Assembly: GCF_964355755.1 (NCBI RefSeq)
Contig: NC_092676.1
Location: 9,902,288-9,966,287 of the forward strand
Origin: Antedon mediterranea
Taxonomy: Eukaryota > Echinodermata > Crinoidea > Comatulida > Antedonidae
DNA length: 64,000 bases
Reading direction: 5' to 3'
The first letter of the stretch is position 1. The number at the start of each line of letters is the position of its first letter. Position numbers and translations under genes: made by a program. This document shows, in pieces, positions 1 to 64,000 of the stretch. The notes under the pieces were generated by a model that saw nothing but the letters and a program-made list of their open reading frames with translations, had not been told where the DNA came from and searched no databases.

Positions 1-139
1 AACGAAGTGACCACTGTAACGACGCTTGTCAAATATGTCAAACTGAAGTACCTAAAATGTAAAAATATATACCATTATTCGTTATTGTCATTATAATAAT
101 GTAAACAACTACCGCGAATTAGTAAATAAAATGAGAACA

Positions 140-532
140 CATGAGAACTATTACCATCACTATAACCACCATCACCTTGATCACCATCACCACTATCAGC
201 ATCACCACCATCATCATCACTATCACCATCATCACCAATATCATTAGCACCATTACCATCATTACCATCACTATCATCACCACCATCCTTACCACCACTA
301 CAACCATCATCATTACCACCATCCTTACCCCCACCATTACCACCATACTCATTAACACCATTATCATCAACACCATCATTACCACCACCATTACCACCAT
401 CATCATTACCACCATTGCCATCAACACCATCATTACCACCATCATCATCACCACTATCATTACCATCATCTCTATTACTATCACCACCATCACCATTGTC
501 ATCACTACCACTATCACTATCACCATAGTCAT
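140..532. repeat. CAT/CAC trinucleotide microsatellite
   Basis: About 390 bp built almost wholly of ATC, ACC, ATT and CAC triplets. Long open frames on both strands here are pure Thr/Ile/Asn or Met/Val runs, which is what such a repeat yields by chance. It lies 3' of the kinase gene at 1286-16339, so it may fall in or beyond that gene's 3' UTR. Confidence 0.93.
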
Positions 533-714
533 CTTTTACCTACATGATATGATTATCATCGCCATAAGCGTCATAATCCATTATTTTTGCCATTGTTGTC
601 ATTATAAACTTATAATTGGTTGCCATAATTTTACAGTATTGTTGTCGTCATCAATTTGTTCATTGTTATCTTCGTTTTCATTAACATTTTCTTGGTCACA
701 TTATCATGACTACC

Positions 715-1260
715 ATTGATTTTGAGTTAGGAGATAAACGTGTCGTCGTCCTCATTAACATTGTTTTCGTTACGAACCATCACTATCACCATCATCACCG
801 CCATCATCATTACTACCACCATTACTATCACTATCATTAACACCATAACCACCATCATTACCACCACCATCACCACCACCATAACTACCACCATCATCAT
901 CATCCCCACCATCATTACCACCATAATCACCACCATCATTACCATCATCACCATCACTACCACCGTCATTATCATTACAATCACCACCATTGATTTTGAG
1001 GTGGAGTTAGGAAATAAACGTATCGCCGTCATCATTTACATTTTCTGCGTAACCATACTGCTCTTATAATAGTCAGCATTGCTTTTAAGTTAGAGTTTAG
1101 AGGGTAACTTTCATCTAATTTCTTCGCCATCATTGTCATCACAACCTTTGATTCGAGTTGGAGTTTAGCGTCATTATCATTTACATTTTAACTTCCAAGA
1201 TTGTCATAACCACCAATTATTTTCAGTTTAGAGTTAGTCACTGTCCTGATCGTCATTTTT
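715..1260. repeat. Diverged repeat modules around the microsatellites
   Basis: Words of the type TTTGAGTTAGGA..ATAAACGT followed by CGTC and CATTAACATT recur near 718, 990, 1085, 1150 and 1215 with growing divergence. This suggests an old tandem array from which the triplet blocks expanded. No coding potential is recognised. Confidence 0.5.
775..990. repeat. Second CAT/CAC microsatellite block
   Basis: Same triplet composition as the block at 140-532. The two are separated by about 240 bp of less repetitive sequence that itself recurs in diverged form. Confidence 0.9.
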
Positions 1261-1285
1261 GTCGTCGTTGTCAACCACAAATACT

Positions 1286-1391
1286 TTAACCTACAATTGA
1301 GTTTGAGTTTGGGTTGAGTGTTTCAACAAGTTCACTAAACGTTGGTCGTTTTCCTGGAACCTCATGCCAACAACCCGTCATCACTTTGTAT
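1286..1391 (-). CDS. RTK exon 22 (terminal): C-lobe end and stop
   Basis: Acceptor TTAG at 1392-1395. It encodes [18 protein letters not shown] and then a short tail ending ...NSIVG and TAA. The CW..RP motif is the conserved Arg region closing a tyrosine kinase C-lobe. The protein ends only 16 residues after RPTF, so there is almost no C-terminal tail with docking tyrosines. Confidence 0.9.
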
Positions 1392-4300
1392 CTAATTCAA
1401 AATAAATAAATTGTCAAAGGTGCATTTTCCATATATTTACTGAACAAATAAGGATTTAAATAAAATATTTCAAAAGAATTCAGAGTGGGAACCCTTTGGC
1501 ATAAATGTGAGGTGTTTCAAAGAGATGATGCAACGAAAACAAAAACTGTGAGGTGAAACAAATTACAAGAGAAACAAAGTCAACGAGATTAAAAATATTG
1601 AAAACTACAATGTTGAAAAGGGAAAACAGTTTTTGAACGTTAAAATAAAGATCAGAACAAGGCCTGTTTATTAAAAAGGATCACTAACAGATAGTCACTG
1701 CAATGGCTTGGTTTCTCGAGCCTCTTTCCTGCTTGTAACGCTGTCATCACTTGTCTGGCACTTAACTCTGCATATGGTCTTGCGCCTAAAATAAATGTAT
1801 TAAATACATTTTAGTAAAAATACGTTTCTGGAATAGAAATATATTTTAAGGACGAGCGAGGCCTGCTTTGTGTGCAATTTGATGAAGGAATTATATAAAT
1901 AGCATTAAAGCACTTCGGCTTCATTTTTAGAGGAATGTTTGGTTTTATCAGTTTAAGTTGGTAGTTGCCATTAAAAATGTAAAATGTTCTTGTATATAAA
2001 AACGTACCTAACGTAATAATCTCCCAGACTACAATCCCAAACGACCAGACGTCACTCATGGTTGTGTAAACATGCTCAAATAATGATTCGTGAGCCATCC
2101 ATCGAACAGGTAGGCCATCCTAAAACAATTAAACAGTACTAATAATATTCAGACATTTTAACTATACTATTAAACAAGTATATAAACAATTAATACGTAC
2201 AGCGTGAGAGAGACGATGTAATTGTTTCTTCAGCACATCACGTGACAGTCCAAAGTCAGATATTTTACAAAGTTTCTTTCCTTGTACGTCTTCTCCGACA
2301 AGAACATTGCGAGCGGCTAAATCACGATGAATAACCTATGTAGAAACCAATGATATTTCGTTAGTAGACCTATGACTTGTTGATTACAGTAATCCAGAGG
2401 GTCAACTGCTATCCACAGAGCAAAGGAGCGTGCCATTTAATCTTAGCAGATGTGTTCGCAACAAACAAATTATATTTATTCAGTTATTCTCTCCAAATGA
2501 ATTGGAAATGTACTGTTACCTTATTAGCAGAAAGAAACGCCATTCCTTTTGCAATTCCATTTGCAAAATGTATGAGGTCATGTGGTGTTAAACCAGACGA
2601 CAATGACAGTCCTTGGTCACTAACATAAGATTGCTGAGCTTGCAGAAAGCTCCTCAAATCTCCATGCTCGGCAAATTCGAAGATTAAATAAAATGGATCT
2701 ACATTATATAATTAAGAAATATTCAGCTAAAAGTGTTAACATTTTGTTCTTGTTTATAAGCTCACATTATGCAAACAAGAATACATAATTCTTATTACTA
2801 TTATGAAATGTTTTGCTTTAGCAGGTTAAAACTTCAATGAAAGCTTTGATTAATTTATCATAGTTGCCGTTTTTCTACTGTTTCATAATGATATGATACT
2901 GCCAATGGCAACTGAAAATCTTCAGCAAATAAGCAGTAGCACGCCCTCTATACCGTCACGCAAAACGGCACGTTATTTATTTTTAAAAAGAGTATCATAC
3001 ATGATTAAAAATCAATCAATGATTTATCTTACCTTCATGACTGCAAATACCTAAAAGTGTAACAAGATTGGGATGCGGTGATAGTTTACGAAGTGTGTGT
3101 AATTCATGAGAAAAATCAGTCTTTTTGTTCAAATCTGTAAAAGTATAAACATTAATTGACAATGTGTCTTTGTACTATTGCCATGCTTGGGTATGGTGTT
3201 TCTTTCACATAATGCAAAAAAGAGATTTTTAAAATTCGACATTTACCACCTTCATACAAAAGCCAATTCAGGCTTTGATTCACACGCATGATCAGTGTAC
3301 ATTTTAGGTATTCTTGACTTTACGTTAACTCAAAACCTGTATTTTTTTATTTGTGTGCAACGTAAAGGGAATCTAGCTTGTTTGGAAATGTGTTTTAATA
3401 TCAATACTAATTTTGCTAATCAATTTTAGTACTTGTTTTTAAATCGTTCTAAAAGTTTAAAAATTCATGTCTTGTACAATTACTGTACAATATACAATAA
3501 GAATACAAAGTTATCATTTAGTTCCATTTCATCATTTTATGTTAAATATTTTGCGTGTATGTGTGTGTATGCCGACGATGTAAAATGTGTATTTCCAAAC
3601 AAATTGATTGATTGTATCCTATCTTTACCTTTTAAACTTTTAACAGCTACCACGCTCCATTGCTTTTGCCCTCGGATGTTATACGCACGTGCTTTCATTA
3701 CATTGCTAAATTTGCCTTCACCGATTTTGTCACCAATCTCAAGATTTTCTCGAGCAAATTCAATCGAGTCCTCGATAGGTAGCTCGTAATTGATCTGAAA
3801 TTATTAATCGATATCTAACAATATAACTCAATAAAAATCAATATTTAAGCTACTATTGTATTACACGCAACATATGGCAGTTAATTGATTCAATATGATC
3901 AAATGTGTTTCCCTTTACTAATGTAATTTGTTATTTATTGTGTGTTTATTCAACACACAATATAATCCTCAACAATTACATATTTTAATATGTAATTGTA
4001 GTAAATTCATAATTAAAATTATGAATTTACTACCTTTTGCTGATGAAATTTTTTGATATAATGTTTTCCAATATTTAAGCTCAACATAGAATAAAATAAG
4101 TAAGTATAAAATATATTTTTGTCAACATATCGAAAGTTATACAAACATACGTTATCGGCGCCTCCAACTGCGCCTTTCTCGAAATTTAATTCGCTTTCAA
4201 AATTTACACGGTTCACTGCTTTTCTATTATCGTAAGAATTCAAGCGTACTCGTTGAATATGGTTATCGTAAATGACATTTGAATTCTTTTCAGTTGGTGT

Positions 4301-7300
4301 ACACTGGAGAGTAAAAATGAATCATAAATTAGTTATAATAGTTTGGTGATTGTGATTGATTGTGATTTGATGATAGTACATGTGAAGAAGATGTTACACC
4401 ACCACTGGATGGAAAGGATATTGCAAAGAATGATGGCGATGATGATGATGATGATGATGATTATAATAATGATGAAGATTATAATAATGATGACGACGAA
4501 GAATATGATGATCATCATAACTATTTATTAATATTATTTCTTTTGTTGTAAAAAACAGCATAGTAATATAACTGCATACTTGTAACTGATAGTATTGTAG
4601 CTAATGCCTCAATTTTAAGTAAGAAAAGATTTTTACATTGCATAAACCTATATTTATACATCTTTTTAAGCATGAAATTACATTTTACATTTCATCTATA
4701 GTATTGGAATAATCTTTCAATACACACATTGTGACAATCAAATATCCAAATTATACCACAGAAAATTAAAGGCAATGCACAATGGGGATAGTCTTCAACT
4801 AATGTATTGTAAGCATAAGATGAGAAGAAAGCTTACGTTTTCATTATTCATTGCTGGAGCTTCTGAATAAGGTATCGAGTAGATGTTATCAAATTCCTCA
4901 TCACTCTGGAAATAAAAAAAACGGATATCGATTGTTATTTAATACACCTCTATTCTGGCAACATTAAGGAGGAAACATTTTAATTCGAAACGAATGTGGG
5001 GAAATATAAGTTTTAATAATATAACAGCAAATTCGTATTTAAAAGGCACCTCATTAATGGTGTACCCTTTAAGAGTTCTACTGTGTTTAGATATAACACA
5101 TATGTGCTAACTTACTAATATGAATTGCTTGCGAGCTATAGAGCTTCATTGACTCTTTAGAAGCCCCAGACGTTTTACTAATATGAATTGCTTGCGAGCT
5201 ATAGAGCTTCATTGACTCTTTAGAAGCCCCAGACGTTTTACTAATATGAATTGCTTGCGAGCTATAGAGCTTCATTGACTCTTTAGAAGCCCCAGACGTT
5301 TTACTAATATGAAGTGCTTGCGAGCTATAGAGCTTCATTGACTCTTTAGAAGCCCCAGACGTTTTACTAATATGAATTGCTTGCAAGCTATAGAGCTTCA
5401 TTGACTCTTTAGAAGCCCCAGACGTTTTACTAATATGAATTGCTTGCGAGCTATAGAGCTTCATTGACTCTTTAGAAGCCCCAGACGTTTTACTAATATG
5501 AATTGCTTGCGAGCTATAGAGCTTCATTGACTCTTTAGAAGCCCCAGACGTTTAGAAGCCCCACACGTTTAGAAGCCCCACACGTTTACAAGCCCCAGAC
5601 GTTTTTTGTCGAACAAATAAAAGAATAAATGATAAAATATATATGATGTAATATAAACTATTATGCCGTCAAATATTCTCGAGTACAAAATAACGACGGT
5701 TTTAAATGATTCATTCGTACTTTATTCACAACAGCGATGACCTGTTAAGAATGCACACGTACCAGCATTGTAATAGGTACGTCTACGTGTTAAGAATGCA
5801 CACGTACCAGCATTGTAATAGGTACATCTACGTAGTAAACGGTATTTTTTGTTACTTGTATAAACAATTTCCTCTACTTTCAATGTAGAATAAAATAAAT
5901 TCACAGTTAATCAACCAGTGTAAAAAAAACATAAGTGATAAAAGAGTATAAGTGACAAAATATCAATGTAAAACGGACGTTTTCGTCCAGCTCAGCCTTG
6001 ACTTCATCAGTTCATATACATGCCGTTAGTTACAAGCATACATTCGTCTCCAGCCACTACGTGGTTTTGCAGCATGGTCTATGCGTTCAGAGTCGTTAGT
6101 AGTGGATCATAATGAGAGAGTTGGTGCGCAACTTCGTCCCTGTCAATCATATCTTATCTACAAAACCACGTAGTGGCTGCACAGAGGAGTCTACTCATAA
6201 CCTAATGGCATATCTGATGAAGTCTAGATGTTAGTTGGCGTCTTGGAAAAAAAATTTACACTGGTATTTGTTACTGCCATACGCTACGCAAACTCTTTTT
6301 ACTAAAGTAACTAATCACAATCACGGTTGCATCAAACCGTTTTTGTTGTAGGGCCAAACAGTACTTACTCGTTTTTCTCTGTTTCTTCGACAAATAACCC
6401 AGATTACGATCATTATTAGTATGAGTAAACCTGCACCGATCGAACCACCGATAGGTCCTGCTAGCGAAGTTTCACTTGAAGTTGCACCAATAGCACCTGG
6501 GAACACATTACAATGTAAACGCATAACAGAAATTCTCAAATTTAACTGGTTTATGAATTATAAATTCAAGGTAAATAATCGGGTTTGATAAAATAATTAA
6601 GTGGAGACGTTACTATGACGTGTGGGAGGAAGTGAAACCTCTGATAATAGGTATTTAGTGCTCGCAAATACTTACATATTTCAATTAATATCATAAATAC
6701 TCATTTGTTTAATATAATGTAAACATTCTATTTTGACCTTACTTGTGCTTTCTTGAGATTTACCGGTTACTATCTTTACTGGTAATGACGTCTTTGAAGC
6801 TGGTGATGACATTGTAGCAACGGGGTCTACGGCAGATGCTTTTATCAGGAACTACAAAACAAATAAAATATTTGTTATGATTATTCTCAGATTTTATTAT
6901 TTTAAAGCATTAAGACGAGAATTAAAGTATTTCTAATTATACAGTAAAAATGAGATAAGTTAATTTTCATAGAATTAATCTTATACAAGAATGTCACTTA
7001 GTGACAATATAAATAAATGCGCCTGGGACCTGAAATACTTTTCAAAATGCAAAAAGTTACATGGACATGTTACATAAAATTATTTTTTGAATAATTTATT
7101 TTTTGTTGAAAATCAGTAGGCACTGTTTTGGGGTCTGTCATCAAAGCAAATTTCTTATTGGACTAATAAAGATTCTTTTTTTGTATTTACCGATTTAAAG
7201 AAAACCCAAACCGAAAGTTGAAATTATCGTGAACGTATCTTAAAGCATGTTTCCAAGTATTTTGTTTATTAACTGGATTTTATAGTATACAGTCATTTAG

Positions 7301-10300
7301 TTTACCTTAACTTTAGCTGTACTTATAAGCTGGGCTTCATTTGATACAGAAATCTCTACAGTGTATTTCTGGTCTTCGTCCGACTGAATTTGGCTAAAAT
7401 CCAATGATAATTCGTAGACTAATGCCTTGTAATCGTACGTTTCACCGGCTACACATTTTGACGGCATCATGGCGCAGTACTAAAAAAACGATTAATATTC
7501 TGGTTTGTTTAGAATAAAATGTGTGTGTTTTTTGTGCTTTATTTAGAAGTATTCGACATCTCATTCATTTTAAGAAATCGGTCATGTTTTTACTCTAATC
7601 TGACGTATTAGCCTACTACTCAGTACAGAGGACATCGTGATCACCTATTTTCGAATAAAAATGTTCTTAGCTTAGCTCATATTGGTTCCAACCTATTGTA
7701 CTTCGTAGTAGTTTTACATTCTTAAGTTTGGTGGTCAGAGGTCAGAGAATTTTTCATCAGCAATTTGTTTAAACATTGATGTACTGGATATCAGTAATAT
7801 TAGTAATGGTAGAACATCGGACCATTCTTCATTACTATTATAAATTAGCATCATACGAAAATATTGTTATACTTTATTTACTAAACAGACGTGACCACCT
7901 TTTTTAAATGTGCGATAAGTACACAAACAAGAAGAAATACTAAACTAAGGTGAATAAAAAATAAGGTAAAACACAAACAACATTATTATAACTAACCAAA
8001 TTGATTTATAAGCCCTATCTGCAAAATATTTTTAATCAACTTTAAGGCATGATTTTATGACATGAAAAAACACAGCTAGTTTTCAATCACGTTATTGAAA
8101 CTCTAAACTGCTAAAAACGTAAACAGTACAAGGATAAATAATGTTTGTTTGTATTTTAACACTTGTTATTATCTTGAAATCTACAGAAAGTCTATTGAAT
8201 TGTAGAAACCAAGGATAACAAATAGCAATGAGGAAGTTAAACGTATTGCCTTTCTGTTTTATGAAAGCATATTTCATGCTTCGTCGAATACATTGACATA
8301 AATTATATTTGGTTTGGGGCAGTGTTGAAAGGTTAGAAGTTCGACTAAGGTTAGTCTGTGAGAACAAAATAAGCTTAGTACTAAATTTTGACTTCTATTA
8401 ATATTCCACACCATCATCTGATAATAAAACACCACAGAGATAATTCTAATATCAGATCAGTTTAATATTTAACACGCTATTTAAGGTTAGAAGTTTGATC
8501 CTAAACAGTAATGTTGGCCAAAATATTCTCATCTACATTTATTAGGCCTATACATTTTGTTTGGACATATTCTATCTATTTTAGCTGCATTTAGGCTTGT
8601 ATAGATTAGGATAAGCGTAACACTAGATTATTAACTCCATTAACATGTTACACTCCTCTACATATTAAAATAAAGATATTGTTATATTATTAATTATCAA
8701 ATCATATTGTAACATACCTCTTCTACGCGTATAACTTCCTTATCGATTTCTATCGGATCTGGTGAAAGTATATGGTAGGTGACCAGTCTCCTCATTAATT
8801 TATCTACTTTCATCTTCTTGTACTGACACCTGGACACTAATTAGTGATAATGATAAGTGAAATGAATAATAAATATATCATCAATGTTAGCGATCGATAT
8901 CTTTTCTCATATTATTTTTCCTCCATTGATTAAATAAGGGTCCTGATAAATGTCTGGTTGATTTTAGCCTATTCACTTAGTACAGCATTGTTTAGCCCAG
9001 GGCTCCATATCCTTAATATTGATCACCACTAAAGTCGAATAGTCAACAAACAAGTAAAACTCTTTTGTATATAATATGACTGGCTATTGAAGGTATTCAT
9101 TAATATAAATACCATTACTAGCCTACATAAAATGTTAATCACAATAGTGTAATCCTAGCACACGAAAACGTCAGTAACATATCTGTAGGCCTAAATTTAG
9201 ATGACTTAACATTACATATTTTGTAAATAAGGAGTCATTTTAAGGTGGTCAATTTCACTACTTCTTACCTTAAAGAGTCATCGTAATTAACTTCAGTGAA
9301 AGTTTCACTAGATGTTTCAAATGTTCTTCCATTCTGACTTACTGTAAGATTCGTTATAACAGGTGCTGTTGATTCAGTCTTTATCGATGCACTATCTTCA
9401 ACAGTCCTTCCAAATACATCCCAAGCAGTCACCACAAAATGGAACACATCTCCACTTCGAACGTTGGTGTAGGTAAAGGTATACCTTGTGTTTAGCTGAG
9501 AGTTAACTGTTTCGCTGCTGACTATGATATCATCACGTATAACGGTCGTACTGACTTCGAACTCCACAATTCCATTCACATTGTCAATAGGTAAACGTCC
9601 TCTGGTTCCATTAACTTGATCATATTCTATAAATAATATAAATTATGCTCTATATTGAACAAAGCCAACACATTTTAAAAATCAGCAAAATATTACAGAG
9701 ATAATATCCATTATTATATATATATATATATAAACACAAGAGGCAAAGAACATTAATTCTAAACCGCCCGGTGATATATAATATGTATAAGGAAATTGAT
9801 TACAGATACTTTATGTAAAAAAGAAACATGAAGATAGATTAAAATGTCGGTAACGATTTAATCGTCAAGAAACTTCCAGGATTTCAACTTTTGTCTCAGT
9901 GTAATTATCTATCTATACACAATTTTTTAATTAACCCAAAAATTGGAAAGGCTGGAAGTGTGTTGCAATAGAGAATATATAAGAATCAGAATTTAATCCT
10001 GGAGGGTGCCATTTCAAATAAAATACCTTACCTTCGTCAACATATAGATATTCATCTATCTCATTTAGTAGCGAGTTTTCGTGCACAAATCTGCTCCAGA
10101 AGTGACCACTCCAATCTAAATCAACTGAAACATCTCCAACGCTTCTTAGCCATTCCAGAACTTCGCCATTTTCCGACACAAATCTTATCGAAGTTTCTGG
10201 TTTTACTTCTGGAGGGTTTGTGTCGTCAAATAAAATAAATCTCCTCGCCAATCTGACGTTCATAGCTTTGTCTTGTACTTCTAAAATTATTGAATACAAA

Positions 10301-13300
10301 CCTGTAAAAAATACAGTACAGTTAGAAACAAACCAACTGAAACCCAATACTAGAGTACAAAGAAAGCATTTACTAAAATTGCAAAATGTGTACTTCAGTG
10401 CAAGTATGCATGTGTGTATTGAATGTTATTTCATTTCCATTTTTTATTTTACTTATGAACGAAAAATAACAGGACCATCATTTCGACTTTCTATGAAGAG
10501 CTACGTGTACCATATTATTTTACCTGGGGATGGCAATTGTAGGCCTACTTCTGTTGAATCATAGTATAGTAACTTAATTTCGTATTCCCGTTGTGTTTCT
10601 TTCAATAGAGCCGTGTTTTGTTGTAGTTCTAGTCTATATACTGTTAGAGTATATTCTTCAATTCCAGCAAAATCATCGATCCAGTTTGACCACTGCGCGG
10701 AAACAGTTTTCTAAAAGAAAAAAAATCCAAACAATTGTTAACTTGTTGATTAAATTATACCGTGGATTCTGATTTCTGCATCAGTAAATATTATCATTGC
10801 CGCAATATCAACACATCAGTTATTGTTTTGTTTGTTTTTCTGCACACACAAACAAAATCACAGAATAATATAACACTAAACTTAATTTACAGTAAAAGTG
10901 CAACAGGAGTGCAAATTGGGACTAACATTAGGTTAGGTTAGGTTTGAACGAAAAAAAATTAGGAAGAGGTTGTTATGAAGTACTTAGTACATTCCATAAT
11001 TTCAGACCATTGTACACATTCTTTCAGATTCTTTTTATATTAGGAAAAAAGGCCAAAGTGTCACTGTATTCTGTAACTAAGTGATAAATAAATGCTCATT
11101 TACATCGTCAGAGGAATCAAAATAGATTAGATATATTGTGTCCTTTTTACAAATTTATTTGTTGAATATATGTCATTTTGATGTTCCATAATAGTTAGTT
11201 ACTTTGACCAAAATTGGATTTTAAACAAAGTATTTACATAAAAAAACTTTAAAACCTAAAATAGTCAATTTGACTGCCAGATAATGGGTTTGGGGTTAAT
11301 TTATTTGTCTTTTGATAAGTGAAAATGGGGTTTTTCGTGATTCTTTTCTGCGGAAGTTTTTATTAAAATTAAAATTGGCCTATTCAAAATCTGATTTTAT
11401 TAATCTTCATTTTTCAAGTTTTGGGGGGACAATACATCTTTAATGTACACATTTTAGTGAAGATGCCAAAACCAAGAAAGCAGTTTTACCATAGTTGTAA
11501 CATCCTTGCCAATATCTAACATAGTTCTCTGACAATTAAACGCAGTACAATGGTATGGTTTATCAATGTCAAACGTAAACTCAACATATTCGACTACGCT
11601 ACTACCAGCAGATGGTCGAAAATAGTCCGTCCTGTAGGTTTCACGGGTGACATCACCAGCAACGTCCAGGTTTGTAATTACACGATTGCCACCAGTTATT
11701 ATTCTTATTAAACCTCTGATACTAAAATTTTAAGAAAAAAAGAAAATGTATTACCTTTCAATGATTCCCTAAAGATACTGATTTAATTGACAAACATACT
11801 GACTTACAAGTGAGTGATGGTGCCAGCCCAACTCTCCGTTATTGGGACGACCCCTCAGGATGTAAATCTCCTTTCATGAATATAAAGGGTTTTGCCTGGA
11901 ACTATACACAGTATTATTTATGTGGTATCGAAATAAATCAAATCAAACAAAACATGCAGAGAGAATATGGTTACGTAATTCATATCGGTATAAACGTTGT
12001 AAACTATAATTGCTCGTTAACCGTTGATGCAGGTGGGATCAATGTATGATGTAGGCCTACTTTATTAAAGTGTATGAATGAGGTATGTTCATATATATAT
12101 ATAACTAACCTGTCACCCGTCTTAATGTTATGATCGTCTAAAGACAAATGGATTGTTTCTTCACAGTTGTGTACACGTGCTGGGTAATCTCTTGATACAG
12201 AAGAAATACAAGTAGGAAATGCGATGGGGTTGACAGAAGAGCCATCTGTAAAAGTAAAACAATAGTAATGCCATCTATACAATGTAATTACGTACTAAAA
12301 TGATTTTACCAACCACATTTGATGTGCGATACATAGCACTGTGATGGTTAGAAAGTGTATTTAAAGATGTATTTCCAAAGAAAATTTCTGTTATTTTCAG
12401 TTTTAATGATGGACAAATAAAGATACTATGACTATGACTATTGTCCCCTAAAAATGAAGATAAATAAAATCAGACTTTGAAAAGGCCTTTTTGTAGTTTA
12501 TTCGCTTTGGTAAAAAATAAAACACACAAAAAAATGTTTTAACTTATAAAAAGACAAATAAACAGTTAAATTCAACTAAAAACCCATTAGGTGGCAGCCA
12601 ATTTGACTATTTTCCCTTTAAAATACAGTTTTCCAGGTAAATACTTTTATTTTCGATCCAATTGTTGGTCAAATGAATAACTATTATGTGCCATTAAATT
12701 GGCATCTTCAACAAACATTATTGTTCTCAAGTGGACAATATAAAGCTTTAAATAATCATATTATAGTATGGTATAGTACTGGTATATTTACGTTGAAAAC
12801 TTGGTATCCGGGTTCATTGCTATGGTTGTTTTGTACTCGTTGTAGTGAGAACACTAAAAGGCATATTATACCACTATTCAATAGACATTGTTCTCTTAAG
12901 TTGTATAACTATGGGCTATACGTTCATACATTTGTGCAATTTAATAAACTGTGTCGAATGGGGAGAAATTATGCGAATATATCTCTCTTTCGTTGAGTTC
13001 ATGTCTACAATTTATTTTTTATCCGGTTTATATTCAAAATCCGGTAATTGTGCTTTGATTTTACATGCCAGATGCTTCGACACCTATCGTTTTGTAAATC
13101 TACTGAACGTATGTATGATATATTAAAACATGTAACATAATATTACTATTCCAATTTTGATACGATTTATTATGGACATAATAATGATGAGTTATTAAAC
13201 AAGAAATATTTATTACAAAAAACGCCGCTCGACATTTTAAAATTAATCATTGTTCTTTTGATTAATTTATGATTAATTACTAAAAAGATGTCCTTTAATC

Positions 13301-16300
13301 GCAAAGATACATACAAATCACAGATAGTTCTTTAATTATGAATCACATGCCCATTTTTTCACTAGTTAATTGTATACACAGCATTTGAAAGAAGACATGT
13401 GTACCTTTCCAACAATGTATTAATTGCCAACAAATATTAATCTACTAATTCAAAAATGGCATTTAAAAATGGTCAATTTTGAACTTTAATGTGCTGTACC
13501 CTGTTTGTCTGTGACCTCAACCTGAACTTTATGCATGCAACTGAATACCCTCTAGAGACAACGTGACTACTTAAAGTTGGCACAAGTGGAAATTCTGTTG
13601 ATTGGCGTCAACCAATCAAAGGGCAAGAATCCAAAATAGTTCAACCGTGAGCACTCATAGACTCTTTTCCCTGACGTTTTTTGGGTGCAGCAGCTGGGAC
13701 CTATAAATTATAGTGGTGGAGTTTCCATTTTCGCATTTATGTCAGTCTCTCAGTACTAAAACTGCTGCTTGCTTTATATCTGCGTCATCTCTTGTGACGT
13801 AGCGGGCTAGAGCAGCAGCGTGAAAAATATCTGTAACAAGGATGTATTGCCATTTTAATAATAGCACAACTCTTAGTCCAATATTTTTATATTCAAATAC
13901 AAATTACCTTCATAGATGGTGATCTGTGCCTCCACTGAGGCAATGCCGAAAGACCAACGAGATACATACGGAGGTAAATCCACAATGGGTCTTTCTGCTT
14001 CACTTCTCCATGAGATGGTGAAGCGGTCTGCAAAATCATTTGTGTATGTCCTGATACGTAAATTATGATTTGACGTAGAAATGTTACGTTCTCCATCTGA
14101 TAAGGTGCCAATGTAATCGTACACTTCCGGTCGTAAAGAGCTTACTGTAGATCACAAAAAAAGTTACATTCATGTTTTAAAAAACGTACATTTACAACGC
14201 TAATTATTATTTTGTAAATTTGTTGGGACCATTACTTTATTTTGAAATAGAGATATATCATTTAAAAATTTTAAATAAATTGTTTGTGAGCTTAAAACGA
14301 TGAGATTCAGTCATTGATAGTTGTATATGGAGCGACAATTATGATTGTACTTAACCGCCGATTCCTTTTTCGCATGTTTCACAATTTTAAGAGCACTAAT
14401 TTAGAAATGTGTTTAATAAAAAAGGATTATTGATTACTTTAGTTAAAACAATATAGTAGTAATAGTAGTATTTAGCATCTTACAGTAGGTCGTACTCTGC
14501 GAAATGTTAGATTCGTCTAATGGACAGGCTTTATTAGGATCTTTCTAAACTCACCTAAGCAAGTTGTATCTGTAAATCCTTCATGGCATTGACATGATTC
14601 TAGACCATTATTGCATGTTCCTGGAAAGCAAGCCCTTGAATCTCGCCAAGAGCATTGTTCTGTAAAGAACATAGTTTATCACATTTTATATAAAACAACC
14701 TTTTTGCAACAAATTACTACGTACTTTTACTGCAACCATCACAGCAGCAGAGCAGTTATAGGCCTAAGCATAATATTGTCATCATTAATTAAAGCATGAT
14801 TGTATTTAATACGTCAAAAAACACATGATGATGTTGCGGCTTGCGTACAGGCGTTGTCTCCCTAGTGACAGCGTGTTATTTAGCGAGAGAATGTTGTATA
14901 ATAGAATTATGTTTAAGGTTAAGATACACACAACGTCACCTGTGACATTATTCCTATAATAAAGGCAGCAGCATGTGATATTGAACAAATTATAGACACA
15001 GTTTAAGTGTCGCGAATCGGCTAACAAAATCCGAAAAGTGTGGAGTCGGTCATAAACGGTTTTTCCCTTGTCGAGCAAAATTACCATAATTTACAGTAGT
15101 GCCCGATATAAAGTTAGCTCTGTCAGCGTTTATTTCGAACTCACCAATGCAAGTCTTTCCATCTGGACTTGGTAGAAACGCTGCACCATCAGCCCCATAG
15201 TTACCTTCACATTTTAGACACACATGATCATATGCATTTGTGCAATTTGTAGCTTCACAATTATCGATTGAAGAACATTCTTAAACAGTCATAAAACATA
15301 TCGATAATAATGATAGATATACAATACTTTAAAAGTACAATATCATGATAATCTTTATTTCAGCACAAGTGCCATCCAAGAAAAGCCCACAAAATTTATT
15401 CTGAGCATCATGTTTGTTTATGGTTTCATGTGATTTTTTAAAAGTACGGCTGAGAAAAGGTCAGATTTGGGTTTAAGATCAATTTACTCAGATTAACATG
15501 AAATTCATGTTCATTCCAATGGGATTACAATAGGACATTATAGTAGGGTCTAGCAATTGTCAAGTACAATAACAGCAATTAATTAATCATTAAACATATA
15601 TATTTCTTTCGTTTAGTTTAAAAAAACCACTTCATTTAATGACATTATTTATTTTATTTCAATTTTTTATCAATCTGATCCATCCAGCCGAAGCTAATCA
15701 TTAGGGTTCCTCAGAACAATACACAAAAATAAATAAAATATTTTAGGCTTAAAATAGAAAGATTTTAAATAAAAATGTGATTTAAATTAATTGGCGATCT
15801 GAGAGTATGTTTTTTGGGAAAATATGAGTAATAAGAGTAATATGAAGTATGTCGGATATCGAAAAGAAGAGAATAGCATAGAGTTCTCAGTATGTTCTGT
15901 GGGTATGTGATAAGTCAATGATGCACATTGTATCTTTATAATATAGGAATACTATAAACAGATGTTATTCAAATGAGCTTAATATATGAACCATCATATT
16001 ACATGACGATTAAAGTTATGTCAATCATCAATATTTAATACTTCTATATCTTCAATTTTCCCATTGTTACGTCCTTTTCGTTATTTTCTAACATTTTACA
16101 CCATTCACTCCATATTTTCACATTATGATCAACGTAATTTATTCAGTAACATTTTGTAAATTCAACATATAGAATTTTTCTTTATTATACATATTACTCT
16201 TAACATTATCTTTATAAACCTGACATTACCTTGACAGATTGGAGGATGGAATCCAGTTGTACATACACACATTCCGTTGATACAAACTCCTCCGTTGGAA

Positions 16301-16339
16301 CACACAGCTTGTCCACATTGTTCACCGTTAATTACATAC
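1286..16339 (-). CDS. Receptor tyrosine kinase gene, 22 exons, 5' end not found
   Basis: Twenty-two exons on the minus strand join with matching splice phases into about 1,136 codons ending in TAA at 1286-1288. In protein order they encode three EGF-like modules, a long ectodomain with fibronectin-III-like stretches, a membrane segment (exon 6369-6496), a Tyr-containing juxtamembrane region and a complete tyrosine kinase domain. The kinase has a GEGKFSNV glycine loop, VAVK lysine, HRDLAARN catalytic loop, DFG, WMAHE, DVWSFG and a GCW..RPTF end. A cell-surface receptor that phosphorylates tyrosine after ligand binding is the family expectation. EGF modules before the ectodomain recall Tie receptors, but I cannot assign an orthologue. 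Unusually, the activation segment has no tyrosine. No signal peptide, start codon or promoter was identified; these should lie beyond 16339. Confidence 0.93.
1689..1785 (-). CDS. RTK exon 21: kinase C-lobe
   Basis: Encodes [16 protein letters not shown] followed by [13 protein letters not shown], matching the TPY...EV...L..G.R...P..C segment of receptor tyrosine kinases. Donor GTTAGT at 1683-1688 gives the phase needed to join CT to A TAC of the last exon. Confidence 0.9.
2008..2119 (-). CDS. RTK exon 20: P+1 loop and DVWSFG
   Basis: Encodes [16 protein letters not shown] and then [13 protein letters not shown]. The motif usually reading APE is AHE here. Acceptor TTTTAG, donor GTACGT. Confidence 0.92.
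2201..2335 (-). CDS. RTK exon 19: catalytic loop and DFG
   Basis: Encodes [13 protein letters not shown], then [15 protein letters not shown] and a tail ending in SHA. Catalytic Asp, the AAR signature of tyrosine kinases and the metal-binding DFG are all present. No Tyr occurs between DFG and the P+1 loop. Confidence 0.94.
2520..2698 (-). CDS. RTK exon 18: hinge and kinase insert region
   Basis: Encodes [19 protein letters not shown], a short polar insert, then [12 protein letters not shown]. This is the hinge, helix D and helix E of a receptor tyrosine kinase, with a short insert loop of about 20 residues. Confidence 0.9.
3033..3134 (-). CDS. RTK exon 17: helix C region
   Basis: Encodes [15 protein letters not shown] then [12 protein letters not shown]. 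The Glu in SHEL is at the helix C position that salt-bridges with the ATP-binding lysine. Confidence 0.9.
3629..3794 (-). CDS. RTK exon 16: glycine loop and ATP lysine
   Basis: Encodes YELP...[24 protein letters not shown] and [10 protein letters not shown]. Glycine-rich loop and VAVK are intact, so ATP binding is expected. Confidence 0.93.
4151..4303 (-). CDS. RTK exon 15: juxtamembrane segment
   Basis: 51 in-frame codons with two tyrosines (NVIYDNH, NSYDNRK), plausible phosphorylation or docking sites between membrane and kinase. Phase 0 at both ends. Confidence 0.82.
4430..4520. repeat. GAT/ATG microsatellite in RTK intron
   Basis: GATGATG runs followed by TAATAATGA words, within the intron between exons 14 and 15. 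The acidic or Met-rich open frames here are low-complexity artefacts. Confidence 0.85.
4837..4905 (-). CDS. RTK exon 14: juxtamembrane segment
   Basis: Small 23-codon exon encoding [22 protein letters not shown] and PYSEAP are acidic-flanked tyrosine sites. Acceptor TTTCCAG, donor GTAAGC; phase 0 on both sides. Confidence 0.82.
5117..5560. repeat. 63-bp minisatellite, 7 copies
   Basis: Seven head-to-tail copies of a 63-bp unit, six full and one partial, with a few single-base differences. Two or three degenerate 20-bp pieces of it follow to about 5600. On the minus strand the unit is open and would give a 21-residue repeat. However, it lies inside the intron between RTK exons 13 and 14, whose phases already match each other. 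Confidence 0.95.
5744..5835. repeat. 45-bp tandem duplication
   Basis: Two adjacent copies starting TTAAGAATGCACACGTACC, differing at a few bases. Confidence 0.9.
5914..6265. mobile_element. MITE-like element with inverted ends
   Basis: Ends ACCAGTGTAAA and TTTACACTGGT are inverted. Further inside, GACTTCATCA pairs with TGATGAAGTC and CAGCCACTACGTGGTTTTG (near 6053) pairs with its reverse complement near 6160. The whole element is an imperfect 350-bp palindrome in an RTK intron. No clear target duplication. Confidence 0.75.
6369..6496 (-). CDS. RTK exon 13: transmembrane helix
   Basis: Encodes a Ser/Thr/Gly-rich stalk, then [16 protein letters not shown] and RNREKR. This is a single hydrophobic span followed by a basic stop-transfer cluster, as in type I receptors. 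It ends exactly at a codon boundary, which fits exon 14. Confidence 0.92.
6743..6851 (-). CDS. RTK exon 12: membrane-proximal stalk
   Basis: 36 codons rich in Ser, Thr, Pro and Ala, as in an extracellular stalk. Splice phases fit both neighbours. No domain recognised. Confidence 0.78.
7306..7479 (-). CDS. RTK exon 11: ectodomain
   Basis: 58 codons with alternating hydrophobic strands ([24 protein letters not shown]) in the style of the end of a fibronectin-III-like sandwich. It has two cysteines. Confidence 0.85.
8718..8829 (-). CDS. RTK exon 10: ectodomain
   Basis: 37 complete codons; joins exon 9 through a split AGG codon and exon 11 at a codon boundary. No specific motif recognised. Confidence 0.78.
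9269..9626 (-). CDS. RTK exon 9: fibronectin-III-like ectodomain
   Basis: Longest exon, about 119 codons. Segments such as [18 protein letters not shown] and [11 protein letters not shown] resemble the C-terminal strands of fibronectin III or HYR-like modules. Acceptor TTATAG, donor GTAAGA. Confidence 0.88.
9711..9733. repeat. TA dinucleotide microsatellite
   Basis: Short run of TA repeats within the intron between RTK exons 8 and 9. Confidence 0.85.
10032..10301 (-). CDS. RTK exon 8: ectodomain
   Basis: Encodes [15 protein letters not shown] then [10 protein letters not shown], and a Trp-rich stretch. The order suggests the end of one beta-sandwich and the start of another. Confidence 0.88.
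10524..10710 (-). CDS. RTK exon 7: ectodomain
   Basis: Encodes [27 protein letters not shown] pattern of this type is common at the start of ectodomain modules in invertebrate deuterostome receptors. That comparison is from memory. Confidence 0.87.
11490..11721 (-). CDS. RTK exon 6: ectodomain
   Basis: 77 codons including [11 protein letters not shown] and a two-cysteine stretch near CTAFNC. Phases agree with exons 5 and 7. Confidence 0.84.
12110..12245 (-). CDS. RTK exon 5: ectodomain
   Basis: Encodes a two-cysteine stretch (FPTCIS...[10 protein letters not shown]). Acceptor TTTACAG, donor GTTAGT; AG of the last codon joins T of exon 6. Confidence 0.82.
13908..14144 (-). CDS. RTK exon 4: ectodomain after EGF modules
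   Basis: 79 codons without cysteine, including [13 protein letters not shown] and [16 protein letters not shown]. Acceptor CTACAG, donor GTAATT. Confidence 0.85.
14555..14659 (-). CDS. RTK exon 3: EGF-like module
   Basis: 35 codons with six cysteines ([14 protein letters not shown], then SCQCHEGF and TCL), the EGF-like spacing with C-x-C-x5-6 at the end. One module per exon in phase 1, as is usual for mobile EGF exons. Confidence 0.88.
15145..15279 (-). CDS. RTK exon 2: EGF-like module
   Basis: Six cysteines ([13 protein letters not shown]..., [14 protein letters not shown]) in calcium-EGF-like order, with a longer loop before the last cysteine. Phase-compatible with both neighbouring EGF exons. 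Confidence 0.87.
16230..16339 (-). CDS. RTK exon 1 of those visible: EGF-like module
   Basis: Encodes [20 protein letters not shown] then [11 protein letters not shown], a textbook EGF module. The 3' splice site ACAAAG at 16340-16345 has a weak pyrimidine tract, so this boundary is the least certain. An upstream stretch ending at 16568 could donate in compatible phase but is too short to trust. Confidence 0.82.
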
Positions 16340-17995
16340 CTTTGTGTCAACATACAAATATAACAAGGATGAACAAGCTAAATTACGTTATATCTTATAA
16401 GATTCTTACAATACCAATATACTTCCATTTCATTAATTTATAGTCCCCAAGAACTGTCGACATCATATAATATGCTATTTCTCTTACCATGTACATCTCT
16501 CCATCTGTCCGCTTCGTGATTTTATTATTTCAAACTGTTTTCTTCTACCTTATAACATGACCTTACCTCTGAACTAACTTTCGGATGGAAATCTCTTTAC
16601 GCAAATGGCACAAACCTTAGGTAACATACAACTGTCAGTAGATGACTGAGTAACTGACTATTGCAAGTTATCTGGAAACGAGTCTGGCTGTACATTTCGT
16701 ACATACACGATATATCTGTCAGAAGGTTACGATGGTCAATTATATTAATATTCTTCTTCTCAAGATTCCTTGTCTAGGGATTTTTTTACACAGCACATAG
16801 GCCAGCGCCCGAAGTACATTATATATTATTTACAAAAATTAGATGCAAAATAAATTATTTTCTTTTTGTAAATGCACACAGTAATACGATAATTTTGTCG
16901 AAAACCCGCCTGTTCTTGACAGATAAATTGTTCTTCGGCACACTTACACATTCTGTTTTATTAATGATATTCAAATGTATATTCTGACAGCTTCAGAATC
17001 GGGTGTAAAAATACACGTGGCACTGTCGAATTTTACATTTGGCTTTTACGAACTGCAATGAAAGCTGTTACTGTTTATTACTATAGGTAGTTTTAACAGT
17101 CTCCCCTTTGAGTTGAGAAAATGTATAACAAATACTATTGTTCAGTTACATTTCTCTATTTTGAAGAAGTATTAATACAAAACCAGACAAAACAAATGTT
17201 ATGACAACCATTCACCCATAATGACAGCAGCAATGCGTAATGGGTCTTTGTGTGAAGTTGGCTACTTAGTTCCTAGTTCCTTATACAAATTGAATTAAAG
17301 GGAAATTTACAACTTTAAAAAAAATATATATAATCATAATTAATGCGATATTCGTAAAGTGACTCTTACATAGCTGGACCTATATGAACATAGTGACTGA
17401 ATTTGCAAACTAAATTAAGATTTATTTATAGACATAGTACTGTAATAACGAAAAATGTATTCCTACCTTGTTATAAACAACGACAATGTAAGCAGTTTTT
17501 GAAACATTCTGGGAAAATTAAAGAAAGATTAGATTTCACTTCTAGTCAACCCCAAACATTGGCATATACCTGGAAAAGAAAACTAATAGTTGTGTAACAT
17601 GATATAACCAACGTCGTCATCCTGAAGCCATTCAATAAGTACACCGTTTAAAGAATACTTATTTAAGTACGGTAGTCGGTTCGTTTCATTTCACTGGATA
17701 CATTAAAGCACACTATACACAAATATAATAACAATTACTCGACCGTGTTATTATTACTACAACAGTATTATTACTTCCCTCGTTTTATTTATCACTTTTA
17801 CCTAGCCAGTAACCATGCGGTGTACAATAGAGCTAATTTAAACTAGATTTGAATTCGTCACTTCGAAGAGTTAGTTATCCGCAGGACAAACGCAACGTCA
17901 AAGTACGTTAGAAAATGTGCATAGAACATGATTATGGCATTATGACGTAAAGAAAACAGTATGTAATTTTCACATAGGCGCAATATTGGTCATAT
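16340..17995. other. No gene recognised
   Basis: AT-rich sequence upstream of the last exon I can assign to the kinase gene. It may be intron or the 5' region of that gene. I see no convincing signal-peptide exon or further EGF module. Confidence 0.5.
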
Positions 17996-17999
17996 CAAA

Positions 18000-18830
18000 A
18001 AAACTATCAAAAACTATCAAATATAGCAACAGCTATGCAGCAGTTATAGGTAGCAGCTATATATAGCAGTTGATATATACATTGGCAGCATTTGATACTA
18101 CATTTACCTATTTTGATACATACATTTCCAGCATTTGATAGTTGCTATATTTGATATTAATTATGCTTTATAGCTGCTATTTTGATTGTTGCAATATTTG
18201 ATATCAATTTCTCTTCATAGCAGTCTGCTATAGCAGCAATATCTGATAGTTGCTATATTTGATATTAATTGCTTTTATAGTTGTTATATTTGATAGTTGC
18301 TATATTGGATATTAATATTAATTATGCTTTATAACAGTCTGTATTTAGACCAATATAGCAGCTATATTTGATAGTTGCTATATTTGATATTTATTTCGCT
18401 TCATAGCAGTTATAGCAGCTATATTTGATAGTTGCTATATTTGATATTTATTTCGCTTCATAGCAGTCTGCTATAGCAGCAATATGCTTTATAGCAGTCT
18501 GTATTTAGACCAATATAGCTGCTATATTTGATAGTTGCTATATTTGATATTAATTATGCTTTATAGCTGCTATATTTGATAGTTGCTATATTTGATATTA
18601 ATTATGCTTTATAGCTGCTATATTTGATAGTTGCTATATTTGATATTAATTTTCCTTCATAGCAGTCTGTATTTAGACAGGTGTAGCTGCTACATTTTGA
18701 TAGTTGCTATATCAAATATAGCTGCTATAGCAGTCTACAAATACAGACTTTGGTTCAGGTATTGCTATCTATCTTTTATACAAAGCAAAATTAATATCAA
18801 ATACATCAACTATCAAATCAATTTTAAGTA
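18000..18830. repeat. AT-rich TATAGC/TTTGATA minisatellite
   Basis: Irregular tandem repeat built from the phrases GCTATATTTGATAGTTGC, TATTTGATATTAATT and ATGCTTTATAGC, with interspersed TATAGCAGTCTGTATTTAGAC. The phrases are partly self-complementary, so the region should fold into hairpins; the end near 18660-18760 is an obvious inverted pair. Confidence 0.88.
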
Positions 18831-19044
18831 AAGAGGCCCTATCAAAATAGGAAACATATTTAAAGAAAATTTAAAAACTTCCAACAATACAATAAACAAG
18901 TAAAGAAAATACTCAGCATAACACAAAAAAGCAAAAGAAGCAACCACATAGCTTGGCAAATTCACAACATATCAAAAAAGTCTCTATATCTAAACCACTA
19001 GTATATCATGATTGAAAATGTTCATCTGGTTTGTAGGTATAAGT

Positions 19045-19676
19045 ATATTGAAATTATTCTTTTTTCTAAACCAATAATTAGTAAAAACTTACCTTGACAG
19101 TTTCGCTGTCCTGATCGGACAGCTTCTTCAGAAATAATGACGATCTATCATCAAACAGACTGACCTCTAGAGGGCCTATTCTGTTTAATGACAGGGTCAT
19201 ACACGTGACTGAGTTGGTGGGTGTTGTTGTTGTTTTGGCACAAGGTTAAAAGAACAAAGAAAAGAAACAGAAAAGATAACCCAACAGAGAAAGAACTTCA
19301 CTCGTCAATCACATAGAAAATAAAAAAATGAACTGAGTAAATCAGCTATAGCAGATCATGCCGTCAAGTTAAATCACATAATAGACTGGACACAACCTAA
19401 AATCATCGACAGAGAACCAGATACAAACAACCGACGCATCAGAGAAGCCATCTGGATCCGCAGACGAGGAAACCAAATCATCAACAGAGACGAGGGCACC
19501 CACCAACTCAGTCACGTGTATGACCCTGTCATTAAACAGAATAGGCCCTCTAGAGGTCAGTCTGTTTGATGATAGATCGTCATTATTTCTGAAGAATCTG
19601 TCCGATCAGGACAGCGAAACTGTCAAGGTTAGTTTTTACTAATTATTGGTTTGGAAAAAACAATAATTTCAATACA
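19045..19676 (+). mobile_element. Penelope-like element fragment between inverted arms
   Basis: Two arms of about 180 bp are near-perfect reverse complements: 19045-19223 and 19497-19676. Each contains CTGTCAAGG, GACAGCGAAACTG and CACGTGTATGACCCTGTCATT. Between them lies a short coding remnant. A 3' fragment next to an inverted truncated copy of its own end fits the known arrangement of Penelope-like elements. The BEL/Pao element starts about 80 bp further on. Confidence 0.6.
19342..19555 (+). pseudogene. Retroelement ORF C-terminal remnant
   Basis: Translates to AIADHAVKLNHIIDW, then IREAIWIRRRGNQIINRDEG and HQLSHVYDP. Motifs of the form NH.IDW...RE...R..EAI.I....N.DEG.Y.LS..Y are typical of the region following GIY-YIG in Penelope-like ORFs; that comparison is from memory. 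The frame is open only briefly and its 3' end runs into the right arm. Confidence 0.6.
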
Positions 19677-19752
19677 CTAGTATATCAGTCTCAATCATTG
19701 ATATGACCAATATTGCGCCTTCCTCGTAATTTTGACATGTACAAAGTTAAAC

Positions 19753-19757
19753 TGTCA
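19753..19757. repeat. Target site duplication TGTCA (left)
   Basis: TGTCA directly precedes the 5' LTR and recurs directly after the 3' LTR at 26934-26938. Five bases is within the BEL/Pao range. Confidence 0.93.
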
Positions 19758-20462
19758 TGTTAACTTTGAAATGTATAATGTCGCCCTCTATTTCATGTTT
19801 GGTGAGCAAGAGGTGACTTTTCTCCTAGTAAGGTCAGATTGCCATAGTAACGGGCAGACTTGCTCAGAGTTGTGCTTTGGGATAGTTCATAGCCTAGATA
19901 AATACACTGATAGTTAAAAATATGTACTGTAATCTATAGGTTCTGGTGAAGAAACAGATGTAAGTTTATGATGCTTTATATTTAGATAATATAATCTTTT
20001 GTATCATTTAACTGTAGCCTACTAGATAATTACAAATTACTGACTCAATTATACTATAATCTAGGCCTAGGCCTACTGTTAAATTGAAGTACTAATGGTA
20101 ATACAGTTATGATGAATCGATCATTTTCTATAAATCTAGTTTAATATGATTGTTGAGCTATTTAGCTTAGATGTTCCAATTGTTATACCAATTGATTATT
20201 TAATTACAATGACGGCTTTAATTATCCATTAATTTACAGTTTAAACCGTTCAATCTATCGTTCGTTCCACTGCTGTGTGTTCGTTCAACATCTATCCATT
20301 GTGTGCTCAACCAATTGTTCGACCATTCAACCAATCGTTTTACCAATTTGTCAAATCGTTCGTTTCATTGCCGTGTTGAATAAACATTATTTATATCTAT
20401 ACCTTTGTGAACGCGTTTAATTCGTTTTGACTCCCAGAACCGCACGTGACGTCAAGGTTACA
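19758..20462 (+). repeat. 5' LTR
   Basis: Begins TGTTAACTTTG and ends GTCAAGGTTACA. Differs from the 3' LTR at two bases that I can find: T versus A in CAGTTATGATG, and A versus G in CCGTTCAATC. It contains TAGGCCTAGGCCTAC and an AATAAAC near 20380. Confidence 0.95.
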
Positions 20463-20505
20463 TAAGTTTAAAATCTATCTTCTACTGCAATAATCTATCT
20501 CTAAG
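20463..20505 (+). other. Leader with presumed primer-binding site
   Basis: Only 43 bp separate the 5' LTR from the gag start codon. The primer-binding site should begin here, but I cannot match TAAGTTTAAAATCT to a particular tRNA. Confidence 0.4.
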
Positions 20506-23500
20506 ATGTTTGACGTTGAACCAAGTGATTCAGTGAGTTGCGTAAGCTCCAAACGCTCATCATCGAGCAGCAGATCTAGGATCCGGGTTAAGGCTGAAGC
20601 TGCAGCATTAAGGGAACGAGCTGCCAGACAGAAAGAAATGCATGACTTGGAAATGCAGGAATTGGTGCTCAAACAAAAGAAGACTGATGTGGAATTGCAA
20701 ATTGAAATCGGGGCAATTGAAGCAGCCGACAAAGTTTACAACGAAGCTGAACAGGACGAGGATGAGGCAGTAGATCGTGAACTCGAAAATCTTTCTCTAC
20801 CAAAGCTTCATATTGAAACAACCACTCCCAAACTTCCATCAGGAAATCTGCCCGACCAACGATTTGCTCCTGATTATCGAGCAGAATATGTTCCAAAGGA
20901 GGAGACAGAACTGTTAGGGAATCCTATGCTGTGGCAGCCTACACCTCAACCAGCAGTGTTCCAACCATTTAATCTGGATGCTCCTGTATTCCACCAACAC
21001 AAGCAGATCGATGCCATAGATAGACTGGCATCCACAATGATGAGAGCACAAGATAAGCAAAATGAAGCATTGAGACAGATCGTCCAACAACAGCAACAAA
21101 GTGTTACTGCGCTTACCTTGCCTAACCCGTCAATGAAGTTATACAGTGGCAATCCTGCTGAATACTGCGAGTTTGTCACTTCATTCAAACATCTTGTTGA
21201 GAACAAAACTGTGAGCCAGAGTGCAAGACTGCACTACTTGGTACAGTACACGAATGGGGCTGTACAAGAGTTGATGAGAAGCTGTCTATCGATGAGTGAT
21301 GATAAAGGATATGTTGAGGCGAGACGCTTGCTAAAGGAAAGATATGGACAAGCATACAAGATAGCTGCTGCCCACGTTCAACTCTTGCTGGATTGGCCGA
21401 TTATCAAAGTCGAGGATGGCATAGCTCTACAACGCTTCTCTACTCAACTAACAAGCTGTGCAAATACACTTCAGGAAATTGGATACCTTAGCAAGCTAGA
21501 TAATCCAGACAATCTTCGGAAAATCATTGAACGTCTTCCGTATCGACTAAGGCTAAGATGGCGGGAAGTGGTTGACACTATCATCGTAAAGGAAAAGAGA
21601 GATGTGAATATTAAGGATATTACCAAGTTTGTCACCGATAAGGCTAGGGTAGCAACTCATCCAGTCTTTGGTAAAATAGAGCCAGTGAAGTCTACCAATT
21701 CTCCAAATTCGGATAAATTATCGACCAACCACAAATCTAGCAGTTATGCCGTTCACAATTCTCAGTCAATCACACCTGTAACATCACAACCAACGTGTCC
21801 GCTATGCTGTGAGGACCATTGGCTCTCCAGATGTGAGCAGTTCCGACGGAAGTCACTCAACGACCGATGGAAATGTGTAAATGACAAGAAAATCTGTATC
21901 AACTGTCTTACAGTTGGACATTTTGTGAAAGATTGTCAAAAGCAAAGTTTCTGCAAAATATCCGGATGCACGAAGAAACACTCAACATATTTACATCCCA
22001 AAGGTGAGACTGCAAGTAATGCTGGTACTGTTGCTGTACAACCAGTTCAGACGTCTCCAGCAACCTTCAGTGGTGAACAGGTCAACATGTCGGCATCGAG
22101 AAGCACATCAACCGTTACTGGTCTTGCTGCCGTACCTGTGAGAGTCAAGGCTCCAGGAAGTGCCAAGCTTGTAGAAACCTATGCATTTCTTGATAGTGGA
22201 TCCAACACAACTTTCTGCACCACTGGTCTACTAAAGCAATTAGGAATATCATCGAATACTGTAGACTTATCATTGACAACCATGAACGGAGTAAATAGAC
22301 CAATCCAGTGTGAACTTACAAAGTTGGAGATTTTGGATTTAAATCATGGACATTCCGTCTTACTTCCAAACGTCTATTCAGTGCAAACCCTACCAATTTC
22401 TACCGATACGATCGCTACTCCAGATGACATTAACAAATGGCCTCACCTAGCTGGGATTAAAGTAGATAAAATAAATGCAGATATTGGTATTCTCATTGGA
22501 AGTGATGTGCCAGAATTGCTACAACCGCTGGAAGTACGCGAATGCCACGATGGTGGTCCATTTGCCACTAGAACACTATTTGGCTGGGTTGTCAACGGCC
22601 CATTGGGAAGGAAGAACTCTGGATCAACACACTGCACTAACTACATTGATTCACATGAAGAGTTGTCAACACAGTTCAAGGACTACTGTAATCTAGAATT
22701 CAATGACAGCCTGTACAACCCGAAGGCTGCGATGTCGCAAAATGACAAACAGGCATTGCGAATTATGGAAAAAAGCGCTGTTTTGAAAGATGGACATTAT
22801 GAGATTGCGTTACCATGGAAGTCTTATCCACCAAATCTGAAGACCAACAAAATACAAGCTGAACGCAGACTTCAGTCCCTCAAACGACGTCTAGACAATG
22901 ATCCAATTGTATTTGAGAAATATCGCATGTTCATGAACGACTTGGTAAGAAAGGGCTATGCTGATAAGGTGGAAGTTAATGGTTCGGTACCTGAAGGATG
23001 GTACTTACCACATCACCCAGTATTTCATCCTCAAAAACCTGACAAGGTACGTGTTGTTTTTTACTGTTCGGCGAGATATGGAGGCACATCATTAAACGAC
23101 CAGCTTCTACAGGGGCCGGACCTTACTAACACACTAGTCGGGGTACTAACCCGTTTCCGGCGAGAACAAATCGCTTTCATGGCGGACATTGAATCAATGT
23201 ATTACCAGGTACGAGTACGACAAAATGATTCAGACTACCTTAAATACCTCTGGTGGCCAGATGGCAATACCGAGAAGCAGCCTGAAGAGTACAAGATGAT
23301 GGTTCATCTGTTTGGGAGTGTGTCATCTCCTAGCTGTGCCAACTATGCACTAAAACGTAATGCAGAAGACAACCGAGATGACTTCGATGCAGAGACAATC
23401 AAAACAGCGAAGGAAAGCTTTTACCTGGATGATTGTCTTCATTCTGTAAAGACAGAGCCAGAAGCCAAACAACTGATCAAACAACTTCAGGAACTACTAA

Positions 23501-25854
23501 ACCAGGGCGGGTTCCGTCTGACAAAGTGGACGTCAAATTCAATAAATGTTATTGAATCAGTTCCGGATGCCAAAAGGGCAAAATTGGTGAAGGACTTGGA
23601 TCTGAATTTCGGTGGCATGATGTTAACTGAACGAGCATTAGGTGTCAAATGGAGCCTGTCAACTGACACATTTGGTTATAGTATCAACAAGAAAGAACGT
23701 CCAGCGACAAGACGTGGAATGTTATCAATAACAAGTTCGGTGTACGATCCACTTGGATTTGTCGGTCCATGTATCTTGCCTGCAAAGGCCATTCAACAAG
23801 AACTGTGCCAAAAGGGTTTAGGATGGGATGACAAGATTCCAGATGCTTGCAAAGCAAGGTGGGAGGATTGGCTCCAGGATCTTCCTAAGCTGGAGCAGTT
23901 CAGCATTCCAAGATGCTTCAAGCCTCTAAACTTTGAAAATGTAGTTAAACGAGAACTACATCACTTCTCAGATGCTTCAAGTAATGGATATGGTGCAGTA
24001 TCTTATCTTCGACAAATCAATGTAAATGGAGACATCAGTTGTGCTATTGTGATGGCAAAATCCAGGTTAGCTCCTCTCAAGACGATGACTATACCAAGAA
24101 TGGAGTTATCGGCAGCTGTTGTTTCCACACGATTAGACAAAATGATTAAACAAGAACTGCAAACACCTATAGATAGTTGTACGTTTTGGACGGATAGCAC
24201 ATGTGTTCTACGCTATTTAGAAAACAAGGAAACACGATTTCAGACGTTTGTAGCTAATCGAGTCACAACCATACTTGATCAAAGTGACGCAAGTCAATGG
24301 AGATTTGTGGATGGGTTACACAACCCTGCAGATGAAGCATCAAGAGGTATGACAGTAAATGAATTATTGATCAATCAACGTTGGAAGGAAGGTCCAGAAT
24401 TCCTAAAGCAACCTGAGAGGACATGGCCACAAAGACCAGCAAACATGGGTGAAATCCCACAAGATGACCCAGGGGTAAAGGCAAAATCCACAGTCTGTGC
24501 TACTGGTATAAATGTAATTGACTCGATTTCATCAGTCATTAACTACTACTCATCATGGGAGAAGTTGAAGAAGTCGTTTGCATGGATTTTGAGGTACAAA
24601 GAAAAGTTACGAGAAGTGGTTCGCAGGCGTAAGGCTGGAGACGATGTTTCGTTTAATAGAAATGACACAGTTGATCCAATCAATGTTTTGGAGATGAAAG
24701 GTGCTGAAATTGCTATCACGAAGCATGTACAGAAATGCTTTGAAGACGAGCAAGTTTGCCTGAAGCATGTAAGCCTATCTCAACCCTGCAATACCAAAAA
24801 GCAACGAGCACTACCAAAATCCAGCAAGATCTACAAACTCGATCCCATCTTAAGTGAGGGAGTGATCAGAGTAGGGGGCCGTCTTCAAAATTCACCTATC
24901 AACGGTGACATGAAACATCAGATAATCCTACCAAAGAATCACCACATAGTGAAGCTCATTACTACATACTATCACCATTTATCAGGACACAGTGGACTAG
25001 AATACACAATGTCCCTAGTTCGACAGAAGTTCTGGCCGATTGATGCACATACTGCAGTGAAGAAAGTTCTAAACGAGTGTTTCAGCTGTAAGAGACGCCA
25101 ATCATCAGTTGGGAAACAAAAAATGGCTTCACTTCCGCAAGACCGAGTAACACCTTCGAAGCCACCGTTCACGTACGTTGGTGTTGACTGCTTCGGCCCA
25201 TTCGAAGTAAAAAAGGGGAGGTCAAATGTGAAGAGATATGGTGTCCTTTTCACGTGTCTCACTGTACGAGCAATCCACATCGAAGTTTCAAACTCACTTG
25301 ACACGGAGTCATTCATGAATGCTATGAGAAGATTCATAGAACCAAGAGGACAGCCAGAAGAGATTCGATCAGATAATGGAGGAAACTTCAAAAAGGGAGA
25401 GAAGGAACTGAATAAAGCAATTAAAGAGTGGAATCAAGGACAAATCCATGAATTCTTGTTGCAACGAAATGTGAAATGGTTATTCAATCCACCAATGGGA
25501 TCTCATCATGGAGGAGTATGGAAGCGCTGTATTCGGACAGTGAGGAAAGTCATGATGGCTGTGCTGAAACAACAAGTGCTTGATGATGAAGGCCTAAACA
25601 CTTTAATGTGTGAAGCAGAGGCTATTGTTAATGGTCGGCCGATTACTAAGATATCGGATGACCCTCGTGACATGACGCCTTTAACTCCGAATCATTTACT
25701 GCTGTTGCGAGGAGAGAACAGCTTACCTCCTGGTAACTTTTCAAAGGAGGATATGTATCGTCGACGATGGAAACAAGTACAGTACTTATCAAATGTGTTC
25801 TGGCGACGATGGGTACGGGAGTATTTACCGTCACTGCAACAAAGACAAAAATAG
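20506..25854 (+). CDS. BEL/Pao gag-pol polyprotein, 1782 codons
   Basis: Residues about 34-95 form a charged coiled coil. Gag (DUF1759-like) starts near 210. A CX2CX4HX4C zinc knuckle is at about 464-477. The aspartic protease motif LDSG has Asp563. Reverse transcriptase shows MADIE (Asp894) and YLDD (Asp975-976). RNase H has Asp1156, Glu1200 and Asp1230. Integrase has its HHCC finger (about 1490-1528) and catalytic Asp1561 and Asp1623. Oddities: the residue after Trp in GGVW, 50 positions after Asp1623, is Lys1673, where the family normally carries the third acidic catalytic residue. Tyr853 sits in the VVF-C-SA motif, which normally has an acidic residue. A TAG stop at 25852 cuts off the last domain. 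Start ATG is the first after the leader. Probably not autonomous now. Confidence 0.94.
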   Translation: MFDVEPSDSVSCVSSKRSSSSSRSRIRVKAEAAALRERAARQKEMHDLEMQELVLKQKKTDVELQIEIGAIEAADKVYNEAEQDEDEAVDRELENLSLPKLHIETTTPKLPSGNLPDQRFAPDYRAEYVPKEETELLGNPMLWQPTPQPAVFQPFNLDAPVFHQHKQIDAIDRLASTMMRAQDKQNEALRQIVQQQQQSVTALTLPNPSMKLYSGNPAEYCEFVTSFKHLVENKTVSQSARLHYLVQYTNGAVQELMRSCLSMSDDKGYVEARRLLKERYGQAYKIAAAHVQLLLDWPIIKVEDGIALQRFSTQLTSCANTLQEIGYLSKLDNPDNLRKIIERLPYRLRLRWREVVDTIIVKEKRDVNIKDITKFVTDKARVATHPVFGKIEPVKSTNSPNSDKLSTNHKSSSYAVHNSQSITPVTSQPTCPLCCEDHWLSRCEQFRRKSLNDRWKCVNDKKICINCLTVGHFVKDCQKQSFCKISGCTKKHSTYLHPKGETASNAGTVAVQPVQTSPATFSGEQVNMSASRSTSTVTGLAAVPVRVKAPGSAKLVETYAFLDSGSNTTFCTTGLLKQLGISSNTVDLSLTTMNGVNRPIQCELTKLEILDLNHGHSVLLPNVYSVQTLPISTDTIATPDDINKWPHLAGIKVDKINADIGILIGSDVPELLQPLEVRECHDGGPFATRTLFGWVVNGPLGRKNSGSTHCTNYIDSHEELSTQFKDYCNLEFNDSLYNPKAAMSQNDKQALRIMEKSAVLKDGHYEIALPWKSYPPNLKTNKIQAERRLQSLKRRLDNDPIVFEKYRMFMNDLVRKGYADKVEVNGSVPEGWYLPHHPVFHPQKPDKVRVVFYCSARYGGTSLNDQLLQGPDLTNTLVGVLTRFRREQIAFMADIESMYYQVRVRQNDSDYLKYLWWPDGNTEKQPEEYKMMVHLFGSVSSPSCANYALKRNAEDNRDDFDAETIKTAKESFYLDDCLHSVKTEPEAKQLIKQLQELLNQGGFRLTKWTSNSINVIESVPDAKRAKLVKDLDLNFGGMMLTERALGVKWSLSTDTFGYSINKKERPATRRGMLSITSSVYDPLGFVGPCILPAKAIQQELCQKGLGWDDKIPDACKARWEDWLQDLPKLEQFSIPRCFKPLNFENVVKRELHHFSDASSNGYGAVSYLRQINVNGDISCAIVMAKSRLAPLKTMTIPRMELSAAVVSTRLDKMIKQELQTPIDSCTFWTDSTCVLRYLENKETRFQTFVANRVTTILDQSDASQWRFVDGLHNPADEASRGMTVNELLINQRWKEGPEFLKQPERTWPQRPANMGEIPQDDPGVKAKSTVCATGINVIDSISSVINYYSSWEKLKKSFAWILRYKEKLREVVRRRKAGDDVSFNRNDTVDPINVLEMKGAEIAITKHVQKCFEDEQVCLKHVSLSQPCNTKKQRALPKSSKIYKLDPILSEGVIRVGGRLQNSPINGDMKHQIILPKNHHIVKLITTYYHHLSGHSGLEYTMSLVRQKFWPIDAHTAVKKVLNECFSCKRRQSSVGKQKMASLPQDRVTPSKPPFTYVGVDCFGPFEVKKGRSNVKRYGVLFTCLTVRAIHIEVSNSLDTESFMNAMRRFIEPRGQPEEIRSDNGGNFKKGEKELNKAIKEWNQGQIHEFLLQRNVKWLFNPPMGSHHGGVWKRCIRTVRKVMMAVLKQQVLDDEGLNTLMCEAEAIVNGRPITKISDDPRDMTPLTPNHLLLLRGENSLPPGNFSKEDMYRRRWKQVQYLSNVFWRRWVREYLPSLQQRQK

Positions 25855-26064
25855 AATGTGCAAAAGAGAAACTTTGCTGTAGACGATGTTGTGTTTGTTC
25901 TTGACAAAAACACACCACGAAGTTCATGGCCATTGGGAAGAGTTCTTGAAGTGTACAGCAACCAAAAGGATGGACTTGTACGGTCAGTGAAAGTAAAGAC
26001 AAACACATCAACGCTTGTGAGACCAATTGACAAACTGGTCCTTCTTGAGAATGCGACCAACTAA
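25855..26064 (+). pseudogene. Detached C-terminal domain of BEL/Pao pol
   Basis: In the same frame as gag-pol, immediately after its TAG, 69 open codons run to TAA. They include VDDVVFVLDKN, SWPLGRVLEVY, DGLVRSVKVKT and RPIDKLVLLE, the pattern of the DUF5641 tail domain that normally ends BEL/Pao integrases. The intervening stop therefore truncates the polyprotein within the integrase region. Confidence 0.85.
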
Positions 26065-26216
26065 TTGGAAATATGAACTTTTGAACATTACAGATTGTTC
26101 TTCTGCGTTTTATAAGATCCAATTTTGGAATTTATCTTTTCCTTATAAATTTTAACAATGTTAGGTTTTTGTTGACATGTTTATTTTTATGTAAAGGCTA
26201 TCCATACGGTGCCTTT

Positions 26217-26228
26217 AAGGGGCCGGAA
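26217..26228 (+). promoter_or_regulatory. Polypurine tract
   Basis: AAGGGGCCGGAA directly abuts the 3' LTR, the position expected for plus-strand priming; two C residues interrupt it. Confidence 0.7.
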
Positions 26229-26933
26229 TGTTAACTTTGAAATGTATAATGTCGCCCTCTATTTCATGTTTGGTGAGCAAGAGGTGACTTTTCTCCTAGT
26301 AAGGTCAGATTGCCATAGTAACGGGCAGACTTGCTCAGAGTTGTGCTTTGGGATAGTTCATAGCCTAGATAAATACACTGATAGTTAAAAATATGTACTG
26401 TAATCTATAGGTTCTGGTGAAGAAACAGATGTAAGTTTATGATGCTTTATATTTAGATAATATAATCTTTTGTATCATTTAACTGTAGCCTACTAGATAA
26501 TTACAAATTACTGACTCAATTATACTATAATCTAGGCCTAGGCCTACTGTTAAATTGAAGTACTAATGGTAATACAGTAATGATGAATCGATCATTTTCT
26601 ATAAATCTAGTTTAATATGATTGTTGAGCTATTTAGCTTAGATGTTCCAATTGTTATACCAATTGATTATTTAATTACAATGACGGCTTTAATTATCCAT
26701 TAATTTACAGTTTAAACCGTTCGATCTATCGTTCGTTCCACTGCTGTGTGTTCGTTCAACATCTATCCATTGTGTGCTCAACCAATTGTTCGACCATTCA
26801 ACCAATCGTTTTACCAATTTGTCAAATCGTTCGTTTCATTGCCGTGTTGAATAAACATTATTTATATCTATACCTTTGTGAACGCGTTTAATTCGTTTTG
26901 ACTCCCAGAACCGCACGTGACGTCAAGGTTACA
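26229..26933 (+). repeat. 3' LTR
   Basis: 705 bp, same ends as the 5' LTR, followed by the TGTCA duplication at 26934-26938. About 99.7 per cent identical to the 5' copy by eye. Confidence 0.95.
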
Positions 26934-26938
26934 TGTCA

Positions 26939-27752
26939 TGAATCGTGTAAAAATATGTTTATAATAATAATCTAAAGGGTTCTGTAACACTACTGATGAC
27001 AAAATAAACATATTCGGCTCCACTGAATACGACGTCTTGTTGCCGGTAACCAGATTCATACGGTACATGACGCATTTATTATAGTCACTGGTCGGTCGTA
27101 GGTCAGATTTGATATTGTTCTATTATAAAAATGCATCGTCCCTGAATTTATTAATTACTATCTAACGATACAGGTGAGCATCATTAAAGAAAATCAACTT
27201 TAAAACCTTCACCAATACTATTTATTAAATTTAATTTAAAAAAAATCCAAAACGGCGATTTGACTTAGTATTGATAGGCCTAAAACAATAAATATTTTGG
27301 CACATATGGCTTTTCATATGTAGGCTCCTGGAATCTAGTTTACAGAAACAACTTTAAACATCAACTACTAACAACATGAACAAGAAAAATGGATTTTTAA
27401 TTCTCTTTTCTTTATTCTTCCGAAGGTAGCCCTACAGTACAAATAACAAAACAGATACGACATAATATGTATTGTTATTGAAATTGATGAATGAACAGCA
27501 AACTATTCTTTAAGATGGCATAGTGATGAGTGACGGACACTTTACCTCAAAATACCATCAACAGAGTCTTAGAAAATAATAGAAATACAAATAATATATC
27601 ATCCAAAAAAATATTTACAAAATAGAACAACAAACAAAATCTACAAAAAAAAATCATAAATAAATCATTTTGTTTTCTCACTTAATTTTTAATCTTGAAA
27701 ATCGGTATCCGTAGTAGATTTTACACACAAATAACAATAATTTATATGCTAA
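26939..27752. other. No gene recognised
   Basis: AT-rich intergenic sequence between the retrotransposon and the methyltransferase pseudogene. Nothing identified. Confidence 0.5.
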
Positions 27753-28827
27753 TTAATTCTTCTTCGCCCGCAGAGCAACTGCATCCTGTCGAAAGTATTT
27801 ATTTTCTTGATTGGTGACGGGAAAGTTCTTGAAGCATTATTCAGTAGCATCTTGAAGAATTCCATTTCGATACTGCTCAGGCACATACTCTATTTGATCA
27901 ACGAGTGAACTTACATATCATGAAATATTAAACAATTATACTGTAGCTTGAAATTAGCATGGGACGGAAAATATTCAAGGAGTTTGACACTATTTTTAGG
28001 CACGGCTATTATTGCACCATTCAAGAGTGAATCCGACCGTTTAATTTAGCGAACGTGTTCTAAACTATATTTATAAACTTTGACTAATGACCACGACCTC
28101 GGTGCTGATTGTTACGTTATGTTGATTATTAATTAATATATGATAAAATAATTGGAGGTATATTAAAAAAAAACGTATTCTTACATACAGGATTAAATAG
28201 ATTAATTTGTCGATAATCAATGACTTACTTCTTAACTCATTCACATTAAATATTTCCATTTCCTCATATGGTGTGTGCAAGTCACCTTTGACATCGTCAA
28301 AACCTACCGATTTCAACAATTGCATATTTTCTTCCAGAGTGAATTCGTTGTAAAATCTGTTTTTATATCCCGTAAAAATTAAATGAAATACAGCTGCTTA
28401 AACCCAAGAAGAAATTTCGCATCTCCAAATATAATAAATCTATATTGATAATGATGTATATTATAATTCTCGCCAGTCAACTAAAAAACTCATTATCATA
28501 TCATACCTCAAGGTGGTGCTTCCATTTAGTGTGATTCTTCAAGTAGTACGAAAGTCCATCAACATCGTGGCCACGTAGTTGTTTTTTTGGCCCACTATAA
28601 AGAAGAAAACACTCTCCGCCTTCTTTAAGACAGTTATGGATATTCTGAAAAGCTTGTGGTTTGTGTTTTACCCAATGCAGAGCATACAGACACTATCTTG
28701 CTGAATTCACCTTTCCAGTGTGGATGTGTCTCCAGGCAGTTTGAGATATCTGCAATTTCTTAAGATACATTCGTATCTACGTGTTTTTGTCTTGCATTAT
28801 CTATCATTTCTTTTGAAATGTCAAAAC
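27753..28827 (-). pseudogene. Class I methyltransferase pseudogene (unprocessed)
   Basis: Three exon-like blocks on the minus strand. Block 28507-28827 reads GFDISKEMIDNARQ..., then EFSKIVS and, after a frame change near 28680-28690, ALHWVKHKPQAFQNI, CLKEGGECFLLYSG. Block 28229-28356 reads FTLEENMQLLKSVGFDD and PYEEMEIFNV. Block 27753-27909 reads YVPEQYRNGILQDATE, stop, then ENKYFRQDAVALRAKKN. This is the SAM-dependent methyltransferase fold resembling juvenile-hormone-acid methyltransferase-like proteins. Defects: TAA at 28760-28762, the frameshift, TAA at 27837-27839 and poorly matching splice phases. Introns are retained, so it is a decayed gene rather than a retrocopy. The N-terminal SAM-binding part was not found. 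Confidence 0.82.
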
Positions 28828-29157
28828 CTAAAATGAGAAGAAAACCTTAATGATTAGCATGCAGTGGCACTGCATCTTGGTATACGGAAAGAATCAATCG
28901 ATTCATAATATATACTGTACTCCACTCATTGACAAAACACTACCACTGCTTGGAAAGGGAACGGAGCGAAGCCAATTTGTATTAAGAATGTTATGTGCCA
29001 AAAAGGGGAACTTCAAAAGTTACTACATAATTACATTATTTACATTATCAATGGTCTGATGGTCTTGTACAGCAATGCACTACTAATTATGTGTGTATTG
29101 TGTCAATATAAAAAGGTGAACTACGACTGACCAGTGATTATGAAGCATATTCGTGCA
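28828..29157. other. No gene recognised
   Basis: Transition sequence between the pseudogene and the tRNA array. Spacer-like words (ACTGACCAGTGATTATGAAG) first appear near 29125. Confidence 0.5.
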
Positions 29158-29516
29158 GCATCGGTGGATCCGTGTAAAATTCCCGGACGATGCATTTTTA
29201 GAATGGAATAATATCAAAGCTGACCTATAAATGACCGGTGATTATGAACTATACACGTGCAGCATCGGTGGTTCAGTGGTAGAATTCTCGCCTGCCACAC
29301 GTAGAATCCGGGTAAAATTTCCAGCCGATGCATTTTTATAATGGAACAATATCGACGCTCTCCTATAATGACCGGTGATTATAAAACATATACGTGTAGC
29401 ATCGGTGGTTCAGTGGTAGAATTCTCGCCTGCCACGCGGGGGACCCGGGTTCAATTCCCGGAATAATATCAAAGCTGACCTAGGACTGACCAGTGATTAT
29501 GAAGCATATTCGTGTA

Positions 29517-29587
29517 GCATCGGTGGTTCAGTGGTAGAATTCTCGCCTGCCACGCGAGGGACCCGGGTTCAATTCCCGGCCGATGCA
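29517..29587 (+). tRNA. tRNA-Gly(GCC)
   Basis: GCGAG variant whose anticodon stem is fully Watson-Crick. S1 spacer upstream; terminator only TTTT. Confidence 0.9.
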
Positions 29588-29921
29588 TTTTAAGAATGGA
29601 ATAATATCAAAGGTGACCTAGGACTGACCAGTGATTATGAAGCATATTCGTGTGGCATCGGTGGTTCAGTGGTAGAATTCTCGCCTGCCACGCGCCGGAT
29701 CCGGGTTCAATTCCCGGCCGATGCAATAGAATAATATCAAAGCTGACTTATAAATTACCGGTGATTATGAACTATACACGTGCAGCAGCAGTGGTTCTGT
29801 TTTAGAAATCTCGCCTGCCACAGGTAGAATCCGGGTAAAATTTCCAGCCGATGCATTTTTATAATGGAACAATATCGACGCTCTCCTATAATGACCGGTG
29901 ATTATAAAACATATACGTGTA

Positions 29922-29992
29922 GCATCGGTGGTTCAGTGGTAGAATTCTCGCCTGCCACGCGGGGGACCCGGGTTCAATTCCCGGCCGATGCA
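29922..29992 (+). tRNA. tRNA-Gly(GCC)
   Basis: Consensus copy: CTCGC/GCGGG anticodon stem, CCGGG/CCCGG T stem, seven acceptor pairs. S2 upstream, TTTTT after. Confidence 0.93.
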
Positions 29993-30059
29993 TTTTTATA
30001 ATGGAATAATATCAAAGCTGAACTAGGACTGACCAGTGATTATGAAGCATATTCGTGTA

Positions 30060-30130
30060 GCATCGGTGGTTCAGTGGTAGAAATCTCGCCTGCCACGCGA
30101 GGGACCCGGGTTCAATTCCCGGCCGATGCA
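30060..30130 (+). tRNA. tRNA-Gly(GCC), D-stem variant
   Basis: GCGAG anticodon strand, but GAAAT replaces GAATT, unpairing position 25 from G10. Otherwise intact; TTTTT follows. Confidence 0.6.
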
Positions 30131-30464
30131 TTTTTAGAATGGAATAATATCAAAGGTGACCTAGGACTGACCAGTGATTATGAAGCATATTCGTGTGGCA
30201 TCGGTGGTTCAGTGGTAGAATTCTCGCCTGCCACGCGCCGGATCCGGGTTCAATTCTCGGCCGATGCAATGGAATAATATCAAAGCTGACTTATAAATTA
30301 CCGGCGATTATGAACTATACACGTGCAGCAGCAGTGGTTCTGTTTTAGAAAACTCGCCTGCCACAGGTAGAATCCGGGTAAAATTTCCAGCAGATGCATT
30401 TTTATAATGGAACAATATCGACGCTCTCCTATAATGACCGGTGATTATAAAACATATACGTGTA

Positions 30465-30535
30465 GCATCGGTGGTTCAGTGGTAGAATTCTCGCCTGCCA
30501 CGCGGAGGACCCGGGTTCAATTCCCGGCCGATGCA
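30465..30535 (+). tRNA. tRNA-Gly(GCC), anticodon-stem variant
   Basis: GCGGA in the 3' anticodon strand leaves one terminal mismatch. Its duplicate 1366 bp on is 31831-31901. Confidence 0.6.
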
Positions 30536-31007
30536 TTTTTATAATGGAATAATATCAAAGCTGAACTAGGACTGACCAGTGATTATGAAGCATATTCGTG
30601 TAGCATCGGTGGTTCAGTGGTAGAATTCTCGCCTGCCACGCGGGGGACCCGGGTTCAATTCCCGGCCGATGAATTTTTAGAATGGAATAATATCAAAGGT
30701 GACCTAGGACTGACCAGTGATTATGAAGCATATTCGTGTGGCATCGGTGGTTCAGTGGTAGAATTCTCGCCTGCCACGCGCCGGATCCGGGTTCAATTCT
30801 CGGCCGATGCAATGGAATAATATCAAAGCTGACTTATAAATTACCGGCGATTATGAACTATACACGTGCAGCATCAGTGGTTCTGTTTTAGAAATCTCGC
30901 CTGCCACACGTAGAATCCGGGTAAAATTTCCAGCCGATGCATTTTTATAATGGAACAATATCGACGCTCTCCTATAATGACCGGTAATTATAAAACATAT
31001 ACGTGTA

Positions 31008-31078
31008 GCATTGGTGGTTCAGTGGTAGAATTCTCGCCTGCCACGCGGGAGACCCGGGTTCAATTCCCAGCCGATGCA
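31008..31078 (+). tRNA. tRNA-Gly(GCC), T-stem variant
   Basis: GCATTGG start (U5-G68 wobble) and CCCAG in the T stem (one mismatch). The duplicate is 32374-32444. Confidence 0.5.
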
Positions 31079-31287
31079 TTTTTATAATGGAACAATATCG
31101 ACGCTCTCCTATCCTATAATGACCGGTAATTATAAATCATATACGTGTAGCATCGGTGGTTCAGTGGTAGAATTCTCGCCTGCCACGCGGGGGACCCGGG
31201 TTCAATTCACGGCTGGTGCATTTTTATAATGGAATAATATCAAAGGTGACCTGGAACTGACCAGTTATTATGAAGCATATTCGTGTA

Positions 31288-31358
31288 GCATCGGTGGTTC
31301 AGTGGTAGAATTCTCGCCTGCCACGCGGGGGACCCGGGTTCAATTCCCGGCCGATGCA
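31288..31358 (+). tRNA. tRNA-Gly(GCC)
   Basis: Consensus copy. S1 upstream with the CCAGTTATTATG variant that also precedes class E units. Confidence 0.93.
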
Positions 31359-31830
31359 TTTTTATAATGGAATAATATCAAAGCTGAACTAGGACTGACC
31401 AGTGATTATGAAGCATATTCGTGTGGCATCGGTGGTTCAGTGGTAGAAATCTCGCCTGCCACGCGCCGGATCCGGGTTCAATTCCCGGCCGATGCATTTT
31501 TAGAATGGAATAATATCAAAGGTGACCTAGGACTGACCAGTGATTATGAAGCATATTCGTGTGGCATCGGTGGTTCAGTGGTAGAATTCTCGCCTGCCAC
31601 GCGCCGGATCCGGGTTCAATTCCCGGCCGATGCAATGGAATAATATCAAAGCTGACTTATAAATTACCGGTGATTATGAACTATACACGTGCAGCAGCAG
31701 TGGTTCTGTTTTAGAAAACTCGCCTGCCACAGGTAGAATCCGGGTAAAATTTCCAGCAGATGCATTTTTATAATGGAACAATATCGACGCTCTCCTATAA
31801 TGACCGGTGATTATAAAACATATACGTGTA

Positions 31831-31901
31831 GCATCGGTGGTTCAGTGGTAGAATTCTCGCCTGCCACGCGGAGGACCCGGGTTCAATTCCCGGCCGATGC
31901 A
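31831..31901 (+). tRNA. tRNA-Gly(GCC), anticodon-stem variant
   Basis: Same GCGGA variant as 30465, copied with the 1366-bp duplication. Confidence 0.6.
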
Positions 31902-32373
31902 TTTTTATAATGGAATAATATCAAAGCTGAACTAGGACTGACCAGTGATTATGAAGCATATTCGTGTAGCATCGGTGGTTCAGTGGTAGAATTCTCGCCT
32001 GCCACGCGGGGGACCCGGGTTCAATTCCCGGCCGATGAATTTTTAGAATGGAATAATATCAAAGGTGACCTAGGACTGACCAGTGATTATGAAGCATATT
32101 CGTGTGGCATCGGTGGTTCAGTGGTAGAATTCTCGCCTGCCACGCGCCGGATCCGGGTTCAATTCTCGGCCGATGCAATGGAATAATATCAAAGCTGACT
32201 TATAAATTACCGGCGATTATGAACTATACACGTGCAGCATCAGTGGTTCTGTTTTAGAAATCTCGCCTGCCACACGTAGAATCCGGGTAAAATTTCCAGC
32301 CGATGCATTTTTATAATGGAACAATATCGACGCTCTCCTATAATGACCGGTAATTATAAAACATATACGTGTA

Positions 32374-32444
32374 GCATTGGTGGTTCAGTGGTAGAATTCT
32401 CGCCTGCCACGCGGGAGACCCGGGTTCAATTCCCAGCCGATGCA
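32374..32444 (+). tRNA. tRNA-Gly(GCC), T-stem variant
   Basis: Copy of 31008 at +1366 bp with the same two changes. Confidence 0.5.
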
Positions 32445-32928
32445 TTTTTATAATGGAACAATATCGACGCTCTCCTATCCTATAATGACCGGTAATTATA
32501 AATCATATACGTGTAGCATCGGTGGTTCAGTGGTAGAATTCTCGCCTGCCACGCGGGGGACCCGGGTTCAATTCACGGCTGGTGCATTTTTATAATGGAA
32601 TAATATCAAAGGTGACCTGGAACTGACCAGTTATTATGAAGCATATTCGTGTAGCATCGGTGGTTCAGTGGTAGAATTCTCGCCTGCCACGCGGGGGACC
32701 CGGGTTCAATTCCCGGCCGATGAATTTTTAGAATGGAATAATATCAAAGGTGACCTAGGACTAACCAGTGATTATGAAGCATATTCGTGTGGCATCGGTG
32801 GTTCAGTGGTAGAATTCTCGCCTGCCACGCGCCGGATCCGGGTTCAATTCCCGGTCGATGCAGTTTTGTAATGGAATAATATCGACGCTCTCCTATAATG
32901 ACCGGTAATTATAAATCATATACGTGTA

Positions 32929-32999
32929 GCATCGGTGGTTCAGTGGTAGAATTCTCGCCTGCCACGCGGGGGACCCGGGTTCAATTCCCGGCCGATGCA
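32929..32999 (+). tRNA. tRNA-Gly(GCC)
   Basis: Consensus; S2 with GGTAATTATAAATC; followed by TTTTTG. Confidence 0.93.
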
Positions 33000-33066
33000 T
33001 TTTTGTAATGGAATAATATCAAAGCTGACCTAGGACTGACCAGTGATTATGAAGCATATTCGTGTA

Positions 33067-33137
33067 GCATCGGTGGTTCAGTGGTAGAATTCTCGCCTGC
33101 CACGCGGGGGACCCGGGTTCAATTCCCGGCCGATGCA
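33067..33137 (+). tRNA. tRNA-Gly(GCC)
   Basis: Consensus; S1; forms a pair of adjacent intact genes with 32929. Confidence 0.93.
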
Positions 33138-33958
33138 TTTTTGTAATGGAATAATATCAAAGCTGACTTATAAATTAACGGTGATTATGAACTATACACG
33201 TGCAGCATCAGCAGTGGTTCTGTTTTAGAAATCTCGCCTGCCACACGTAGAATCCGGGTAAAATTTCCAGCCGATGCATTTTTATAATGGAACAATATCG
33301 ACGCTCTCCTATAATGACCGGTGATTATAAAACATATACGTGTAGCATCGGTGGTTCAGTGATAGAATTCTCGCCTGCCACGCGGGGGACCCGGGTTCAA
33401 TTCACGGCTGGTGCATTTTTATAATGGAATAATATCAAAGGTGACCTGGAACTGACCAGTTATTATGAAGCATATTCGTGTAGCATCGGTAGATCAGTGG
33501 TAGTATTCTCGCCTACCACGCGGGTATTCTCGCCTACCAAGCATATTCGTGTGGCATCGGTGGTTCAGTGGTAGAATTCTCGCCTGCCACGCGCCGGATC
33601 CGGGTTCAATTCCCGGCCGATGCAATGGAATAATATCAAAGCTGACTTATAAATTACCGGTGATTATGAACTATACACGTGCAGCAGCAGTGGTTCTGTT
33701 TTAGAAATCTCGCCTGCCACAGGTAGAATCCGGGTTCAATTCCCGGTCGATGCAGTTTTGTAATGGAATAATATCAAAGCTGACTTATAAATTACCGGTG
33801 ATTATGAACTATACACGTGTAGCATCAGTGGTTCTGTTTTAGAAATCTCGCCTGCCACACGTAGAATCCGGGTAAAATTTCCAGCCGATGCATTTTTATA
33901 ATGGAACAATATCGACGCTCTCCTATAATGACCGGTGATTATAAAACATATACGTGTA

Positions 33959-34029
33959 GCATCGGTGGTTCAGTGGTAGAATTCTCGCCTGCCACGCGGG
34001 GGACCCGGGTTCAATTCCCGGCCGATGCA
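33959..34029 (+). tRNA. tRNA-Gly(GCC)
   Basis: Consensus; S2; first member of a 543-bp tetramer. Confidence 0.93.
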
Positions 34030-34096
34030 TTTTTATAATGGAATAATATCAAAGCTGAACTAGGACTGACCAGTGATTATGAAGCATATTCGTGTA

Positions 34097-34167
34097 GCAT
34101 CGGTGGTTCAGTGGTAGAATTCTCGCCTGCCACGCGAGGGACCCGGGTTCAATTCCCGGCCGATGCA
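34097..34167 (+). tRNA. tRNA-Gly(GCC)
   Basis: GCGAG variant; S1; second member of the tetramer. Confidence 0.92.
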
Positions 34168-34501
34168 TTTTTAGAATGGAATAATATCAAAGGTGACCTA
34201 GGACTGACCAGTGATTATGAAGCATAATCGTGTGGCATCGGTGGTTCAGTGGTAGAATTCTTGCCTGCCACGCGCCGGATCCGGGTTCAATTCCCGGCCG
34301 ATGCAATGGAATAATATCAAAGCTGACTTATAAATTACCGGTGATTATGAACTATACACGTGCAGCAGCAGTGGTTCTGTTTTAGAAATCTCGCCTGCCA
34401 CAGGTAGAATCCGGGTAAAATTTCCAGCCGATGCATTTTTATAATGGAACAATATCGACGCTCTCCTATAATGACCGGTGATTATAAAACATATACGTGT
34501 A

Positions 34502-34572
34502 GCATCGGTGGTTCAGTGGTAGAATTCTCGCCTGCCACGCGGGGGACCCGGGTTCAATTCCCGGCCGATGCA
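34502..34572 (+). tRNA. tRNA-Gly(GCC)
   Basis: Consensus; S2; starts the next repeat, 543 bp after 33959. Confidence 0.93.
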
Positions 34573-35393
34573 TTTTTATAATGGAATAATATCAAAGCTG
34601 ACTTATAAATTAACGGTGATTATGAACTATACACGTGCAGCATCAGCAGTGGTTCTGTTTTAGAAATCTCGCCTGCCACACGTAGAATCCGGGTAAAATT
34701 TCCAGCCGATGCATTTTTATAATGGAACAATATCGACGCTCTCCTATAATGACCGGTGATTATAAAACATATACGTGTAGCATCGGTGGTTCAGTGATAG
34801 AATTCTCGCCTGCCACGCGGGGGACCCGGGTTCAATTCACGGCTGGTGCATTTTTATAATGGAATAATATCAAAGGTGACCTGGAACTGACCAGTTATTA
34901 TGAAGCATATTCGTGTAGCATCGGTAGATCAGTGGTAGTATTCTCGCCTACCACGCGGGTATTCTCGCCTACCAAGCATATTCGTGTGGCATCGGTGGTT
35001 CAGTGGTAGAATTCTCGCCTGCCACGCGCCGGATCCGGGTTCAATTCCCGGCCGATGCAATGGAATAATATCAAAGCTGACTTATAAATTACCGGTGATT
35101 ATGAACTATACACGTGCAGCAGCAGTGGTTCTGTTTTAGAAATCTCGCCTGCCACAGGTAGAATCCGGGTTCAATTCCCGGTCGATGCAGTTTTGTAATG
35201 GAATAATATCAAAGCTGACTTATAAATTACCGGTGATTATGAACTATACACGTGTAGCATCAGTGGTTCTGTTTTAGAAATCTCGCCTGCCACACGTAGA
35301 ATCCGGGTAAAATTTCCAGCCGATGCATTTTTATAATGGAACAATATCGACGCTCTCCTATAATGACCGGTGATTATAAAACATATACGTGTA

Positions 35394-35464
35394 GCATCGG
35401 TGGTTCAGTGGTAGAATTCTCGCCTGCCACGCGGGGGACCCGGGTTCAATTCCCGGCCGATGCA
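35394..35464 (+). tRNA. tRNA-Gly(GCC)
   Basis: Consensus; S2; copy of 33959 at +1435 bp. Confidence 0.93.
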
Positions 35465-35531
35465 TTTTTATAATGGAATAATATCAAAGCTGAACTAGGA
35501 CTGACCAGTGATTATGAAGCATATTCGTGTA

Positions 35532-35602
35532 GCATCGGTGGTTCAGTGGTAGAATTCTCGCCTGCCACGCGAGGGACCCGGGTTCAATTCCCGGCCGATG
35601 CA
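35532..35602 (+). tRNA. tRNA-Gly(GCC)
   Basis: GCGAG variant; S1; copy of 34097 at +1435 bp. Confidence 0.92.
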
Positions 35603-35936
35603 TTTTTAGAATGGAATAATATCAAAGGTGACCTAGGACTGACCAGTGATTATGAAGCATATTCGTGTGGCATCGGTGGTTCAGTGGTAGAATTCTTGCC
35701 TGCCACGCGCCGGATCCGGGTTCAATTCCCGGCCGATGCAATGGAATAATATCAAAGCTGACTTATAAATTACCGGTGATTATGAACTATACACGTGCAG
35801 CAGCAGTGGTTCTGTTTTAGAAATCTCGCCTGCCACAGGTAGAATCCGGGTAAAATTTCCAGCCGATGCATTTTTATAATGGAACAATATCGACGCTCTC
35901 CTATAATGACCGGTGATTATAAAACATATACGTGTA

Positions 35937-36007
35937 GCATCGGTGGTTCAGTGGTAGAATTCTCGCCTGCCACGCGGGGGACCCGGGTTCAATTCCCGGC
36001 CGATGCA
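35937..36007 (+). tRNA. tRNA-Gly(GCC)
   Basis: Consensus; S2; 543 bp after 35394. Confidence 0.93.
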
Positions 36008-36349
36008 TTTTTATAATGGAATAATATCAAAGCTGAACTAGGACTGACCAGTGATTATGAAGCATATTCGTGTAGCATCGGTGGTTCAGTGGTAGAATTC
36101 TCGCCTGCCACGCGGGGGACCCGGGTTCAATTCCCGGCCGATGAATTTTTAGAATGGAATAATATCAAAGGTGACCTAGGACTAACCAGTGATTATGAAG
36201 CATATTCGTGTGGCATCGGTGGTTCAGTGGTAGAATTCTCGCCTGCCACGCGCCGGATCCGGGTTCAATTCCCGGTCGATGCAGTTTTGTAATGGAATAA
36301 TATCGACGCTCTCCTATAATGACCGGTAATTATAAATCATATACGTGTA

Positions 36350-36420
36350 GCATCGGTGGTTCAGTGGTAGAATTCTCGCCTGCCACGCGGGGGACCCGGG
36401 TTCAATTCCCGGCCGATGCA
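36350..36420 (+). tRNA. tRNA-Gly(GCC)
   Basis: Consensus; S2 (GGTAATTATAAATC); placed directly after a class B unit with no class C between. Confidence 0.93.
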
Positions 36421-36487
36421 TTTTTATAATGGAATAATATCAAAGCTGACCTAGGACTGACCAGTGATTATGAAGCATATTCGTGTA

Positions 36488-36558
36488 GCATCGGTGGTTC
36501 AGTGGTAGAATTCTCGCCTGCCACGCGGGGGACCCGGGTTCAATTCCCGGCCGATGCA
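36488..36558 (+). tRNA. tRNA-Gly(GCC)
   Basis: Consensus; S1; followed by TTTTTG. Confidence 0.93.
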
Positions 36559-37379
36559 TTTTTGTAATGGAATAATATCAAAGCTGACTTATAAATTAAC
36601 GGTGATTATGAACTATACACGTGCAGCATCAGCAGTGGTTCTGTTTTAGAAATCTCGCCTGCCACACGTAGAATCCGGGTAAAATTTCCAGCCGATGCAT
36701 TTTTATAATGGAACAATATCGACGCTCTCCTATAATGACCGGTGATTATAAAACATATACGTGTAGCATCGGTGGTTCAGTGATAGAATTCTCGCCTGCC
36801 ACGCGGGGGACCCGGGTTCAATTCACGGCTGGTGCATTTTTATAATGGAATAATATCAAAGGTGACCTGGAACTGACCAGTTATTATGAAGCATATTCGT
36901 GTAGCATCGGTAGATCAGTGGTAGTATTCTCGCCTACCACGCGGGTATTCTCGCCTACCAAGCATATTCGTGTGGCATCGGTGGTTCAGTGGTAGAATTC
37001 TCGCCTGCCACGCGCCGGATCCGGGTTCAATTCCCGGCCGATGCAATGGAATAATATCAAAGCTGACTTATAAATTACCGGTGATTATGAACTATACACG
37101 TGCAGCAGCAGTGGTTCTGTTTTAGAAATCTCGCCTGCCACAGGTAGAATCCGGGTTCAATTTCCGGTCGATGCAGTTTTGTAATGGAATAATATCAAAG
37201 CTGACTTATAAATTACCGGTGATTATGAACTATACACGTGTAGCATCAGTGGTTCTGTTTTAGAAATCTCGCCTGCCACACGTAGAATCCGGGTAAAATT
37301 TCCAGCCGATGCATTTTTATAATGGAACAATATCGACGCTCTCCTATAATGACCGGTGATTATAAAACATATACGTGTA

Positions 37380-37450
37380 GCATCGGTGGTTCAGTGGTAG
37401 AATTCTCGCCTGCCACGCGGGGGACCCGGGTTCAATTCCCGGCCGATGCA
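37380..37450 (+). tRNA. tRNA-Gly(GCC)
   Basis: Consensus; S2; copy of 35394 at +1986 bp. Confidence 0.93.
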
Positions 37451-37517
37451 TTTTTATAATGGAATAATATCAAAGCTGAACTAGGACTGACCAGTGATTA
37501 TGAAGCATATTCGTGTA

Positions 37518-37588
37518 GCATCGGTGGTTCAGTGGTAGAATTCTCGCCTGCCACGCGAGGGACCCGGGTTCAATTCCCGGCCGATGCA
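37518..37588 (+). tRNA. tRNA-Gly(GCC)
   Basis: GCGAG variant; S1; copy of 35532 at +1986 bp. Confidence 0.92.
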
Positions 37589-37922
37589 TTTTTAGAATGG
37601 AATAATATCAAAGGTGACCTAGGACTGACCAGTGATTATGAAGCATATTCGTGTGGCATCGGTGGTTCAGTGGTAGAATTCTTGCCTGCCACGCGCCGGA
37701 TCCGGGTTCAATTCCCGGCCGATGCAATGGAATAATATCAAAGCTGACTTATAAATTACCGGTGATTATGAACTATACACGTGCAGCAGCAGTGGTTCTG
37801 TTTTAGAAATCTCGCCTGCCACAGGTAGAATCCGGGTAAAATTTCCAGCCGATGCATTTTTATAATGGAACAATATCGACGCTCTCCTATAATGACCGGT
37901 GATTATAAAACATATACGTGTA

Positions 37923-37993
37923 GCATCGGTGGTTCAGTGGTAGAATTCTCGCCTGCCACGCGGGGGACCCGGGTTCAATTCCCGGCCGATGCA
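37923..37993 (+). tRNA. tRNA-Gly(GCC)
   Basis: Consensus; S2; followed by the A72 copy at 38061. Confidence 0.93.
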
Positions 37994-38465
37994 TTTTTAT
38001 AATGGAATAATATCAAAGCTGAACTAGGACTGACCAGTGATTATGAAGCATATTCGTGTAGCATCGGTGGTTCAGTGGTAGAATTCTCGCCTGCCACGCG
38101 GGGGACCCGGGTTCAATTCCCGGCCGATGAATTTTTAGAATGGAATAATATCAAAGGTGACCTAGGACTGACCAGTGATTATGAAGCATATTCGTGTGGC
38201 ATCGGTGGTTCAGTGGTAGAATTCTCGCCTGCCACGCGCCGGATCCGGGTTCAATTCTCGGCCGATGCAATGGAATAATATCAAAGCTGACTTATAAATT
38301 ACCGGCGATTATGAACTATACACGTGCAGCATCAGTGGTTCTGTTTTAGAAATCTCGCCTGCCACACGTAGAATCCGGGTAAAATTTCCAGCCGATGCAT
38401 TTTTATAATGGAACAATATCGACGCTCTCCTATAATGACCGGTAATTATAAAACATATACGTGTA

Positions 38466-38536
38466 GCATCGGTGGTTCAGTGGTAGAATTCTCGCCTGCC
38501 ACGCGGGGGACCCGGGTTCAATTCCCGGCCGATGCA
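38466..38536 (+). tRNA. tRNA-Gly(GCC)
   Basis: Consensus; S2 with GGTAATT; downstream spacer reads ATAATGTAATAA. Confidence 0.93.
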
Positions 38537-38603
38537 TTTTTATAATGTAATAATATCAAAGCTGACCTAGGACTGACCAGTGATTATGAAGCATATTCGT
38601 GTA

Positions 38604-38674
38604 GCATCGGTGGTTCAGTGGTAGAATTCTCGCCTGCCACGCGGGGGACCCGGGTTCAATTCCCGGCCGATGCA
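38604..38674 (+). tRNA. tRNA-Gly(GCC)
   Basis: Consensus; S1; followed by a unit at 38742 that has lost its D arm. Confidence 0.93.
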
Positions 38675-39562
38675 TTTTTATAATGGAATAATATCAAAGG
38701 TAACCTAGGACTGACCAGTGATTATGAAGCATATTCGTGTAGCATCGTGGTAGAATTCTCGCCTGCCTGCCACGCGCCGGATCCGGGTTCAATTCCCGGC
38801 CGATGCAGTTTTGTAATGGAATAATATCAAAGCTGACTTATAAATTACCGGTGATTATGAACTATACACGTGTAGCATCAGTGGTTCTGTTTTAGAAATC
38901 TCGCCTGCCACACGTAGAATCCGGGTAAAATTTCCAGCCGATGCATTTTTATAATGGAACAATATCGACGCTCTCCTATAATGACCGGTGATTATAAAAC
39001 ATATACGTGTAGCATCGGTGGTTCAGTGATAGAATTCTCGCCTGCCACGCGGGGGACCCGGGTTCAATTCACGGCTGGTGCATTTTTATAATGGAATAAT
39101 ATCAAAGGTGACCTGGAACTGACCAGTTATTATGAAGCATATTCGTGTAGCATCGGTGGATCAGTGGTAGTATTCTCGCCTGCCACGCGGGGGACCCGGG
39201 TTCAATTCCCGGCCGATGTATTTTTAGAATGGAATAATATCAAAGGTGACCTAGGACTGACCAGTGATTATGAAGCATATTCGTGTGGCATCGGTGGTTC
39301 AGTGGTAGAATTCTCGCCTGCCACGCGCCGGATCCGGGTTCAATTCCCGGTCGATGCAGTTTTGTAATGGAATAATATCAAAGCTGACTTATAAATTACC
39401 GGTGATTATGAACTATACACGTGTAGCATCAGTGGTTCTGTTTTAGAAATCTCGCCTGCCACAGGTAGAATCCGGGTAAAATTTCCAGCCGATGCATTTT
39501 TATAATGGAACAATATCGACGCTCTCCTATAATGACCGGTGATTATAAAACATATACGTGTA

Positions 39563-39633
39563 GCATCGGTGGTTCAGTGGTAGAATTCTCGCCTGCCACG
39601 CGGGGGACCCGGGTTCAATTCCCGGCCGATGCA
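39563..39633 (+). tRNA. tRNA-Gly(GCC)
   Basis: Consensus; S2. Confidence 0.93.
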
Positions 39634-39700
39634 TTTTTATAATGGAATAATATCAAAGCTGAACTAGGACTGACCAGTGATTATGAAGCATATTCGTGTA

Positions 39701-39771
39701 GCATCGGTGATTCAGTGGTAGAATTCTCGCCTGCCACGCGGGGGACCCGGGTTCAATTCCCGGCCGATGCA
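39701..39771 (+). tRNA. tRNA-Gly(GCC), A10 variant
   Basis: TGATTC replaces TGGTTC, turning the G10-U25 wobble into A10-U25. The fold is intact but box A has one change. S1. Confidence 0.85.
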
Positions 39772-40105
39772 TTTTTAGAATGGAATAATATCAAAGGTGA
39801 CCTAGGACTGACCAGTGATTATGAAGCATATTCGTGTGGCGTCGGTGGTTCAGTGGTAGAATTCTCGCCTGCCACGCGCCGGATACGGGTTCAATTCTCG
39901 GCCGATGCAATGGAATAATATCAAAGCTGACTTATAAATTACCGGTGATTATGAACTATACACGTGCAGCATCAGTGGTTCTGTTTTAGAAATCTCGCCT
40001 GCCACACGTAGAATCCGGGTAAAATTTCCAGCCGATGCATTTTTATAATGGAACAATATCGACGCTCTCCTATAATGACCGGTGATTATAAAACATATAC
40101 GTGTA

Positions 40106-40176
40106 GCATCGGTGGTTCAGTGGTAGAATTCTCGCCTGCCACGCGGGGGACCCGGGTTCAATTCCCGGCCGATGCA
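40106..40176 (+). tRNA. tRNA-Gly(GCC)
   Basis: Consensus; S2; begins a 405-bp A-B-C trimer. Confidence 0.93.
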
Positions 40177-40510
40177 TTTTTATAATGGAATAATATCAAA
40201 GCTGACCTAGGACTGACCAGTGATTATGAAGCATATTCGTGTGGCATCGGTGGTTCAGTGGTAGAATTCTCGCCTGCCACGCGCCGGATACGGGTTCAAT
40301 TCTCGGCCGATGCAATGGAATAATATCAAAGCTGACTTATAAATTACCGGTGATTATGAACTATACACGTGCAGCATCAGTGGTTCTGTTTTAGAAATCT
40401 CGCCTGCCACACGTAGAATCCGGGTAAAATTTCCAGCCGATGCATTTTTATAATGGAACAATATCGACGCTCTCCTATAATGACCGGTGATTATAAAACA
40501 TATACGTGTA

Positions 40511-40581
40511 GCATCGGTGGTTCAGTGGTAGAATTCTCGCCTGCCACGCGGGGGACCCGGGTTCAATTCCCGGCCGATGCA
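40511..40581 (+). tRNA. tRNA-Gly(GCC)
   Basis: Consensus; S2; 405 bp after 40106. Confidence 0.93.
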
Positions 40582-40648
40582 TTTTTATAATGGAATAATA
40601 TCAAAGCTGACCTAGGACTGACCAGTGATTATGAAGCATATTCGTGTA

Positions 40649-40719
40649 GCATCGGTGGTTCAGTGGTAGAATTCTCGCCTGCCACGCGGGGGACCCGGGT
40701 TCAATTCCCGGCCGATGCA
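40649..40719 (+). tRNA. tRNA-Gly(GCC)
   Basis: Consensus; S1; last fully paired unit before the transposon at 41102. Variants at 40787 (A6) and 40925 (T-stem changes) follow. Confidence 0.93.
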
Positions 40720-41101
40720 TTTTTAGAATGGAATAATATCAAAGGTGACCCAGGACTGACCAATGATTATGAAGCATGTTCGTGAAGCATCAGTCGTTCA
40801 GTGGTAGAATTCTCGCCTGCCACGCGGGGGACCCGGGTTCAATTCCCGGCCGATGCATTTTTATAATGGAATAATATCAAATGTGACCTAGTACTGACCA
40901 GTGATTATGAAGCATATTCGTGTAGCATCGGTGGTTCAGTGGTAGAATTCTCGCCTGCCACGCGGGTGACCTTGGTTCAATTCTCGGCCGATGCATTTTT
41001 ATAATGGAATAATATAAAAGGTGACCTATGAATTACCAGTGATTATGAAGCATATTCGTTTAGCATCGGTTGTTCAGTGACCTAGGACTGACCAGTGATT
41101 A

Positions 41102-42339
41102 GACCTAAAAAAAAATAGTTTGTTTGCTGTCATCCGCCGCCCCTAATTTCGCCAAAAATTTGGGGCGGAGATAAGAAAAAAATTTGTTTACGTTGAGGGC
41201 GCTTTTAAAAAAAAAGTTTTTTTATGATTTTTTTTTGCCGAAAAGGTTTAAAAATCGAGTGTGTGAGGATGAAACAATAAAAATAATAACGTAGCGTATA
41301 TTTCGGTGTATAATCGCACTTTTGACACGCAAATTTAACCTTATACACCGAACATAAATGCCTCAACACACAGATATCGCCACCTCGTTGGCTAGGCCTG
41401 GGCTTTTTAAGGTAAGGCCTACTAGGCCTAGCCTAGGCCTATAAGTATTACTAAAGAGTAGGCCTAGCCTAGCTACAGTGTACTAGCGTAACAGCAACCT
41501 GCTAGTTTTCTAGGCATTTTAGCGTGATTTTGTACTAAATATGATGACAAGATTTGTTCATTATATGGAGCTGTTTTAGGCGCTCCGATAAAATTTCATT
41601 TGTAAACGTTTACGATTGGAATAGTATTATAGTTATATGCACGACCGTCGTACCCCCAGCCCTTCTTGGCAACCACATGGTGTACAGTATTCGACTAGTA
41701 TATTCTCCAGTTGATTATAGCATAGACCTAGCGTACACACTTCTAGGATACATAGATACTAATCGAATACGATTGTCCGTGAAAACGTGCGCCTCTCGAT
41801 AAATCGAGCGAGGCTAGCCCACACACACGTGCGGTCATGCACTCGATGTTGCGGGTGCGAAACTCATGAATAACAAGTTAGAAAGAACTGACAGAATGGG
41901 GGACTTCCCTTCATGTTGAGGCTGGGCGCGGCCGTCTTATACATCGACGATATACAAAATACCGATATTTTACTCTCAGTTAGGGGTGCGTCTTATACAC
42001 AGGTGCGACTTATACACCGAAATATACGGTACACTAACTTCTAAAATATTTAATTAGGCCTGCTAACAACGACCTTCTGTGTAGTAGGCCTAGCCTAGGC
42101 TAGTTTAGACACGGGGCCTAACGCGCCCAAAACAGAATTAAAGTGTGAAACAAATTATGAATAGATGTTTGAGCTCGTTGTTTTATTCAGTGTGTTTTGT
42201 TACTCTCAAATTCACGTACAATTAACAGAGAAATTAACATTAAAAAAAAAAAAAAAAAAAACTTTTTTCCACCCGCCCCCCCCCCCCCCCTACCAAAACA
42301 AAAACTTGACAGAAAACAAATTTTTTTTTTTTTTAGGCC
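41102..42339. mobile_element. Harbinger-like non-autonomous DNA transposon, copy 1
   Basis: Ends GACCTAAAAA and TTTTTAGGCC are inverted, flanked by a TTA duplication (41099-41101 and 42340-42342) inside the S1 spacer; an empty site reads GTGATTATGAAG. A 3-bp TTA target and these ends suggest PIF/Harbinger. No transposase is encoded. It contains a GC-rich hairpin (CCGCCCCTAATTT/AAATTTGGGGCGG), TAGGCCTA words, a nested element and A18-20, C13-15 and T14 tracts near its right end. Confidence 0.82.
41295..42028. mobile_element. Nested MITE with 18-bp inverted ends, copy 1
   Basis: CGTATATTTCGGTGTATA at 41295-41312 is the exact reverse complement of 42011-42028, and ATCGCAC inside mirrors GTGCGAC. 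About 734 bp inside the Harbinger-like element. Copies recur with it near 46938-47670 and 59072-59806. Confidence 0.72.
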
Positions 42340-42726
42340 TTATGAAGCATATTCGTGTAGCATCGGTGGTTCAGTGATAGAATTCTCGCCTGCCACGCGG
42401 GGGACTCGGGTTCAATTCACGGCTGGTGCATTTTTATAATGGAATAATATCAAAGGTGACCTAGGACTGACCAGTGATTATGAAACATATTCGTGTAGCA
42501 TCGGTGGTTCAGTGGTAGAATTTTCGCCTGCCATGCGGGGCACCCGGGTTAAATTCCCGGCCGATGCATTTTTAGAATGGAATAATATCAAAGCTGACCT
42601 ATAAATGACCGGTGATTATGAACTATACACGTGTAGCATCGGTGGTTCTGTTTTAGAAATCTCGCCTGCCACACGTGGAATCCGGGTAAAATTTCCAGCC
42701 GATGCATTTTTATAATGGAACAATAT

Positions 42727-43356
42727 GTGGCACATGCAAGCGAAATCGGACATAAGTTGCATTTGTAGATTTGGAGAAACAACCAAAAACATTAAAAGGC
42801 TGAAAAATTACATTTTTTAATTTTTACAGAAAATAATAGCTGAAACAATATTTATTTACATTACCTTGGTGTTTTTCTATTTTGAGACAAATAAATAGAT
42901 ACATTTTAAGATTTCGTGTAGTATGTTGGTTAAAAAGATAGTGTAAATTATGAATGATTTTCATAAAACCTATCATGTTTTATGCTTAAATTGAAAGTGT
43001 TCCATTGAGTTAATTTCAATGAAAATTTTGCATAATAATAGAACAATAGTTAATTAAGGAAGGTGCGAAGTTTCATTGAAATAAAACAATTAGAATACCC
43101 TTTTGCTAAGGCTTAAACTTAGACGTCCTGTTTATTTTTTTGTAGTTGTCGTTTCCTGTTACTTAACTTTAAAAGCATTTTTCTCAAAACACTGATTGTA
43201 ACAACCAAAACTTTAGACTAAGATATCTTTGGAAGTAGACATGGTATCAAGATATTTTTTCAGCATTTTAAATCTTGGATTATGTAGTTTCAGTATTTGT
43301 AGAAATCTCAATTTTGAAAATTTCGACTTATGTCTGGTTTCGCTTGCATGTGCCAC
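42727..43356. mobile_element. 630-bp MITE in a tRNA spacer, copy 1
   Basis: Inverted ends start GTGGCACATGCAAGCGAAA and extend about 31 bp with two mismatches. Flanked by ATAT (42723-42726 and 43357-43360) within an S2 spacer. No coding capacity. Family unknown to me; a 4-bp target duplication is seen. Confidence 0.88.
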
Positions 43357-44048
43357 ATATCGAAGCTCACCTATAATGACCGGTGATTGCAAAACATATA
43401 CGTGTAGCATCGGTGGTTCAGTGATAGAATTCTCGCCTGCCACGCGGGGGACCCTTTTCAAATTCCCGGCCGATGCATTTTTAGAATTGAATAATATTAA
43501 AGCTGCCCTATAAATGACCGGTGATTATGAACTATACACGTGTAGCACGTGTGGTTCCGTTTTAGAATTCTCGCCTGCCATACGTATCCGGGTAAAATTC
43601 CCGGCCGATGCATTTTTATAATGGAACAATATCAAAGCTAACCACACGTGTAGCGTCGGTGGTTCTGCCACACGTGGATCCGTGTAAAATTCCCGGACGA
43701 TGCATTTTTAGAATGGAACAATATTAAAGCTGACCTAGGACTGACCAGTGAGTATAAATCATATACAGCTAGCTTCGGTGGTTCAGTGGTAGAATTCTCG
43801 CCTGCCACGCGGGGGACCCGGGTTCAATTCCCGGCCGATGCAGTTTTTTGTAATGGAATTATATCAAAGCTAACCTATAAATGACCGGTGATAATAAAGC
43901 ATATACATGTAGCATCGGTTGTTCTGTTTTAGAAATCTCGCCTGCCACACGTAGAATCCGGGTAAAATTTCCAGCCGATGCATTTTTATAATGGAACAAT
44001 ATCGACGCTCTCCTATAATGACCGGTGATTATAAAACATATACGTGTA
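43357..44048 (+). repeat. Degenerate tRNA units after the MITE, copy 1
   Basis: Units near 43407 (T arm altered to CCCTTTTCAAATTCCC), 43540 and 43654 (deleted D and anticodon parts) and 43782-43852 (GCTTCGG, one acceptor mismatch, otherwise consensus). The same set recurs near 49048-49493 and 61184-61619; in the last, the 61549 unit has GCAGAGG and GTTTAACTCC. Confidence 0.85.
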
Positions 44049-44662
44049 GCATCGGTGGTTCAGTGATAGAATTCTCGCCTGCCACGCGGGGGACCCGGGT
44101 TCAATTCACGGCTGGTGCATTTTTATAATGGAATAATATCAAAGGTGACCTGGAACTGACCAGTTATTATGAAGCATATTCGTGTAGCATCGGTAGATCA
44201 GTGGTAGTATTCTCGCCTACCACGCGGGTATTCTCGCCTACCAAGCATATTCGTGTGGCATCGGTGGTTCAGTGGTAGAATTCTCGCCTGCCACGCGCCG
44301 GATCCGGGTTCAATTCCCGGCCGATGCAATGGAATAATATCAAAGCTGACTTATAAATTACCGGTGATTATGAACTATACACGTGCAGCAGCAGTGGTTC
44401 TGTTTTAGAAATTTCGCCTGCCACAGGTAGAATCCGGGTTCAATTCCCGGTCGATGCAGTTTTGTAATGGAATAATATCAAAGCTGACTTATAAATTACC
44501 GGTGATTATGAACTATACACGTGTAGCATCAGTGGTTCTGTTTTAGAAATCTCGCCTGCCACACGTAGAATCCGGGTAAAATTTCCAGCCGATGCATTTT
44601 TATAATGGAACAATATCGACGCTCTCCTATAATGACCGGTGATTATAAAACATATACGTGTA

Positions 44663-44733
44663 GCATCGGTGGTTCAGTGGTAGAATTCTCGCCTGCCACG
44701 CGGGGGACCCGGGTTCAATTCCCGGCCGATGCA
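44663..44733 (+). tRNA. tRNA-Gly(GCC)
   Basis: Consensus; S2; copied at +5641 bp as 50304. Confidence 0.93.
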
Positions 44734-44800
44734 TTTTTATAATGGAATAATATCAAAGCTGAACTAGGACTGACCAGTGATTATGAAGCATATTCGTGTA

Positions 44801-44871
44801 GCATCGGTGGTTCAGTGGTAGAATTCTCGCCTGCCACGCGAGGGACCCGGGTTCAATTCCCGGCCGATGCA
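44801..44871 (+). tRNA. tRNA-Gly(GCC)
   Basis: GCGAG variant; S1. Confidence 0.92.
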
Positions 44872-45205
44872 TTTTTAGAATGGAATAATATCAAAGGTGA
44901 CCTAGGACTGACCAGTGATTATGAAGCATATTCGTGTGGCATCGGTGGTTCAGTGGTAGAATTCTTGCCTGCCACGCGCCGGATCCGGGTTCAATTCCCG
45001 GCCGATGCAATGGAATAATATCAAAGCTGACTTATAAATTACCGGTGATTATGAACTATACACGTGCAGCAGCAGTGGTTCTGTTTTAGAAATCTCGCCT
45101 GCCACAGGTAGAATCCGGGTAAAATTTCCAGCCGATGCATTTTTATAATGGAACAATATCGACGCTCTCCTATAATGACCGGTGATTATAAAACATATAC
45201 GTGTA

Positions 45206-45276
45206 GCATCGGTGGTTCAGTGGTAGAATTCTCGCCTGCCACGCGGGGGACCCGGGTTCAATTCCCGGCCGATGCA
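45206..45276 (+). tRNA. tRNA-Gly(GCC)
   Basis: Consensus; S2; 543 bp after 44663. Confidence 0.93.
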
Positions 45277-45748
45277 TTTTTATAATGGAATAATATCAAA
45301 GCTGAACTAGGACTGACCAGTGATTATGAAGCATATTCGTGTAGCATCGGTGGTTCAGTGGTAGAATTCTCGCCTGCCACGCGGGGGACCCGGGTTCAAT
45401 TCCCGGCCGATGAATTTTTAGAATGGAATAATATCAAAGGTGACCTAGGACTGACCAGTGATTATGAAGCATATTCGTGTGGCATCGGTGGTTCAGTGGT
45501 AGAATTCTCGCCTGCCACGCGCCGGATACGGGTTCAATTCTCGGCCGATGCAATGGAATAATATCAAAGCTGACTTATAAATTACCGGTGATTATGAACT
45601 ATACACGTGCAGCATCAGTGGTTCTGTTTTAGAAATCTCGCCTGCCACACGTAGAATCCGGGTAAAATTTCCAGCCGATGCATTTTTATAATGGAACAAT
45701 ATCGACGCTCTCCTATAATGACCGGTGATTATAAAACATATACGTGTA

Positions 45749-45819
45749 GCATCGGTGGTTCAGTGGTAGAATTCTCGCCTGCCACGCGGGGGACCCGGGT
45801 TCAATTCCCGGCCGATGCA
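45749..45819 (+). tRNA. tRNA-Gly(GCC)
   Basis: Consensus; S2; next class B copy has GGATACGGG. Confidence 0.93.
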
Positions 45820-46153
45820 TTTTTATAATGGAATAATATCAAAGCTGACCTAGGACTGACCAGTGATTATGAAGCATATTCGTGTGGCATCGGTGGTTCA
45901 GTGGTAGAATTCTCGCCTGCCACGCGCCGGATACGGGTTCAATTCTCGGCCGATGCAATGGAATAATATCAAAGCTGACTTATAAATTACCGGTGATTAT
46001 GAACTATACACGTGCAGCATCAGTGGTTCTGTTTTAGAAATCTCGCCTGCCACACGTAGAATCCGGGTAAAATTTCCAGCCGATGCATTTTTATAATGGA
46101 ACAATATCGACGCTCTCCTATAATGACCGGTGATTATAAAACATATACGTGTA

Positions 46154-46224
46154 GCATCGGTGGTTCAGTGGTAGAATTCTCGCCTGCCACGCGGGGGACC
46201 CGGGTTCAATTCCCGGCCGATGCA
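46154..46224 (+). tRNA. tRNA-Gly(GCC)
   Basis: Consensus; S2; 405 bp after 45749. Confidence 0.93.
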
Positions 46225-46291
46225 TTTTTATAATGGAATAATATCAAAGCTGACCTAGGACTGACCAGTGATTATGAAGCATATTCGTGTA

Positions 46292-46362
46292 GCATCGGTG
46301 GTTCAGTGGTAGAATTCTCGCCTGCCACGCGGGGGACCCGGGTTCAATTCCCGGCCGATGCA
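46292..46362 (+). tRNA. tRNA-Gly(GCC)
   Basis: Consensus; S1; equivalent of 40649 before the second transposon copy. Confidence 0.93.
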
Positions 46363-46744
46363 TTTTTAGAATGGAATAATATCAAAGGTGACCCAGGACT
46401 GACCAATGATTATGAAGCATGTTCGTGAAGCATCAGTCGTTCAGTGGTAGAATTCTCGCCTGCCACGCGGGGGACCCGGGTTCAATTCCCGGCCGATGCA
46501 TTTTTATAATGGAATAATATCAAATGTGACCTAGTACTGACCAGTGATTATGAAGCATATTCGTGTAGCATCGGTGGTTCAGTGGTAGAATTCTCGCCTG
46601 CCACGCGGGTGACCTTGGTTCAATTCTCGGCCGATGCATTTTTATAATGGAATAATATAAAAGGTGACCTATGAATTACCAGTGATTATGAAGCATATTC
46701 GTTTAGCATCGGTTGTTCAGTGACCTAGGACTGACCAGTGATTA

Positions 46745-47980
46745 GACCTAAAAAAAAATAGTTTGTTTGCTGTCATCCGCCGCCCCTAATTTCGCCAAAA
46801 ATTTGGGGCGGAGATAAGAAAAAAATTTGTTTACGTTGAGGGCGCTTTTAAAAAAAAAGTTTTTTTATGATTTTTTTTGGCCGAAAAGGTTTAAAAATCG
46901 AGTGTGTGAGGATGAAACAATAAAAATAATAACGTAGCGTATATTTCGGTGTATAATCGCACTTTTGACACGCAAATTTAACCTTATACACCGAACATAA
47001 ATGCCTCAACACACAGATATCGCCACCTCGTTGGCTAGGCCTGGGCTTTTTAAGGTAAGGCCTACTAGGCCTAGCCTAGGCCTATAAGTATTACTAAAGA
47101 GTAGGCCTAGCCTAGCTACAGTGTACTAGCGTAACAGCAACCTGCTAGTTTTCTAGGCATTTTAGCGTGATTTTGTACTAAATATGATGACAAGATTTGT
47201 TCATTATATGGAGCTGTTTTAGGCGCTCCGATAAAATTTCATTTGTAAACGTTTACGATTGGAATAGTATTATAGTTATATGCACGACCGTCGTACCCCC
47301 AGCCCTTCTTGGCAACCACATGGTGTACAGTATTCGACTAGTATATTCTCCAGTTGATTATAGCATAGACCTAGCGTACACACTTCTAGGATACATAGAT
47401 ACTAATCGAATACGATTGTCCGTGAAAACGTGCGCCTCTCGATAAATCGAGCGAGGCTAGCCCACACACACGTGCGGTCATGCACTCGATGTTGCGGGTG
47501 CGAAACTCATGAATAACAAGTTAGAAAGAACTGACAGAATGGGGGACTTCCCTTCATGTTGAGGCTGGGCGCGGCCGTCTTATACATCGACGATATACAA
47601 AATACCGATATTTTACTCTCAGTTAGGGGTGCGTCTTATACACAGGTGCGACTTATACACCGAAATATACGGTACACTAACTTCTAAAATATTTAATTAG
47701 GCCTGCTAACAACGACCTTCTGTGTAGTAGGCCTAGCCTAGGCTAGTTTAGACACGGGGCCTAACGCGCCCAAAACAGAATTAAAGTGTGAAACAAATTA
47801 TGAATAGATGTTTGAGCTCGTTGTTTTATTCAGTGTGTTTTGTTACTCTCAAATTCACGTACAATTAACAGAGAAATTAACATTAAAAAAAAAAAAAAAA
47901 AAAACTTTTTTCCACCCGCCCCCCCCCCCCCTACCAAAACAAAAACTTGACAGAAAACAAATTTTTTTTTTTTTTAGGCC
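46745..47980. mobile_element. Harbinger-like transposon, copy 2
   Basis: Same sequence as 41102-42339 apart from a base change in the T-rich stretch near 46870 and homopolymer lengths; same TTA-flanked position in the array. It arose by array duplication, not a new insertion. Confidence 0.82.
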
Positions 47981-48367
47981 TTATGAAGCATATTCGTGTA
48001 GCATCGGTGGTTCAGTGATAGAATTCTCGCCTGCCACGCGGGGGACTCGGGTTCAATTCACGGCTGGTGCATTTTTATAATGGAATAATATCAAAGGTGA
48101 CCTAGGACTGACCAGTGATTATGAAACATATTCGTGTAGCATCGGTGGTTCAGTGGTAGAATTTTCGCCTGCCATGCGGGGCACCCGGGTTAAATTCCCG
48201 GCCGATGCATTTTTAGAATGGAATAATATCAAAGCTGACCTATAAATGACCGGTGATTATGAACTATACACGTGTAGCATCGGTGGTTCTGTTTTAGAAA
48301 TCTCGCCTGCCACACGTGGAATCCGGGTAAAATTTCCAGCCGATGCATTTTTATAATGGAACAATAT

Positions 48368-48997
48368 GTGGCACATGCAAGCGAAATCGGACATAAGTTG
48401 CATTTGTAGATTTGGAGAAACAACCAAAAACATTAAAAGGCTGAAAAATTACATTTTTTAATTTTTACAGAAAATAATAGCTGAAACAATATTTATTTAC
48501 ATTACCTTGGTGTTTTTCTATTTTGAGACAAATAAATAGATACATTTTAAGATTTCGTGTAGTATGTTGGTTAAAAAGATAGTGTAAATTATGAATGATT
48601 TTCATAAAACCTATCATGTTTTATGCTTAAATTGAAAGTGTTCCATTGAGTTAATTTCAATGAAAATTTTGCATAATAATAGAACAATAGTTAATTAAGG
48701 AAGGTGCGAAGTTTCATTGAAATAAAACAATTAGAATACCCTTTTGCTAAGGCTTAAACTTAGACGTCCTGTTTATTTTTTTGTAGTTGTCGTTTCCTGT
48801 TACTTAACTTTAAAAGCATTTTTCTCAAAACACTGATTGTAACAACCAAAACTTTAGACTAAGATATCTTTGGAAGTAGACATGGTATCAAGATATTTTT
48901 TCAGCATTTTAAATCTTGGATTATGTAGTTTCAGTATTTGTAGAAATCTCAATTTTGAAAATTTCGACTTATGTCTGGTTTCGCTTGCATGTGCCAC
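48368..48997. mobile_element. 630-bp MITE, copy 2
   Basis: Identical by eye to copy 1, offset 5641 bp, same ATAT flanks. Confidence 0.88.
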
Positions 48998-50303
48998 ATA
49001 TCGAAGCTCACCTATAATGACCGGTGATTGCAAAACATATACGTGTAGCATCGGTGGTTCAGTGATAGAATTCTCGCCTGCCACGCGGGGGACCCTTTTC
49101 AAATTCCCGGCCGATGCATTTTTAGAATTGAATAATATTAAAGCTGCCCTATAAATGACCGGTGATTATGAACTATACACGTGTAGCACGTGTGGTTCCG
49201 TTTTAGAATTCTCGCCTGCCATACGTATCCGGGTAAAATTCCCGGCCGATGCATTTTTATAATGGAACAATATCAAAGCTAACCACACGTGTAGCGTCGG
49301 TGGTTCTGCCACACGTGGATCCGTGTAAAATTCCCGGACGATGCATTTTTAGAATGGAACAATATTAAAGCTGACCTAGGACTGACCAGTGAGTATAAAT
49401 CATATACAGCTAGCTTCGGTGGTTCAGTGGTAGAATTCTCGCCTGCCACGCGGGGGACCCGGGTTCAATTCCCGGCCGATGCAGTTTTTTGTAATGGAAT
49501 TATATCAAAGCTAACCTATAAATGACCGGTGATAATAAAGCATATACATGTAGCATCGGTTGTTCTGTTTTAGAAATCTCGCCTGCCACACGTAGAATCC
49601 GGGTAAAATTTCCAGCCGATGCATTTTTATAATGGAACAATATCGACGCTCTCCTATAATGACCGGTGATTATAAAACATATACGTGTAGCATCGGTGGT
49701 TCAGTGATAGAATTCTCGCCTGCCACGCGGGGGACCCGGGTTCAATTCACGGCTGGTGCATTTTTATAATGGAATAATATCAAAGGTGACCTGGAACTGA
49801 CCAGTTATTATGAAGCATATTCGTGTAGCATCGGTAGATCAGTGGTAGTATTCTCGCCTACCACGCGGGTATTCTCGCCTACCAAGCATATTCGTGTGGC
49901 ATCGGTGGTTCAGTGGTAGAATTCTCGCCTGCCACGCGCCGGATCCGGGTTCAATTCCCGGCCGATGCAATGGAATAATATCAAAGCTGACTTATAAATT
50001 ACCGGTGATTATGAACTATACACGTGCAGCAGCAGTGGTTCTGTTTTAGAAATTTCGCCTGCCACAGGTAGAATCCGGGTTCAATTCCCGGTCGATGCAG
50101 TTTTGTAATGGAATAATATCAAAGCTGACTTATAAATTACCGGTGATTATGAACTATACACGTGTAGCATCAGTGGTTCTGTTTTAGAAATCTCGCCTGC
50201 CACACGTAGAATCCGGGTAAAATTTCCAGCCGATGCATTTTTATAATGGAACAATATCGACGCTCTCCTATAATGACCGGTGATTATAAAACATATACGT
50301 GTA

Positions 50304-50374
50304 GCATCGGTGGTTCAGTGGTAGAATTCTCGCCTGCCACGCGGGGGACCCGGGTTCAATTCCCGGCCGATGCA
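50304..50374 (+). tRNA. tRNA-Gly(GCC)
   Basis: Consensus; S2; recurs at +4299 bp as 54603. Confidence 0.93.
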
Positions 50375-50441
50375 TTTTTATAATGGAATAATATCAAAGC
50401 TGAACTAGGACTGACCAGTGATTATGAAGCATATTCGTGTA

Positions 50442-50512
50442 GCATCGGTGGTTCAGTGGTAGAATTCTCGCCTGCCACGCGAGGGACCCGGGTTCAATTC
50501 CCGGCCGATGCA
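50442..50512 (+). tRNA. tRNA-Gly(GCC)
   Basis: GCGAG variant; S1. Confidence 0.92.
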
Positions 50513-50846
50513 TTTTTAGAATGGAATAATATCAAAGGTGACCTAGGACTGACCAGTGATTATGAAGCATATTCGTGTGGCATCGGTGGTTCAGTGGTAG
50601 AATTCTTGCCTGCCACGCGCCGGATCCGGGTTCAATTCCCGGCCGATGCAATGGAATAATATCAAAGCTGACTTATAAATTACCGGTGATTATGAACTAT
50701 ACACGTGCAGCAGCAGTGGTTCTGTTTTAGAAATCTCGCCTGCCACAGGTAGAATCCGGGTAAAATTTCCAGCCGATGCATTTTTATAATGGAACAATAT
50801 CGACGCTCTCCTATAATGACCGGTGATTATAAAACATATACGTGTA

Positions 50847-50917
50847 GCATCGGTGGTTCAGTGGTAGAATTCTCGCCTGCCACGCGGGGGACCCGGGTTC
50901 AATTCCCGGCCGATGCA
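50847..50917 (+). tRNA. tRNA-Gly(GCC)
   Basis: Consensus; S2; the spacer after it reads AGCTAAACTAGG, a marker shared with 55146. Confidence 0.93.
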
Positions 50918-51389
50918 TTTTTATAATGGAATAATATCAAAGCTAAACTAGGACTGACCAGTGATTATGAAGCATATTCGTGTAGCATCGGTGGTTCAGT
51001 GGTAGAATTCTCGCCTGCCACGCGGGGGACCCGGGTTCAATTCCCGGCCGATGAATTTTTAGAATGGAATAATATCAAAGGTGACCTAGGACTGACCAGT
51101 GATTATGAAGCATATTCGTGTGGCATCGGTGGTTCAGTGGTAGAATTCTCGCCTGCCACGCGCCGGATCCGGGTTCAATTCTCGGCCGATGCAATGGAAT
51201 AATATCAAAGCTGACTTATAAATTACCGGCGATTATGAACTATACACGTGCAGCATCAGTGGTTCTGTTTTAGAAATCTCGCCTGCCACACGTAGAATCC
51301 GGGTAAAATTTCCAGCCGATGCATTTTTATAATGGAACAATATCGACGCTCTCCTATAATGACCGGTAATTATAAAACATATACGTGTA

Positions 51390-51460
51390 GCATCGGTGGT
51401 TCAGTGGTAGAATTCTCGCCTGCCACGCGGGGGACCCGGGTTCAATTCCCGGCCGATGCA
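51390..51460 (+). tRNA. tRNA-Gly(GCC)
   Basis: Consensus; S2 with GGTAATT; matches 38466 and 55689. Confidence 0.93.
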
Positions 51461-51527
51461 TTTTTATAATGTAATAATATCAAAGCTGACCTAGGACTGA
51501 CCAGTGATTATGAAGCATATTCGTGTA

Positions 51528-51598
51528 GCATCGGTGGTTCAGTGGTAGAATTCTCGCCTGCCACGCGGGGGACCCGGGTTCAATTCCCGGCCGATGCA
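51528..51598 (+). tRNA. tRNA-Gly(GCC)
   Basis: Consensus; S1; matches 38604 and 55827. Confidence 0.93.
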
Positions 51599-53040
51599 TT
51601 TTTATAATGGAATAATATCAAAGGTAACCTAGGACTGACCAGTGATTATGAAGCATATTCGTGTAGCATCGTGGTAGAATTCTCGCCTGCCTGCCACGCG
51701 CCGGATCCGGGTTCAATTCCCGGCCGATGCAGTTTTGTAATGGAATAATATCAAAGCTGACTTATAAATTACCGGTGATTATGAACTATACACGTGCAGC
51801 ATCAGCAGTGGTTCTGTTTTAGAAATCTCGCCTGCCACACGTAGAATCCGGGTAAAATTTCCAGCCGATGCATTTTTATAATGGAACAATATCGACGCTC
51901 TCCTATAATGACCGGTGATTATAAAACATATACGTGTAGCATCGGTGGTTCAGTGATAGAATTCTCGCCTGCCACGCGGGGGACCCGGGTTCAATTCACG
52001 GCTGGTGCATTTTTATAATGGAATAATATCAAAGGTGACCTGGAACTAACCAGTTATTATGAAGCATATTCGTGTAGCATCGGTGGATCAGTGGTAGTAT
52101 TCTCGCCTGCCACGCGGGGGACCCGGGTTCAATTCCCGGCCGATGTATTTTTAGAATGGAATAATATCAAAGGTGACCTAGGACTGACCAGTGATTATGA
52201 AGCATATTCGTGTGGCATCGGTGGTTCAGTGGTAGAATTCTCGCCTGCCACGCGCCGGATCCGGGTTCAATTCCCGGTCGATGCAGTTTTGTAATGGAAT
52301 AATATCAAAGCTGACTTATAAATTACCGGTGATTATGAACTATACACGTGTAGCATCAGTGGTTCTGTTTTAGAAATCTCGCCTGCCACACGTAGAATCC
52401 GGGTAAAATTTCCAGCCGATGCATTTTTATAATGGAACAATATCGACGCTCTCCTATAATGACCGGTGATTATAAAACATATACGTGTAGCATCGGTGGT
52501 TCAGTGATAGAATTCTCGCCTGCCACGCGGGGGACCCGGGTTCAATTCACGGCTGGTGCATTTTTATAATGGAATAATATCAAAGGTGACCTGGAACTGA
52601 CCAGTTATTATGAAGCATATTCGTGTAGCATCGGTGGATCAGTGGTAGTATTCTCGCCTGCCACGCGGGGGACCCGGGTTCAATTCCCGGCCGATGTATT
52701 TTTAGAATGGAATAATATCAAAGGTGACCTAGGACTGACCAGTGATTATGAAGCATATTCGTGTGGCATCGGTGGTTCAGTGGTAGAATTCTCGCCTGCC
52801 ACGCGCCGGATCCGGGTTCAATTCCCGGTCGATGCAGTTTTGTAATGGAATAATATCAAAGCTGACTTATAAATTACCGGTGATTATGAACTATACACGT
52901 GTAGCATCAGTGGTTCTGTTTTAGAAATCTCGCCTGCCACACGTAGAATCCGGGTAAAATTTCCAGCCGATGCATTTTTATAATGGAACAATATCGACGC
53001 TCTCCTATAATGACCGGTGATTATAAAACATATACGTGTA

Positions 53041-53111
53041 GCATCGGTGGTTCAGTGGTAGAATTCTCGCCTGCCACGCGGGGGACCCGGGTTCAATTCC
53101 CGGCCGATGCA
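53041..53111 (+). tRNA. tRNA-Gly(GCC)
   Basis: Consensus; S2; matches 39563 and 57340. Confidence 0.93.
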
Positions 53112-53178
53112 TTTTTATAATGGAATAATATCAAAGCTGAACTAGGACTGACCAGTGATTATGAAGCATATTCGTGTA

Positions 53179-53249
53179 GCATCGGTGATTCAGTGGTAGA
53201 ATTCTCGCCTGCCACGCGGGGGACCCGGGTTCAATTCCCGGCCGATGCA
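53179..53249 (+). tRNA. tRNA-Gly(GCC), A10 variant
   Basis: A10-U25 pair as at 39701; S1. Confidence 0.85.
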
Positions 53250-53583
53250 TTTTTAGAATGGAATAATATCAAAGGTGACCTAGGACTGACCAGTGATTAT
53301 GAAGCATATTCGTGTGGCGTCGGTGGTTCAGTGGTAGAATTCTCGCCTGCCACGCGCCGGATACGGGTTCAATTCTCGGCCGATGCAATGGAATAATATC
53401 AAAGCTGACTTATAAATTACCGGTGATTATGAACTATACACGTGCAGCATCAGTGGTTCTGTTTTAGAAATCTCGCCTGCCACACGTAGAATCCGGGTAA
53501 AATTTCCAGCCGATGCATTTTTATAATGGAACAATATCGACGCTCTCCTATAATGACCGGTGATTATAAAACATATACGTGTA

Positions 53584-53654
53584 GCATCGGTGGTTCAGTG
53601 GTAGAATTCTCGCCTGCCACGCGGGGGACCCGGGTTCAATTCCCGGCCGATGCA
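53584..53654 (+). tRNA. tRNA-Gly(GCC)
   Basis: Consensus; S2; followed by a class B copy with CTCAC, shared with 58021. Confidence 0.93.
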
Positions 53655-54602
53655 TTTTTATAATGGAATAATATCAAAGCTGACCTAGGACTGACCAGTG
53701 ATTATGAAGCATATTCGTGTGGCATCGGTGGTTCAGTGGTAGAATTCTCACCTGCCACGCGCCGGATACGGGTTCAATTCTCGGCCGATGCAATGGAATA
53801 ATATCAAAGCTGACTTATAAATTACCGGTGATTATGAACTATACACGTGCAGCATCAGTGGTTCTGTTTTAGAAATCTCGCCTGCCACACGTAGAATCCG
53901 GGTAAAATTTCCAGCCGATGCATTTTTATAATGGAACAATATCGACGCTCTCCTATAATGACCGGTGATTATAAAACATATACGTGTAGCATCGGTGGTT
54001 CAGTGATAGAATTCTCGCCTGCCACGCGGGGGACCCGGGTTCAATTCACGGCTGGTGCATTTTTATAATGGAATAATATCAAAGGTGACCTGGAACTGAC
54101 CAGTTATTATGAAGCATATTCGTGTAGCATCGGTAGATCAGTGGTAGTATTCTCGCCTACCACGCGGGTATTCTCGCCTACCAAGCATATTCGTGTGGCA
54201 TCGGTGGTTCAGTGGTAGAATTCTCGCCTGCCACGCGCCGGATCCGGGTTCAATTCCCGGCCGATGCAATGGAATAATATCAAAGCTGACTTATAAATTA
54301 CCGGTGATTATGAACTATACACGTGCAGCAGCAGTGGTTCTGTTTTAGAAATTTCGCCTGCCACAGGTAGAATCCGGGTTCAATTCCCGGTCGATGCAGT
54401 TTTGTAATGGAATAATATCAAAGCTGACTTATAAATTACCGGTGATTATGAACTATACACGTGTAGCATCAGTGGTTCTGTTTTAGAAATCTCGCCTGCC
54501 ACACGTAGAATCCGGGTAAAATTTCCAGCCGATGCATTTTTATAATGGAACAATATCGACGCTCTCCTATAATGACCGGTGATTATAAAACATATACGTG
54601 TA

Positions 54603-54673
54603 GCATCGGTGGTTCAGTGGTAGAATTCTCGCCTGCCACGCGGGGGACCCGGGTTCAATTCCCGGCCGATGCA
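54603..54673 (+). tRNA. tRNA-Gly(GCC)
   Basis: Consensus; S2; copy of 50304. Confidence 0.93.
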
Positions 54674-54740
54674 TTTTTATAATGGAATAATATCAAAGCT
54701 GAACTAGGACTGACCAGTGATTATGAAGCATATTCGTGTA

Positions 54741-54811
54741 GCATCGGTGGTTCAGTGGTAGAATTCTCGCCTGCCACGCGAGGGACCCGGGTTCAATTCC
54801 CGGCCGATGCA
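54741..54811 (+). tRNA. tRNA-Gly(GCC)
   Basis: GCGAG variant; S1; copy of 50442. Confidence 0.92.
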
Positions 54812-55145
54812 TTTTTAGAATGGAATAATATCAAAGGTGACCTAGGACTGACCAGTGATTATGAAGCATATTCGTGTGGCATCGGTGGTTCAGTGGTAGA
54901 ATTCTTGCCTGCCACGCGCCGGATCCGGGTTCAATTCCCGGCCGATGCAATGGAATAATATCAAAGCTGACTTATAAATTACCGGTGATTATGAACTATA
55001 CACGTGCAGCAGCAGTGGTTCTGTTTTAGAAATCTCGCCTGCCACAGGTAGAATCCGGGTAAAATTTCCAGCCGATGCATTTTTATAATGGAACAATATC
55101 GACGCTCTCCTATAATGACCGGTGATTATAAAACATATACGTGTA

Positions 55146-55216
55146 GCATCGGTGGTTCAGTGGTAGAATTCTCGCCTGCCACGCGGGGGACCCGGGTTCA
55201 ATTCCCGGCCGATGCA
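55146..55216 (+). tRNA. tRNA-Gly(GCC)
   Basis: Consensus; S2; copy of 50847. Confidence 0.93.
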
Positions 55217-55688
55217 TTTTTATAATGGAATAATATCAAAGCTAAACTAGGACTGACCAGTGATTATGAAGCATATTCGTGTAGCATCGGTGGTTCAGTG
55301 GTAGAATTCTCGCCTGCCACGCGGGGGACCCGGGTTCAATTCCCGGCCGATGAATTTTTAGAATGGAATAATATCAAAGGTGACCTAGGACTGACCAGTG
55401 ATTATGAAGCATATTCGTGTGGCATCGGTGGTTCAGTGGTAGAATTCTCGCCTGCCACGCGCCGGATCCGGGTTCAATTCTCGGCCGATGCAATGGAATA
55501 ATATCAAAGCTGACTTATAAATTACCGGCGATTATGAACTATACACGTGCAGCATCAGTGGTTCTGTTTTAGAAATCTCGCCTGCCACACGTAGAATCCG
55601 GGTAAAATTTCCAGCCGATGCATTTTTATAATGGAACAATATCGACGCTCTCCTATAATGACCGGTAATTATAAAACATATACGTGTA

Positions 55689-55759
55689 GCATCGGTGGTT
55701 CAGTGGTAGAATTCTCGCCTGCCACGCGGGGGACCCGGGTTCAATTCCCGGCCGATGCA
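55689..55759 (+). tRNA. tRNA-Gly(GCC)
   Basis: Consensus; S2; copy of 51390. Confidence 0.93.
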
Positions 55760-55826
55760 TTTTTATAATGTAATAATATCAAAGCTGACCTAGGACTGAC
55801 CAGTGATTATGAAGCATATTCGTGTA

Positions 55827-55897
55827 GCATCGGTGGTTCAGTGGTAGAATTCTCGCCTGCCACGCGGGGGACCCGGGTTCAATTCCCGGCCGATGCA
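55827..55897 (+). tRNA. tRNA-Gly(GCC)
   Basis: Consensus; S1; copy of 51528. Confidence 0.93.
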
Positions 55898-57339
55898 TTT
55901 TTATAATGGAATAATATCAAAGGTAACCTAGGACTGACCAGTGATTATGAAGCATATTCGTGTAGCATCGTGGTAGAATTCTCGCCTGCCTGCCACGCGC
56001 CGGATCCGGGTTCAATTCCCGGCCGATGCAGTTTTGTAATGGAATAATATCAAAGCTGACTTATAAATTACCGGTGATTATGAACTATACACGTGCAGCA
56101 TCAGCAGTGGTTCTGTTTTAGAAATCTCGCCTGCCACACGTAGAATCCGGGTAAAATTTCCAGCCGATGCATTTTTATAATGGAACAATATCGACGCTCT
56201 CCTATAATGACCGGTGATTATAAAACATATACGTGTAGCATCGGTGGTTCAGTGATAGAATTCTCGCCTGCCACGCGGGGGACCCGGGTTCAATTCACGG
56301 CTGGTGCATTTTTATAATGGAATAATATCAAAGGTGACCTGGAACTAACCAGTTATTATGAAGCATATTCGTGTAGCATCGGTGGATCAGTGGTAGTATT
56401 CTCGCCTGCCACGCGGGGGACCCGGGTTCAATTCCCGGCCGATGTATTTTTAGAATGGAATAATATCAAAGGTGACCTAGGACTGACCAGTGATTATGAA
56501 GCATATTCGTGTGGCATCGGTGGTTCAGTGGTAGAATTCTCGCCTGCCACGCGCCGGATCCGGGTTCAATTCCCGGTCGATGCAGTTTTGTAATGGAATA
56601 ATATCAAAGCTGACTTATAAATTACCGGTGATTATGAACTATACACGTGTAGCATCAGTGGTTCTGTTTTAGAAATCTCGCCTGCCACACGTAGAATCCG
56701 GGTAAAATTTCCAGCCGATGCATTTTTATAATGGAACAATATCGACGCTCTCCTATAATGACCGGTGATTATAAAACATATACGTGTAGCATCGGTGGTT
56801 CAGTGATAGAATTCTCGCCTGCCACGCGGGGGACCCGGGTTCAATTCACGGCTGGTGCATTTTTATAATGGAATAATATCAAAGGTGACCTGGAACTGAC
56901 CAGTTATTATGAAGCATATTCGTGTAGCATCGGTGGATCAGTGGTAGTATTCTCGCCTGCCACGCGGGGGACCCGGGTTCAATTCCCGGCCGATGTATTT
57001 TTAGAATGGAATAATATCAAAGGTGACCTAGGACTGACCAGTGATTATGAAGCATATTCGTGTGGCATCGGTGGTTCAGTGGTAGAATTCTCGCCTGCCA
57101 CGCGCCGGATCCGGGTTCAATTCCCGGTCGATGCAGTTTTGTAATGGAATAATATCAAAGCTGACTTATAAATTACCGGTGATTATGAACTATACACGTG
57201 TAGCATCAGTGGTTCTGTTTTAGAAATCTCGCCTGCCACACGTAGAATCCGGGTAAAATTTCCAGCCGATGCATTTTTATAATGGAACAATATCGACGCT
57301 CTCCTATAATGACCGGTGATTATAAAACATATACGTGTA

Positions 57340-57410
57340 GCATCGGTGGTTCAGTGGTAGAATTCTCGCCTGCCACGCGGGGGACCCGGGTTCAATTCCC
57401 GGCCGATGCA
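57340..57410 (+). tRNA. tRNA-Gly(GCC)
   Basis: Consensus; S2; copy of 53041. Confidence 0.93.
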
Positions 57411-57477
57411 TTTTTATAATGGAATAATATCAAAGCTGAACTAGGACTGACCAGTGATTATGAAGCATATTCGTGTA

Positions 57478-57548
57478 GCATCGGTGATTCAGTGGTAGAA
57501 TTCTCGCCTGCCACGCGGGGGACCCGGGTTCAATTCCCGGCCGATGCA
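57478..57548 (+). tRNA. tRNA-Gly(GCC), A10 variant
   Basis: A10-U25 pair; S1; copy of 53179. Confidence 0.85.
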
Positions 57549-57882
57549 TTTTTAGAATGGAATAATATCAAAGGTGACCTAGGACTGACCAGTGATTATG
57601 AAGCATATTCGTGTGGCGTCGGTGGTTCAGTGGTAGAATTCTCGCCTGCCACGCGCCGGATACGGGTTCAATTCTCGGCCGATGCAATGGAATAATATCA
57701 AAGCTGACTTATAAATTACCGGTGATTATGAACTATACACGTGCAGCATCAGTGGTTCTGTTTTAGAAATCTCGCCTGCCACACGTAGAATCCGGGTAAA
57801 ATTTCCAGCCGATGCATTTTTATAATGGAACAATATCGACGCTCTCCTATAATGACCGGTGATTATAAAACATATACGTGTA

Positions 57883-57953
57883 GCATCGGTGGTTCAGTGG
57901 TAGAATTCTCGCCTGCCACGCGGGGGACCCGGGTTCAATTCCCGGCCGATGCA
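57883..57953 (+). tRNA. tRNA-Gly(GCC)
   Basis: Consensus; S2; copy of 53584. Confidence 0.93.
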
Positions 57954-58287
57954 TTTTTATAATGGAATAATATCAAAGCTGACCTAGGACTGACCAGTGA
58001 TTATGAAGCATATTCGTGTGGCATCGGTGGTTCAGTGGTAGAATTCTCACCTGCCACGCGCCGGATACGGGTTCAATTCTCGGCCGATGCAATGGAATAA
58101 TATCAAAGCTGACTTATAAATTACCGGTGATTATGAACTATACACGTGCAGCATCAGTGGTTCTGTTTTAGAAATCTCGCCTGCCACACGTAGAATCCGG
58201 GTAAAATTTCCAGCCGATGCATTTTTATAATGGAACAATATCGACGCTCTCCTATAATGACCGGTGATTATAAAACATATACGTGTA

Positions 58288-58358
58288 GCATCGGTGGTTC
58301 AGTGGTAGAATTCTCGCCTGCCACGCGGGGGACCCGGGTTCAATTCCCGGCCGATGCA
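58288..58358 (+). tRNA. tRNA-Gly(GCC)
   Basis: Consensus; S2. Here the 4299-bp copies diverge: the partner position 53989 is a class D unit. Confidence 0.93.
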
Positions 58359-58425
58359 TTTTTATAATGGAATAATATCAAAGCTGACCTAGGACTGACC
58401 AGTGATTATGAAGCATATTCGTGTA

Positions 58426-58496
58426 GCATCGGTGGTTCAGTGGTAGAATTCTCGCCTGCCACGCGGGGGACCCGGGTTCAATTCCCGGCCGATGCA
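58426..58496 (+). tRNA. tRNA-Gly(GCC)
   Basis: Consensus; S1; equivalent of 40649 and 46292 before the third transposon copy. Confidence 0.93.
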
Positions 58497-58878
58497 TTTT
58501 TAGAATGGAATAATATCAAAGGTGACCCAGGACTGACCAATGATTATGAAGCATGTTCGTGAAGCATCAGTCGTTCAGTGGTAGAATTCTCGCCTGCCAC
58601 GCGGGGGACCCGGGTTCAATTCCCGGCCGATGCATTTTTATAATGGAATAATATCAAATGTGACCTAGTACTGACCAGTGATTATGAAGCATATTCGTGT
58701 AGCATCGGTGGTTCAGTGGTAGAATTCTCGCCTGCCACGCGGGTGACCTTGGTTCAATTCTCGGCCGATGCATTTTTATAATGGAATAATATAAAAGGTG
58801 ACCTATGAATTACCAGTGATTATGAAGCATATTCGTTTAGCATCGGTTGTTCAGTGACCTAGGACTGACCAGTGATTA

Positions 58879-60116
58879 GACCTAAAAAAAAATAGTTTGT
58901 TTGCTGTCATCCGCCGCCCCTAATTTCGCCAAAAATTTGGGGCGGAGATAAGAAAAAAATTTGTTTACGTTGAGGGCGCTTTTAAAAAAAAAGTTTTTTT
59001 ATGATTTTTTTTGGCCGAAAAGGTTTAAAAATCGAGTGTGTGAGGATGAAACAATAAAAATAATAACGTAGCGTATATTTCGGTGTATAATCGCACTTTT
59101 GACACGCAAATTTAACCTTATACACCGAACATAAATGCCTCAACACACAGATATCGCCACCTCGTTGGCTAGGCCTGGGCTTTTTAAGGTAAGGCCTACT
59201 AGGCCTAGCCTAGGCCTATAAGTATTACTAAAGAGTAGGCCTAGCCTAGCTACAGTGTACTAGCGTAACAGCAACCTGCTAGTTTTCTAGGCATTTTAGC
59301 GTGATTTTGTACTAAATATGATGACAAGATTTGTTCATTATATGGAGCTGTTTTAGGCGCTCCGATAAAATTTCATTTGTAAACGTTTACGATTGGAATA
59401 GTATTATAGTTATATGCACGACCGTCGTACCCCCAGCCCTTCTTGGCAACCACATGGTGTACAGTATTCGACTAGTATATTCTCCAGTTGATTATAGCAT
59501 AGACCTAGCGTACACACTTCTAGGATACATAGATACTAATCGAATACGATTGTCCGTGAAAACGTGCGCCTCTCGATAAATCGAGCGAGGCTAGCCCACA
59601 CACACGTGCGGTCATGCACTCGATGTTGCGGGTGCGAAACTCATGAATAACAAGTTAGAAAGAACTGACAGAATGGGGGACTTCCCTTCATGTTGAGGCT
59701 GGGCGCGGCCGTCTTATACATCGACGATATACAAAATACCGATATTTTACTCTCAGTTAGGGGTGCGTCTTATACACAGGTGCGACTTATACACCGAAAT
59801 ATACGGTACACTAACTTCTAAAATATTTAATTAGGCCTGCTAACAACGACCTTCTGTGTAGTAGGCCTAGCCTAGGCTAGTTTAGACACGGGGCCTAACG
59901 CGCCCAAAACAGAATTAAAGTGTGAAACAAATTATGAATAGATGTTTGAGCTCGTTGTTTTATTCAGTGTGTTTTGTTACTCTCAAATTCACGTACAATT
60001 AACAGAGAAATTAACATTAAAAAAAAAAAAAAAAAAAACTTTTTTCCACCCGCCCCCCCCCCCCCCTACCAAAACAAAAACTTGACAGAAAACAAATTTT
60101 TTTTTTTTTTTAGGCC
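58879..60116. mobile_element. Harbinger-like transposon, copy 3
   Basis: Third copy at the same relative site, shares the change seen in copy 2. Confidence 0.82.
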
Positions 60117-60503
60117 TTATGAAGCATATTCGTGTAGCATCGGTGGTTCAGTGATAGAATTCTCGCCTGCCACGCGGGGGACTCGGGTTCAATTCACGGA
60201 TGGTGCATTTTTATAATGGAATAATATCAAAGGTGACCTAGGACTGACCAGTGATTATGAAACATATTCGTGTAGCATCGGTGGTTCAGTGGTAGAATTT
60301 TCGCCTGCCATGCGGGGCACCCGGGTTAAATTCCCGGCCGATGCATTTTTAGAATGGAATAATATCAAAGCTGACCTATAAATGACCGGTGATTATGAAC
60401 TATACACGTGTAGCATCGGTGGTTCTGTTTTAGAAATCTCGCCTGCCACACGTGGAATCCGGGTAAAATTTCCAGCCGATGCATTTTTATAATGGAACAA
60501 TAT

Positions 60504-61133
60504 GTGGCACATGCAAGCGAAATCGGACATAAGTTGCATTTGTAGATTTGGAGAAACAACCAAAAACATTAAAAGGCTGAAAAATTACATTTTTTAATTT
60601 TTACAGAAAATAATAGCTGAAACAATATTTATTTACATTACCTTGGTGTTTTTCTATTTTGAGACAAATAAATAGATACATTTTAAGATTTCGTGTAGTA
60701 TGTTGGTTAAAAAGATAGTGTAAATTATGAATGATTTTCATAAAACCTATCATGTTTTATGCTTAAATTGAAAGTGTTCCATTGAGTTAATTTCAATGAA
60801 AATTTTGCATAATAATAGAACAATAGTTAATTAAGGAAGGTGCGAAGTTTCATTGAAATAAAACAATTAGAATACCCTTTTGCTAAGGCTTAAACTTAGA
60901 CGTCCTGTTTATTTTTTTGTAGTTGTCGTTTCCTGTTACTTAACTTTAAAAGCATTTTTCTCAAAACACTGATTGTAACAACCAAAACTTTAGACTAAGA
61001 TATCTTTGGAAGTAGACATGGTATCAAGATATTTTTTCAGCATTTTAAATCTTGGATTATGTAGTTTCAGTATTTGTAGAAATCTCAATTTTGAAAATTT
61101 CGACTTATGTCTGGTTTCGCTTGCATGTGCCAC
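60504..61133. mobile_element. 630-bp MITE, copy 3
   Basis: Third copy at the same position relative to its Harbinger-like neighbour. Confidence 0.88.
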
Positions 61134-61825
61134 ATATCGAAGCTCACCTATAATGACCGGTGATTGCAAAACATATACGTGTAGCATCGGTGGTTCAGTG
61201 ATAGAATTCTCGCCTGCCACGCGGGGGACCCTTTTCAAATTCCCGGCCGATGCATTTTTAGAATTGAATAATATTAAAGCTGCCCTATAAATGACCGGTG
61301 ATTATGAACTATACACGTGTAGCACGTGTGGTTCCGTTTTAGAATTCTCGCCTGCCATACGTATCCGGGTAAAATTCCCGGCCGATGCATTTTTATAATG
61401 GAACAATATCAAAGCTAACCACACGTGTAGCGTCGGTGGTTCTGCCACACGTGGATCCGTGTAAAATTCCCGGACGATGCATTTTTAGAATGGAACAATA
61501 TTAAAGCTGACCTAGGACTGACCAGTGAGTATAAATCATATACAGCTAGCTTCGGTGGTTCAGTGGTAGAATTCTCGCCTGCCACGCAGAGGACCCGGGT
61601 TTAACTCCCGGCCGATGCAGTTTTTTGTAATGGAATTATATCAAAGCTAACCTATAAATGACCGGTGATAATAAAGCATATACATGTAGCATCGGTTGTT
61701 CTGTTTTAGAAATCTCGCCTGCCACACTTGGAATCCGGGTAAAATTTCCAGCCGATGCATTTTTATAATGGAACAATATCGAAGCTCACCTATAATGACC
61801 GGTGATTGTAAAACATATACGTGTA

Positions 61826-61895
61826 GCATCGGTGGTTCAGTGGTAGAATTCTCGCCTGCCACGCGAGGACCCGGGTTCAATTCCCGGCCGATGCA
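61826..61895 (+). tRNA. tRNA-Gly(GCC), last array unit
   Basis: 70 nt: GCGAG stem followed by GACC, one base shorter in the variable loop than the others. All stems pair; TTTTT follows. The array ends in the next spacer at about 61940. Confidence 0.85.
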
Positions 61896-61939
61896 TTTTT
61901 ATAATGGAATAATATCAAAGGTGACCTATAAATGACCGG

Positions 61940-63010
61940 TGAAGAGTTTCTCAATGTAAACTCCTGGATGTGAAAATGTATGAAACTCTATCATGGAATA
62001 TGCACATATAGTCCTGTGAATGTAGCAAAAATAATGAGTATGCCTAGAAAAAATTAGAACAGAATTTATTTTTGTGGTAAATATCTCTAAAGACCTATTA
62101 GAACAACATATTCAAAATGGAGAAAAAATGTAGTTGAAAAAATTAGGTTAATGTCCATAAAACTAAAATGGCCGCTATATACAGTATTTTTCTATATATC
62201 AGGTATAGTCTAAGCAATCTAGAATTTAAAGTTAAACAAATTGCAAACAAAACCTTTTAATTTTTAAATTGAACACACATGATGTTGAGAACATATGCAA
62301 ATTAGCTGAAATATGCAAATTAAGGGTAAAAATATAGGGTACCCATATAACGCCAATTACCGCTAGTTGTTTTTTTCTAAATTGTTCTTTCTTATAAGAC
62401 TATTTGTCAAAAAATTACCGGAAATGCTGTATTTGACCCATGACCTTATTTTTTAAAGGATTATAGGTAATTTTCACACGATTTACGTATCTCCATAACT
62501 AATGTATGTAGAAACTTCATTTTATTCTATATACTTTCACAAATGATGAGGGGATGGAATTCCACACATCATACCTCGATCACACCTTTGGAACATGCAA
62601 ATTAGCTGAAATATGCAAATTAATGGTTAAAATATCAGGTATAGGCCTACCCATAGAACGCCAACCACTAGTTGTAGATAGTTATTTTTTTTCTCCAAAT
62701 TGTTCTTATGGAACATTTTGTCTAACAACAAGTGCCGTATTTCAAAGAATTAAGGTAACATTCACCATAGTCAATAATTCTATTGACTATGCTTTAACGC
62801 ATGATTTACGTATCACCATAACTACTCTAGGTACAGAAATTATTTTAGTCTCTATACTTTCACATATGTAGAAGAGATGGAATTCCAGAAATCACACTTT
62901 GGAAACATATGCAACAAACACACACACGCGATCGACCACACAACCTCTCGCCATTCCGGCGGAGCTAGTTAGCTGAAATATGCAAATCAACTGAAATATG
63001 AAAATTAAGG
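61940..63010. repeat. Diverged A/T-rich repeat, about 300-bp copies
   Basis: The phrase ATGCAAATTAGCTGAAATAT followed by GCAAATTAAGGGTAAAA, CAGGTA/AGGGTACCCATA and AACGCCAA occurs near 62293 and 62595, and a shorter form near 62970. Each is followed by a similar CACTAGTTGT...AAATTGTTCTT stretch. Non-coding dispersed or tandem repeat of unknown type. Confidence 0.7.
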
Positions 63011-63016
63011 GTAACA

Positions 63017-63286
63017 TATAGGGCACCTGGTTAGCATCTCATTTACAGGACTACCTGGATTCTTCATTATAGTTCGGCTGTTAATATCCAAGACTCGTAT
63101 ATATACAGGAGGATTGAGATGGCCAGTGTGCGGAGTAACTGATGTAGGAAACCATTCCTGAACCACTACATGTTGCTGCTGACTTTGGCATAACTGCTTG
63201 ATGGTGTGGATCCGCTTCTGTCTCTTGTTATATTTGTACATTGTTGCCCATAGTGCCTCATGCCAAACCCTGTCGAAGGTTTTCTT
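63017..63286 (-). pseudogene. LINE reverse transcriptase fragment
   Basis: Minus strand reads TFDRVWHEALWATMYKYN, IHTIKQLCQSQQQ and VVVQEWFPTS, the palm region with the FDRVWH motif of non-LTR retrotransposon reverse transcriptases. An upstream stop and loss of the expected downstream FADD motif show decay. Confidence 0.75.
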
Positions 63287-63289
63287 TCA

Positions 63290-63912
63290 TCTACGAAATA
63301 CCTACTACTGCAGTCAGCAAGTGCAATAGGTAAAAATAGTAAACTTAGTTGGAAGTATGCCTCTGTAATCGAAGGAGCTGTTTGTTGGGCTTATACTCAT
63401 AGTGCCAACGCATCAATTCCCCCACTCCAGTGGTAGTTTGGACAACAATGTCAACACAAAGGTGTCAACTTGAATCCGAATGAATTGGGATATGTTCACG
63501 CTAAGGATCATCTTGAACTCATCCCGTTTTTTGCTATGCCTAACTAGTTCATACATAAAGCTGGTCTGATTATAAGGTTTCACTGAAATGCAAATTGTTT
63601 TAATAAATCAGGTTTAAGAACTATACATCTCCCTTTGAGAAAAATGGCAGCCATTTTGAACTATATTTATGATCTTGAATTTTTGAAAGTTGAAGTTTTT
63701 AATTTATCTCCAATTATAGTTTCTTGCAAAATAAATGTTTTAATGACTGTGGTTTTTAGTTATAATTTATGCAATTTTGCAATTTTTCTTAACCTCGCTT
63801 TTTTCTCCATTTTTATATGTTGTTTAGATTGGTCTAATTTTGTCTAGGTCAAACCGTAGTTTTACCGGACTAATAGAATATGTTTGATCTAAAGTTCTTC
63901 CAGGGTGTTTTT
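63290..63912. other. No gene recognised
   Basis: Between two LINE remnants of opposite orientation. Open frames here are AT-rich and lack recognisable motifs. Confidence 0.45.
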
Positions 63913-63913
63913 T

Positions 63914-64000
63914 TTATCTAAAGATGCTCATCGAATTCTGTACAAATCTATTGTTGCACCTCACTTTGACTATTGTAATGCTGTGTGGTGTAGATGTAAC
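63914..64000 (+). pseudogene. LINE reverse transcriptase C-terminal fragment, runs off window
   Basis: Translates to SKDAHRILYKSIVAPHFDYC then NAVWC. The LYKS.V.PH.DYCN.VW motif follows the reverse transcriptase palm in LINE ORF2 proteins. The rest lies beyond the window. Confidence 0.72.

What the first reader, a model, noticed from the sequence alone, without database searches (positions are those of the whole stretch)
29158..61895. A tRNA-Gly(GCC) gene family organised as a 33-kb satellite-like array
About 200 tRNA-Gly genes and derivatives lie head to tail every 136 bp on one strand; 48 have a fully paired cloverleaf with internal boxes and a terminator. Tandem tRNA clusters are known in several eukaryotes, but a monomeric 136-bp tRNA repeat with satellite behaviour is striking. 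The array may set glycine tRNA dosage, act as a source of tRNA fragments, or act in chromatin organisation through Pol III and TFIIIC binding.
Basis: partly seen in the sequence, partly recalled or inferred. Interest (0 to 1): 0.88.

Follow-up and report, generated by a model that had tools for sequence, protein, structure and literature searches.

The report
Feather-star tRNA genes turned into satellites
In what is most likely a feather star's genome, a glycine tRNA gene has been copied about 200 times head to tail into a satellite-like array in which about a quarter of the copies still look intact, and several other tRNA kinds sit in similar arrays elsewhere in the same genome.

Summary
Window 29099-61943 is a one-strand array of 201 monomers (mode 138 bp, not 136). 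ARAGORN tRNA-Gly(GCC), Rfam 132. I count 50 of 201 fully paired; 37 of 201 equal the dispersed tRNA-Gly sequence. The genome is most likely Antedon mediterranea, a crinoid.

It has a higher-order repeat: 16 of 16 basic tetramers are B-a-g-C (dead, mostly intact, partly intact, impaired), 98.9% alike between units, 80.5% within. Dead copies were amplified with live ones. Transposon-bearing modules present three times, 99.91-99.96% identical, show very recent duplication. Variable sites within types A-D are as frequent in tRNA as in spacer (31/284 vs 23/259, p=0.47).

The genome also holds arrays of tRNA-Lys(TTT), Cys(GCA), Lys(CTT), Val and Glu, and a six-copy run of Asp.

Best explanation: tRNA genes multiplied by unequal exchange, leaving possibly active genes among pseudogenes. 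Dosage, tRNA-fragment and chromatin roles are untested. Tandem tRNA arrays are known (Hydractinia, Entamoeba, Arabidopsis); I did not find this short monomer with a live/dead unit, or a crinoid case, described.

The parts
29099..61943 (+). Whole tRNA-Gly(GCC) array, 206 nhmmer hits, 201 monomers with a start (C7:9931386-9964230), including the insertions below
29922..29992 (+). Example of an intact copy (type A, subtype a): identical to 9 of 10 dispersed tRNA-Gly(GCC) genes; 37 of 201 copies are like this
30328..30463 (+). Example of a dead type B monomer: A box and B box altered, TTTT in the D loop, stems broken; 43 copies of the type
30198..30327 (+). Example of a type C monomer: anticodon stem damaged, no T-run before the next monomer; 28 copies of the type
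33822..34364 (+). Example of one basic higher-order unit B-a-g-C (543 bp)
   Evidence: monomer starts, unit order and identity
41097..42338 (+). First 1.24-kb transposon-like insertion (inverted ends, TTA on both sides); two more copies in the array; dispersed family in the genome
42727..43356 (+). First 0.63-kb transposon-like insertion with terminal inverted repeats; array copies at C7:9945014, 9950655 and 9962791, 100% identical; dispersed family
46740..49000 (+). Second copy of the insertion-bearing module (about 2.27 kb)
58874..61136 (+). Third copy of the insertion-bearing module (about 2.27 kb)
27081..27231 (-). Decayed piece of a monomer's spacer and old array edge, 2 kb before the array; 88% over 156 bp to C7:10.093 Mb

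Best explanation
A tRNA-Gly(GCC) gene with about 67 bp of flank was duplicated head to tail and then expanded and homogenised by unequal exchange (or replication-coupled recombination) that is blind to whether a copy works. A live and a dead lineage that had already split long ago ended up in a four-monomer unit (B dead; a mostly intact; g partly intact; C with a damaged stem and no terminator). This unit was multiplied, and blocks were lately duplicated in steps of about 4 to 12 kb together with two resident transposons. About a quarter of the copies keep a complete cloverleaf, internal promoter boxes and a T-run, so they could be transcribed and add redundantly to the dispersed tRNA-Gly genes. 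The same kind of process has acted on other isotypes in this genome. Shown: anatomy, higher-order unit, recent duplication, dispersed intact genes, further arrays. Inferred: the exchange mechanism, transcription of intact copies, no separate function of the array.
For: Higher-order unit: 16 of 16 BAAC units read B-a-g-C; 98.9% between units, 80.5% between monomers within units. Dead copies co-amplified: 43 B copies, 13-17 of 21 pairs, B box GGTAAAATTTC in 43 of 43, A box changed in 42 of 43. Recent duplication: three 2.27-kb modules with 1-2 mismatches in about 2,268 aligned sites plus 2-4 gap columns; four long within-array matches of 4.9-8.1 kb at 97.4-98.7%. Variable sites within types A-D: 31/284 in tRNA vs 23/259 in spacer, p=0.47 (27/259 and p=0.89 if four subtype-diagnostic sites are kept); types A and D alone 13/142 vs 17/134, p=0.44. 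Pair-affecting transitions: 10 keep and 4 break a pair, 23:19 possible, p=0.29. Redundancy: 10 dispersed tRNA-Gly(GCC), 9 identical to the intact array copy. Old origin: decayed monomers at C7:10.093 Mb, one with B-type changes, and C7:25.816 Mb. Other arrays: tRNA/spacer diversity ratio among tandem copies 0.90, 0.90 and 0.80 for Lys(TTT), Cys and Lys(CTT), none significant.
Against: A live lineage kept its tRNA while spacers drifted. Against the remnant-majority ancestor A1 has 1/68 tRNA and 6/64 spacer changes (p=0.057; 0/68 and p=0.011 if compared with the dispersed genes), H 1/68 and 13/64 (p=0.0004); nearly all other non-B types also have fewer tRNA than spacer changes, while B has 11/68 and 9/63 (p=0.81) and five remnants pooled 41/335 and 41/316 (p=0.81). 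So selection, or conversion from dispersed genes, acted at some time. Copies other than B-like ones have a tRNA/spacer diversity ratio of 0.43, p=0.002 (biased, since decayed classes were left out); all Gly copies 0.77, p=0.12. With all copies counted Lys(TTT) has 0.70 (p=0.035) and Lys(CTT) 0.67 (p=0.024). Arrays of several isotypes could also mean that the arrangement itself is favoured.
Confidence: 0.75

Rival explanations
1. The array is a selected gene-dosage device: many tRNA-Gly(GCC) genes supply glycine tRNA in a stage or tissue with high demand, and dead copies are tolerated passengers.
For: 37 of 201 copies are canonical and 47 of 201 have full pairing, B box and T-run. The live lineage kept its tRNA while its spacer changed. 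Other isotypes are arrayed too, each with an intact consensus. Xenopus has oocyte-specific tandem tRNA genes (PMC11500080, passages).
Against: At least 10 dispersed tRNA-Gly(GCC) genes exist, 9 identical. About three quarters of the copies are not fully paired. No constraint is visible on changes within types. Asp shows only 16 matches and a six-copy run, so arrays are not needed for every isotype. No expression data.
Confidence: 0.15
2. The array acts through chromatin (TFIIIC or Pol III binding, insulation or nuclear positioning), so B boxes rather than tRNAs are what counts.
For: 102 of 201 copies keep the B box core GGTTCAATTCC and 17 more GGTTCAATTCT. The human 1q23.3 tRNA repeat binds CTCF and looks like a boundary (PMC4041453, passages).
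Against: The B box is lost in all 43 B copies, which are a fixed part of the unit; no binding data; flanking genes were not worked out beyond one kinase-like exon.
Confidence: 0.07
3. The copy number is inflated by the assembly (haplotypes or repeat graph errors), and the true array is smaller or different.
For: The three insertion modules differ at only 0.04-0.09% of sites, close to what an assembler can confuse.
Against: Nested duplications of different length and offset, 62 distinct monomers, and decayed relatives elsewhere on C7 show a real, old array. Other isotype arrays exist on other contigs.
Confidence: 0.1
4. The monomer is a SINE or other Pol III retroelement that became tandem.
For: tRNA-like tandem repeats of that kind are known (PMC10702118, passages).
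Against: A T-run follows the tRNA directly in types other than C, E, T, O and P; no body or tail; monomer plus spacer was matched only on C7 (a lower bound); the dispersed tRNA-Gly genes have unrelated flanks.
Confidence: 0.02

Closest known systems
Tandem tRNA arrays of Hydractinia (PMC11067881; passages seen)
   Same: Animal genome; evenly spaced arrays of tens to hundreds of near-identical tRNA copies; many isotypes.
   Different: [quoted passage not shown] here about 65-100 nt in the four arrays read. No live/dead higher-order unit was described in the passages I saw.
Large tRNA clusters of Nematostella and teleosts (PMC2888827; abstract, passages and section 6 seen)
   Same: Clusters of fifty and more tDNAs, mostly parallel.
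   Different: Mostly heterogeneous pairs in Nematostella and zebrafish; not described as a single-isotype satellite with higher-order units.
Arabidopsis and maize clusters (PMC11700998, PMC12652284, PMC10701932; passages seen)
   Same: Single-isotype or fixed-order tandem units (27 tRNA-Pro, 27 Tyr-Tyr-Ser, 28 tRNA-Ile, Cys units of about 0.4 kb), copy number varies; Arabidopsis clusters reported as methylated and repressed.
   Different: Fewer copies; plants; no satellite-type higher-order unit in the passages seen.
Entamoeba tRNA arrays (PMC2652664; listing and start of abstract only)
   Same: Head-to-tail tRNA arrays.
   Different: Array units hold up to five tRNA genes with short tandem repeats between genes, and hold almost all tRNA genes of the genome.
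Human 1q23.3 tRNA repeat (PMC4041453; passages seen)
   Same: Tandem tRNA-bearing repeat with strong copy-number variation (9-43 units).
   Different: 7.3-kb unit with five tRNA genes on both strands.
tRNA-like satellites of amphibians (OAX, Rana/polIII, newt PolIII/TAN) and tRNA-derived parts in Harttia catfish satellites (PMC10702118, PMC11955569; passages seen)
   Same: Satellite or tandem repeat with a tRNA-like part.
   Different: There tRNA-like or mixed with other elements; here 37 of 201 monomers contain a complete canonical tRNA gene.

Membership tests
Tandem tRNA gene array | Many tRNA genes head to tail on one strand at regular spacing | tested here: met
   206 plus-strand nhmmer hits, 201 monomers, modal period 138; 128 ARAGORN genes
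Tandem tRNA gene array | A sizeable share of copies with intact cloverleaf, promoter boxes and terminator | tested here: met
   50 of 201 fully paired, 47 of 201 with B box and T-run as well
Tandem tRNA gene array | Copies are transcribed | not testable with these tools
   no expression data at hand
Satellite DNA with higher-order repeats | Multi-monomer units far more alike than the monomers within them | tested here: met
   98.9% between 16 units, 80.5% within
Satellite DNA with higher-order repeats | Amplification regardless of gene function | tested here: met
   43 dead B copies are part of the unit
Satellite DNA with higher-order repeats | Heterochromatic or centromeric place, or very long arrays | tested here: inconclusive
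   33 kb at 9.93-9.96 Mb of a 30.5-Mb contig; chromatin and centromere unknown
SINE | tRNA head plus body and tail, dispersed by retroposition | tested here: not met
   T-run directly after the tRNA; monomer plus spacer matched only on C7, a capped search
Human 1q23.3-type boundary repeat | CTCF binding and bivalent chromatin | not tested
   no binding or chromatin data

The most novel reading that the evidence does not exclude
In this crinoid a large part of the tRNA gene set exists as isotype-specific satellites, and copy number is selected at the level of the whole array (for example as an oocyte or early-embryo tRNA reserve, like the oocyte-type tandem tRNA genes of Xenopus), so that dead copies are tolerated as long as turnover keeps a quorum of live ones.
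Probability: 0.2. Interest if true: 0.8.

Novelty: new variant of a known kind. Interest (0 to 1): 0.55.

Why it matters
Satellites usually carry nothing whose function can be read from sequence. Here each monomer carries a gene whose integrity can be scored base by base, so the balance between satellite turnover and selection on a gene could be measured, in several isotypes side by side in one genome. It also warns that tRNA gene counts in such genomes mix live genes with co-amplified dead ones, and it gives a test case for how an animal tolerates or silences hundreds of surplus Pol III genes.

Tried and rejected
SINE: rejected as the main reading (T-run directly after the tRNA, no body or tail, monomer plus spacer matched only on C7). 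Assembly artefact: not excluded for the exact copy number, but nested duplications of different length and offset do not look like one haplotype switch. Compensatory change in stems: 0 of 21 pairs with both sides changed in 16 distinct rows (17 of the 201 copies were given, one of them type B). Selection on pairing: pair-keeping transitions 10 of 14, not significant (these changes include old differences between types). Higher-order repeat in the other arrays: identity by lag is flat for Lys(TTT) and Cys, and noisy for the 33 copies of Lys(CTT). COX1 to name the species: no match in the held contigs (its search includes only the best candidates); the stretches of C17 and C18 that I fetched gave no mitochondrion. 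Pfam on seven exon-like frames of the flank: one kinase match, six without match. Faults to note: the script stopped with an error after types A-D, so E-G were not done; the Cys reference is a variant unit, so its 4 of 120 fully paired is probably too low; the ancestor is a majority of the same remnants that are then compared with it, which lowers the remnants' own counts, and a sixth, partial remnant (3/17 and 3/64) was left out of the pooled count; one search used 29 representative sequences of the 62 distinct monomers.
Full report
WHAT IS THERE. The window lies at G000:C7:9902288-9966287 of a 354-Mb, 18-contig genome. From 29099 to 61943 it holds tRNA-Gly(GCC) monomers on the + strand: 206 nhmmer hits, 201 monomers with a start, 62 distinct, lengths mostly 138, 137 and 130. 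ARAGORN tRNA-Gly and Rfam RF00005 132 at or above gathering score. Of the 201, 50 have all 21 cloverleaf pairs and no indel (41 type A, 3 each of H, I and L), 47 also a GGTTC B box and TTTT within 12 nt, and 37 are base for base the canonical sequence.

SPECIES. A 5'-nucleotidase pieced together from C7:25.80-25.82 Mb matches an Antedon mediterranea protein at 99% over its whole length, on a contig of 30,557,870 bases; C7 is 30,548,870 bases long; the next hit, Anneissia japonica, is 75%. I take the genome as Antedon mediterranea, Crinoidea (taxonomy); the difference of 9,000 bases is unexplained.

HIGHER-ORDER STRUCTURE. Clustering at 6% gives 21 types. The basic unit is B-A-A-C; after splitting A by a spacer base, 16 of 16 such units read B-a-g-C. 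Units are on average 98.9% identical to each other (minimum 98.0%), monomers inside a unit 80.5%; neighbour identity peaks at lag 4 (0.849, against 0.75-0.78 at lags 1-3). That is a higher-order satellite repeat. Many monomers lie in variants of the unit (for example B-D-E-C-F), not in the plain tetramer. Type B (43 copies) is dead: 13-17 of 21 pairs, B box GGTAAAATTTC in 43 of 43, A box changed in 42 of 43, TTTT inside the D loop in 42 of 43. Subtype a is canonical in 28 of 33; subtype g is fully paired in 13 of 28 and canonical in 3 of 28. Type C (28 copies) has 17-19 of 21 pairs and no T-run before the next monomer: the first TTTT lies about 75 nt on, inside the next copy, which is B in 22 and F in 6 of 28. 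If C is transcribed it should read through.

AGE AND TURNOVER. Two transposon-like insertions (41097-42338, TTA on both sides; 42727-43356, ends TGTGGCACATGC, TA or ATAT on both sides) recur three times each. Both are dispersed families: the three array copies of the 0.63-kb one are 100% identical and the next copy is 94%; for the 1.24-kb one the next is 91%. The three 2.27-kb modules containing both differ by 1-2 mismatches in about 2,268 aligned sites plus 2-4 gap columns. Matches of 8147, 7227, 5578 and 4866 bp at offsets 5654, 17766, 12118 and 4308 (97.4-98.7%) show nested duplications (the 17.8-kb offset is about the sum of two others). So the array grew very recently in kilobase steps, after the unit had formed. 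Older traces are decayed monomers at C7:10.093 Mb (both strands) and C7:25.816 Mb; one of them carries B-type changes, so the live/dead split is old. The minus-strand remnant at 27081-27231 shares 88% over 156 bp, non-array flank included, with the 10.093-Mb locus, 164 kb away.

IS THERE SELECTION? Two phases. Old: from the majority of the decayed remnants, A1 has 1/68 tRNA and 6/64 spacer changes (p=0.057; the one tRNA difference vanishes against the dispersed genes, then p=0.011), H 1/68 and 13/64 (p=0.0004), B 11/68 and 9/63 (p=0.81), five remnants pooled 41/335 and 41/316 (p=0.81). Most other non-B types lie between (for example C 4/67 and 11/57, D 4/68 and 8/64, L 5/68 and 9/64). A live lineage was kept while spacers drifted, by selection or by conversion; H is probably a recombinant, which weakens that row. 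Recent: within types A-D, variable sites are 31/284 in tRNA and 23/259 in spacer after dropping four spacer sites that only separate the two A subtypes (p=0.47), 31/284 and 27/259 without dropping (p=0.89); A and D alone 13/142 and 17/134 (p=0.44), or 21/134 without dropping (p=0.14). Distinct changes in gap-free copies of ten more intact types: 14 break a pair, 10 keep it, 10 are unpaired; pair-keeping transitions 10 of 14 against 23 of 42 possible, p=0.29. No compensatory double change in 16 distinct rows. Single copies thus show no clear constraint now, though the test is small.

NOT THE ONLY GENES. Ten tRNA-Gly(GCC) outside the array were found, eight at C7:8.018-8.033 Mb and two at C5:10.826-10.830 Mb; 9 of 10 are identical to the array's intact copy, with flanks that do not resemble the array's. 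The count is a lower bound.

NOT THE ONLY ARRAY. An Rfam tRNA search of the genome scored 63 of 35,763 candidates and returned 62 matches: 58 on C8, 2 on C2, 2 on C3. Fetched and read: tRNA-Lys(TTT), C8:23582228-23675178, 241 monomers of about 175 bp, 229 of them dense in C8:23634967-23675178 and 12 scattered to the left, 75 of 241 fully paired; tRNA-Cys(GCA), C2:14174780-14191635, 120 monomers of about 137 bp, 4 of 120 fully paired against a variant reference; tRNA-Lys(CTT), C3:8097827-8102160, 33 monomers of 146 bp, 12 of 33 fully paired. By match positions only: Val, 56 of 58 matches in C10:15237659-15293530 on +; Glu, 38 of 40 matches in C10:14303880-14365661 on -, many about 422 bp apart. 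Both lists are capped. Asp gave 16 matches, six of them a short run with about 161-bp spacing at C11:19442738-19443620. The Pro and Gly(TCC) searches did not complete, and the other isotypes were not searched. Of the seven isotype/anticodon sets seen, six have 33 or more copies or matches in one array and one does not. These were not a random draw: three came from the top of the Rfam list. Among tandem copies the tRNA/spacer diversity ratio is 0.90, 0.90 and 0.80 for Lys(TTT), Cys and Lys(CTT), none significant; with all copies 0.70 (p=0.035), 0.80 (p=0.12) and 0.67 (p=0.024); all Gly copies 0.77 (p=0.12), Gly without B-like classes 0.43 (p=0.002, biased by the choice).

MECHANISM. Most likely tRNA genes with short flanks are duplicated, and unequal exchange multiplies and homogenises blocks without regard to function. 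That tRNA clusters can stall replication forks and are unstable is said in the survey PMC2888827 (section 6 read). Intact copies may be transcribed; nothing here shows it.

AGAINST WHAT IS KNOWN. Large tRNA clusters are established: fifty and more members in Nematostella and teleosts (PMC2888827, section 6); [quoted passage not shown] 27 tRNA-Pro and 27 Tyr-Tyr-Ser units in Arabidopsis and 28 tRNA-Ile in maize, Arabidopsis clusters being reported as methylated and repressed (PMC11700998, passages); moss clusters of 26, 18 and 14 identical genes (PMC12652284, passages); the human 1q23.3 repeat of 7.3 kb, 9-43 units (PMC4041453, passages); Entamoeba arrays (PMC2652664, listing only). Tandem repeats with tRNA-like parts are known in amphibians (PMC10702118, passages) and tRNA-derived parts in catfish satellites (PMC11955569, passages). 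Xenopus has oocyte-specific tandem tRNA genes (PMC11500080, passages). I found no description of tRNA satellites in a crinoid or other echinoderm, nor of a live/dead higher-order tRNA unit; several listings were cut (40 of 95, 12 of 123, 15 of 44), and the library lacks most subscription journals.

VERDICT. The finding is real and wider than described: several isotype arrays, not one. It is a new variant of a known kind.

Noticed in passing
G000:C8:23634967-23675178 (L028-L032): A 40-kb tRNA-Lys(TTT) array of 229 monomers of about 175 bp, with 12 scattered copies to its left in groups 2.5-13 kb apart.
   Followed up: partly
G000:C2:14174780-14191635 (L034, L036): A tRNA-Cys(GCA) array of 120 monomers of about 137 bp, strongly decayed.
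   Followed up: partly
G000:C3:8097827-8102160 (L039, L035): A small tRNA-Lys(CTT) array, 33 monomers of 146 bp.
   Followed up: partly
G000:C10:15237659-15293530 and C10:14303880-14365661: Runs of tRNA-Val (+) and tRNA-Glu (-) matches, seen as match positions only; the sequence could not be fetched.
   Followed up: no
G000:C11:19442738-19443620: Six tRNA-Asp matches about 161 bp apart: perhaps an array at its beginning.
   Followed up: no
window 20494-25854 (+): A 1786-codon open frame that reads like a Pao/BEL-type retroelement polyprotein (recognised by eye; no family search made).
   Followed up: no
window 5112-5553: Seven copies of a 63-bp tandem repeat, 98% alike.
   Followed up: no
window 27081-27231 (-) and L012:1829-1982: A decayed array edge whose non-array flank is shared (88% over 156 bp) by a locus 164 kb away, pointing to an older array end that was copied.
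   Followed up: partly
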